Shown piece by piece: positions 1 to 64,000 of a stretch of 64,000 nucleotides of DNA. This DNA is from Liolophura sinensis (taxonomy: Eukaryota; Mollusca; Polyplacophora; Chitonida; Chitonidae), in NCBI RefSeq assembly GCF_032854445.1, contig NC_088304.1, positions 28,899,732 through 28,963,731 of the forward strand, written 5' to 3'. The notes under the pieces were generated by a model. It searched no databases, had not been told where the DNA came from, and saw only the letters and a program-made list of their open reading frames with translations. Both the position numbers and the translations under genes were made by a program. Every line of letters begins with the position of its first letter. The stretch's first letter is position 1.

Positions 1-39
1 ATAAATGTTTATTTTGTAATACAAGGGCACACACCATGC

Positions 40-125
40 ACACAACCCTAATTCCTCAACATTTTCAAACACAAAAGAGCAACTTTCAGGTCATTATATC
101 CACATTTATAATTTGATTTTGGTTT
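40..125 (+). repeat. Dispersed repeat D1, left part
   Basis: 'cctaattcctcaac' and 'aagagcaactttcagg' to 'tataatttgattttg' match the complement of 30360-30430. Its continuation is at 606-700, separated by two SINEs. Confidence 0.75.
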
Positions 126-127
126 TG

Positions 128-335
128 GGAGCCTAAGTGGCTGAGGGGGTTAGCTTGCCAGCACAACTCAATGACCCTGGAGCTTCTCACCAATGCTGGC
201 TTCCTCTAAGTGTTCTGCGAACAACCTTCGGATGTTCGCGGATTTCCCCTGGGATCTGCCTGGTTCCCTCACCTCATAATGCTGGCCCCCGTTGTATAAG
301 TGAAGTATTCTCTAAGTACATGTAAGTGAAATATT
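128..335 (+). mobile_element. tRNA-derived SINE (family 1)
   Basis: The head 'gtggctgagggggttagc' resembles a tRNA A box. The body has 'cataatgctgg' and 'gttgtataagtgaa', the hallmark of the commonest short element in this window. It is orientated head first. It forms an inverted pair with the next copy and together they split an older repeat. Confidence 0.85.
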
Positions 336-339
336 CTTG

Positions 340-605
340 ATTTATTTATTTATTTCATTGGTGTTTTATGCCGTACTCAAGAATATTTCACTTATAATAT
401 TCCAGCATTATGGTGGAAGGAAACCGGGCAGAGCCCGGGGGAAACAACCATCCGCAGGATGCTGACAGACCTTCCCATATAAAGGCGGACAGGAAGCCAA
501 CATGAACTGGACTTGAATTCACAGCGACTGCATTGGTGAGGGGCTTCTGGGTCATTATGCTGCGCTAGCGCGCTAACCAACAAAATATTCTTGAGTACGG
601 CATAA
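340..605 (-). mobile_element. tRNA-derived SINE (family 1), near full length
   Basis: Read on the minus strand: tRNA-like head (A box in 'gttggttagcgcgctagcgc', B box 'gaattcaagtccag'), body ending in 'cagcattatggtgg' complement and a TAAA-type tail at 340-358. It is among the most complete copies here. Confidence 0.9.
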
Positions 606-702
606 GTATAATTTTATCAGTCTACACAGAATAATAACTCCAGAATATGTCTGAATAAACACCTTGTAAACATGTGAAAAGGTTGAAGAATTACAGCATA
701 TC
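606..702 (+). repeat. Dispersed repeat D1, right part
   Basis: 'tataattttatcagtctaca' to 'aggttgaagaattacagc' matches the complement of 30220-30310 and resembles 1625-1722. It completes the copy that starts at 40. Confidence 0.78.
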
Positions 703-1499
703 TTTTTATGGCATCCTTTCTCTTTAATCTTTCAAACAATTTTTTTTTACACACAAAAGTAAAAGACAACATAGTATGTAAATTTTTTAGAAATTTATGA
801 CAATAATGTTGGGCAAGAAAAAGGAACAAATTGAACAATATGAAAAAGTATACACTGAAGAAAAAAAAAATACAGCAACAAAACTATAAAGAACATGTGG
901 GTAATGGTGACTATGAAAAACCTAACAGTGATATCAGTCTACACTTGTCCATTGTGAGACTCCTTGCTGTAGAAGTTTCATGTTAAAATGTCTTCCGACT
1001 CTTTCCGAGTACAGCAGATTTTGAGACTTTAATCAAACCACTACATGTTTTAATCTGAGCAAAATACTGGCATTTGTGTAACCAAAGACATGAAGTCTTC
1101 ATATATCATGTACCACAGCTTGTTAGAAAATCTATTCATAACATCATCAATGACACACAAATCAGTGCTACTATAGCATTATCTTAACTAACAAAAGCTG
1201 GAGCTCACAAATATACTGATCCATTATTACCAAAACCATGAAGACTTTATAGTATACAGTTTTCCATGATAAGTTTTATGCCCTAAAATAGTGCAAGCCA
1301 TATACAGTAGGCGTTTTGCTGACCTTCAGTAAGAATCACGAAAGGAAGATTACGAAATTAGGAGGTAGAAAAGCAGCTTTCAGAAAACCACAGAACCATA
1401 ATGTGGTTACAGTGGTTTGATACATGGATTTGGCGTAAAAAAATTTGACAGATTGTGAAGCATTGCTCATTAGAAAATCTGATAACTTTCTCAGTTGTG

Positions 1500-1725
1500 C
1501 ATAAATCATAGCTACCCGAATTCCCCCACCTTTCTGCACATGAAAGAGCAACATTCAGTGCAATTTGTCAATTTTGAATTGATTTTGTTTACAAACCTAC
1601 ATTGGTTGAGTTTTTAGGGTTTCAGAAAAGTAATTTTATCGTTCAACACAGAGAAATGCTTCCAGAATATGCTGGAATAAATGACACCTTGCAAACATGC
1701 GAAAAGATTGAAGAATTCCAGTATA
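1500..1725 (+). repeat. Dispersed repeat D1, unbroken degenerate copy
   Basis: Same order of motifs as the split copy: 'gaaagagcaacattcagtgc', 'gaattgattttg', 'gtaattttatcgttcaacac', 'ccagaatatgctggaataaa', 'gattgaagaattccag'. Confidence 0.7.
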
Positions 1726-3194
1726 GGATTATCTTAGCTAATTGAAGCTCATGGATGATGGACGTGCCAATCCATTACTACCAGAACCGTGAAGACTTAA
1801 GATATGAAGTTTTGTGTAAAAAGCTTTTGTATCGGAAAATATTGGAAAAAACATATCAACTATAGTAGATGATTTTTGCTGGCATTCACTGAAAATAAAG
1901 GTAGGAAAATGGCAATCAAAAATGCGGTTTCAAGAAATTCATAGAGACAATGCTCAGTACAAATAGAGCCATAAAGCTCAGTACAACAGGTAGATACACG
2001 GATTTCTTAGGAAGCCCTCAATGGGCAAATATCTTCCAGGAGTTCGACTACTTAGCAGATATATTACACTGTACATGTAAGTACCTTCATCGTGAAGATA
2101 GTTGAGTATTACAGGCTGTTGAGTGCACAGGGATTTGCTCAAGTACTGTAATCCACCTAATCTTAGGTCTGCAAAAATGCCCTTTCAGAAACTGATAAAA
2201 GGTCATAAAATGATACTTCTGATGCCAAAACTTTTGATAAAACATTTGTCAAACTTATTGAATTAATCAAAATCAAAATTGTCACCTAACAGAGGCAAAA
2301 CCATAGGTAAAATACACTGGAGCAAGGATAACTGACTTTTTTGGCTTGTGTTTACTTTTTCAAACATGGCCAGTTCAAAATAACTACGATCTTCAGTCTT
2401 ATTAGTCACTGAAGTTATAGATGATTTACATCAGCAATATTCTACACTGATTTAATATTGCCATGTCTTTTTGTAAAACTCATTTTACAATACTGTTACA
2501 TGGAGATATCCATCCACAATTCTGTTACACGGACCACTTTTAACCACTCTCATTTGCTGAGAGGCAACACCCCCAGCATAAATTACAGGATGTTAAAGAT
2601 AGAGGATGCGATGGACTCAGTGACTTAAGCCAGCTTTTCCGTTTTCAGGCTTGTGTATGGCGAGGAAAAATGGCAAAATTATGCAGCAGGCACCACCAGG
2701 TAGAAAAAAAAAAATGTTCTCTTTTCAGCCTATAATGTTATGATTTTAAGTTCTCTTCTCCTTTAATGTTCCTGTTAAATAGCGGCTAATAAGTACAAGA
2801 GAACTAATGTAATTCAAGGACATCCATTAAATCTTCACAAAAAAAAAAAAAAAAATTAAAATGTGCTCTTGATGTATTCATAAAATATCACCATATTAGC
2901 GAAATATGTCAATTGTAAATTAAATATTATTAAAATGGCCACATGTTGTATAGCACCAGTTTGAAAACAGTAAAAACAGTGAAGCATGTAACAGCCCTTT
3001 GTGTACAGATCTATGTGATGCTTAAAATGACTTGTGTTGCATTGTCTTTTCCACTCTGACAAGCAATACAATACATGTACATACTGTGAAATACAGTAAT
3101 GAACCTTAGCAAAAAGACCCCATTCTACAAGACAACCCACTTACCAAGTCAGAGGTCACTGACACAGAGCTCACGCCAGGGCGTTTTGTCCTGA

Positions 3195-3430
3195 AGTGCC
3201 AGCATACTCTGCCAATCAATTAAGTGCAGACAATACTGAGAAAGTTTCCCTGATTGGTCAAGATAGGTTGGTACTAGCATATTTCACCAATCAATCAAGC
3301 GCAGACAAAAATGAGAAAGTTGAACTCCTCGGTTAGGGTAGGTTAGTACCAACATGCTCCACCTATCAGTCAAGCTCAGACGAAAGTGAGAAAGTTCACC
3401 TGACTAGTCAAGGTATGCCAGTGACGCCAA
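3195..3430. repeat. About 85-bp degenerate tandem repeat, three copies
   Basis: Three copies of a segment with 'ccaatcaatcaagcgcagac' and 'tgagaaagtt', each followed by a 'ggtcaagataggttggtac'-like stretch. Non-coding, downstream of SBDS. Confidence 0.75.
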
Positions 3431-3784
3431 CAGTGCAAATCTTGTACCAAAACCTTCACGTTTTCTTACCACAAACAGATACATGGAACTAAGCCTAGAC
3501 TTTAGTTCAAGGCATACCATTTCAATACAAAGAAGTGACACATTAAAAAAGACAGAGTGGCAGCACCTCCACCATTTCAAGTCGGCAGGATTATAATGTC
3601 TGGTTATATTACTGCAAGTACGGCAGTGGATATACAATGTGACTGGCACACTGGAGAAAAACACCACAGAGAAGAAGTGCTAAATACTACTGGATTGTGT
3701 CAAGGGCTAAGTTTCTCATTTTGCTTGATTCTGAGATTCTGACGATCCTATGACACAAGTTTTGAGATTTGCTTGGAAGGTATA

Positions 3785-3985
3785 TTTATTTGATTTTTTT
3801 TATTCATGTTTTACGCCGTACTCAAGAATTTTTCACTCATACGACGGCGACCAGCATTATGGTGGGTGGAAACCCCATGACTATCCGCAGGTTGCTGGGA
3901 GACCTTTTCACGTACAACTGGAGAGGAAGCCAGCATGAGCTGGACTTGAACTCACAGCGGCCGAATTGGTGAGAGACTCCTGCTT
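3785..3985 (-). mobile_element. tRNA-derived SINE (family 1)
   Basis: Contains 'ttttacgccgtactcaagaa', 'ccagcattatggtgggtgg' and 'gagctggacttgaactcaca' (B-box region). Minus orientation; the A-box end is truncated. Confidence 0.88.
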
Positions 3986-4017
3986 GGACGGTATATGTAC
4001 GTCCTAGTTTACAACCT

Positions 4018-4023
4018 TTATTT
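4018..4023 (-). promoter_or_regulatory. Candidate SBDS poly(A) signal
   Basis: The nearest AATAAA on the minus strand after the SBDS stop, about 600 bp downstream. Other candidates may exist; transcript data are needed to choose. Confidence 0.35.
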
Positions 4024-4625
4024 GTCCTACAATTGCCTGATTAGATTACCAAATAAAGCACCCTGGATATAGGGCACTGACCAAATAAAACACTAAAATG
4101 CCATGGCTGTTCAGCAAGGTCAGCAAAATATCTATTTGAAACTGGATAGATGCTGTCTGTAATCTGGTTGGATTGGAGGAAAAAAAGGTCTGTCGTCTGA
4201 TTGCAGTAGAGGAAGAAAAAATCTAAAAAACACCTCTGTCCAGAATTGAATTAATCATTTTGCGAGAAAAGTGATCTTCAAAGTTCGGGGAGGGAAGTCA
4301 TTTACAATGTAATTACAATGGGAAGCAGTACCCTGTTATGGCCTATGACCAAGATTAATGTAGACACAGTGCCTTCTGGATGTTGTCCAAGGGGATATAA
4401 CACAGTGATGCAGTCCACTGCTTAGTGAAAAGCTCCTCGGGGTTATATACCACTGAGTTACCCTCCTGCAGAAAACATCCAGATGGTGCTATGTATGTCT
4501 TCGTCATGGGTCCCAATGGATTTAAATGTTCCAACATTCCACAAAAAAATAGCCATTGGAAATGAATCCACTGATCTTAATAATACTCTGTGATGTATTT
4601 CCCCATGTGTGTCTTTCTTGTCTCC

Positions 4626-7600
4626 TTATTCTAGTCTCTCATCCCCTTCTTCCATATGTTTTAAGTTAATGACCTCCAAATGACCTTTGCCCTTTGTCTC
4701 TGATCTCACGAGATCATCCAATTCTCTGTAGCAGCCAGGGTCAACTAAAATTACCTAAAAGTCGTGAAACAAACGAAAGAAAAGAAATATCAGATCTGGA
4801 GAGTATTTAACACATGAGTGAGCACCAGCTAAGATTGGCTCTCACTTCGTTCATTTGATTACAATGTTGCTCTCCCTATACATGTAGCTGATTGGACCAA
4901 GACAAATGAGGTTCTCACTACAAATCCAGCTGTTGCTGGCTTGTCTGTGGCGTTTAAGTCAATCCAGCTGTTGCTGGTTTGGCTGTGGCGTTTAAGTCAA
5001 TCCAGCTGTTGCTGGTTTGGCTGTGGCTTTTAAGTCAATCCAGCTGTTGCTGGTTTGTCTGTGGCGTTTGAGTCAATCCAGCGGTTGCTGGTTTAGCTGT
5101 GGCATTTAAGTCAATCCAGCTGTTGCTGGTTTGGCTGTGGCTTTTAAATCAATCCAGCTGTTGCTGGTTTGGCTGTGGCGTTTAAGTCATTCCAGCTGTT
5201 GCTGGTTTGGCTGTGGCTTTTAAGTCAATCCAGCTGTTGCTGGTTTGGCTGTGGGTTTTAGGCCAATCCAGCTGTTGCTGGTTTGGCTGTGGCTTTTATG
5301 TCAATCCAATTGTTGCTGGTTTGGCTGTGACTTTTAAGTCAATCCAGCTGTTGCTGGTTTGGATGTGGCTTTAAGTCAGGAGGTTTATCAGACATCTGCT
5401 GAAGTGCACTGGTTTATTCCTGCTCTGTCCGGTTTCCCCTACCCATAAAGCTGACTGCCATCATGTATGTGTAAAATACAACATACCTGGTATTAAACTT
5501 CAATCAAATAAATACACAGGAGTGTACAGGTTTGTAAAGTAGGACGTAAGTATACTTAGTTGCACACTTTTTTTTTTTTCTTCTTAAAATTCCTCAGATT
5601 TATTTGATTGTTGTTCAATGTCACACTCCTGAAATCTTCACTTGTACGCGTACATGTAGGCAGTAGGTTTTATGGGTAAAGCAAACAAAACTGCTTAAGG
5701 TATACCACTAAAAGTTTAGAATGTGAATATCAAACTTTGTTGAAAAGCCTCCAGTGTTATGCCAGATTCATGTTGCGACAAAGTCAAAACACCAAGTCTC
5801 AAACTGCCTTCTATGGCAATGCCCTGGGTTCCGTTGTTCAAAAGTGTATTACCTCATATCAGTATCAAGATTTTACAGTCAAAATTTTAGCGAAACCCAA
5901 CTGTCCCAATGCCAATCATAACACCAGCATATTTAGTTCACATTTAACATACCATTACACTATCGTTTTGATATCATATTAAAGTTAAATCAGTTAAATC
6001 TGATGTCATAAAGCCTTTTGGCAGTACCAAACAACCTGGTCCTGTTAGACAACATTGTTCTGTTACTCATGCCACAAAGAAGGAGTTTCAGTTCTTCATC
6101 TGCAGTACCTTAGGCATACTGCTCATGGGAAGATGAAGGGAAATGCAACAAATAATTCTGCTGTTAAACAACAATCAGTCACTGACAGTATGAGGCATCA
6201 CACGTGTGATTAATCAATTAAACTCACCACTTCATAATCATCATCAAAGTCCTCGCTCTCTACTTTGGAAGCCAGTTTCTTGATCTTTTCTTTCAGTTTC
6301 TTAGCATCTTTTGCTAGAAAGTAAACGAAATTTCAATTCAGACAAAATGTCCATGCAATAAGCAGGAAATTGATAGCACGGTGGTTACATGTATGGTCAT
6401 CAACTTAGTACGAGCCAAAACAGGAAACAGGAAACCTTCAACAGTGTTTACTTGCATTGCTCATATTTAAATAACTATTAAACAAGGTCTGTCAGTATGG
6501 GATTTTCTCATCATAAAATATGAAATTTGTACCTTACAATAATTTTCTTTTTTTGAAAACACCAAGAGAAAATAGTTTTAAGGGTGATTCACTCATTTAC
6601 ACCTCTGTCAAGGTGGTTGACTTTGACAACCGTTATTTTCCTGGGTGTCTGCAACTTCACAGAAGAAAAATGATCAGATTTGAATGAAATTTTGTGCCTA
6701 GCTTGGTCATAGGCTTTACATGGGATGTAGGACTGATACATTCAAATTTTGGGGGTTATTTGCGTTTGGCTGCAAGACGTGTTAACAAGATTCTTCACAA
6801 CTGCTACAAACCATAACTGCTTCATAACCAAATGAAAGATAGACTTTGATGAAACTTATTAATTATAAATTATTGCTATTGATGTGGATGTGTATATGGA
6901 TCAGGGAATTTTATAAACAATTCTGAGTATTGTCTCTGTGTCTTTAGTGGGGGATTTGTACATTTAGCTGTTTATGGCAGACGTCTGAAGTCTCGGAGTA
7001 GTTTTGAGTACACCGTAGTTTACACATCAGGCAAACGTGTATTTATAGATGGCTAGAGACAAAGTTTCTTGACAGACGCCCTCACTTCTAGCTAGCTTTT
7101 ACAAGGGATGCCCTAGTTCTGGCTATAAAACAAACATCTCTGTCTGAATAATAGTAGCTGTGAACAGACCTGGTAAGGCAATCCTTAACCTCATCTGGGC
7201 TCTCTGGATTTTGATTGTCTCCGTCTCTGTCAGCTGCTTTATCACTTCCAATGCCTGCAACATTCAAAACGAGTTACGTCAGTTTCTCAGGAGAAGATTG
7301 CAGATCAAAATCAGGAAAACAAATGGTCACTAATCACTAATAAAAACTTAATAAAACTTTCACTTGGAATAAAACTTCATGCTCTTTTCCAGAAGCACAT
7401 GGAAACCTTACAATGACACTTTTTCTGATAAGAGTTTAATCGTACTGCACTAAATTCTGAGGTGGCCCCATACGGTTGGTTAATCATTCAAAAGCAAGCA
7501 AAATATGTCACTTGAAAAATGCTAACCTTTAAGTGAAATAAAAATATCTCACTATGTTTAACCCCACATTATGATCAACATAGTCACAAGGAAAAGTCAC

Positions 7601-10037
7601 CCAGAAAAGCAGTAATGTTCTGTCACAAAAATCCCACTCAGCTCAGGAAAATGGATTAAAATGTGGACTCATACATGTATATGATAAACCAGTTAAATTC
7701 ATGATGTTTATACTATTTTATACCTTTATACATCACCATTTACACCATTTTACACCTTGATACACCACTGTTTGTCCTATTTTACACCTTAATACACCAC
7801 TGTTTATCCCATTTTACACCTTTATACATCACTGTTTATACCATTTTACACCTTGATACACCACATTTTATGCCATTTTACACCACGATACACCACTGTT
7901 TATGCTATTTTACACCTTGATACACCACAGCTTATGCCATTTTACACTATGATACACCACTGTTTATGCCATTTTATCCCTTGATACACCACTGTTTATG
8001 CTATTTTACTCCTTGATAAACATGCAATAAAAAATGTAACCTATATTTATTTATTTGCATGTATTTATTTCTGTGGAGTTTTATGTCTCATTCATGAATA
8101 TTTCACTTATACAATGGCGATCACCATTATGGTGGGAAGAAAACAACTGCCCAGGGAAAACCCACAACCATCCGCATTTTGCTGGGTAGGCCTTCCCAGG
8201 CTGGAGAGGAAGCCAGCATGGGTTGGATTTAAACACACAGGTGAGAAGCTCCTTGGTCATTTTGCTGCACTTGCAGGCTAACCACTTGGCGGCGCCCACT
8301 CGGCCCCCCAATGTTACCAATAAGAACTACATGTTCATGCATAAGGATTTACCTGTTGTTTTGTGCTTTTTGTTGGCTTTACAGATACATGTAGGTCTTT
8401 CATAGCTTTCTCTATCAACGTGACTGTGTAAGGTCTGTTTGTTTCCGGATTCACACACTTGTCAGCTACCGTTGTAGCAATGTCTCTAAACATGGACTCC
8501 AGCTGTGTGTGTCTCTCCTTCTCGGACACCTGCAATTCTCCCTTTGATAGAATCTAGACAGAAATTTAACATCAGTCAATGAGGCATACAACCAATTTCA
8601 AAGGCCAAACAATTCACGTTCAATCGTTTTGACACTCGAAATTACATTACCTTGCAAATATGAACTGTAATTCGGTTGCCTTTTCATATAAAATCTCACC
8701 AACTTCTTATCCTTTAACACTAGGGTCAGGCATGAAATCAGATATAAAAGAACTGCTGCAAAATATTACATAACACAGGCGTACATTACATACATATACA
8801 TGAAGTAAAAGTGACAGCTGAGAGTAATTCTATGTATTGTCATTTCACAAATGCTGATCCCGGACAGCCTTGAGTCCTGATATTGCTTTCTTAATTATCA
8901 CATTTGCTGACATGGCCTTTCTTCTGGAGCATGAAACTGGGGATAATTAAGTGTATACATTTACACAGGCTATATACCTGAAGACAAATCTCTTCCTGGT
9001 TTTCAGATCCAAAAGCTCGCTTCAGGTCATCACTCTTTGCAACCTGGCCTTTCGAAACATTCATGAAAACAGTGTGCGTTTGCAAGACCTCATCAATGTC
9101 TGTTTCACTGCAATGAAAATTTTACAGATTAATGTTCTTAATAAGTTGTTGCATCTCAGAAATATAATATTATTACACTGATACTTTTTTCTTAGACTCA
9201 ATAAAATGGCTGTTCATTTATTTGATTGGTGTTTTACACTGTACTCAAGAACATACAACGGTGGGCAGCATTATGGCAGGAGGACACCAGGCAAAGCCTG
9301 GCAGAAACCCACAACCAATTGCAGGTTAAAAATGGTTATAAAATAAAATAACAGTTCTATAGTAAGCTGAAGAAGTTCTTGAAAAGCGAGCTTTGGAATA
9401 ACGTTAGGCCTGCAAATGTATCGAAAACTGACATAAATTTTTAAAACATCTATAGAAATGGTTCAATGGTTAACCGACAGTAGGACTTTAACACCATTTT
9501 ACTTAGGCGTCAACCCTTCGTTTCTTAATGAAGCGCTGGGTATTTGTAGAGCTAAGCACTTTATTGTCAATATAGCGTAAAATAGTACTCAGTGCATGTC
9601 ACCCTCATGTTACCGTGTGCCTGTGATTTCGCATTTCTCAATTTAACAGTGGCTTGATCGAGGTCCTGTTTCCCACTAGCGCCACCTCACAGATAGAAAA
9701 AAATATGCTGCCTCCCCATTAAAGTAACATCAATTGTGGCCGTATTTGACAATCTGTTAGTTGACGTTTAATATAACTGAACTACTTTAGACAGAAAGCA
9801 TGTTTTCAAAATGTAATGTTAAAAATTCCATTTCTACTGCATTTTCACTCATGCATCAACAAGACATGGCTGCAAAATAGAAGAATAACAAGATTGTAAC
9901 ACTCACACTTTATTCCTCCACGATGTCACCTTATTTGGGTAGCAGGCGATCTCGAAACGTTTTCCACCTTTTTTCAACCTAACGATCGCAACATTCGTCA
10001 AGCGTTTCTGATTCGTAGGAGTAAATATGTTCGACAT
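4626..10037 (-). CDS. SBDS: Ribosome maturation protein SBDS (six coding exons)
   Basis: Coding exons in transcript order: 10037-9907, 9107-8978, 8553-8353, 7254-7170, 6313-6228, 4754-4626. All junctions are GT/AG and the frame stays open for 253 residues (human SBDS has 250). The start [10 protein letters not shown] and the segments [36 protein letters not shown] and [14 protein letters not shown] are diagnostic. Residues 1 to about 95 form the FYSH domain, about 96-170 the central helical domain, and the rest the ferredoxin-like C-terminal domain. From family knowledge, SBDS works with the GTPase EFL1 to release eIF6 from pre-60S subunits in the cytoplasm. An upstream in-frame ATG at 10085 is ignored because homology begins at 10037. 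Introns carry SINEs and two minisatellites (38 bp and 32 bp units). The gene is head to head with the clathrin-like gene. It appears intact. Confidence 0.96.
4930..5385. repeat. 38-bp minisatellite in last SBDS intron
   Basis: About 12 copies of 'ccagctgttgctggtttggc' plus 'tgtggcgtttaagtcaat'. Each unit has a small perfect hairpin, ccagc-tgtt-gctgg. Confidence 0.95.
7700..8020. repeat. 32-bp AT-rich minisatellite in SBDS intron 3
   Basis: About ten degenerate copies of 'gatacaccactgtttatgcc' plus 'attttacacctt'. Lies between exon 3 and exon 4 of SBDS. Confidence 0.92.
8045..8310 (-). mobile_element. tRNA-derived SINE (family 1) in SBDS intron 3
   Basis: Degenerate but near full-length copy with 'caccattatggtgggaag', 'gagaggaagccagcatggg' and a head at 'ttgcaggctaaccacttgg'. 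Same strand as SBDS. Confidence 0.85.
9211..9328 (-). mobile_element. Truncated SINE (family 1) in SBDS intron 1
   Basis: Tail and body only: 'tttgattggtgttttacact', 'gggcagcattatggcagg', ending near 'ccaattgcaggtt'. Confidence 0.82.
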
Positions 10038-10392
10038 TTTGAAATCATATATGTAAAACAAACACTTATGAACAACACCAAACAATTGTCATATCAGTGC
10101 CACCAGCTTTGTGACAATCAAACAACGGAATATCCAACTTCACACAACTTTTCTCCCAAAGTTTTCAGCAAATGTTGAAATGTCGGAAGTTATTGGTCGA
10201 TGACCTTTTCTACCTCTTATCAAAGAAGAGTTCTTCCGGTTCATGAAAATCTGGCTTCATGTCAAATGACTGCCGAAGGAGGGCTTAGGGATTGAGAAAA
10301 GGAAGAACACTGGAAAATGCTAGCCGGCGTTGGTGTCAGTCGTTTTAAAACTTAGCATTTAAAATGTTGAAGAGTCTAATGTGCTGAACACG
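10038..10392. promoter_or_regulatory. Head-to-head promoter interval of SBDS and clathrin-like gene
   Basis: The two start codons point away from each other, 355 bp apart, so both 5' UTRs and core promoters must lie here unless there are upstream exons. I see no clear TATA box at a fixed distance. The sequence is less AT-rich than its surroundings on the right side. A 7-codon upstream ORF (10364-10387) precedes the clathrin-like start. Confidence 0.7.
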
Positions 10393-13300
10393 ATGAATTT
10401 CGAGTCGCCGTTCCCTGTGGAGTTCGGAGATGGAGGGATGGAGAAGTTACGATTGGGCGATCCTGTGGAGGGGAACAGGGAGAAGACATCACCTGTCACA
10501 ATTTCAGAGCTTATACAGGTGGGCTCATTTCTCTGTATTGTTTAGAATCTACAGGTAACTTAGTTTAAGACGAAATTACTACGATTTCAGCGTTATTTTA
10601 ATTTGCTATTTGAAAGGAAGAGATACCAGAGTTTTCTGGTATAAGATTAGAAATGAAAACTACAGGTAACAGGTTGTTTACCAAGCCAACTGTCTTTATT
10701 TGAGAGTGGAAAATTATCCATTTTCGTGTAATTTAACAGCTTGTTAATTATTTTAAATGCAGTTTGTCAAAATAAGGCAAAATACCGGTAGCCAACTTTT
10801 CATGTGAGTGGAATTATCATATTTTACCTTGAGCCATTAAGTTAATCATTAAATAAAAAGTCAGTATTTCAAGGGAATTTCAGCAATCCAAAAACATCAT
10901 TAACCAGGATGAGTACAGTATCTTTTATTGAAAACTATGTTCCGTTTACCATCTCTTACGTCTATATAATTAGAGTATAATACTGATCTCTGTCATGGGC
11001 TGTATGTGAAAATATTTTTGATTACAATTACATGTTCAAGGAGTTGTGGCATCCCTAGTTCCTAGTGTTTATGGTTTTGACTTGACACAGAGTCATATCT
11101 TCATAGGCGTATTTGTGTCGTGAAATGACGAGATTTGTGCATATTTTGAGAACACAACATGTATATGTATATTACTTCATTTTGTACATGTATGTACATA
11201 CAGTATATTCATGTCCCGTGTGTTCTCTGCCATTAATGCTGACAACTCTGGATCATTGTTTTTGTGACAAGTGTGTCACGCATAGCATGCAGATTGCAGC
11301 CCTTGATGTAAAAATCATTGCATACTTTTAAGCAGTAATGCAGGATTGAGCAAGTGACTTAGGAATGTAGGGAGATATTTTTGTGAGCACATGTGCATGT
11401 ATATATACAACCACTACACAGGTTATTCTGGCCGACAAACAAGCCTTTTGTTCAGTCATCAGTGAAGTTACAACATTTGGTGTTGACCTTGGCATGACAT
11501 CTGCTCAGTTTATAGCTGCGACTGTTTATGTGTAAGTCTGTGTCTGTTTTCCTGTCTATCCAGACTCCAGGGGTTTAGAGAATGTTCATTTGGGAGCATT
11601 CTGTATTGTAAAATTTGATCTTAATTTGGGCACATTCAAAAATATTTTTAATAATTTTGATCAGTCATTCACTGAATCATCTGAGTTGATCTTGTCATTA
11701 TCTCACCAAGTTTGGGCATTGAAATGAATATCTTGGTTTATACATTCAGTGACGTGGAAAATATCTTTAGATGGCTATTTTGGGGGCATGCCCTTTACTG
11801 TCATGGACGTCAGGGCTGGCTGGTCACATTTCTGACATCAGTGTGGGCTGGTCACATATCTGACATCAGGGCTGGCTGGTCACATTTCTGACATCAGGGC
11901 TGGCTGGTCACATTTCTGACACCAGGGCTGGCTGGTCACATTTCTAACATCAGGGCGGGCTGGTCACATTTCTGACATCGGGGTGGGGGGTGGGGGGGGC
12001 TGGTCACATTTCTGACATCAGGGCCGGCTGGTCGCATTTCTGACATCAGGGCTGGTTGGTCACATTCTGACATCAGAGCTGGCTGGTCATATTTTTGACA
12101 TCAGGGCTGTTTGGTCACATTTCTGACATCAGGTCTGGTTGGTCACATTTCTGACATCAGGGCCGGCTGGTCACATTTCTGACATCAGGGCTGGCTGGTC
12201 ACATTTCTGACATCAGGCTAAGCTGGTCACATTTCTGACATCAGGGTCAACTGGCCACATTTCTGACATCAGGGCTGGCTGGTCACATTTCTGACATCAG
12301 GGCTGGTTGGTCACATTCTGACATCAGAGCTGGCTGGTCATATTTTTGACATCAGGGCTGTTTGGTCACATTTCTGACATCAGGTCTGGTTGGTCACATT
12401 TCTGACATCAGGGCCGGCTGGTCACATTTCTGACATCAGGGCTGGTTGGTCACATTCTGACATCAGAGCTGGCTGGTCATATTTTTGACATCAGGGCTGT
12501 TTGGTCACATTTCTGACATCAGGTCTGGTTGGTCACATTTCTGACATCAGGGCCGGCTGGTCACATTTCTGACATCAGGGCTGGCTGGTCACATTTCTGA
12601 CATCAGGCTAAGCTGGTCACATTTCTGACATCAGGGTCAACTGGCCACATTTCTGACATCAGGGCTGGCTGGTCACATTTTTGACATCAGGGCTGGCTGG
12701 TCACATTTCTTACACCAGGTTCGGCTTGTCACATTTCTGACATCTTATGTTTTTAACATCATGGGCCATTGAGTTATGGAGGGGCCTGAGTACAAGATGG
12801 TATGAATTTTGTTTCACAATCAGCTTGCTGAGAAACGGGAAACTTTCAGAGCCAGATCAGTTTGGCGGTCTTATTCATTGTCTGGTTTATAAAGTATTAT
12901 TGTGTTTTCATTTTTCTCTTATCTTTGGTTGTTGTTTGAGATGGCTACATGTCTAAGTGAAGCCTTTGGCTTGTATTTATGAAGTTATACTTACACTTAA
13001 GTCATAAATTGCAAGTGCCAAACTCAGAACAGAAAAAACGAAAAGGCTCAAATTGTGGGTGGTACATTGTTCTGCAATATAGAATCAGTGTTCAAATTGT
13101 AATCTTATATAAATATTTTAATTGTACATGTAGCTGTGTTTGAATTTTTTTGACTTATAATATTTGACTTACAATATTTGAAGTCTTAAAGATGTTTAAT
13201 AAATGTGGGCCCTGCTCTATGAATTGATTGTTGACATGTCATATCAAAGATGCCACCAGTGAGTTGTCACCTCACTCTAGCCTCACTCTGAAAATAAGTA

Positions 13301-16300
13301 CAAATCATACTGATGTGAGGGGCACACTTACTTGTCAGAGGAACTTCATTTTCATTTAAAGTACATCTACATATACATGTAATTCTTAAAAATTTCTTCT
13401 TTCCTGATTTGAGTTTGTGAATTTTTTTTTCTGGGCTGTAGATTTGGTAGTTTTGATATAGTCATGGTGCCCTGGTTATTTTTTTTTTTTTATAATCCAA
13501 AGTACATGTATGTGCATATCCCTTTCTAGATGGTACATATAACAGTCTCAGGTTTAGGAAATTTGGGGTATTTACATATATATACAGTATGTGAGGTATG
13601 GCTTGTTTATCATTAAATCTTTCATTTTATCCACCTGAACATGTTAACTCCTGACACATGTTATCAAAGGGAGTTTTCTTTTTCTTTCTTTTTTTTTTTT
13701 GTTTTTTCCTTTAAAACAAGCTAGCCCATCTTAGGCGAGATTAATCACTGTTTTCCCCGAAGGTTGACTGACCCAGTTAACACAGTAAACACAGATGTCA
13801 GGCAGCTGAAAAGCCAAGGTCATGCTGGGAAGTGTGGGTTTTAGGAGTGTGATGTCATTCCTGGCATTTTTACCCAAGTATGATTATTTCTATGCTGCAA
13901 GAAACACAGCTTCTCCTCAATAACCAAGCCCTAACTTTCATGGGCATATGTATTTTTAAACATTAAAAATACTGGTGTTTAATTGATATTTCATACATGG
14001 GAGTTCTCTTTTTTGGCCACACCAATTTAAATCCATCTTTCTTTCTTTAATGTCGGAGGAGAGTATAAGAATAAAAACAAAACTTGAAAATGATCTAATT
14101 TGTGGAAAATTTTGACTGTTCCAGCAATTTCTCCTGTTGAAGACATGTACATTTATGTGGTTGGTGAGATTGAAAAACTGGGTAATCCATTAACATCAAG
14201 ATCAATCAAAATGAAATGCTGCAATTTCAGTTTTATATTTGTTCCATTTTATATAAACTAAAATTATCGTCACTTTACTGAAAGCTGTGTGCATCTAATC
14301 TGAAGAGTCCGGTTTGTTTTATGGATGAAAGCTTCCAGACATATGTCATTAGGAAAGTGGCACTTCATACTGACCTGTACTTCAGCAGGTAGATATCTAA
14401 CACTCCAACCTACCTGTACCTGTCAAGCTCAAGTCAATTCAGTTCAAGGTTGTGTTTGCCACATAGCATTGTTGTATGTGTCATATTTTATTTTAACTTA
14501 GAATGTTGGACATTTTAATTAGTTAGTAATTTGATATGTAAATGTACATACATGTCTGCTACACACAGTGGAAACTTTAACAAGTTTGAGACCATGTTCA
14601 CTAGTACATATAGACTTGCCACTGAAAACAGTTTTCACAATGCAGAATTTTGGGATAAAATTATGTATTAGGGAATTAAAAATAATGTACTGAACTCATC
14701 TAGAGGCCAAAAGATTTGAAAAAAAAAAAAACCGGATGTTTTATTTATATATTCCAGGAGACAATATGTTTTGAGGAGTGAAACAGTAAAGAAATATTGC
14801 CGAAAAACCTGTACATAAGCAGCCTGACAAGGACATAGTCTGGCCTCAAATCCGAGCTTGTCATGTACAAACTAAGGGGTGCCTGACGAATTTAACATTC
14901 AAATGACATAGGGCTTGGTGGTTAACAAGCAATTGCAGCACTGAGCAAGGAGCCTCTCAGCAATGCCAAATCTAGAACATGCTGGCTTTCTTTCTTGTCG
15001 TACAGCAACCTGCGAATTGGCGTGGGTTTCACTTGAGGTATAATGCCTGGATTCCGCCCTGTAACACTACAAGGGCAACCATCTTACAAGTGAAATATTC
15101 TTGAGTATGGCATAAAATTGCAATCGAATAAATAAACAACATAAGGAATCTACAAAGCACTAGTTGTATTGAATGGGTTTTGAAATTTGACATCCATGCC
15201 TCAGTTATTTACAGCCCTGGGCAAACATGGCAGATATGCTATGTATAATTCAGGAACAATTGAAGGTGTTGTTCTTAGGAACGTAACTACATGTACGTGT
15301 TTGTTTCACCTTCCTGTTGACTTTCCTTAACACAGAATAAAACCACATTGCTGGCCACAATCACTGTGTGCAGGCATGTGTCGGTGACAGCCATATAAAG
15401 CTCACACATGTAGCCTTGAGAGTGTACATGTCTACTCTGATTTAAACACTAAATTCTTGACATTTATCTACACAGTTTGTGGTTTACAGAAGAGGAATTA
15501 TATGTGCAGGGCTAGAAGATAAGGTTAAGAGATGTGAAACAGCACAGTTACGAAGTTGCAGATGGTCACTATGCGGTATTTTAAAGGAGATGACTTGTTT
15601 TTTTTCTTAAAGTGATTGTAAAGTCTGCCACTATATATACATGGAAAAAAGAATATAGGACACAGTTATCACAGAAGAAGTATGTAAAAAATTCAATAAA
15701 ATTTTTAAAACCAAGAAGATGAAGTTTAGCATTGGGGTTATGGCTCTGACAGACAATTCACTTTGAGTAGCCATGTTGTAGAAGCCTTTATGAACTTGGC
15801 CAATCACTAGCGCTGAAAGCGTCACATGATAATTGGCTGTCACGTCAAAAAACCTATTAGCTCTTGCTTGTCAGTGTGGTTTCTTATAGTGGATAAACAG
15901 ATATCTATGGAATAAATTGGATTTTGTGGTTAGTTTAAAGGTTAAACTGATGTGTTGTGAACCACACATGTAAGAGCAGGGAACTGAGAAGGGCTGCCAA
16001 TGTTGGGCAGGATGCTGCAGTAACTTGTCAGAGTAAGCTGGCAAGAAAACCGTTTCAGGAGAGTCATTGCTTGGAGAAAAATATTGTGACTTTGCATTAT
16101 TTTAAAGTCAGATTTATTACTGAAAGAGTCTGTTGTAAATCAGAAGGCCCTGCTATGCTCGATAAATTCCCTGATGTTCTTACACGGTACAGCCAAGTAG
16201 GCCTAATGCTTACATCGGCCCTTTGAGCAAGGAACAGAGCTGACACTCTTTGGCTGTGTACTAGGCATTTTTGTTTGTATTTTCTCATTGTCACATTGTT

Positions 16301-19300
16301 TAATACTGATGGTACAGGAGAGCTCCTAGGTTTTGTGACACAATTCCAGATTGTAACATAGTTGGTAAATATCCATGTATTTATGTTCTTGGCCAATCGG
16401 CTTGACCAGCCAGGTGTCAGTATATCGTGGCTGGATGGGGTTTTATTTTGCTGTGGATATGACTGAAATAATGTTTACAAACAAAACAGCCAAACATAAA
16501 CAAACTAACATAAACAAACCGGCTGTTGAATGGCTTCTTGAAGCATTATTGTATTTTTGTATAGGGAGATTGTAACTACATACACATATATACATGTATA
16601 TATATCTGCACATATATGTGTACAAGGGTAATTGCATTTTTTTTATCCTTTAATGCCTTTGATGTTCACATGATTGACATAGTTGCACATGAGATTTATT
16701 TATTTGTTTATGTGTTTAGTTGTTTGTTTGACTGGTGTTTCACACAGCATTCAACAATATTTCACTTATACAACGGCAACCAGCATTATGGTGGGAAGAA
16801 AGTGGGCAGCCAATGTGAACATCCCTGCCTGCATAACTTTAGCTGTCAAGTTTCACATGCACTGACTTCGTGACCTTTGGATGATTTTGATTTTAGAAAA
16901 TGAGTTACATTGTACTATACATGTATTACACACACAGGCGATTCTGACAGAACACTCACAGTTAACCTTTTAAGACATTAATAATGTGAACCTGTACATC
17001 TGAAGCATAGCTAAATATCAAATATAAGTTACATGAATAATATATATGGTAGTGACACACACACTACCCTGAATTGTACAGTGGTCGTGGGTTTCCCTCG
17101 GGCTCTGCCTGGTTTCCTCCCACCATAATGCTGGCCACCGTTGTATAAGTGAAATATTCTTGAGTACAGCGTAAAACACCAATTAAGTAAATAAATAAAT
17201 GAATTGTACAGGCTGGGTGTGCAGTTGACCGTACAGACATGTACGCTGAATTCAGTTCATTCTTATAACAGTATGAGTATCTCGTGTGCAACCCCAGTAT
17301 CTCATGTGCAACCCTGATGCAAACCCTGTCTCTCGTGCAGTCTTTCATATTTATACTCTTTGTCCGGTTTGTCGAAGGTGAAGCACTCACCTGTAGCAGT
17401 ACAGGTTGTTCATGTCCGAGTAGTGTACACTAAACTACATGTACGGTGTGTGGAAGGTGAAGCACTCACCTGTAGCATTACAGGTTGTTCATGTCCGAGG
17501 AGTGTACACTAAGCTACATGTACGGTGTGTGGAATGTGAAGCACTCACCTGTAGCATTACAGGCTGTTCATGTCCGAGGAGTGTACAGTAAGCTACATGT
17601 ACGGTGTGTGGAAGGTGAAGTATGCACCTGTAGTATTACAGGCTGTTCATGTCCGAGTAGAGTACACTAAGCTACATGTACGGTGTGTGGAAGGTGAAGC
17701 ACACACCTGTAGTATTACAGGCTGTTCATGTCCGAGTAGTGTACACTAAGCTACATGTACGGTGTGTGGAAGGTGAAGCACACACCTGTAGTATTACAGG
17801 CTGTTCATGTCCGAGTAGTGTACACTAAGCTACATGTACGGTGTGTGGAAGGTGAAGCACTCACCTGTAGTATTACAGCCTGTTCATGTCCGAGTAGTGT
17901 ACACTAAGCTACATGTACTGTGTGTGGAAGGTGAAGCACACACCTGTAGTATTACAGGCTGTTCATGTCCGAGGAGTGTACACTAAGCTACATGTATGGT
18001 GTGTGGAAGGTGAAGCACGCACCTGTAGCATTACAGGCTGTTCATGTCCGAGGAGTGTACAGTAAGCTACATGTACGGTGTGTGGAAGGTGAAGTATGCA
18101 CCTGTAGTATTACAGGCTGTTCATGTCCGAGTAGAGTACACTAAGCTACATGTACGGTGTGTGGAAGGTGAAGCACTCACCTGTAGCATTACAGGCTGTT
18201 CATGTCCGAGTAGTGTACACTAAGCTACATGTACTGTGTGTGGAAGGTGAAGCACTCACCTGCAGCCTTACAGGCTGTTCATGTCCGAGTAGTGTACACT
18301 AAGCTACATGTACGGTGTGTGGAAGGTGAAGCACACACCTGTAGTATTACAGGCTGTTCTTGTCCGAGTATCGTACACTAAGCTACATGTACGGTGTGTG
18401 GAAGGTGAAGCACTCACCTGCAGCCTTACAGGCTGTTCTTGTCCGAGTATCGTACACTAAGCTACATGTATGGTGTGTGGAAGGTGAAGCCCGCACCTGC
18501 AGCCTTACAGGCTGTTCATGTCCGAGTAGAGTGCACTAAACTACATGTACTGTGTGTGGAAGGTGAAGCACTCACCTGCAGCCTTACAGGCTGTTCTTGT
18601 CCGAGTATCGTACACTAAGCTACATGTATGGTGTGTGGAAGGTGAAGCCCGCACCTGCAGCCTTACAGGCTGTTCATGTCCGAGTAGAGTGCACTAAACT
18701 ACATGTACGGTGTGTGGAAGGTGAAGCACTCACCTGCAGCCTTACAGGCTGTTCATGTCCGAGTAGTGTACACTAAGCTACATGTACGGTGTGTGGAAGG
18801 TGAAGCACTCACCTGCAGCCTTACAGGCTGTTCATGTCCGAGTAGTGTACACTAAGCTACATGTATGGTGTGTGGAAGGTGAAGCACACACCTGTAGTAT
18901 TACCGCCTGTTCATGTCCGAGTAGTGTACACTAAGCTACATGTACTGTGTGTGGAAGGTGAAGCACACACCTGTAGTATTACAGGCTGTTCATGTCCAAG
19001 TAGTGTACACTAAGCTACATGTATGGTGTGTGGAAGGTGAAGCACGCACCTGTAGCATTACAGGCTGTTCATGTCCGAGGAGTGTACACTAAGCTACATG
19101 TATGGTGTGTGGAAGGTGAAGCACTCACCTGCAGCCTTACAGGCTGTTCATGTCCGAGTAGTGTACACTAAGCTACATGTATGGTGTGTGGAAGGTGAAG
19201 CACACACCTGTAGTATTACAGCCTGTTCATGTCCGAGTAGTGTACACTAAGCTACATGTACTGTGTGTGGAAGGTGAAGCACACACCTGTAGTATTACAG

Positions 19301-22300
19301 GCTGTTCATGTCCGAGTAGTGTACACTAAGCTACATGTATGGTGTGTGGAAGGTGAAGCACTCACCTATAGCCTTACAGGTTGTTCATGTCCGAGTAGTG
19401 TACACTAAGCTACATGTACGGTGTGTGGAAGGTGAAGCATGCACCTGTAGTATTACAGCCTGTTCATGTCCGAGTAGTGTACACTAAGCTGCATGTACGG
19501 TGTGTGGAAGGTGAAGCATGCACCTGTAGTATTACAGCCTGTTCATGTCCGAGTAGTGTACACTAAGCTACATGTACTGTGTGTGGAAGGTGAAGGATGC
19601 ACCTGTAGTATTACAGCCTGTTCATGTCCGAGTAGTGTACACTAAGCTACATGTACGGTGTGTGGAAGGTGAAGCACTCACCTGTAGTATTACAGGCTGT
19701 TCATGTCTGAGGAGTGTACACTAAGCTACATGTACTGTGTGTGGAAGGTGAAGCACTCACCTGTAGTATTACAGGCTGTTCATGTACGAGTAGAGTACAC
19801 TAAGCTACATGTACTGTGTGTGGAAGGTGAAGGATGCACCTGTAGTATTACAGCCTGTTCATGTCCGAGTAGTGTACACTAAGCTACATGTACTGTGTGT
19901 GGAAGGTGAAGCACTCACCTGTAGTATTACAGGCTGTTCATGTCTGAGGAGTGTACACTAAACTACATGTACTGTGTGTGGAAGGTGAAGCACTCACCTG
20001 CAGCCTTACAGCCTGTTCATGTCCGAGTAGTGTACACTAAGCTACATGTACGGTGTGTGGAAGGTGAAGCACTCACCTGTAGTATTACAGGCTGTTCATG
20101 TCTGAGGAGTGTACACTAAGCTACATGTACTGTGTGTGGAAGGTGAAGCACTCACCTGTAGTATTACAGGCTGTTCATGTACGAGTAGAGTACACTAAGC
20201 TACATGTACGGTGTGTGGAAGGTGAAGCACTCACCTGTAGTATTACAGGCTGTTCATGTCTGAGGAGTGTACACTAAACTACATGTACTGTGTGTGGAAG
20301 GTGAAGCACTCACCTGCAGCCTTACAGCCTGTTCATGTCCGAGTAGTGTACACTAAGCTACATGTACGGTGTGTGGAAGGTGAAGCACTCACCTGTAGTA
20401 TTACAGCCTGTTCATGTCTGAGGAGTGTACACTAAGCTACATGTACTGTGTGTGGAAGGTGAAGCACTCACCTGTAGTATTACAGGCTGTTCATGTACGA
20501 GTAGTGTACACTAAGCTACATGTATGGTGTGTGGAAGGTGAAGCACACACCTGTAGTATTACAGCCTGTTCATGTCCGAGTAGTGTACACTTAGCTACAT
20601 GTATGGTGTGTGGAAGGTGAAGCACTCACCTGTAGCCTTACAGGCTGTTCATGTCCGAGTAGTGTACACTAAGCTACATGTACTATGTGTGGAAGGTGAA
20701 GCACACACCTGTAGTATTACAGCCTGTTCATGTCCGAGTAGTGTACACTAAGCTACATGTACTGTGTGTGGAAGGTGAAGCACACACCTGTAGTATTACA
20801 GCCTGTTCATGTCCGAGTAGTGTACACTAAGCTACATGTACGGTGTGTGGAAGGTGAAGCATGCACCTGTAGTATTACAGGCTGTTCATGTCCGAGTAGT
20901 GTACACTAAGCTACATGTACTGTGTGTGGAAGGTGAAGCACACACCTGTAGTATTACAGGCTGTTCATGTCCGAGGAGTGTACAGTAAGCTACATGTACT
21001 GTGTGTGGAAGGTGAAGTATGCACCTGCAGCCTTACAGGCTGTTCATGTCCGAGTAGTGTACACTAAGCTACATGTACGGTGTGTGGAAGGTGAAGCACA
21101 CACCTGTAGTATTACAGCCTGTTCATGTCCGAGTAGTGTACACTAAGCTACATGTACGGTGTGTGGAAGGTGAAGCACACACCTGTAGTATTACAGCCTG
21201 TTCATGTCCGAGTAGTGTACACTAAGCTACATGTACTGTGTGTGGAAGGTGAAGCATGCACCTGTAGTATTACAGGCTGTTCATGTCCGAGTAGTGTACA
21301 CTAAGCTACATGTACGGTGTGTGGAAGGTGAAGTATGCACCTGCAGCCTTACAGGCTGTTCATGTCCGAGTAGTGTACACTAAGCTACATGTACTGTGTG
21401 TGGAAGGTGAAGCACTCACCTGTAGCCTTACAGGCTGTTCATGTACGAGTAGAGTACACTAAGCTACATGTACGGTGTGTGGAAGGTGAAGCACTCACCT
21501 GTAGTATTACAGGCTGTTCATGTCTGAGGAGTGTACACTAAACTACATGTACTGTGTGTGGAAGGTGAAGCACTCACCTGCAGCCTTACAGCCTGTTCAT
21601 GTCCGAGTAGTGTACACTAAGCTACATGTACGGTGTGTGGAAGGTGAAGCACTCACCTGTAGTATTACAGCCTGTTCATGTCTGAGGAGTGTACACTAAG
21701 CTACATGTACTGTGTGTGGAAGGTGAAGCACTCACCTGTAGTATTACAGGCTGTTCATGTACGAGTAGTGTACACTAAGCTACATGTACGGTGTGTGGAA
21801 GGTGAAGCACACACCTGTAGTATTACAGCCTGTTCATGTCCGAGTAGTGTACACTTAGCTACATGTATGGTGTGTGGAAGGTGAAGCACTCACCTGTAGC
21901 CTTACAGGCTGTTCATGTCCGAGTAGTGTACACTAAGCTACATGTACTGTGTGTGGAAGGTGAAGCACACACCTGTAGTATTACAGGCTGTTCATGTCCG
22001 AGGAGTGTACAGTAAGCTACATGTACTGTGTGTGGAAGGTGAAGTATGCACCTGCAGCCTTACAGGCTGTTCATGTCCGAGTAGTGTACACTAAGCTACA
22101 TGTACGGTGTGTGGAAGGTGAAGCACACACCTGTAGTATTACAGCCTGTTCATGTCCGAGTAGTGTACACTAAGCTACATGTACGGTGTGTGGAAGGTGA
22201 AGCACACACCTGTAGTATTACAGCCTGTTCATGTCCGAGTAGTGTACACTAAGCTACATGTACTGTGTGTGGAAGGTGAAGCATGCACCTGTAGTATTAC

Positions 22301-25300
22301 AGGCTGTTCATGTCCGAGTAGTGTACACTAAGCTACATGTACTGTGTGTGGAAGGTGAAGTATGCACCTGCAGCCTTACAGGCTGTTCATGTCCGAGTAG
22401 TGTACACTAAGCTACATGTATGGTGTGTGGAAGGTGAAGCACACACCTGTAGTATTACAGCCTGTTCATGTCCGAGTAGTGTACACTAAGCTACATGTAC
22501 GATGTGTGGAAGGTGAAGCACACACCTGTAGTATTACAGCCTGTTCATGTCCGAGTAGTGTACACTAAGCTACATGTACGGTGTGTGGAAGGTGAAGCAT
22601 GCACCTGTAGTATTACAGGCTGTTCATGTCCGAGTAGTGTACACTAAGCTACATGTACGGTGTGTGGAAGGTGAAGTATGCACCTGCAGCCTTACAGGCT
22701 GTTCATGTCCGAGTAGTGTACACTAAACTACATGTACTGTGTGTGGAAGGTGAAGCACTCACCTGCAGCCTTACAGCCTGTTCATGTCCGAGTAGTGTAC
22801 ACTAAGCTACATGTATGGTGTGTGGAAGGTGAAGCACACACCTGTAGTATTACAGCCTGTTCATGTCCGAGTAGTGTACACTAAGCTACATGTACGGTGT
22901 GTGGAAGGTGAAGCACTCACCTGTAGCATTACAGGCTGTTCATGTCCGAGGAGTGTACAGTAAGCTACATGTACTGTGTGTGGAAGGTGAAGCACTCACC
23001 TGTAGTATTACAGCCTGTTCATGTCTGAGTAGTGTACACTAAGCTACATGTTCTGTGTGTGGAAGGTGAAGGATGCACCTGTAGTATTACAGGCTGTTCA
23101 TGTCCGAGTAGAGTTCACTAAACTACATGTACGGTGTGTGGAAGGTGAAGCACACACCTGTAGTATTACAGCCTGTTCATGTCTGAGTAGTGTACACTAA
23201 ACTACATGTACTGTGTGTGGAAGGTGAAGTATGCACCTGTAGTATTACAGGCTGTTCATGTCCGAGTAGTGTACACTAAGCTACATGTTCTGTGTGTGGA
23301 AGGTGAAGGATGCACCTGTAGTATTACAGGCTGTTCATGTCCGAGTAGAGTTCACTAAACTACATGTACGGTGTGTGGAAGGTGAAGCACTCACCTGTAG
23401 TATTACAGCCTGTTCATGTCCGAGTAGTGTACACTAAGCTACATGTACTGTGTGTGGAAGGTGAAGGATGCACCTGTAGTGTTACAGCCTGTTCATGTCC
23501 GAGAAGTGTACATTAAGCTACATGTACGGTGTGTGGAAGGTGAAGCACTCACCTGTAGCATTACAGCCTGTTCATGTCCGAGTAGAGTACACTAAGCTAC
23601 ATGTACGGTGTGTGGAAGGTGAAGGATGCACCTGTAGTGTTACAGCCTGTTCATGTCCGAGTAGAGTACACTAAGCTACATGTATGGTGTGTGGAAGGTG
23701 AAGCACACACCTGCAGCCTTACAGCCTGTTCATGTCCGAGTAGTGTACATTAAGCTACATGTACTGTGTGTGGATGGTGAAGCACACACCTGTAGCCTTA
23801 CAGGCTGTTCATGTCCGAGTAGAGTACACTAAGCTACATGTACGGTGTGTGGAAGGTGAAGCACACACCTGTAGTATTACAGCCTGTTCATGTCCAAGTA
23901 GAGTACACTAAGCTACATGCAACAGAAAACTGGGCACCTTCAGCATGCTGTTTATATTTCTGTGGTGTAAGGTCTTGTCTAGTCAGCTTCTTCCAGCTAT
24001 TTATACCCATATCTCATAACTTGGGTATATTCCATATAATGAGGTTAGTGAGGGTCTTGCACTCCCTGACATAACACGGCTTCGTTTGCCATCATTTTCA
24101 ATCTAGAGGAGTCTGACACATGTTTACAAGTCATATTCTTGGGATGTACAAATATCATGATAGTATTTGGTCTGTTTTAATTGACTTATGTATACATCTA
24201 CATTTGATATAAAACAATTAAGCTACAAGGCGCCTTTATATAGTGCGAAATGGTATACAACGATACCTAAATCTTGTCCCCGAAAAATGTGTGATGTATT
24301 TTCATGTCAGAAGGCTTATATTTCGAATGACAAAAGCTAAAACAGCAAATGAACAAGGATTTTCACCAAGAAATACACGCAAATAACACTGCTTCATTTC
24401 CTACTGTCGGTATGTGATCCATGAGTTATTTCTGTATTTTGGGTTTAAGATTTTGAATATCACATCAGTATAAGCAAAAAGAAAAGGATTTTTCTGTGAA
24501 TAGATGTATTAATAATTGTAATAAAGTGAGGTCTAAACTGAAGAACTGTCTTCAGTTTGTTGATTGGGTGATATGTGTACACTGCCACAAGAAACACACC
24601 CCTGATGACTCCTTGTCATCACATGATGGAAAAATTGTTAAGTTTAACCATGGCCAGAATTGTATAAATATATTTAATACTAAAAATATTTAATATATGT
24701 GTATTTCTGGCGTGCGGTAAAACCTCCAGCATACAAACCCCAGGTACATACAAACTACAGGTGTGTATATAAATGTACCAGTGTCTTCTATTTATGTAAT
24801 GATGTTGTCTACTTTTAGCTTAGCCACATCGGGGTGTCACCTGATCAGGTCACATGGTCCAGGGTTACCATGACGTCAGACAGGTGGATATGTATTCGCC
24901 ATGACAACAAGGAAGATGCCTGTAATAACAAAAAAGCTACTGTAAGTACATCTGTTTTTCCTGTTAAGATATAGGAAACTGTGTCGATTACCAATAACAT
25001 GAAAAAACTTTCTGTTGACATTTTCTGACTGATTTTGTCAATTTTTGCCTGTTTTATATAACAGAAAAATCCCATAACGCTTGTTCATTTCATTTTTTAT
25101 TTCATGTTTTTGTATTAGTAAAATATTGAATTTCTGTGTAAAACAAACATGTCAATGTCGATTAAATTCTGTTTTATTTTTTTTTTGGAACTTAAATGTG
25201 AACATTATTGAATTTTGTGTGAAAGTCCCAAAAATGTAAAGATATTAAATGTTGCATCTTATGTAAATATACATGTATACTTTAATACGGATGGAAATTC

Positions 25301-28300
25301 AAACTTCAGATACCTGACAAACACCTTGTATTTTTTGGGGTTCACCTGTTTTCTACCCATAAGTTTAATCTATATCTGTACAAACTATGTTAGGCATAGT
25401 ACTCAGGTCAAGTAAATAACAGAAAAAGTTTGATAGGGTGCGTTATGTCCTGTTTTACAGGTGACAGTTTTGAACCCCCGAGATGGTGTGATATCATTCG
25501 CTGGCACCACAACAGCCGACTCGGTGCAGATGAACCCATATCAGCCAATTATTGCTCTCAAAGGTACATCATTTAAATGTATTTATTTGATCGATGTTTT
25601 ACGCCATACTCAAGAATATTTCACTTACACTGTATATGACGGCTGCCAGCATTATGGTGGGACAAAGCCAGACAGAGCCTGGGGGAACTCACGACCATCC
25701 GCAGGTTTGTTGGAAGACCTTCCCATATACACCTGGAGGCTACAAAGGCCCCTTGAATGAATAGGCCAAGGAGGCCCCTGAATAGGCCTCTGGGGGCCCC
25801 CTGAGAGGACATGAGAGGCCCCTGAAGAGACCACGGAGGCCCCCTGATGAGGCCACAGAAGGTCCCTGAATAGGCCTTGGATGCCCCCTGAATAGGCCGA
25901 GGAGGCCCCCTGAATACACCATGGAGGCCACCTGACTTGAATGACTCATTTGGCACCTGTTTAGTAATAATGAAGCTTTTTCAAGTGTCTGATAAAGGGT
26001 TGAAATTTGCTCTGGACACTCTGCTGTCCACCAGCCATGAACAGTAAAACCTGACAGTCACCATATAAGTGAGAAAAATGTGCATGTGGATAAATTTCTG
26101 ATATGTGTGTTTCAGCTGGCCTGAGATTTGAAGTGTTTAACCTGGAAACCAAAGTTCTCATCAGCCAGACGAAAATGGTGGATTCAGTGATCTACTGGAC
26201 CTGGCTCAACTCTGATGTCGTCTCTATGGTTACAGAAACAGCTGTATATCACTGGGATTTGTGGCAGGGTATGCTTCCCTCTGTGAAAACTTTCTTTAAG
26301 AAAAAAAAAAAAGGTTTCTCACTGGTGTGGATCATTTGAAAGAGGTTTTGTTGAATTTAGTTTTAAATGTATGTTGTTTTACAGTAAGTCATTCATGTGA
26401 AAATGAAGGTATGTCCAGTTGCTCTGGCTTTTGTACTGCTTTTGTTGAGATAGCAAACCAAATATTTCATGTACTGATTTTGTTTTCCCTGTTTAGTATG
26501 GGGTTAGAGTTGATCAAGAGTGCATTGATGTTTAAATTACATGAAATTAATCATTTAGTCTCAAACTAAAGACTGAGTATTTATGACAACGGGCGAAAAA
26601 AGTTTCCCCGTGAATGTTTGGTTGTTGAAACCAATGAGACTTCCTTACATAGGTTTGTAATCTCTCCTCAGTTCTTAGTGCGGGAAAGGAGTGGCAAATT
26701 ACTAAGTTTATTTTTCTTTTTTCAGGTGACTCTCCTCCGGATCGTGTTTTCACACGACACTCGAGATTAGCATTCAGCGAGATCGTCAGTTATAAATCAG
26801 ATCCTTCGTTGAAGTGGCTAGCTCTGACAGGGCTGATACCTGAGGTAAGGCTAATTATCTCCCCTGCCCAGGTAGGATGACAGAAAACAGTAATATGTTC
26901 ATGATCATTCAACCACAGTCTGCAATTAATACTCCATTTAATTCCATATCTTAGTCCCGAACCTTCCGGGCCTGATTACCCTTGTCCCCCGAGACAACTC
27001 AAGATAAATTTCTGCTAGGTGCTGACTGATGAAATTTTTTACAAACCATCCCAGCCAGATGCCGGCGAAATAGGACTTACATTTGCTCAATGTTCATCCT
27101 AGTGTTTGTACCTAGACTGAAACTTTGAAACCTCAGCTAAAAAATGATACCACTTAACAAGCAGAAAAAAAGGCAGCTTAAAGATACAAAAGAATATATA
27201 TTGAAAAACAGCAGGAAATAACATTTGTCCCTCCTCCCCTGGAAGTATTGATTGTGGTGAACCATTTCTCATATTGCCCTCTGCTTTCAGCATGACCGTA
27301 TATCAGGGCTGACTCTGTTGTATAATATAGCAGAGTACACCACACGATCTATCAGCTCTCACTGTGTCAGCTTGTGTGAGAACCACTTGTCATATTGCCC
27401 TCTGCTTTCAGCATGACCGTATCTCAGGGCTGACTCTCTCACTGTGTCAGCTTGTGTGAGAACCACTTGTCATATTGCCTTCTGCTTTCAGCATGACCGT
27501 ATCTCAGGGCTGACTCAGCTGTATAATGTAGAAAAGTACACCACACGGTGTATCAGCTCTCACTGTGTCAACTTGTGTGAGAACCACTTGTCATATTGCC
27601 CTCTGCTTTCAGCATGACCATATCTCAGGGCTGACTCAGCTGTATAATATAGCAGAGTACACCACACGGTGTATCAGCTCTCACTGTGTCAACGTGTGTG
27701 AGAACCACTTCTCACATTGCCTTTTGCTTTCAGCATGACCATATCTCAGGGCTGACTCAGTTGTATAATGTAGAAAAGTACACCACACGGTGTATCAGCT
27801 CTCACTGTGTCAGCTTGTGTGAAAACCACTTCTCACATTGCCCTCTGCTTGCAGCATGACCATATCTCAGGGCTGACTCAGTTGTATAATGTAGAAAAGT
27901 ACACCACACAGTGTATCAGCTCTCACTGTGTCAGCTTGTGTGAGAACCACTTCTCACATTGCCCTCTGCTTGCAGCATGACCATATCTCAGGGCTGACTC
28001 AGTTGTATAATGTAGAAAAGTACACCACACGGTGTATCAGCTCTCACTGTGTCAACTTGTGTGAGAACCACTTCTCACATTGCCCTCTGCTTTCAGCATG
28101 ACCATATCTCAGGGCTGACTCAGCTGTATAATATAGCAGAGTACACCACACGGTGTATCAGCTCTCACTGTGTCAACTTGTGTGAGAACCACTTCTCACA
28201 TTGCCCTCTGCTTTCAGCATGACCGTATCTCAGGGCTGACTCAGCTCTATAATATAGCAGAGTACACCACACGGTGTATCAGCTCTCACTGTGTCAACTT

Positions 28301-31300
28301 GTGTGAGAACCACTTCTCACATTCCCCTCTGCTTTCAGCATGACCATATCTCAGGGCTGACTCAGTTGTATAATGTAGAAAAGTACACCACACGGTGTAT
28401 CAGCTCTCACTGTGTCAGCTTGTGTGAGAACCACTTCTCACATTGCCCTCTGCTTTCAGCATGACCGTATCTCAGGGCTGACTCAGTTGTATAATGTAGA
28501 AAAGTACACCACACGGTGTATCAGCTCTCACTGTGTCAGCTTGTGTGAGAACCACTTCTCACATTGCCCTCTGCTTTCAGCATGACCGTATCTCAGGGCT
28601 GACTCAGTTGTATAATGTAGAAAAGTACACCACACGGTGTATCAGCTCTCACTGTATCAGCTTGTGTGAGAACCACTTCTCACATTGCCTTTTGCTTTCA
28701 GCATGACCGTATCTCAGGGCTGACTCAGCTGTATAATGTAGAAGAGGACATCACACAGTGTATCAGTTCTCACTCCGTAACTTTCTCACAGTACCACTTC
28801 ATGGAGAATGTCCTGTCGTCCACAGTCATGTGTGTGGCCTCCAGAGATCTGCAGGACCATGGCAAGGTGAGCCCAGATAAATCTCTCCCTCATTACAGTG
28901 CTGTTGTTGGGGAACAAATCTGCCTACAGTGTTTAAAGTGAAGCCCTTTAATAAATAATAAGCATGATTCTGGGTGTCAAAAATATAGAAAATCAGGGTT
29001 CGTTCATATTCACTGAAACTTAGAGATTGTGTCATAGGGTTATATTGAAGTGCATGTTGTGGTGGATCATGTTGTATTGAGGGAGAGGTGTATGCAATAA
29101 GTTTGAAAAAAGTGGTAGCAGTTTTAATTGTTGTATTTTGGAAATGTCTCATGGAGCCTTAGATTTAAAGTTGGTGGTTTGGGAAAGTTTGTTGCTTAAA
29201 CTCCCCTTTAAAGGATCTAAGAAGTATTTGTATTGATGTTAGAGGGTGTGAAGTGGTGTCTAGCATAGTAGTCAGACAGCATCCATGATGTGTAAGGAAA
29301 TACCATTGTCATGTACATAACTAAAATAATGCTCAAGAGTAACAAACCATGCTAATACTCCTGATTAAGTCTCAGTCTCTTATGCCTAGGATTTAATCCC
29401 CCATGGGGTAGTGCTTATAATATTTAAACCCCACTACATTAATACCCAAGATTTAATCAGCATAGGCATATAATGCCTAAGATTTATTCACTATTGGGGT
29501 AATGCTTAAGATTTAATCTCCGTTGGGGTAATGCTAAAGATTTATTCACTATTGGGGTAATACCTAAGATTTAATCACTATTGGAATAATGCCTAAGATT
29601 TATTCACTGTTGGGGTAATACCTAAGATTTATTCACTATTGGAATAATGCCTAAGATTTATTCACTATTGGGGTAATGCCTAAATTTAATCACTATTGGA
29701 ATAATGCCAAAGATTTATTCACTATTGGAATAATGCCTAAGATTTAATCACTATTGGAATAACACCTAAGATTTATTCACTATTGGAATAATGCCTAAGA
29801 TTTAGTCACCATTGGGGTAATGCCTGTGATTTTATTGCTATTGTGGTAATACTATTGGAGTAATGCCTGAGATTTAATCACTATTGGGGTAATTCTTAAG
29901 ATTTAATCACTATCGAGGTAATACCTAAGATTTAGTCCCTGAAGGAATAATGACAAAGGTTTACTCCTTATTGGCGTAATGCCTAAGATTTAAACCCCAG
30001 TGAGGTTATGCCTAAGATTTATTAAATCCCCAGTGAGGTAATACCTAAGATTTATTTCCCAATGAGGTAATGTCTTTCAGCATTTAACCTGCATAGGCAT
30101 ATAATGCCTAGGATTTAATCCGCTAAGGGATAATGCCTAAGATTTAATCTTCAATGTTGTAATGCCTGTTATTTAACCTGCAGTGAGCTATTGCCTAAGA
30201 TATTACCCAATTAGTGTACTGTAATTCTTCAGCCTTTTGGCATGTTTACAAGGTGTTTATTCAGACATATTCTGGAGGTATTATTTTGTGTAGACCAATA
30301 AAATTATACTTTTTGTGAAGCCCCAAAATTGGCCAATCGGACTAATGTAGTTCTGTCTACAAAATCAAATTATGAATGTGCATAAATTGCACTAAAAGTT
30401 GCTCTTTCATATGCAAACAGGTTGAGGAATTAATGTAGTGCTAAAGAATTACTCTGCAATTGGGTAATGGCGAAGGTTTAATCCCCAGTGGGAATGTTTC
30501 AGGCTCATGCCCCATTGGGTAATGTGTAAGATTCAATCCTCCAGTGGGATAGTGTTTAAGATTTAATCCCCTGTGATGGAAAGCCCAGAATTTGACAACT
30601 AGTGGTGTAATGTGTAAGATTTACTCCCCAGTGATGGAATGTCTAAAGTTTTCTCCTCAGTGCATGCTGTGTTGATAATTGTACAAATTCGTAAAGGATA
30701 AGAGGACAGCACCCTGTTATAAATAATGATACATGCACAATTTTTTGCCTCTATTTCAGACTTATGTGATAGAGCTTGGTCCGTACAAGCAGGGAAACTT
30801 TGCCCCACGTAGCAGTTACGATCACATTCAGTATTACGATGACACGGACAGATATGACTTCCCAGTCTCTATACAGGTTAGTACATGTATGCTAGCTCAC
30901 TTTATGTATTGTTTTATTTATTTGATTGGTGTTTTACGTCGGAGTCAAGAATATTTGACTTATACGATGGCGTACAGCATTATTGTGGGAGGATACTCAG
31001 GATTAAATCTCAGTGAGGTTATGCCTAACATTTAATCCCCCACGGGGCAGTGCTTTTCAGATTTAATCCCCATGGGGGTAATGCCTAAGATTTAATCAGC
31101 ATAGGCATATAATGCCTAAGATTTAATCCCCATTGGGGTAATGCCTAAGATTTAAACAGCATAGGCATATAATGCCTAAGATTTAATCCCCATTTGGGTA
31201 ATGCCTAAGATTTAATGAGCATAGGCATATAATGCCCAAGATTTAATCCCCATTTGGGTAATGCCTAAGATTTAATGAGCATAGGCATATAATGCCTAAG

Positions 31301-33471
31301 ATTTAATCACTATTGGGGTAATGCCTAAGATTTAATCACTATTGGGGTAATGCCTAAGATTTAATCACTATTGGGGTAATGCCTAAGATTTAATCACTAT
31401 TGAGTTAAGAATGGTAACACCAGCAGACAGCTAATGTGGCACTGGCTCTCTGTAACTGTCAGGCCCTTGACCAGTGATGTTGGGAGTTCATATCCAGCTC
31501 TTGCTGTTTGACAGTGGCTTGTAGCCTGAAGATTGTCATGTACCTGCTGAACTGCCAAGTTCTCCACAGTTAAGCCTGACCTCTGTATGAACTGTCTTTT
31601 AATATAAGAGAATCATTTATGAAATGTTGTCAATTCTTAGTGAAAAGTAAAGATGGATTTTTCTTGAGACTTACTGTAGCGCTTTTTGCGATGAGTGTCT
31701 GTGAAAGGAAAGCTTTGTGATCTTGATGCCCATGAAGATATGAGTTATATGTTCGAGGTTTCATAACATCTGGTTATCTCCCTTTTTAGGTGAGCACAGA
31801 GTACGGACTGTTTTATGTGGTGACAAAGTACGGCTACATGTACGTGTGTGACATGGAGACAGCTGCATGTCTGTGCATCTCCCGGGTGTCGCACTGCGTC
31901 GTCTTCTGTCTGGCTCTCAACTCCAAGACCCAGGGCATTATAGGGGTGAACCGAGATGGACAGGTGAGTCGGTGGACGACATGGCAGTATTTTTTTTATG
32001 TATCTATTCATTTCATTGGTGTTTTACGCCATAGTCGAGAATATTTCACTTACACGACGGCAACCAGCATTATTGTGGGAGGAAACAGGGCAGAGCGTAG
32101 TGGAAACCCACGACCATCTGCAGGTTTTCTGTCAGACCAGAGAGGAAGCCAGCATGAACTGGATATTAGAACATCCACATTGTTGAGAGGCTTGAGGGTC
32201 ATTGTACTGTACCAGCACACTAACCCCCTAGCCACACATGCCCTGACGTGGAACTGTCCCTCGAAACTTTACAGCTTGTTGAGTGGATATATTCTAACTG
32301 AGGAGTGAGGTTGATACCTCATATCTAGGTCCTCTACCCTTTTACGCCGATCCTGGACTTTTTGTGGGTGAGGTCCCTTGTGGCTCAGATGGTTAAGGCA
32401 CTGGCATTGTGCATTTATAAGACTCTTGACAAATGTGTTTAAATAAAACTCTAGCTGTTTTGGCTACATTTTGTTTGGCCCGCTTTTCCTTATTCTGAGA
32501 GTTCTATTGATTTTAGAAAGGTGTTCTGAGGTTTGCTTGGAACATGGGATAATATTCTACTGGAGAATTGTGAGTTTCGGCACTGAAAATTATATTTTGT
32601 GGTATTTTCTGATAATGCACTTCTACGGGCAAAGTTATAGGTCATTTAGGGTACTTGGGGCCCTCCTGTTTCTCCCGCCTACACGTATAAACTGGACCAT
32701 TGTCATTTAAATGAAAAATTTAAATTCATGAGTCAGTGTATCAAATAAGCAATTAATCTTTTCTGGTCACATTTCTTCAAAAATAACGTAATGGTAAAGA
32801 TAAAGTAAAGTCGTAAGCACCAGACAAACTTCTGACCCACATTGGTCAAACGACTGAAGTCATAAAGTGCAAATCCTTAAAAAGCCAAGCTCAGAACAAG
32901 ACAGGACTCAAATTGTGGGCAGTACATTGTTCTGTGGTAAGCAATCTGTGCACAAACTCTACATGTAAACTGTTCAGACTGAAACATTTTTGTTGTAGCT
33001 GTGTTTGAATGTTTGACTTAAGTCTTAACACGTTTGATAAATACAAGCCCAGGTTTTTATTTTTTTTTTTTTTACTTTTCTTGAATAGAATTAAGTGTAC
33101 ATGTATGATATGTGCATGTGTTATATTTACAGGTATGATATGTACATATGTTATGTTTACAGGTGTGATATGTACACATGATATTTACAGGTATGATATG
33201 CACATGTGCTATATTTACAGGTATGATATGTACATGTTTGATATTTACATGTTTGATTCATGATAAAGAAAGTAGAGAAGTTGTTGTATGACTGTAATTA
33301 TCACAATTAACACAGTGCATCTGTATTCTTTGGCTCCAGGTCCTTACTGTGAACATCAAGAAAGACGGATTTCTGACTTGTGTTCGCGAGACCGGCAGAA
33401 AGAAAAGTCAGGCAAAGCGGTTGGAGAAAGCAATGACCAACCACAGCAAAGACCGCGAAGGGCCATCTTAA
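10393..33471 (+). CDS. Clathrin heavy-chain N-terminal propeller-only protein (nine coding exons)
   Basis: Exons: 10393-10518, 24819-24941, 25461-25563, 26116-26268, 26726-26844, 28702-28866, 30760-30876, 31790-31963, 33340-33471. All junctions are GT/AG and phases agree, giving 403 residues. Homology to the clathrin heavy-chain terminal domain is clear throughout: LSHIGVSP, ETAVYHWDLW, KWLALTGLIPE, DFPVSIQVSTEYGLFYVVTK, KTQGIIGVNRDGQ. The protein ends just after the last propeller blade with a basic tail (RKKSQAKRLEK) and TAA. The linker, leg and trimerisation regions of a normal chain (about 1,675 residues) are absent, and I saw no such exons to 42 kb. An extra leader of about 26 residues precedes the propeller. 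It lacks a signal peptide or membrane segment, so it is probably cytosolic. The role is inferred: binding of adaptor peptides without lattice assembly. Homology confidence is high; gene completeness is less certain. An out-of-frame upstream ORF of 7 codons lies at 10364-10387. Confidence 0.9.
11812..12745. repeat. 28-bp minisatellite in intron 1
   Basis: About 33 copies of a unit like 'gctggctggtcacatttctg' followed by 'acatcagg'. One G-rich interruption occurs at 11979-11999. Longer blocks are themselves repeated. Lies in intron 1 of the clathrin-like gene, before the 79-bp array. Confidence 0.95.
12975..13215 (+). repeat. Dispersed repeat D2 (intron 1 copy)
   Basis: 'aagtcataaattgcaagtgc', 'caaattgtgggtggtacatt', 'gtagctgtgtttgaattt' and 'gtttaataaatgtgggccc' recur in the same order at 32845-33055 in intron 8 of the same gene. 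Confidence 0.75.
14895..15135 (+). mobile_element. Old SINE (family 1) in clathrin-like intron 1
   Basis: Head-like 'gggcttggtggttaacaagc', body with 'agcaacctgcgaattggcg' and tail 'agtgaaatattcttgagtat' followed by 'aataaataaac'. Many substitutions. Confidence 0.8.
16695..16805 (-). mobile_element. Truncated SINE (family 1)
   Basis: Tail of TTTA repeats, then 'gactggtgtttcacacagca' and 'accagcattatggtggga'. The head is missing. Confidence 0.82.
17078..17202 (+). mobile_element. Truncated SINE (family 1) next to the 79-bp array
   Basis: Body from 'gtcgtgggtttccctcgggc' to 'agtgaaatattcttgagtac' with the tail 'aagtaaataaataaat'. The head is missing. Confidence 0.86.
17360..23925. repeat. 79-bp satellite array, about 83 copies
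   Basis: A head-to-tail array in intron 1 of the clathrin-like gene. The unit contains 'ggtgtgtggaaggtgaagca', 'cacctgtag', 'ttacaggctgttcatgtc' and 'gctacatgtac'. Spacing of 'tacggtgtgtgg' is 79 bp. Units differ at a few fixed positions (gtatta / gcatta / gcctta; tgtccgag / tgtctgag / tgtacgag; ctc / cac / atg after agca). Blocks of variants recur 16 units apart (see findings). Short frames inside are artefacts of the repeat. Confidence 0.97.
25578..25744 (-). mobile_element. Truncated SINE (family 1) in clathrin-like intron 3
   Basis: Contains 'ttttacgccatactcaagaa', 'gccagcattatggtggga' and 'accatccgcaggtttgttgg'. The head end is replaced by the 22-bp minisatellite. Confidence 0.86.
25745..25940. 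repeat. 22-bp GC-rich minisatellite in intron 3
   Basis: The 'cctga' core recurs at 25778, 25801, 25822, 25844, 25866, 25888, 25910 and 25932, i.e. a 22-bp period with 'aggcc' blocks. It abuts a truncated SINE on its left. It generates long low-complexity frames on the minus strand that I do not regard as genes. Confidence 0.9.
27255..28701 (+). repeat. 121-bp array made of exon 6 acceptor plus 5' half of exon 6
   Basis: Twelve tandem copies precede true exon 6. The exon-like part starts (catgacc) at 27291, 27412, 27492, 27613, 27734, 27855, 27976, 28097, 28218, 28339, 28460 and 28581, then the real exon at 28702. Spacing is 121 bp except one shortened unit of 80 bp. Each copy has about 20 bp of 3' intron (ctctgctttcag or cttgcag) and about 100 bp matching the exon start (HDRISGLTQLYNVE), but no donor. 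Reading through any copy reaches TGA at the next copy's 'gcatga'. Confidence 0.96.
29385..30640. repeat. 29-bp minisatellite in intron 6
   Basis: Units of the type 'aatgcctaagatttaatcac' plus 'tattggggt', about 29 bp, some degenerate, interrupted at 30215-30440 by a dispersed repeat. The same family reappears beyond exon 7. Confidence 0.93.
30215..30440 (-). repeat. Dispersed repeat D1 inside the intron 6 minisatellite
   Basis: Reverse copy of the repeat at 40-125 plus 606-702, here uninterrupted: 'gtaattcttcagccttttgg', 'ttcagacatattctggagg', 'ttgctctttcatatgcaaac'. The 29-bp array continues on both sides. Confidence 0.8.
30906..30995 (-). mobile_element. Truncated SINE (family 1) in intron 7
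   Basis: Tail and start of the body only ('tttgattggtgttttacgtc', 'cagcattattgtgggagg'). It ends exactly where the 29-bp array starts. Confidence 0.82.
30996..31410. repeat. 29/31-bp minisatellite in intron 7
   Basis: Same family as in intron 6. It starts directly after a truncated SINE. Here two unit types alternate (with 'cagcataggcatat' or 'ccccattggggt') to give a 60-bp double unit. Later units are of the plain 29-bp type. Confidence 0.93.
31995..32232 (-). mobile_element. Near full-length SINE (family 1) in intron 8
   Basis: Contains 'ttcattggtgttttacgcca', 'accagcattattgtgggagg', 'agaggaagccagcatgaac' and head remnants at 'accagcacactaacccccta'. Confidence 0.86.
32845..33055 (+). repeat. 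Dispersed repeat D2 (intron 8 copy)
   Basis: 'aagtcataaagtgcaaatcc', 'caaattgtgggcagtacatt', 'gtagctgtgtttgaatgttt' and 'tttgataaatacaagccc' match the intron 1 copy. Confidence 0.75.
33095..33258 (+). repeat. About 29-bp tandem repeat with 'tttacaggta' core in intron 8
   Basis: Five or so units of 'gtatgatatgtacatg' followed by 'ttatatttacag', just upstream of exon 9 of the clathrin-like gene. Each junction reads as a splice acceptor touching a donor. Confidence 0.88.
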
Positions 33472-36400
33472 AGGTCATGATCACACACTGACCTCTGAAG
33501 GTTGTGTGCCGTGGGTCATGACAGAGGCCAAGGTCACAATACCAGTGGTCATGAAATGTGTGACTGACAGGCTTTGCAGGTCATGTCCTTATATTCTCAA
33601 TTAATCTAAGTCACAACTATAACCCCATTGCCTCTTACATGTAAAACTTACTGTTAAAAACAAAGGTTTGGGAAAATGTTGCCTCTTTTGCACGTATGCA
33701 GTATGCACACCTTTTCCATTTAACTGGCTGCTATATGCGTTACATGTATAATCAGGCTCATCAAGTTTTTCTGAGGCCGTTTGGAAAGCAATATATGTGT
33801 GTTTTGTTAAGTTGTCTGTGTACAGTAAGCATCAAGTGGCCATGCATTAGTTACATGTACTTGTTATTATATATTTTCAACATGTTTATATCTTGTTTCC
33901 TGGTTGTGTTAAGACTGGTCATTTATGGCCTATGTTAATTGTTTATATGTCCAGTATTTCTTCTTTTGAGTCACAGAATTCCTGTGATGTTAAGTTGTTT
34001 TCTCACAGTTCTACTCTATTGACCAGTACCAGTTAGTTTCTAGTCTTTGTCATTTAAAGATTGATGAAAATGCTGAAATACTAAGACATAGAAATACTAT
34101 GTCTGTGATAAGACATAGCTTCGGTCTCCATAGCACACTTCTAGACAGACAGACAGACACAAAGGCTTTAAAATGACACACTGCCGAAAGAAAATTCAGA
34201 ATTTTTGACCTGGTTCAGCTAAATACAAAAATAAGTAGCATTTGAATCCTAACTAAACCTCCCAGGCCTATATTTTCCAAAAAATGTCAGTTAAGAGTTA
34301 CATGTATAAGGGGAAATCCGTCACTGGTCTAAACTGTCTACCCGATGAGATAACATGCAAATGAGGCAGCGCAAAGATACCCACAATGCAAAGTTCGCTT
34401 GTGGATCGCACATGTAAACAGTGCAATAGATTGAAATTATAGAATTATAAGTCTGGTAGACAATATACGATCTTCCTTTCCTATCGATAATGTTTTATAA
34501 AGTATTCATAATTTCCAACGGTCTCTGCAGCAGAACTGGAGTTAAATGGTAGACCACATAATTACAACACAAAACCCTGTCTGGCATTCAAGTTGGCTGA
34601 ACATCTCCCATCGTCTAGACAACAAGGGGAGGTAACTGACTCCAACAAGCAGGCTTTCCAAATACATTAACTTCAGTGAGTTGATGGTCGAAGTGAAACT
34701 CCAGGTAAAACTAAACATTCGATTGTTCGCTCATGCATGTCAGCAGACATCTGGAAGTGTCAACTTCATGTACATGAAGTCTAAAATAACAGCATAATTT
34801 TTTTTTCGATGGGAGTAAGTCCCGTTACAATGATACTTTTGATGACAACACTTCATGTTTTTCTACTTAAAAGCGAATCAAACTTCACAAGAAAACTCTG
34901 AATTAGACATACAAAGTGTATCAATCAATCAATCCGAATCAAACAAAATGTGTCTCTTGAAAAATGGTTAACTTTCAGTGAAATATAGTAATCGCTCTGC
35001 TGCTCAAACTTGTAGCACTGAAGGGTAATTAGTTGGTGAAAATTCTTGTAAATAAATACTGGGTATGTGATTTAATTAATGTAAGTCACAAGTTCCTTCC
35101 ATGTAAGTTAATGTCAACAAATTCAACAAATGAGCAATAGTTTGAGATGAAAATTAAAGGCATACTTTATAACGCTTTGAAGATTAAATCCCTTGATCAC
35201 ATGGGGATTCTTGAAGTTCTGTCAAAAATCATAAAATAACTTTAAGCCGAATACCAGAACTGTCCTCCAGCGTGTCATAATGGGCACTACATTGGTGGTT
35301 AAATGTTGTTGAGGATGCAGGGTAATTTCCACACATTGTAGAGCACAGTTATTGCTTGGTGAAAAATTCAGTGAAGCTACAGGGGATTTTTTTTTTTTTG
35401 TAACGGCATATTTGTGATTACATTTTTGTAACACAGTTTCTAGCCTGTCAGGGATACTGCATGGTATGCTTTAAATGGAATGGTGTTTGTTTTAGGCTGC
35501 TTCTATGTAGGTGCAGTGGCCTGTAGTGTTTTTGACTACTTCTATGTAGGTGCAGTAGCCTATAGTGTTTTTTAGAACATGTTTGTTTTACTGATTTTAG
35601 CTGATGAAGTTAGGAGATAACTGAGGATCAGGGGAATTTAGAGTGTCGGTCATGGTGGTTTTTTACAGACTCATCTTTGATGAATTTAGTCACTCTGTTC
35701 TTTGTCTTTGGGTATTGGCATTAAGAATTTTGACAGGCTTTACAGGCTGATGTTGATATCCACCCTGAGTCACCCTCTGAAGGAAAATAATTGGTCAGGG
35801 CACACTTCAGCAGATGTTTGAATATTTATTTTACAACATTACCTTTTATGCCACTGTCTATCTATAGACTGAATTAGGACACATTATTGAATGTTGGATT
35901 TAATTTTAATTGTTGTATGCAGGATTTATTTTGATGAGTAGATTTTTACTCCTCTACTCTCAGCAGACCTGTTGATGACAAATTCTTTGAAGTGAACAAA
36001 ACCTGACTGTACAGGTATGCCAAAGGAGTATTATTATGTATATTGCCTTTGCATTATTTTACAGAAACATCTTTTTCTATCTCCATATTCCAGAGAGCCA
36101 CATACTCCTCTCCAACTCTTTTACAGAGCTTAAAAATCTTTTCACTTCTTTTGTGGAGAAAAATGTGAATCATTTCATGATTCTCAAATTAGAGGGGGGT
36201 CATTTACCTTACAGGGCAAGGGTATTTGATTTTGAAGTCGATTTGAATACTTACATTTTTTGAAGGTACAATATGGTTCAGTCAAGATTGTCGTAATGTT
36301 ATCTCCAAAGCCAAAGTAAAGTTGTAATAGAATTTGATGTACATGTAGAGGTTTAACATATAAAAATATAAATGTCTTATTGTCATCAGCTTGAACTGTC

Positions 36401-37194
36401 ATCTAACCTAGCATTAATTTCTCTTTGTTGCCTGGTTAATGCATGAAATTTTTGCTCCCCAGGATTTTATGTATTTTGATGGTTTCCATGCCAACAAACC
36501 TTGGCTGCAGGGTTTCTTCAGCATCCGTGTTGGCATGGTTATCAGTTTATACTACCACTGTGATGAGTTTTCTGTACGTAATCTGTACTGCTGACTCGTT
36601 TGTTGTAGATTGTGTTTGTTAGATGGGCAGGTTGACAGAACCTGGGCTTTATACAGTGTACATTTGGTTATTTATGAAAAGCTTGTTATCTCCCTTTGTT
36701 GTTGTTGTTTTGTTTTTTTTTTGTCGTGTCTATATATGTATTTTTGTCAGTATATATATGCAGTACATAAAGCAAACTGTACATTTATTGTAAGCATTCT
36801 TTTTAAATGTATTTTCAACTCTTTTTCTGCTCTTTGTAGAATTTTATGAAGTATTTTAGTGCTTTGTACATGCCTCGGCTCATTCTAGCTACACAGTCAC
36901 AGTCAGTGATCTCTCTTTGTATGGTATGTACCATGTTAAGCTCTATGTTGCATTATTAAGGGCCCCTATCTGACATTATTGTTACGCATTGCAAACCTTG
37001 CACATGGCATACTCTTTTGTATGCACATAGCAACACATTTTATAATTTTGTTTTTTATTTTTTGTCTTTCTTTTTTTTGGGGGGGGGGGAGTGCTGCCAG
37101 CATTCAAGTGAAATAGAACATATGCATATTGCAAACCCTGTGGAAACAGATGAAATGAAAAGCAACCTTGAATTGTGGCCACATATATATTTTT

Positions 37195-37221
37195 GGGGGT
37201 GGGGGTGGTGGGGGGTGGGGG
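37195..37221 (+). other. G-quadruplex candidate
   Basis: Four G runs of 5, 5, 6 and 5 separated by T, TGGT and T. A further run of 11 G lies at 37079-37089. In the intergenic stretch after the clathrin-like gene. Confidence 0.7.
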
Positions 37222-40200
37222 TTTATATAGCAAATAGCAAACTATTGTAAAAGCAATGTTTTCAGTTTCACATTTTTACTTATTTCTCAGTAAATTTTCA
37301 GAAGCCACATATCTGATTGTAAAAGTTCAATTCCCACGGCCTTCCTTTTGGCAGCCATACTGGAGCAAAACTGTCATCCAAGCCCATGTTAATATTGCTC
37401 CCTGTTACAAATGGCTGATAAGTTCTTGCTCAGTTAAGATGATGATGATGTCAACAGTCAGCAGCAGTGAGGTCAAATTCTAAAGTTCAGTTCTGCTTTG
37501 CTTATCTGGTTGTGAATGAACTGTATGCAGGAGCTCATATTTATCTGCCAAATGTTTTTGGTATATTTCGTCAGAACGTTCACATTTTCTGTGTCATTCT
37601 GGTCAACCGATCCCTGTAAAACGGGGGACACCCTAGACAGATTTCTTTGAACAGGCATATTTTTTGAATTTCTAAAAATTTGGTTATTGTGTCCAGGCCT
37701 GGAATGGCATATTTTGCAGGCAATCTGGTCCGCTGCGAAATTTGCTGTTATCAAACATGTCAGATACCACTGGAAGCATAGGCTGGTCATTCCACTCTGC
37801 CCTTGTCATGCGTCCACTCCAGTGAATTTGGATGATCGAGACAACTGAGCTGAGCAATCGGACAAGAAACTGTGTTAACCTGATATTTTGTCCGTGTCAC
37901 ATGATTTACTAGATGATGTGACTTATATTTACTGACTATAACCGATGGAAACAATTTGCCTTGTGTACCTGTAAACTTTGTCCCTACAAACGAATATACC
38001 TGCCAAGCTTATCAAACTGCGACTCCCTCTTTGGCAGTTAGCTAGCTTTATGAGTTTCTCCATTCAGTACAATGCCTTGAATAAAACGCTCTACATGTAT
38101 TGTGTAGTAGATGTAGTACAATTTCAGTATATTTGTTCTGTTCATGTACACCAAAGATCCGTGAAGAATGTAGCTGTGTGTATTCAGCCTTATACTTACT
38201 TCCAGTGTTAGAAACTGCGAGTTATGAGTAAATATCAATGTTACTTGTATTTATGTATTGTCAGATTGCTAACAACATATATAGCCTTCATCCGATTGTC
38301 ACCTTGCGCAGTAGTTGGTGATGGATTTATGAAGTAATATACTATGGTGTTATTTGTTATGTACCAGGGTATTTGTGATTACTACGGTACTCGAAGCTTA
38401 ACCATTCTGTATGCCCTACTACATGTGTCTGGGATGAAGACGGATGCGAGTCTTAATGCCAGGTACTCTTAGATTGAACTACTGTGGTAATATTTGAAGG
38501 CAATATTCACTACTGGTACTATTTTAGTTAGTTATTCACGATAAAGGATAGCTTTTTGATACTTTTATTTTAATAGTTGAATACCTGAGGATAATACTGA
38601 GTTTAGCCCCTGATATGCTTATACTGAATATAGATTTTAGATTTTATTCTATTTTATTGCAATACATGATGGTACAGTGTATTATAAATGTTGCCTGATG
38701 CTAATTGCTAATTGAGTATAACTTGATGGGAATTTGTATTTAAGTTTGATGATCATAGGAAAATATGTACAAGAACAAACAAGAGTGATGTCCCTTTGTT
38801 GCATCACGATTCATGAAATGTAACCGTTAAATGGTGATTGAAGATGTTTAGTGTTTAAGCTGCTAGCTGATTGAAGTTCAAAACTCTTATCACTGAAAGT
38901 AAGAAAAGATCTATTACATCCTGTGACTTGTCAAAAATGATAGGCTACTTTTGAGGACATCAGTTTAGTAATCACTTGTCTGGCAGTGTTCTGGAAGCAA
39001 AAATGACAACTCTTTCCAATCAAGAATTTCTAAACTTCATACACAACTCAACTACTCCATTTTCTCCATCGTCCCTAATTTTTGGAATAAGTTTTGCTGC
39101 AAGTTTTTTCACATCTTCGAACTTCACACTCCCCCATTGTAATGGCCATGTTTTATGGATATTTTCTGTCAGTTGTTTAATTTGAATCAACTTCATTGGC
39201 TTAGTAACTCCTTTAATCTAGCCAATGCGCAGTCAAGAGCTATGAAAGCCAGACCTTTAAATCCATTAGTAAATGTGTGTACCCTCAAAGCTGAAGACTG
39301 AGAAGCTTATTTGTACTAGAATGTGTTACATGTCATGATCTCCTATAGAGTGTAAAGCCAACCATTGTACAGGGTATGGTAATGTTACTACTTGTACTAA
39401 AGACTATGACGTAGATCATATATATTTACATTAATGTAGAGCCTACGTAATATAGCTTTTGGGTAAGAATTTCTTTTCGGGAAAGTAACCAGAATGTGCC
39501 TAAGCTTCAAATATGATATTGTCCTGTGTTAAAACTCAGTGTTACGCCCATTTAGCTCTGTGTTATTTTATCCCCTCCTGGTCCTTTCGACGAACCTGGA
39601 TGATCAAAGCTATGAATAGTCAACTTGAGTGTACATCACAGTACCAAATATACAGGTACACCAGGCGTTCACAATTCAGAAGTGTTTCTCTTACATATAT
39701 ATATATATAAACCTGCATTTACACTCACAATTTACCTCACCCCCTCCTATTCTCCACAAGGATCGACACAGAAATACAAGTATTTGCACATAGTTACTCC
39801 ACAGTCACTGTGTAGTCTTAATAGGCCTGTACTTGTTGGAATTTTAATGGCATATATATGTGTAAGATCTTTTATACATACTGTATAGATAATGTATCTA
39901 TGTATAGTGTGCTTTTTGCTAGCATATGTAGGTTTTGCCATTTGCTAATTGGTTATTATATATATTATGTACAATACATATGTTTTTGCTTGGTATGCCT
40001 TGCTCTTGGTGTGTATTTTCTTCAGTTCATTCACAGTTAATTTAAACATTCTATGACTTGCATCCAGCCACTCTTCATACATGTATGTGTAGGCCTACTG
40101 TAAATCGTCACCCTTTTCAATCTCTAAACCACTTTTTTTTAAGTGAAATTTATGCATGCAATGACTTGCAATTAAAAATGACACTAAAAATGAATCATTG

Positions 40201-41119
40201 GTGTCACTAAAGATGCAAGATTCATAAAATTGTGCCAATGATTTCTCCTACACTCCAAGTTATTTCAGAATGTTTCAAAACATTGGTTGCAGAGGTGGTT
40301 GAAAAGGTAGAAGAGTTGGGGTACTCCAAAAGGGCACTGGCTTAACGTGTTTGATTATGGAAATGTGTACCTACAACAGACTCATCAATGCAATGGTTCA
40401 ATTTCAAGACCAGTCAAGTTTTAAAATTGGCAACCTTGGAAGATGTCCTTCCCTCTCCTGATGTTCATCATCATACTCCTTACAGCGCATGTCTCACTCC
40501 CTACCCTTGCTACTAGGAAGTTCTTTTCGGTACTGGGCATTTCTTTTTGGCTACTGGGAAGTTCTTTTTGGTTACTGCTGTTGTCAGTTCCAGAAAGCTG
40601 CTCTGTTCCTCCTTTTCTCCCTCAATATGCCCAAGACACACTCACACTCTCAGACTCAGACCCAAGCTTACATGTGTAACTCTTGGAACCCATTTTGCCA
40701 CCTTGGCAAATGGATAACAAAATTCAAAATAACAGTCTGGAGCAGTGTTTACTTAGTATATAGATGAACCTGGGTTTCATTTATTCTTTTGCAGTATTAT
40801 GCAGTATTCCAGAATATAAATCTAGGTTTCATTCTGAGTGATTGATTGACTGATGTTTATAAACCCCAATGTCAAGAAACAAAGTGCCTGGTGTAAATCG
40901 TTGCGAAGTGCCTGGGAAATCTCCCAAATTAAAGCTGCAACCAGAACATCAAGAACGGGATTCAAACACGCAAACTCTCTGAAAATTAAACTAGACTGGG
41001 CGTTCAGCATACAGGGGATAAGACAATTAAAAGACTTGCCAGTATACAAATGCGTGGTGGGTGGAGAGAGTTTATATGTAAGATACAGTGATATTGATAT
41101 CTGGCACACCTCTACATGT

Positions 41120-41290
41120 TTCGGGAGGCCTAAAGGTTAGAGCATCTGGCACGGGTCGGGTCATACCAAAGAATTTAAAAACAGACTCGCCCTGCCACAA
41201 GAAGACACAGCATATGTACACCCACCGAACGACTCTTCGGCACATGATTGAAAAACTTAAACATGACATTAAACCACAAGCATTCATTCA
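41120..41290 (+). mobile_element. SINE fragment with tRNA-like head (third family)
   Basis: 'aggcctaaaggttagagcat' resembles an A box, and 'gggtcgggtcataccaaag' matches the complement of 60620-60645. Overlapping short frames on both strands come from this element. Confidence 0.65.
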
Positions 41291-41669
41291 TTCTACATGT
41301 TTCTTTGGTCAATGAAAACTCATTTTCTTCATGGAATATTTTTTTAGATACTTGATATTTATTAACTTAATAGATGACTATCAGCAGCTTGTGCATAAAC
41401 ACCTCTGTGGAAAAACTGAATAGTGAGACGTTGTATATGGGAATGGATTCCCATTCGAGATATTTATCCCATACATGTGGATTCTTGTCTGTTGGAGATA
41501 CAGTTATACATGTACAATAATCACCTTCAGACAAAGCTAACATGTGACAACACACACGTGCTTAGCATTTTTCACTTCTGGCTTAGTTCAGGCAGATTTC
41601 ACTGTTTGTGCCTGGATTAATGCACCGATACCACCATGACCACTGTCCATCTTCCAGGGTACTGTGACT

Positions 41670-41748
41670 AGGCTGTTTTACGCTGTGCTGAAGAATATTT
41701 CACATATACAAAGGCAGCCAGCATAATGGTGGGAGACCTACATGTATG
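41670..41748 (-). mobile_element. SINE (family 1) fragment
   Basis: About 80 bp with 'gctgttttacgctgtgctga', 'gaatatttcacatataca' and 'agccagcataatggtggga'. Confidence 0.75.
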
Positions 41749-42059
41749 ACATTCGCCATCTGCAGTGTCAGCGTGTCAAGTTCTGTCACTTTTCCCGTGC
41801 GATGGCTCTTCAAGCCCAGGACCTGTAATATCATCCTTCAGGAACAGCCTGATAAGAACTGTTTGTGTAGTGTCTCACTCGTCATTTCCTTGTGTTGTGG
41901 AGTATACACCCGGAGCATGGATGTCTCACTCAACAGCCTTGACCACAGCTCTGATGTGGCTGTCCCAATTTCCAGGTCCCTTGTACATCAGATTGGATGA
42001 GTGAAATGGAAAACCCTAACTAGTAGATACAAATGTGAATATTTCCACCAAAAGTTGAT

Positions 42060-42500
42060 CTACAGAAGGATCCATTTACTCATGTCAGTGTCCATTTCCC
42101 ATGGCTGGGCTATAGAGCAACATTTCCATCAACAGTAAATCTGGATGATCATGCCTGTGTCACTGTCCATTTTCCAGGGAACGGACATGCCACTATGGTT
42201 TTACTACCAGGATCTGTAACATGGATATTTCCATGAACAGTAAACCTGGATGATCACGCCTGTGTCACTGTCCATTTTCCAGGGCCTAGATATGTCACTA
42301 TGGTTTTACTACCAGGATCTGTAACATGGATATGTCCATTAGGAGTAAATCTGTATGATCACGCCAGTGTCACTGTCCATTTTCCAGGGCCTGGATATGC
42401 CAATATGGTTTTACTACCAGGATCTGTAAGTAACATGGCTATTTCCATCAGCAGTAAACCTGGATGATAACACCTGTGTCACTGTCCATTTTCCAGGGCC
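42060..42500. repeat. 105-bp array overlapping the MED21 stop codon
   Basis: The motif 'cactgtccattttccaggg' occurs at about 42161, 42266, 42371 and, inside the last MED21 exon, at 42479. A degenerate copy lies at about 42089 and another at 41638. Between them run near-identical stretches containing 'ttttactaccaggatctgta' and 'aacctggatgatcacgcc'. On the minus strand the shared motif is the final coding segment (LENGQ-stop). Confidence 0.9.
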
Positions 42501-45500
42501 TGACTTTGGAGCTGTGCCTGGGCAATGGCATGAAGGGCCTGTTCTATCTGCTGCAGTAATGCCTCTCCCTTCTCCACCACGTTCTCTAGCTTCTTAGCAG
42601 CTTCCTGGTTCTCAATTTCTAACTGCCGCAAACTGGCCATCTAAAAACAAAATGGAAAAGACTAGAGACTCAATGCTGGAATAAGCCTGTTCTCAGAGAT
42701 CCAGTGACCAAAGGCAAAGATTTATCCCCTGGGGTCCACCAGAATTGTTCCTGATTACAGAGTGTATAGTGGGACCACAGGGGAGTTTGGAGTTTAAACT
42801 CTTTTGTCCCTAAAGGTAAAAACACGTATAGTCCTTCTGTATCATGTGACCTGTCACAAAGAATATGCAACTATTTTCGATACCAAAACAAGGGCCCCTG
42901 AAACCTAGACAAACGATGGAGAAGATTGAAGAGCTGAGCATTCGTCAACTTGAGAATTTTTTGAAGGAAAATGGAGTCATTTTTCCGTTTGTGTATCCAG
43001 AAAACAACAAGACAGGTGATCGGTATATCAATGTCAACAAAAGTTGCCTAACAATTCTGACAGGTCATATGATGCAAGTCAATTTTTACCCTTACTGAGA
43101 AAAGAGTTTGCTCTGGAAACTTCCCTGCTGGATCCATCTTTATCCCTGTTTTGTGGATAATCTAAAGCACAGGCTGTGTACATATGAAAACATTTAGGGG
43201 TGAGTTACATGTACACACACACCATTAGGCTTTACGAAAATCAACACTGGTGTTTACATACAATGTACCAAATACATGGGCAATATAAACACAGCCACCA
43301 TTCCATCGCATTCACATTAAAAATTAAATCGAATCAAGAGGAAATATTTACTGAGAACTGAAAAATTTTCCACTGTTATACTTTATATTTTATTTTGTTG
43401 AAGCAGCTAGTGTGATGGAAGCATGATGCAAATGGCATACATGTAGTTATACCAACTTTCAGAAGAGTGGAGGTCATAAGAGTTTTTTGTTTTACCATCA
43501 CACTGCCCTTGCACAGGCCCCTGTGGGACACCACCTCACCTGTAATTCTGGAGAAGACTCCTCACTGGGCAGGGAATCGATCAACACATCAACATCTTTG
43601 GCACACCGTGCTATCAACTTGGCAAACAATGCAGCATAATCTAGAAAAAAATTTACAGCTATTTTCAATACCAAGATGTCTATGTTATTGTGACGACTCC
43701 ATAATCTTCCATAAAAATCCCCATTACTTTTACTGACATAAAAGTTCGTCCAGAAAAGTTATGTTTTACAGGCAAATAAAAGTCACAGAATATTACTTTT
43801 GGTGTTGAAATAAATTTTTTCCAGTAGGGTATTATTCTACCTTTGAAACAAACCTACAAATGCATTTTCAAGTTCAACACATGTGTAACTCTCAGAATCA
43901 GGAAAAATGAGCAACTACCATCAACAGTGAAGTTTCAACCCTGAAATAACTATTACGAGACCAGAGAAAATATTAGCTACCAAACCAGATGCTGATGGGA
44001 TTGGCTCTTTTGATGAGAGTCCACCAGACTCCACTTACATGCAGTGAATAACTTATTCATGGCAGATCTTAATGCAAGACCAAACTGCTACAAGGCACAT
44101 TTTTTTTTCTTTATTTTTACATTTTTTTTCTAGTCAGTGTCAAAATTATAGGTCATCCACAGTATATCAAAATTTGGTGAACTCTGAAAAAAAAAAAGCA
44201 AAGGTTCCTCAGTGATAGTTCAATGAAATAAATCACATCATCGATTCTCAAAAACAGCTGCATCAGTGTTCCTTTGAACTTTATAATTTGGCAAAAAAAG
44301 GGTTCAGGTGACCTTGAAAGAAACGGCTGTCTTCTAGGGTTATAGAAATAACTTATTCTTGAACAGCTAAAATCACATTATATCATAAGATGACATGATG
44401 ACATGGTGAATTTCCTCAGTGTACATGATTTGCTAACCTTGCACTGCAATATCTCAGTTACGCAACGAAAACAAAAACAGACAGTTAATTATGCCTTTCT
44501 ACACTATGTGCAATATGCATACCATAACGCCTCTATAACCTCAGATGCATTTTCAGAAATCATATTCCATAGCGCCTTGCGAGGGCTGTTGTCTTAAAGT
44601 CACACACTCTCTGTGGCGACTAAAGGATTACCGGTATTCGATCAGTGACAGCTGTCCACACCCCCGTCACGCTTCAGTGAGCCTCACCAGCCTGGCAAAG
44701 TTGGGAGAGAGGAGACAGATTGCCAGGGTTTTTAAGGGTTCACTTTTTGTGCCATTAAACGGTTGTATGAGGCAGAGATGGATTTGATGTTGTGATGAAT
44801 GTCAAGATGTAAAAGAAGAAAAACAATGATGTCGATGGAGCTGGACTAAGCATATGTTTGTAACGACCGGCATTTCGGCCCACATCAATGCTATATGCCT
44901 ACAAGTCCTGCATTTGGCACAATCAACATTTGCACCCTTTGATGAGTATGTGAAGTGGCCAGCGAATAACCAGTTCCTTCACTTTTGAGTCCATTATTAT
45001 CACAACATGTGGTGTGGGTCAGCTGAGAGTTGGGGGTTAGAGCCAAAAGTAGATGTTGTCTCATGAAAATCACTTTACACGGGACATGTCTATTTTTCAA
45101 ATTACTTCAAGGAAAATACTAAAATACTTCGCAAACGTCAAATGCAGTAAGAGGGAGATATTTTGGACAGAAATCCGTAAATAACACAGAGTAGAAGCGT
45201 TGCTAACCCGTGGTGACTTTACTTGATGGACACAACTGATACTGTGAGCCAGGGGCCGGTATCATAAAGCTTACTTAGCTAAATGAACTTTATATCTCTA
45301 CACCATAAGTTGTCATGGTAGTTAAGGGCTTACTTAGCCAAGTGAGCTTTATGAAACCGGCCCCGTCCCATGTCAGGTGTTGGACACTCCTGCTGATCAA
45401 GCCCTGCTTCCCGTCCCAAGTCAGGCATTGGACACTCCTGCTGATCAAGTCCTGCTGATCAATCCCTGCTGATCATTCCCTGATTCCCGTGAAGGTAAGG

Positions 45501-48500
45501 GTTTTATTGTTACGTTAAAAATAAAACCTTCATGTAGTTCTAAAGTTTTATCAAAGTAAGTAATCTTTCATTCACCAATATATGTACCTGTAGACCTGTT
45601 GATAATTTGGTAAAACTGTTTAAAAATATATTATCAGCGGGTTACATACAAGCTGTGAATTTGCCATAATATTTTAATCAGGCTTTTCATTGTGAGTCTG
45701 TTATCTGGTAAAAATTTCAGAAGCCTGTACCTGTAAAGTTTGTTCTGGTCAAGATGCTTTAGTTTAATTGCAGTCGGAATGAACTGAGTGAGGTTTCCAT
45801 GGGACGGGTGTTGAAGTACCTGTTGATGTATTTACTGATACCTTGTCATACCCTGCATCATTCGTAACTTTTGAGCATACCTTTAGAGTGATTAGTACAT
45901 AAATGCCTATGGGAAGTTGGCAATTCTTCTCTTTACTACAGACATTTATTCAGACACAGAACATGTATGTTTAGGTGTTGCATCTGGAAATGACTCCAGT
46001 GCCTCGCATATCCCAGATCTACAGGTGCCAGATGAAATCCACATGGTTTGCATTCTCGTCCAGGAACGGGGAAATCAGGCCTTTCATCTTTTCAGTTGGA
46101 TCTAACCAACTGAACTTTATCTACTTTCTGTCAAATTAGCGATGCATTTCACAGCAATACATAGTCTTCAGTTATCGATATTCTCTCATAGTCGTCTAGT
46201 ATGTAACCAGTGAGCTTTGAATTAAGGCTTTTAAAAGTGTTACAAAGTTCTGTTTATCTAATTTAATGGCATATATACCTGAATGTAAATACACTACTAT
46301 CTTTCTCTTGAAATACCTGTGGTAGTTTGTACAAACTATCTTTGTTAAAGTAATCTAAAAAGGTTGTGGCCTCCTTCTGACTGAGATTAGCTGTCAGATG
46401 TATGTCATATTCCCGCCAATAGACACGTGGTCAGTAATCAATGGAAAATCTGCCTACAAGTCAGGCCCTCAAGCTTTACTGCCACGGGTGTTTTATTCAC
46501 ATATGTAAGGCAACATTGTTAGTTCAATGATAAAATGACACTCATACATGTTCCATTCCTACATGGGCCCCATCAACGAGTGGCAAGGAAGACAAGTGGT
46601 CGGTAGATTCAAGACAATCCTGCAGATATAATGCCTGATGCGGTTGGGTGTTTAATGCTTCCCTGTAAATTAATGCCACACAACCATCGGCAATAAATAT
46701 TCGATAGCATACATGTAGTTTGTAGAACACAGCCAGAAAAACGACACGGTGAGTATGTAATTCTCTGTGTGTCTCAATTAGTGAGTGTCTGTAATTATTG
46801 AGAAGGTATGGTATACATTTGGCACAGTGGAGTCTTTTCTTTTAAGAAAGGCCTTACAGGAATCTCACAGAGATCTGCATGTATGACGCTCACCTTCCTG
46901 CTGTATTGCTGGTGATTTGGGCCCAGATTTCTCAAATCCCGGGAATGAACTTGGTGGTGCACACTGCTGTAAGACTCCAGTACTGTTACAGAAATGGTCT
47001 GCCATCTGAAATTACAGCGTTCAGGCACTAGTATTATTTATGTCCAAATGACACATGGATTGGCTGCTTGCACAGCAATGAAATGGTTGGTTATTTATTT
47101 ATGTATTTATCTGATTGGTGTTTTACACCGTACTCAAGAATATTTCTCTTATACGACAGTGGCCAGCATTACGGTGGGAAGAAACCGGGCAGAGCACGGG
47201 GGAACCCACGATCATCAGCAGGTTGCTGGCAGGCCTTCCCACTTACAGCCGGAGAGCAATGGTTGCTTACTGGTTTTTCCTTAATATTATTTTCATCCCA
47301 CAGGAGCTCTCATCTACTCAAACTCCACTCATGTTTCTCAACATATACAATACATGTACGTCAAGGACTGAATGTAGACATGCCTGTGGACATCCACACT
47401 TTCAAATTCTGAACGATTTTATTGATCAATGTCGCTTTCTGCTTTGTCACTGGTCAAAATTATTTCACCAGCTCCCGTCAAAACACAAATAGAAAATAAC
47501 CAATCAAATCCTCTAGAATTTGAAAGCATGGGATGTAGAACTGTGCTGTGTATCAGACAAATGAAGAAAATGTGGCCATATCTAACATGGATTGTGTCCA
47601 GAGGATATATTAGTTTGTGACAAACAACACAGCAAGATCATCAACGAACGGTGAGGTTGCTTTATTTGTTGTAATCTAATGTTACTTTGTGACTGAGATG
47701 GCAGTGTAAATTCAACAGAAATTCAAAAACTTTGGATCACTCCTTGTCACATAGTAGGCTAGTCCAGCTAGATGTGCTATATTAAAATTCTGACATTCAT
47801 CGTAACACTGAGTCCTTCCTTGCCTCTCAAAAGACTTGCCACCCATTTCCGAACGCTAACTCGATGAAACAGATCTCAATGAGTCCAGCACTGATGGCAC
47901 CTGACCTTACCTGCACTAAAAATACAAGATCTTTTTCATGTTATGGGTTGGATAAAGAAGACTCAAGTTGTGCTTATGCAGACAGCAATAGAAAACAAGT
48001 ATAACAGTATTTCGTGTCTAAACAAAATGGCCACCCAATGTTAAAAGGCCACCTTTTACCACTTCCATAGTGATTAGTAAGGCCTAGTTGTACAACATTA
48101 CGTCATGAAAGCTCTGCCGAAAAATACTTAGACTACAAATCCACTGGATACAAGATCGCCGAAAGCGACTCAAAAATTGACATTTTCTCATGCAATAACG
48201 TTGGGAGAACCGTTTTCTTCACCCACACCATTTGTTACTGCGGAAATCATGTGGGCTCTACCTTCTGATCCATCTTACAGAATCAGGGTGAGGGTATATA
48301 TACTGAATTCCAAAAGAAATGCGAATTGGAGAAATAGTATAAACTACAATAGACTATAGACTTCATTAAACATATTTCTCTTACACAACCAGACAATAAC
48401 TCAATTAAAAGCTCATCTACCCATGCTGTTGAAGAGACTTTGGATGAACCTCCGAGGAATGTTATTGTAAGTGTCAACGACAATGTTGCAGAAGTTGCAA

Positions 48501-50081
48501 GGTAACTGGCTACACAAGCTCATGGTGAATGCAGCATTCAATTTCATCCCAGAGGTGCTCAATAGGACTTAAACCCGGACCTAAAGCTGGCCAATCAATC
48601 GTCTGGATGCCGTTGTTCAGCAGAAATGTCCGTGTCAATCTCGCAGTATGTGCTCTTATATTATCTTGCTGTAGAACAAGATTGTGTCTTCAAGCAAAAA
48701 ATGAAACGACTACAGGCCTCAACACTTCATCGACGTAGCACTGCACCATGACACCTCTATCGCCTCCCTGTCCATTGTTTTCGAACATCACAGATGGAAC
48801 GTGAAGTCCCCAGCTGATTGCCCCCCAAAGCATGATGGAAGGCCCTCCCTAACGGTCATTCTCCAATACTCATGAAAACTGAACATTTCACCTCTATGTC
48901 ACCATAACCTCCCTCAGCCGTTCACTGCGCCGATGCAAAATCAACTTTCATCTGAAAAGATGATACTCTCCCATTGCCCGCTGTGTCAGTTCCGATGACC
49001 TGCGACCCCCGTTAAGTTGAGTGCGTCGGTGACATGGAGTCAAATGTGAACCAACATAAGGTCATCGGCAACACAAACCCATGTCAAGTCGACTATGTAC
49101 AGTATTGGTGTTGTTGGATCTGTTCGTTGTTCCAACTGTGTTTTGAGCTGTAATGTCTGCTTTCAAGAACCGATTCCAACGAAAGGGAAATGACAACAAA
49201 GCGGTCTTGATGGTTTGATGTTACATGAGGTTGTTTGCTCCGAGCATAGTCATTAACGGTGTTTGTCTGCTGGTAGCCGTCAAGTGGGCTGAGGAGTACC
49301 ATAATGCCTGGTGACACGTGAGACGTTCCAACCTGCCTCAGTGTTGCTGATGGCTCTTTGAGGTTCATCAGCACTCAGATGTGGCATGGTCAATGTTGCA
49401 TGAAAATACGAATGCAACAGTTCTGCAACTTATTTTGCTTAAGAAGCGTTCTCTGACAAAGAATCTCGTGAAAAGGAAGCACATTCAACTCAACTAGCGA
49501 ACACTTCACAAGAAATATGAAAATTAAAATCAGTACAATTTGGTGCTGCCCGACACCACGGTTGCTGCGTTTGCGACAGATACTCATCTTTAAAATTGAA
49601 AAACACTCTCTGGAACATCCATTACATATCTACACACTTTTGATTACTCAGAATGTACTTCCGATTTGACATTGGAAAAATTCGCGTTTCTTTCGGAATT
49701 CAATATATGCAGTGGATCTTTGGGAATGCCAAGGGCTATCTTATTAGGCAAGAAAGAGGTATCAATGAAAAGATCTAGCTCTTGAAAATTATACACATAC
49801 AGAGTTAATCAGAGTAATCTATAGAATAAGTAATACATTGTACACACTGACAATGTCTTCAATTCATTGGGCTAAGTAATGCACTGCGTGTGCACCCAGG
49901 CTTTGCCTATTTCATATTAACTTTTTTCCTCTTACTAGCCTTTCGGTCTTTCCCATTACTACTGCTTTACGGATATAGCACTGAATTTACAACACGATTT
50001 ATGGCCGGTTGAAGCGAGCAGAACAAAAGAGAGCCTCACTTGATTAACTGCATCTTGCAACTGCGTTAGTCGGTCCGCCAT
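42479..50081 (-). CDS. MED21: Mediator of RNA polymerase II transcription subunit 21 (four exons)
   Basis: Exons in transcript order: 50081-50040, 47005-46894, 43640-43540, 42640-42479. All have GT/AG borders and matching phases, giving 138 residues (human 144). Exon 1 encodes [14 protein letters not shown], the signature MED21 start. Exon 2 has the family segment around [10 protein letters not shown]. Exon 3 carries [21 protein letters not shown] (IDSLPSEES at residues 72-80). Exon 4 is the C-terminal coiled coil with heptad-like leucines (residues 86-132), ending in ALENGQ and TGA. From family knowledge, MED21 pairs with MED7 in the Mediator middle module at the hinge, in the nucleus. Intron 1 holds a Tc1-like transposase fossil and a SINE. 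The stop-codon end of exon 4 is repeated downstream as a 105-bp array. The gene looks intact. Confidence 0.95.
45252..45364. mobile_element. 113-bp MITE-like element with terminal inverted repeats
   Basis: Starts 'ggggccggtatcataaagc' and ends 'gctttatgaaaccggcccc'; the inverted similarity extends inward ('ttacttagct' against 'cttacttagccaagtgagc'). Non-coding. Lies in MED21 intron 2. Confidence 0.85.
45365..45482. repeat. Short tandem duplication beside a MITE
   Basis: Two copies of 'cccatgtcaggtgttggac' with 'actcctgctgatcaagccct', followed by shorter 'tgctgatca' repeats. It abuts the inverted-repeat element at 45252-45364. Confidence 0.7.
47085..47265 (-). mobile_element. SINE (family 1) in MED21 intron 1
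   Basis: Well-preserved tail and body ('tctgattggtgttttacacc', 'ggccagcattacggtggga', 'cagcaggttgctggcaggc'), truncated before the head. It lies about 80 bp upstream of MED21 exon 2. Confidence 0.88.
48520..49400 (-). pseudogene. Tc1/mariner-like transposase fossil
   Basis: Reading the minus strand from about 49385 down gives [19 protein letters not shown] (N-terminal helix-turn-helix), then [12 protein letters not shown], then [13 protein letters not shown], and with frame changes IIFSDES (first catalytic Asp region), [33 protein letters not shown] (second Asp) and [19 protein letters not shown] (Glu region). This order is that of DDE transposases of the Tc1 group. Several stops and frameshifts break it, so it cannot make a protein. 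It lies in MED21 intron 1, in the same orientation as that gene. I did not establish the terminal inverted repeats. Confidence 0.88.
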
Positions 50082-50599
50082 TCTCGATTTTCGGCCTTGA
50101 CCTTTCTGCATAACTCGTCCATTTCCCAGTCGTATTATCTTGTAACATATTGAGAAATGAACGAGTCTCAATATTTAAACCGGTGTAAGCGGATGTGTTG
50201 GGCCTTTTCCGCCATTATTACACATTACCCTGCGTGCACTACGTTTCGCGTCTCAAAGAAGGCTTAAAGTAAGCAAATTAACTTAAAGAAAATACACAGC
50301 CATATGGTAAATTAGTCCATAACAAACCAATACAGCATACGGCATATATCAAGATAGGCAATCTTTGAAAATGATGTGAATTTGCGCTCTACAAAAGTGT
50401 CCACAGCTAAGTGCGTAACTGTGACCACGTGGTTGTTGACGACATCATACAGGGTCAAGTTCTCGTTCACTGGTTGGTAAAATGTTTTTAGTTTCGTGTC
50501 TCACGTAGCACACCTTGAACTCTACTCTGAGTAGAAGGGCAGTGAATAGCTCGAGACCTCGGTCTAAGGGTGGCTTGCATAAATAGTAGCTCTGGATGA

Positions 50600-50713
50600 C
50601 ATTTTGCACGGATTTTTGTGCCGCAGAATTTCTACACGCTAAGCTTAAAATCGTGGTATTTTAAAACATCTTAGCGTGTAGAAACTCTGCTCCACAAAAA
50701 TCCGTGCAAAATG
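50600..50713. mobile_element. 114-bp foldback element with 44-bp arms
   Basis: The left arm 50600-50643 begins 'cattttgcacggatttttgt'. The right arm 50670-50713 ends with its complement, 'acaaaaatccgtgcaaaatg'. The arms differ at about three positions and are separated by 26 bp. RNA from either strand would fold into a long hairpin. Probably a non-autonomous DNA transposon. It lies between MED21 and RPLP2. Confidence 0.9.
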
Positions 50714-51796
50714 AACCAATTCATGCATTAACCGGGCAAAACGCCAATTAAACATGTTCTCCAAGACATTCTCTGTTCCCCTGTATTCTGTTTTCACATT
50801 CTGTAGCCTTTAAGGGCGGTAAATCCAAGAGAATTCACAGGTGTGATTTACGCTCATGCTACGTCAACATTGTGACCTAATAAATCGAGTTGTTGCTTGA
50901 CACGTAAGTGTGGTTGACCTTTAAGTTTTGACAAACTGAAAGCCATGTTACTGCAGAGGAGCAAATTTGCAATTATCTGAAGGCTACAGAGCAGAATGAT
51001 GGACCCCACAATTTATGGAGTGAAAAAGGGGGTTTATCTTTAAGGGGGGCAACCGTTCCATTCTAAATTTCACAGGAAGGTCAACTGCTGCTGGGCATGC
51101 GTGCCTCACTGACCCAGAATTTAAAAACATGCAAGCCCGCGACGACCTGCTAAATATCAGCCTATTTTCGACTTCGGCTAAGATTTACAAGAGAATGGTG
51201 ATGTAAAGGCAAGTAGCGATTGTGGCAAAATGTGCGTAAATATCTTAGCTTCCAGAATTGCCATACTATATGTGTATTTAGGACAAATCTAATGTGCATA
51301 CATCGGAATTGAACGAGGAGGTATTTCTGTGTAAGCATTATACCAGAATTGGATCCTCATGACTCTTGGGCTGAGTGTGATATGTTTCAGTATATATAAG
51401 CCATCCTTAGAACGAGGTCTTGGGCTATGCACTGAAGTGGCAGTCCGGAATCTGGTGGTTCCTTAGCCCATCTAGAGGGACTCCATGTGCTATTTTAAAA
51501 TTCTGACATTCATGTCAATAAAATGGCCCCATATTTCCAAACTGGATTGAACTGATTTAGATGAGGTCCACCCACGCGTCGCCCAAACTTGCTTGCTTTA
51601 AAATAACTCCTTTTTCAGATATAATAAAGACTAGGGTGCTGTGTTTACATGTAACATTCTTATGTCACTTTTACATCAATTCAGCTAAATATGGAGGAGA
51701 CCCTTTTCAGATGTAGTCCATTTGACACTTGCGAATCCGCATTCATCTCTCACCATGTTCATCTGTCTTAAACAAGTCTAAGAAACTCTGTCACAG

Positions 51797-51885
51797 CAAC
51801 TCGAGTGGTCTAGTGGTATAAGCATCTGACTATGGACCCAACACACTGTCTGATGGAAGTTGAAATCCAGAGCTTTTCACAACAA
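51797..51885 (+). mobile_element. tRNA-like sequence, probable SINE head
   Basis: 'gagtggtctagtggtataag' fits an A box and 'agttgaaatccagagc' a B box at tRNA-like spacing. I could not draw a good acceptor stem, so a functional tRNA gene is unlikely. Confidence 0.55.
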
Positions 51886-52077
51886 ACAAGGAAATAACTT
51901 TCTGGAATATGAGTGAATCGCGAACAGTTCAGTGCAGATCACTTGTTGATGACCGGGACTAGAGTGAAGATCTTCCCACTTTCTTTACTGCTGTTTGTTT
52001 TTTTATGTTCATTGAACGTCTCCCCATTCCTTTTTAACCAATGAAAAATCAATAAAAGCATGTGACGGTGGGAAAAA

Positions 52078-52160
52078 TGACGTCAGAATATCGCTCTGGT
52101 CCTCACATTTCCTCTCACAATTCAAAATGGCTGTTGACAACGATGGAAGTTTTCCCTGTA
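52078..52160 (+). promoter_or_regulatory. Candidate RPLP2 promoter and non-coding first exon
   Basis: A perfect CRE palindrome tgacgtca sits at 52078-52085, followed by the pyrimidine-rich 'cctcacatttcctctcac' that could hold a TOP-type transcription start, and by a possible donor 'ccctgtaaatg' at about 52160. The RPLP2 start exon begins at a splice acceptor, so an upstream exon must exist; this position is my best guess only. Confidence 0.35.
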
Positions 52161-52904
52161 AATGTAACCACGAGACAGCGACTTAATTAGTTCTATAAGT
52201 CCGGGTACTGGGATAGCAATGTACTATTCAGGGTTCAGCCGGAGAATGTCATAATAATGAACAAATTGAGTGGACTCTGTCAGCATGAATGGGAAGGAGG
52301 TTGGGGTTTGAAAACCGTGTTTAAGAGAAAATTATGGACAATGAATATCACAATGTTAAAATGAAAAACAAAAGTCCCTGCAGGTGGATTTGTGGTGCCT
52401 ATATTGATCGTTCACCAGCTTTTGCGAATTTAATTGTTTTATTTTTGCTGTGAACAGTGATGGAGATAGGGTCTTGTGTCAAGAACTCTTCAAAAATGAA
52501 ATGAACAAAAAATTTTTAAAAAATTAATTTTTTGTCTAAAAATAAAGTGCTTGTATTATTAAATTCGTTGTAGGACTCGCTCCCTGCTAGACCTCAGCGA
52601 CATACATTTTATGATATGCACAGACATAGTTGAATATTGCTGAGAGTGCAGCATTCTAAAGCATGCACAAAATCTGTGATCACCAGACCCTTTCTGTATC
52701 GGTCCGTTTTACCTCATTGCCATGGGTGAAAATTTTCCAAAAGTTCTAAGGATGACCGTACCAAAATTCCTGGATTGAATACTGTGTAATTGAAGTAATA
52801 TTGAAAGTGATATTAAACCAAAAGAAAAAGATAGGAAAGAAGTCAAAATACACATAGCTTGCTTTGTTGCTTTTCTGAAAGGATTTGTTATTATATTTCC
52901 CAGA

Positions 52905-54314
52905 ATGCGTTACGTGGCCGCATATTTGCTTGCGACCCTCGGGGGTAATGCCAGTCCATCTAACAAAGACATCGAGAAGATTCTAGGGAGCGTGGGAATT
53001 GATGTGGAAGCTGACAAGGTTAAGAAGGTGATCGACGAGTTGAAGGGAAAGTCCATTGAACAAGTCATTGCTGAAGGTAACTAGCTCAATAAATGTGAGA
53101 CACAATATAAACTAATTTTAACCGGTGTACATGTACTTAAGTTTTCAGAGTTGGGAAGTATTTCTGGTTAGAAATTTCTTTGTTGGAATTAGATTTCATT
53201 TTCTTTTCACCCCTATGTCTAGAAATTCCTTGTTGAAAGACACTTTCTTGGTCATTTTAAATGGTGTAGTTTTCAGAGTTAGGAAGTACTTTGATGAGAA
53301 ATTTCCCTTTAGGTTTGTGATTTCATTTTTAGTCCACCCGTATATTTACAAATTAGTGATATTTCAGCTGTTATACTGTTCAGTTAGGAAGATAAATTCT
53401 GCATATTGTCATTTGAATGATTGAATGAATGATTATGGTTTAAAGCCACATCGGCAATATTTCAGCCATATGGTGGCGACCATTTGAATTCGGTGGTTTC
53501 AGCTGTGAAATTATTTTTTGTTTTTTTGTGTTAAGCCGAAGTCAGAACAAACATACATGTATACATAGGAACATAAAGGTTGTATGGTAAGGTTTTGTAC
53601 TAAAACTTTCTGTACAAATTCTGACCGTGTTTACTATATTGACCTTTGCCTCACTCCTTGCAGGCGAGAAAAAGTTGGCTTCTGTGCCATCAGGAGGTGC
53701 TGTAGCTGCAGGAGGTGCCGCCCCAGCTGCAGGTGGTGGTGGAGGTGCCGCACCAGAAGGTGAGGCTCAAAAATGTCAAGCAGATTGGAATTTGCAGCAG
53801 AATTATCTTGTGATCGTGCAATTAAGTTTAGTTCAAGCTCTGTGTCATCCACTCGTAAACCTTGCCACCGTAATGGAAGTGGAAAATTTTAAGGGTGGCC
53901 AGACCCAAGAGCCTCTCACAAATGCAGTCGCTGTGAGTTCAGATCTAGCTCATGCTGGCTTGCATTTCGCTCAGAAGTGGGAAGGTTTTCCAGCTACCTG
54001 CGGCTGGTCCTGTTTCCTCCCACTATAATACAGCCTGTCGTATAAGTAGAATATTCTAGAACAGTGTTAAACTCCAGTCAGATAAATTAATCAAGAACAG
54101 TGTTTTATGACCTTAATATGACTTCAAATGCCTTCAAAAATGGACTGTATCAGACTGATGCAGCCATCTCTGACTTATAAGGGACGTATAGAAATGAAAG
54201 GTGTTAAGCAATCAACATTAATTGCCTTATGTTTTTACAGCCAAGAAAGAAGAGAAGAAGGAAGAGCCTGAAGAGGAGTCTGATGACGACATGGGATTCG
54301 GGCTGTTTGACTAA
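52905..54314 (+). CDS. RPLP2: 60S acidic ribosomal protein P2 (three coding exons)
   Basis: Coding exons 52905-53076, 53664-53759 and 54241-54314 join in frame to give 113 residues (human 115). The start MRYVAAYLLATLGGN and the helical segment to residue 58 form the P1/P2 dimerisation domain. Exon 2 is the Ala/Gly-rich hinge (AAGGAAPAAGGGGGAAPE). Exon 3 is the acidic tail ending SDDDMGFGLFD, which recruits translation GTPases to the ribosomal stalk. The ATG sits one base after a good 3' splice site (tttcccag), so an upstream non-coding exon is expected, as is usual for RPLP2. A SINE lies in the last intron, and a poly(A) signal candidate ATTAAA follows at 54348. A frameshifted paralogous exon lies 9 kb downstream. 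The gene looks functional. Confidence 0.97.
53425..53490. mobile_element. Short interspersed repeat fragment in RPLP2 intron 1
   Basis: 'gtttaaagccacatcggcaa' followed by 'tatttcagccatatggtggc' resembles the end of another common molluscan short element. Single copy in the window, so family assignment is by recall only. Confidence 0.5.
53890..54095 (+). mobile_element. SINE (family 1) in RPLP2 intron 2
   Basis: Contains the B-box region 'ctgtgagttcagatctagct', then 'gaagtgggaaggttttccag', 'ctcccactataatacagcc' and a degenerate tail. The A-box end is weak. Confidence 0.83.
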
Positions 54315-54347
54315 CCTCTCTCAGCTCCTCTTTTGTTAAACAGGATG

Positions 54348-54353
54348 ATTAAA
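54348..54353 (+). promoter_or_regulatory. Candidate RPLP2 poly(A) signal
   Basis: ATTAAA occurs 34 bp after the stop codon, consistent with the short 3' UTRs of ribosomal protein mRNAs. Confidence 0.55.
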
Positions 54354-54499
54354 CAAGTCAAATTCTGAACTCTGCTGAAAATGGCTGCCTTTTGTTGAGT
54401 TTCTGTAATATCACATTTGAAAAATGGAGCACATTTGACACGATGAATGTAGCCTGTCCACCAGCAATATAATGGTTGTCTCTCAGGGCCACTTATGGT

Positions 54500-54625
54500 T
54501 TCCTTTTCGGTCATAATGGGAAGGTCTGCCAGCAACCTGCGGAGGGTCATGCCCGGTTTTCTCCAACCATAATGCTGGACGCCATAGTTTCAGTGAAATA
54601 TTCTTGACCAATCAAATAAATCCCA
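54500..54625 (+). mobile_element. Truncated SINE (family 1) downstream of RPLP2
   Basis: Contains 'gggaaggtctgccagcaacc', 'ccataatgctggacgcca' and 'cagtgaaatattcttgacca'. The head is missing. Confidence 0.82.
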
Positions 54626-54929
54626 GGGCCACTTTGGCCAAACTTTACGATTGGGTTTACGAAGCCGGTTGTGACTGAGGGGTTAGGGTGCTTCCCCTCT
54701 CATTTGGAGAGAGGGGAGGAGCACGGCCTGGTTGCAAGAAGAGGTAGATGGTGTTAACTCCAGTGTGGTGATGCCTGGAACTTCCTGGAGACCACTTGGT
54801 TCTTGCTATGATATGAAAGTTAGGCGCAAATTTCTTCAGAACTTCGCCAAAAGGCAGGTAAACTTTAAGCTTTGAAAATTGTGTCAATGCTGCTAAGTTG
54901 TTTTCGTCAAGTTGTTGAAAGGCTGTTGA

Positions 54930-55065
54930 AAAATGATGCCTGTTTGCTACTGAGCACTGAAAGGATAGAGCAAGGACACAGGACTGTTTGGCCTGGTGTC
55001 AGTATAGTGTGGGGTGTCGTGTTTGGTGTCTGCGTCATTATACCTCAGTGGCGACAGCATGGAGG
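54930..55065 (+). mobile_element. SINE fragment (third family)
   Basis: Contains 'ctgagcactgaaaggatag', 'cctggtgtcagtatagtgtg' and 'cattatacctcagtggcgac', the reverse of the copy at 59155. Confidence 0.72.
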
Positions 55066-55804
55066 TGAATACAATATACATGTACACAGATAATGACTCC
55101 CATGTCTGAAAAATTACCACAAACAATACCCAAAGCATACATTGGAACAACAAATTGCAAGCATGTAAAGGCGAGCTTACACGTACAATACAGATGTGTT
55201 GAGGCTGAACATCTGGCTCACGTTGAGAAACACCGATGCAGACAACAGCGGAAGGCATATTTATACATCAGAAATGAATAAATTATTCTGAAAAAAAGTA
55301 AAGGTGTTACAATATTGGATGTAATAGTATACCTAATTCCTAAATTAACGTCAGAACAAAGATTACTGATCTAGGTATAGGCTTCTTCGAATTGGTAGAT
55401 TTCAGATTTTTTTTGTTTTAAGATTTGAAAAACAATCTAATGATTTCAGTGATCCTAATGTCATTTCAAGGTTAGGTAAGATATTTTCAGACTATCTTGA
55501 GAAAATATCCTGTAATGATCGTAATTATGCTTCTTTAAGCACCTTAATGAAACATTCACATTGTCATGTTAATCAATAAAGATCATAATTAACACCTAGA
55601 GTGCCACAGTAAATGATTTACATGTAGGCGTACGTGTAGGGCCTAGATTCAAATATCTGCTGCAGAATGTATCTGTAATGCCACTTGAGAATTTCGTTGA
55701 AAAAGTTAGATTTGTTAAACTGAAGTCGTCCACTTCATACATTACATGCAGCTGTTCGATCTCACTTCAAATATAAGCCTATAACATGCAACATGACCAA
55801 GTTA

Positions 55805-55940
55805 AAACTTGAAGTTCAAATCTCGCCCGTACATGAGAAGGTCTGCAGCAACCTACACTTTCTTCCCACCATAATGCTGGCGGCTGTCGTAAAAGTGAAA
55901 TATTCTTGAATACGGCGTAAAACACCAATTAAATAAAGTC
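55805..55940 (+). mobile_element. SINE (family 1), internally deleted
   Basis: B-box-like 'gaagttcaaatctcgcccg' followed at once by 'cagcaacctacactttcttc', 'ccataatgctggcggctgtc' and a tail 'accaattaaataaa'. Confidence 0.84.
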
Positions 55941-56684
55941 TCGCGTTAATTCTGTGATACTAAAACACTGATTTGATTTTCTATCATCCTCTGATGGAGT
56001 TATTTCCCCTTGACCCCAGTACGCGTTGCACAGCGTTGAGTAAGGCCACATTTCATGCCCACTGAAGCCCATCTCTATACCCTGCCATGTATTAATGACA
56101 ACAGCGATAAGACTATAAGCTTGCTGGGACTTGTGCAAGAGAGGGATATAGCTCACTATAAATGCAGTTGTCCTGGACTGGCGTTCAGTTAGAACAGACC
56201 AGTTGGTACCCGGCTGTATTACTAGACTGTATATAGCGCAGACTGACCTTGGCCTGGTGGATATCGATTTATATTTTGGGATCCATTAATCCCTGATCAG
56301 GTAAGATATAGACCTATGAGGTGTCATCTAGCAATTTTCATTGGTGAGGATCCTGTGAACAAAAGTCTGGAAACGAGACTGGCTACAGGGACTATATTTT
56401 TCTGTTGTATTGGCCTGTAGACGAGCAGATGCCGGCATTGCAAGACGTGTGGAACACTGGCCTGTAGTAGTCTACATGCTCTGTACCGTTATCGATTGGC
56501 GGCCATAACACCAGCGTGTTCTGTCAGACCGGCACAGTGTGGCATCTTCAATACCGTACCTTGCTTAAGGTGAGGACCGTATATACTACGGTACTACCGC
56601 AAAGACAACCGGCAACGATTTGTATATCATGCATCCAGCACTAATGCGCATATATGCCAACATAAGATGAACAGTTTGAATCAC
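55941..56684. other. Unassigned sequence left of the 98-bp satellite
   Basis: A minus-strand frame of 75 codons at 55929-56156 has no domain I recognise. Otherwise nothing to report. Confidence 0.4.
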
Positions 56685-58632
56685 ACCCATATTATGTACG
56701 TGCATGCCAAGATAAGATGTACAATTTGAATCCAACCCACGTATTAATGACTACACTACAGTAGCCTGAAGTAGCTACATATATATGGATTATGTACGTG
56801 CATGCCAAGATAAGATGTACAGTTTGAATCCAACCCACGTATTCATGACTACACTACAGTAGCCTGAAGTAGCTACATATATATGGATTATGTACGTGCA
56901 TGCCAAGATAAGATGTACAGTTTGAATCCAACCCACGTATTAATGACTATACTACAGCACTTTGAAGTAGCTACATATATATGGATTATGTACGTGCATG
57001 CCAAGATAAGATGTACAGTTTGAATCCAACCCACATATTCATGACTACACTACAGTAGCCTGAAGTAGCTACATATATATGGATTATGTATGTGCATGCC
57101 AAGATAAGATGTACAGTTTGAATCCAACCCACGTATTAATGACTATACTACAGCACTTTGAAGTAGCTACATATATATGGATTATGTACGTGCATGCCAA
57201 GATAAGATGTACAGTTTGAATCCAACCCACATATTCATGACTACACTACAGTAGCCTGAAGTAGCTACATATATATGGATTATGTATGTGCATGCCAAGA
57301 TAAGATGTACAGTTTGAATCCAACCCACGTATTCATGACTACACTACAGTAGCCTGAAGTAGCTACATATATATGGATTATGTACGTGCATGCCAAGATA
57401 ATATGTACAGTTTGAATCCAACCCACGTATTCATGACTACACTACAGTAGCCTGAAGTAGCTACATATATATGGATTATGTACGTGCATGCCAAGATAAG
57501 ATGTACAGTTTGAATCCAACCCACGTATTAATGACTATACTACAGCACTGTGAAGTAGCTACATATATATGGATTATGTACGTGCATGCCAAGATAAGAT
57601 GTACAGTTTGAATCCAACCCACGTATTCATGACTACACTACAGTAGCCTGAAGTAGCTACATATATATGGATTATGTATGTGCATGCCAAGATAAGATGT
57701 ACAGTTTGAATCCAACCCACGTATTCATGACTATACTACAGCAGCCTGAAGTAGCTACATATATATGGATTATGTACGTGCATGCCAAGATAAGATGTAC
57801 AATTTGAATCCAACCCACGTATTCATGACTATACTACAGCAGTCTGAACTAGCTACATATATATGGATTATGTACGTGCATGCCAAGATAAGATGTACAG
57901 TTTGAATCCAACCCACGTATTCATGACTATACTACAGCAGTCTGAAGTAGCTACATATATATGGATTATGTACGTGCATGCCAAGATAAGATGTACAGTT
58001 TGAATCCAACCCACGTATTCATGACTATACTACAGCAGTCTGAAGTAGCTACATATATATGGATTATGTACGTGCATGCCAAGATAAGATGTACAGTTTG
58101 AATCCAACCCACGTATTCATGACTATACTACAGCAGTCTGAAGTAGCTACATATATATGGATTATGTACGTGCATGCCAAGATAAGATGTACAATTTGAA
58201 TCCAACCCACGTATTCATGACTATACTACAGCAGTCTGAACTAGCTACATATATATGGATTATGTACGTGCATGCCAAGATAAGATGTACAGTTTGAATC
58301 CAACCCACGTATTCATGACTATACTACAGCAGTCTGAAGTAGCTACATATATATGGATTATGTACGTGCATGCCAAGATAATATGTACAGTTTGAATCCA
58401 ACCCACGTATTAATGACTATACTACAGCAGTCTGAAGTAGCTACATATATATGGATTATGTACGTGCATGCCAAGATAAGATGTACAGTTTGAATCCAAC
58501 CCACGTATTCATGACTATACTACAGCAGTCTGAAGCAGCTACATATATATGGATTATGTACGTGCATGCCAAGATAAGATGTACAGTTTGAATCCAACCC
58601 GCGTATTCATAACTATACTACAGTAGCCTGCA
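56685..58632. repeat. 98-bp satellite array, about 20 copies
   Basis: Units start at 'atggattatgtacgtgcatg' (56785, 56883, 56981 and so on, spacing 98) and contain 'gatgtacagtttgaatccaa', 'cccacgtattcatgactac' and 'gtagctacatatat'. Two main variants occur: 'actacagtagcctg' mainly in the left half and 'actacagcagtctg' in the right half. Confidence 0.96.
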
Positions 58633-60394
58633 AGGCATGCAAACTCCCATTGATGCATGTAGGCTACGTGTATATATAGGCCTAAGACTGCAAGACATCA
58701 ATATTTTGCAAGTAAGCTTATTGGCCTGGAAATCAATGACCCCCTAAGTTTCAGTGTTATTTTGGACGAAATTCGATAATAGGCGTAATTAATTATTGAT
58801 AATATCGCTCTAATAGAACTCTGGCCAAACGATCACAAATGTGTCTTAGACACAACGCAGACCTAATCTTGTGATATTTTTACTGAACTTAGATTTTAAC
58901 TTAAACTCAAGTTTTCGCCACGGAAAACCCTAAGTATTTAAACTCTTCAGGTGATTCGCAGTTTTATAGCGCAGTACACTTTTGAAGTTACGACCAAGTC
59001 TGACATCAGCCAGTTGTCTTGTAAATAAAGTCCAAAATGGCCAAGATTACCTGCTGAATTTACACATTTAAGTTTCTAATGTGCCCTCTGCGTCTCAAAT
59101 GAACAATTTCCAGATGGACCCATATAACAACAGCCTATACCTTTGTCTAGAATCTGTGTGCTCAAATGACATCCCGTGACACCCCACCAATCACATTATA
59201 GTGACACCGGGCCAATCAGTTCTGTTTCCTTGCTCTAACCTCTCAGTGCTGAGCACCAATTATGATCGGAAGCTGTCACATTTTGATAGGAATGTTAAGC
59301 CCCATGCATGTAACATACACCAACATATACCTACATGTACATTGCCAATGGCTCTATAGACTTTTATCTTCATGTATATACCTAGCTTTTATAACTTCAG
59401 TATTGACGGTAAAATTGGTTGATTTTTTTATTTACTTTTTGTTTTGCGCTTTACACAAAAAAGTTATACACCCAGGGTCACATGCAGCCAATTTTTCAAA
59501 CCCCCACAACCACAATGCCTCTCCACCTTGGTATCTAAAGCTACAGTCTGGTTGACATAAACTTTTACTGAAAGGCGCGATATGGATTCGAACGAGCGAC
59601 TCAGGGCTTGTTCCTGGTATCTCAATCTAATAAGAGTGGTGCAAAATCTGGCGTGGTATGAGCAGATGACGTTATATACTAATACATTGGAACAAGGAAC
59701 TATAAAAAGATTTTAAAAACTATACATTCGCGGATATAGAAGTGGAGTTATAGTATCGTGGCTCACATGCAGATATTATGTATTATGTCCAGTCTGTATA
59801 ATATACCAGCTAAATGCCACGTATATACCATATGCCGCATTGCCGCACTGAAACACGTAGAAAAATGCGTAGAAAGCATGCCATCTTCTGCTTTGTTATT
59901 GCGGGAGAAAGCACTACGGAGAACACTCCAATGAGTTCTGCAGATCATTCTATCTTCAGGAGCACTTTATTTACCCAGGTGGGTGTAAACCTAGATGCAC
60001 GTGCCATCACCTGGAGGTACACCCGCACCGGCTCTGAGGTATATACCAGAGGTATCGGATACCGGGACAGCTGACTGCATGTTTTGGAACACACATGGAT
60101 GGAATGGTGTGCTGTAGAGTAGCATGCGGATAACACTGTATAAGTGTTACCCCACTTTTTATAACCTCACCTTCCTTCTCATACATACCTATGCGTGAAA
60201 TATACATGTATACGACTATAGGCAAAACTGGTGGTTCATCTAGTAAGCTACCATTTCTGGTTACACATCTTGTAAAGCTTGACCGTAGTTGCCTCGCAAA
60301 ATCATCGCCCCACGCATCATGCCTGCAAGACGATAGCCTTCACTATGTGTATGTATCATTGTGTAATTTTACGACGTACTTGGTCATATGATGA
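58633..60394. other. Unassigned sequence right of the 98-bp satellite
   Basis: Apart from the SINE fragment at 59155 and a reversed B-box-like 'ggattcgaacgagcgac' at about 59584, no gene or element is recognised. Confidence 0.45.
59155..59265 (-). mobile_element. SINE fragment (third family)
   Basis: Contains 'cgtgacaccccaccaatcac', 'tagtgacaccgggccaatca' and 'cctctcagtgctgagcacc', matching the element at 54930 on the opposite strand. Confidence 0.75.
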
Positions 60395-60665
60395 CAAGAA
60401 GTCATTAAGGGTGTGTAGGCCTATAAATGTTGTGCCTGCTTGTGGCAGGTGGAGTCCATGTCCCCAAAGTGCTGCCGCCATTGAAGTATCATGACGAAGA
60501 CACTCCAACACTCCAGTCACACTGTACTGACATCGAGCCAAACATTCTTGTTTCTTTGTTCTATGACCTCTCGGTGCTGATCGCCAAGCCAAGTAGCAGA
60601 AAGTGCCTGCCTTAAAATCTTTGGTATGACCCGACTCGAGTTTGATCCAAGATCTCCCGACTTCG
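60395..60665 (-). mobile_element. SINE of a third family, minus orientation
   Basis: Contains 'cactgtactgacatcgagcc', 'tctcggtgctgatcgccaag' and the head-proximal 'ggtatgacccgactcgagtt'. Similar blocks occur at 41120, 54930 and 59155. Joined head to tail with the family 2 copy. Confidence 0.75.
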
Positions 60666-60675
60666 TAAATTATTG

Positions 60676-61011
60676 TAGTGAGTGAGTGCTTTGGGTTTAA
60701 CGCCGTACTTAACACTCATATGACGACGAAAGAATCCTTAGAGTACATGTAGTGTGCCTGCTTGTTGCAGGACAGATTTCCACCGCTCTTTAGCTAGTTT
60801 GTGGTATCGAGTGCTGCTTCACTGTGACGCTTTACCGAAGGCAAGTAAGGCGCCCCGCCTGAGACATTATGCCTAAACGGATCGTTGCACTTTCTCCTTC
60901 ATGCTGAACGCCAAACTTTCAAGGTCTTAGGTGTGACTCGACCCAGGATTGACTCTGGATCTACCGCTCCCAAAGCGGACGCTCTACCAACTGTGCTTTC
61001 GGAGCCGGTCA
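60676..61011 (-). mobile_element. tRNA-derived SINE (family 2), full length
   Basis: On the minus strand it starts with a clear tRNA-like head ('gcacagttggtagagcgtcc', then 'cgctttgggagcggtagatc' and a B box in 'ccagagtcaatcctgggtcg'). The plus-strand end reads 'gtgagtgctttgggtttaac' and 'cgccgtacttaacactcata', an unrelated body from family 1. Apparently complete. Confidence 0.87.
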
Positions 61012-61204
61012 AATTAATATGCCTTTCAGTGGTATGTAAATGGAGTAAATGGAGGTATATGTAAATGGAGTGAAACACTTCACTAAATGTGATGAAGTCA
61101 TGAAAGATTTTCTCACCTGTTTTGTTACATGCAAAACATCTAAAACAAGATTAACTGTTCTGTGTCTTCATATGTCCATGATATAGAAGTGTATATATAA
61201 CAAA

Positions 61205-63106
61205 GCAAGGTCACATGCAGATACAGTGACCTGCATCTTTCCCATTTTCTGTGACTCGCATCTGATGTGTATCAGTATGCTGTACATTGCTTCGCGTCTT
61301 TCCTATAAGGGTATAGTTTTTCTGTGACTCATCGCACCTGATGTGTATCAGTATGCTGTACATTGCTTCGCGTCTTTCCCATAAGGGTATAGTTTGTCTG
61401 TGACCCATGGCTCCTGATGTGTATCAGTATGCTGTACATTGCTTTGCGTCTTTCCCATAAGGGTATAGTTTGTCTGTGACCCATGGCTCCTGATGTGTAT
61501 CAGTATGCTGTACATTGCTTTGCGTCTTTCCCATAAGGGTATAGTTTTTTCTATGACTCATCGCACCTGATGTGTATCAGTATGCTGTACATTGCTTCGC
61601 ATCTTTTCCATAACGGTATAGTTTTTCTGTGACCCGTCGCACCTGATGTGTGTCAGTATGCTGTACATTGCTTCACGTCTTTCCCATAAGGGTATAGTTT
61701 TTCTGTGACCCATTGCACCTGATGTGTATCAGTAAGCTGTACATTGCTTCGCGTCTTTTCCATAAGGGTATAGTTTTTTCTGTGACCCATCGCACCTGAT
61801 GTGTATCAGTATGCTGTACATTGCTTCGCGTCTTTCCCATAAGGGTATAGTTTTTCTGTGACCCATGGCTCCTGATGTGTATCAGTATGCTGTACATTGC
61901 TTCACGTCTTTCCCATAAGGGTATAGTTTTTCTTTGACCCATCGCACCTGATGTGTATCAGTATGCCGTACATTGCTTTGCGTCTTTCCCCATAAGGGTA
62001 TAGTTTTTCTGTGACCCATCGCACCTGATGTGTATCAGTATGCTGTACATTGCTTTGCGTCTTTCCCCATAAGGGTATAGTTTTTCTGTGACCCATTGCA
62101 CCTGATGTGTATCAGTAAGCTGTACATTGCTTCGCGTCTTTTCCATAAGGGTATAGTTTTTCTGTGACTCATGGCTCCTGATGTGTATCAGTAAGCTGTA
62201 CATTGCTTTGCGTCTTTCCCCATAAGGGTATAGTTTTTCTGTGACCCATTGCACCTGATGTGTATCAGTAAGCTGTACATTGCTTCGCGTCTTTTCCATA
62301 AGGGTATAGTTTTTCTGTGACTCATGGCTCCTGATGTGTATCAGTATGCTGTACATTGCTTTGCGTCTTTCCCCATAAGGGTATAGTTTTTCTTTGACCC
62401 ATTGCACCTGATGTGCATCAGTAAGCTGTACATTGCTTCGCGTCTTTTCCATAAGGGTATAGTTTTTCTGTGACCCATTGCACCTGATGTGTATCAGTAA
62501 GCTGTACATTGCTTTGCGTCTTTCCCCATAAGGGTATAGTTTTTCTGTGACCCATCGCACCTGATGTGTGTCAGTATGCTGTACATTGCTTCGCGTCTTT
62601 CCCATAAGGGTATAGTTTTTCCATGACCCATTGCTCCTGATGTGTATCAGTATGCTGTACATTGCTTCGCGTCTTTCCCATAAGGGTATAGTTTTTCTGT
62701 GACCCATGGCTTATGCTGTGTATCAGTATGCTGTACATTGCTTCGCGTCTTTCCAGGTAACGGTATAGTTTTTCTATGACCCATTGCTCCTGATGTGTAT
62801 CAGTATGTGGTACATTGCTTCGCGTCTTTCCCATAAGGGTATAGTTTTTCCACGACATACACCGTTTTTCAGTATTATGTACATTGCTTCACGTCTTTCA
62901 CATAAGGGTACGATACTTTATGACTCACGGTGATTGGTGTTTTTCGGTATGCGGTACATTGCTTCACGTCTTTCCTATAAGGGTACGGTACATTACTTTA
63001 TGCCTCACTGTGACGTGTTTTTCAGTATGCGGGTTCATTACTTCACGTCTTTCCCATAAGGGTACGGGATTTTACTTTATGACTTACTGTGACTGGTGTT
63101 TTTCAG
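61205..63106 (+). repeat. 76-bp satellite array, about 25 copies, running into RPLP2-like exon
   Basis: Spacing of 'tgatgtg' is 76 bp (61263, 61339, 61415, 61491). The unit contains 'gtgtatcagtatgctgtaca', 'ttgcttcgcgtctttcccat' and 'aagggtatagtttttctgtg'. The last three to four units diverge towards 'gtttttcagtatgcggtaca', which is exactly the acceptor and start of the exon at 63107. A 249-codon minus-strand frame here is a by-product of the repeat. Confidence 0.95.
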
Positions 63107-63278
63107 TATGCGGTACATTGCTGCCTACGTTTTGGCCGTCATGGGAGGTAACCCATCTCCGACAGCTGAAGACATCCGAACCATTGTCAGCAGTGTTGGA
63201 ATAGACATCGACGAATCTAGACTGAACAAAGTCATCAGTGAGCTCGGGGAAAAGATCTGGAAGAGTTGATAGCGCAAG
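63107..63278 (+). pseudogene. RPLP2-like first coding exon, divergent and frameshifted
   Basis: A pyrimidine-rich acceptor (gtgtttttcag) is followed by one base and an ATG at 63108, the same arrangement as in RPLP2. The frame reads MRYIAAYVLAVMGGN and continues with VGIDIDESRLNKVISELGE, clearly a P2 N-terminal domain but only about half identical to the copy at 52905. The coding part is 171 nt against 172 nt in the intact gene. One base is missing near 63247-63254 (run of G and A), so the frame hits TGA soon after. In the neighbouring frame LEELIAQ follows and leads to a good donor (caag, then gtaagt). It keeps intron borders, so it arose by DNA duplication, not retroposition. No hinge or tail exon is seen up to 64000; these may lie outside. 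It is either a pseudogene or carries a sequencing error. Confidence 0.8.
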
Positions 63279-63364
63279 GTAAGTTACGGCCTTTTATTGT
63301 TTTGTTTATGTTTAAAAATGCACATCTATGCATTCCACAATGCAACTCCTGAAACCAGGCTTGT

Positions 63365-63485
63365 TAACAATGCCGGTCGCGGTCGCAAGTCCAGCTCATG
63401 TTGGCTTCCTCTCCGGCTGAAAGTGGGAAGGTCTGCCAGCCACCTGTGGATGGTCGTTGGTTTCCCCCAGGCTCTGCCCGGTTAA
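63365..63485 (+). mobile_element. Truncated SINE (family 1) after the RPLP2-like exon
   Basis: Contains 'cgcaagtccagctcatgttg', 'ctctccggctgaaagtggg' and 'ttcccccaggctctgcccgg'. The tail is missing. Confidence 0.8.
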
Positions 63486-64000
63486 TAAATGTTAACAATG
63501 CAACGGGCAGCTCATGTGCTCTTAAATGCCATGAGAATGCCTGTAACACATACATCGTTGTGTGGGAATTCTTTGAATTCAGATAAGCCCTTATTTTATT
63601 GTAGTGGAACGACAGATGTTTTGAATAAAGGTAATGTGAATGAATAAATAAATGAAGGAATAAATAATTTGGAAATGAAGGCCAGATTAGTTATAAGTTA
63701 ACCATATCGTGGGATATTACTAAAATATATAACAACCATTTTACACGGCATTTAAACGTCCTTGCGTGGCAAGTTTTTCTTTACTTGAATTGCCTCACTG
63801 GGCACGTTTTCTGTTCAACATACCTGTTGAACAACAGATAATTGATCGCACCAATTGATCACGCCAATTAATGGCTTTGTGGTTTACCAGCAAAGATGGT
63901 TCGCGAAGGAATTACTCTGAATCTTGGACAGAGAAAAATTTCAATCACCACATTGAATTCAAGTCGGTTGCATGGGCATATAAATATCCTCTAAACCAGC
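63486..64000. other. Window end after the RPLP2-like exon
   Basis: AT-rich sequence with 'aataaataaatgaaggaata'. No P2 hinge or acidic-tail exon is visible before the window stops. Confidence 0.55.

Follow-up and report, generated by a model that had tools for sequence, protein, structure and literature searches.

Tandem arrays across splice sites in a chiton genome match the mirages of amphioxus genes

Tandem repeats across exon-intron boundaries are known as mirages, a name given to them in the amphioxus gene Adh3, as recounted in PMC3087553. The amphioxus globin gene BflGb6 has a mirage made up of the 3' end of an intron and the 5' part of the following exon; the unit is 150-160 bp long and is present in 6 or 3 copies, depending on the haplotype (PMC3087553). 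A mirage in a second globin gene, BflGb9, lies on the donor side (PMC3087553). Discussion of these structures has covered normal splicing, unstable length, homogenisation of the interior that leaves out the boundaries, and a connection with intron gain (PMC3087553), and mirages in the TnC and PGBD5 genes of amphioxus were added later (PMC3902484). A human counterpart is the 31-bp VNTR of CBS, which covers c.1444_1467+7 in 16-21 repeats (PMC2630376) at the boundary of exon 13 and intron 13 (PMC1395315).

Arrays that match the amphioxus mirages are found in the chiton Liolophura sinensis: two of them, A1 and A3, lie in the window, and seven more were found in a sample of the genome. The window is the whole stretch of DNA analysed, 64 kb of contig C10 (C10:28,899,732-28,963,731) in an assembly of 609 Mb and 632 contigs; positions are counted from its first base. 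An earlier note on this stretch had described arrays at exon edges in three genes (clathrin-like, MED21 and RPLP2-like) and placed all three in one class. All three arrays are real: Tandem Repeats Finder calls them at the positions given in the note. Alignment confirms A1 and A3 as splice-edge arrays; the MED21 array, A2, is found at a stop codon.

Array A1 belongs to a clathrin-like gene:

24819-31966, plus strand: divergent clathrin heavy chain paralog (N-terminal propeller), exons 1-7 recognised
26727-26844, plus strand: exon 4 of the clathrin-like gene
27252-28774, plus strand: array A1, 121-bp unit, 12 decoy copies and the authentic copy (tandem-repeat call and alignment)
28702-28866, plus strand: authentic exon 5, HDRISGLTQLYNVEEDITQCISSHSVTFSQYHFMENV..., which is the exon-proximal copy of A1; the donor gtgagc comes next

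The canonical clathrin heavy chain gene is probably located elsewhere, at C10:16.047 Mb. Recognisable exons of the paralog in the 64-kb window reach no further than about residue 325 of the human protein. Direct alignment shows that 22 nt of intron end, the acceptor and approximately 99 nt of the exon start make up the A1 unit; the donor of exon 4 must join past 12 decoy acceptors. The authentic copy is 0.84 identical to the other copies, and copies in the middle of the array are about 0.94 identical. Similarity between the array and the authentic exon is 0.95 over the first 42 exonic nt and 0.75 over the remainder. One copy has been shortened to 80 bp (an 80-bp deletion variant); in one haploid assembly, such variants bear only indirectly on whether A1 may be unstable in length. 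At the founding junction of A1, intron and exon share a microhomology, ACCAYTTC; it is suggestive, though too degraded to serve as proof.

Array A3 lies in the second of two neighbouring genes, canonical RPLP2 and an RPLP2-like gene:

52905-54315, plus strand: canonical RPLP2, three coding exons
61245-63122, plus strand: array A3, 76-bp unit, about 24 copies, in intron 1 of the RPLP2-like gene
63107-63279, plus strand: authentic exon of the RPLP2-like gene, ATG at 63108

In direct alignment, the acceptor, a T and the ATGCGGTACATTGCT of the second RPLP2-like gene form the end of the A3 unit, and about 24 copies of cagTATGCnGTACATTGCT precede the authentic exon at 63107. The four units nearest the exon are 0.71-0.76 identical, compared with about 0.89 in mid-array. 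Canonical RPLP2 provides a contrast within the window, with an array at none of its edges. A frame-breaking deletion of one base lies in a G run near 63250, in the first coding exon of the RPLP2-like gene; either a HiFi homopolymer error or a recent pseudogene may account for it. The later exons lie beyond the window (locus L028, 2036-2978), look intact and end in GMGLFDM*.

Array A2 is found at the end of MED21:

42122-42503, minus strand: array A2, 105-bp unit, 3.6 copies
42479-42640, minus strand: terminal coding exon of MED21, stop TGA at 42481-42479

The first unit of A2 holds the last 24 coding nt of MED21 and the stop codon, and the other copies are 3' of the stop (direct alignment), where they repeat the CAGGCCCTGGAAAATGGACAGTGA of MED21 (minus strand). 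This stop codon is internal to the terminal exon, so A2 does not lie at an exon border; it is a coding-end/3'UTR array and not a splice-edge array, which leaves only A1 and A3 in the splice-edge class. Farther 3', at 41640-42109, there are older, degenerate copies of the MED21 end motif CCTGGAAAATGGACAGTG, one of them beside a SINE-like stretch. These copies suggest the trace of an older, longer array, from which the MED21 C-terminus itself may have been taken.

All three arrays are head-to-tail, minisatellite-like repeats of unique local sequence. Units span an exon-intron boundary in A1, A3 and seven sample loci, and do not in A2. Identity by position in A1 and A3 indicates concerted evolution inside the cluster, from which the boundary copies are excluded. 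Chance alignment is ruled out by a match of 71-95% between copies over 76-121 bp. The arrays are also highly unlikely to be assembly artefacts in the form of collapsed or mis-joined repeats, an error that the earlier note had allowed for. The 1-base G-run deletion in the RPLP2-like exon is of the usual HiFi error type and would fit such an origin; however, divergence among the copies (5-30%) is structured, with homogenised centres and diverged ends, and a like anatomy recurs at unrelated loci. In addition, the HiFi reads of the published chiton assembly (Liolophura japonica; mean 8.3 kb, 14x, with Omni-C; PMC11068029) are on average longer than each array.

The frequency of such arrays was determined in 183 kb of the genome, made up of 47 stretches that surround exons for the myosin head, kinesin or clathrin and were chosen regardless of repeats. 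These stretches contain 132 exons, 92 found by profile or protein search and 40 by tblastn among the loci, and 14% of the sample is in arrays. An edge-spanning array was counted only if its unit held at least 9 exonic nt. A splice site lies inside a tandem unit at 7 of the 132 exons (5.3%; 95% interval 2.6-10.5%):

L039_L046: two donor-spanning arrays, 31-bp and 66-bp units
L042: donor-spanning array, 140-bp unit
L077: donor-spanning array, 73-bp unit
L059_L068: donor-spanning array, 125-bp unit
L048: acceptor-spanning array, 32-bp unit
L064: acceptor-spanning array, 64-bp unit

Exon-edge arrays thus occur genome-wide in the chiton, at about one sampled exon in 20, and the suggestion that local amplification can take in exon edges is borne out. 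The largest exon-edge duplication of the sample is at L042 (204-866), where the 3' half of a myosin exon and its donor are repeated several times in 140/267-bp units. Three other candidates were not counted. A further array at L064 (519-591) has only 4 exonic nt. L088 and L062 were at first flagged as exon overlaps; the real donor appears to be upstream of the array in L088, and in L062 the array appears to end at the acceptor. The L062 array (2013-3194) has a 27-bp unit in about 44 copies with an acceptor-like motif in each, and the exon at which it apparently ends encodes kinesin.

Arrays take up 24% of the 64-kb window (Tandem Repeats Finder, period at least 20, score at least 100). Exons of the window were listed by their similarity to proteins, and over the first 24 kb this list is incomplete. 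With circular shifts, an average of 7.3 of the 30 recognised exon edges fall within arrays, against 3 seen; the probability of at least three edges is 0.90, and that of at least three genes is 0.33. Two splice-edge cases among the 15 window exons do not stand out against the sample rate of 7/132 (P = 0.19). Taking all three cases against the same rate gives P = 0.04, but the window was picked because of them. The coincidence of arrays in three genes, which had been thought notable, therefore needs no special cause. The largest array of the window, at 17361-23919, covers 6.6 kb with 83 copies of a 79-bp unit; the unit holds an acceptor-like and a reverse donor-like motif, and no exon was recognised at the array ends.

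It is a separate question whether exon-intron boundaries are preferred birthplaces of arrays, so that exon-edge arrays exceed chance. Co-transcriptional R-loops, splice-coupled pausing or slippage-favouring AG/GT motifs are examples of what might cause such a preference. The answer depends on the null. If a single duplicated unit is placed at random, 3.0-3.6 edge-spanning arrays are expected among the 132 exons compared with the 7 seen (P 0.03-0.07); for the first 92 exons, the expectation is 2.1-2.8 (P 0.006-0.024). Several more arrays end no more than 60 bp from an exon. On the other hand, significance is slight with the fuller exon set, and whole arrays placed at random without swallowing an exon predict 12.5 edge overlaps, which is above the number seen. 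The unit-origin null is the fairer of the two. Array ends in exons are also roughly proportional to exon length, and the tests rest on a small sample of few gene families (two, plus clathrin). An excess over the unit-origin null is possible and at most weak. A preference for boundaries, with any of the causes named, is considered unlikely. The same low standing applies to its fuller form, in which chiton minisatellites arise by preference at splice junctions, with about twice the expected number of edge arrays and a continuing source of decoy splice sites; if true, this source could give rise to new introns or exons.

Splice motifs are largely intact in the decoy copies. AG is kept in 12/12 decoys of A1 and 23/24 of A3; GT is kept in 16/16 and 14/14 decoys at L039 and in 19/20 at L077, with L059 (0/3) as the exception. 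Decoy splice scores are near that of the authentic site in most arrays. The copies could accordingly be thought functional, as alternative or mutually exclusive exons or as a splicing regulatory device, and the A1 copies do still resemble the exon at the protein level. Several observations nevertheless make this quite improbable. The A1 units have no matching donor, and their differences from the exon are mostly amino-acid changing, as expected of non-coding copies. For most units the length is not divisible by 3. With each decoy tested, where the frame could be followed, translation would soon run into an in-frame stop (A3, with copies before or at the ATG, was outside this test), which leaves the exon-nearest copy as the only one able to make protein.

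A search of the 609-Mb genome found no second copy of any unit. Each unit is present at its own locus only; therefore each array grew from its own locus. The earlier note had also proposed transposon-linked or rolling-circle amplification. Capture of exon edges by a mobile element or rolling-circle product would leave units dispersed or within an element, which is not what is seen; no evidence in its favour was found, and the single-locus units contradict it, so that such an origin is very improbable. The best explanation, with a probability of about 0.85, is that the arrays are ordinary, locally born minisatellites whose founding duplication straddled a splice site (A1 and A3) or a coding end (A2). 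The same figure covers the explanation as a whole, including the view that the clustering in the window reflects a minisatellite-dense genome and not a special local process.

Such arrays could have arisen as follows. A segment of 30-270 bp across an exon edge would be duplicated in tandem through slippage, template switching or unequal exchange. Its copies have then multiplied and been homogenised, a step shown by variant copies, by deletion variants and by the homogenised centre of the arrays. One complete exon would be kept at the array end while the rest of the copies, as non-coding intron or UTR, are free to drift, and the arrays described here bear this out in part. Exon definition would presumably select the copy nearest the exon, as the decoys would have no partner splice site at an exon-like distance; mis-spliced products may be cleared by nonsense-mediated decay.

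Mirages, described in amphioxus genes, have been put forward as material from which introns may be gained. Their presence in a mollusc, at about 5% of sampled exons, suggests that they are a general by-product of minisatellite-rich genomes. It should also be noted that gene predictions in such genomes may mis-place exon ends. The main value of the chiton arrays lies in a rate measured in a distant phylum and in natural tests of splice-site choice, that is, of how the spliceosome passes over splice sites that are present by the dozen and nearly identical.

The earlier note knew of no named system of this kind; amphioxus mirages are such a system, and two others are related. Intron gain by tandem genomic duplication (the Rogers model; PMC4974935, PMC2891723, PMC2812944) shares local duplication which copies splice signals, but the chiton copies are inside an existing intron or UTR. 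The human CBS VNTR has a unit of 24 coding nt and 7 intron nt and is donor-spanning, like the arrays at L039_L046 and L077; it differs in being one human locus that is variable in length. No earlier report of mirages in molluscs was found in the open literature, although absence there is not proof. With the amphioxus mirages, the chiton arrays share tandem repeats over an intron-exon boundary (acceptor or donor), units that range from tens of bp up to about 160 bp, splice signals (AG/GT) in many of the copies, and a homogenised interior with diverged boundary copies (A1 and A3; PMC3087553). Authentic splicing is presumed to be intact in both. They differ in that the chiton arrays are those of a mollusc, that A2 is at a stop codon of MED21 and not at a splice site, and that a rate, about 5% of sampled exons, has been measured for them.
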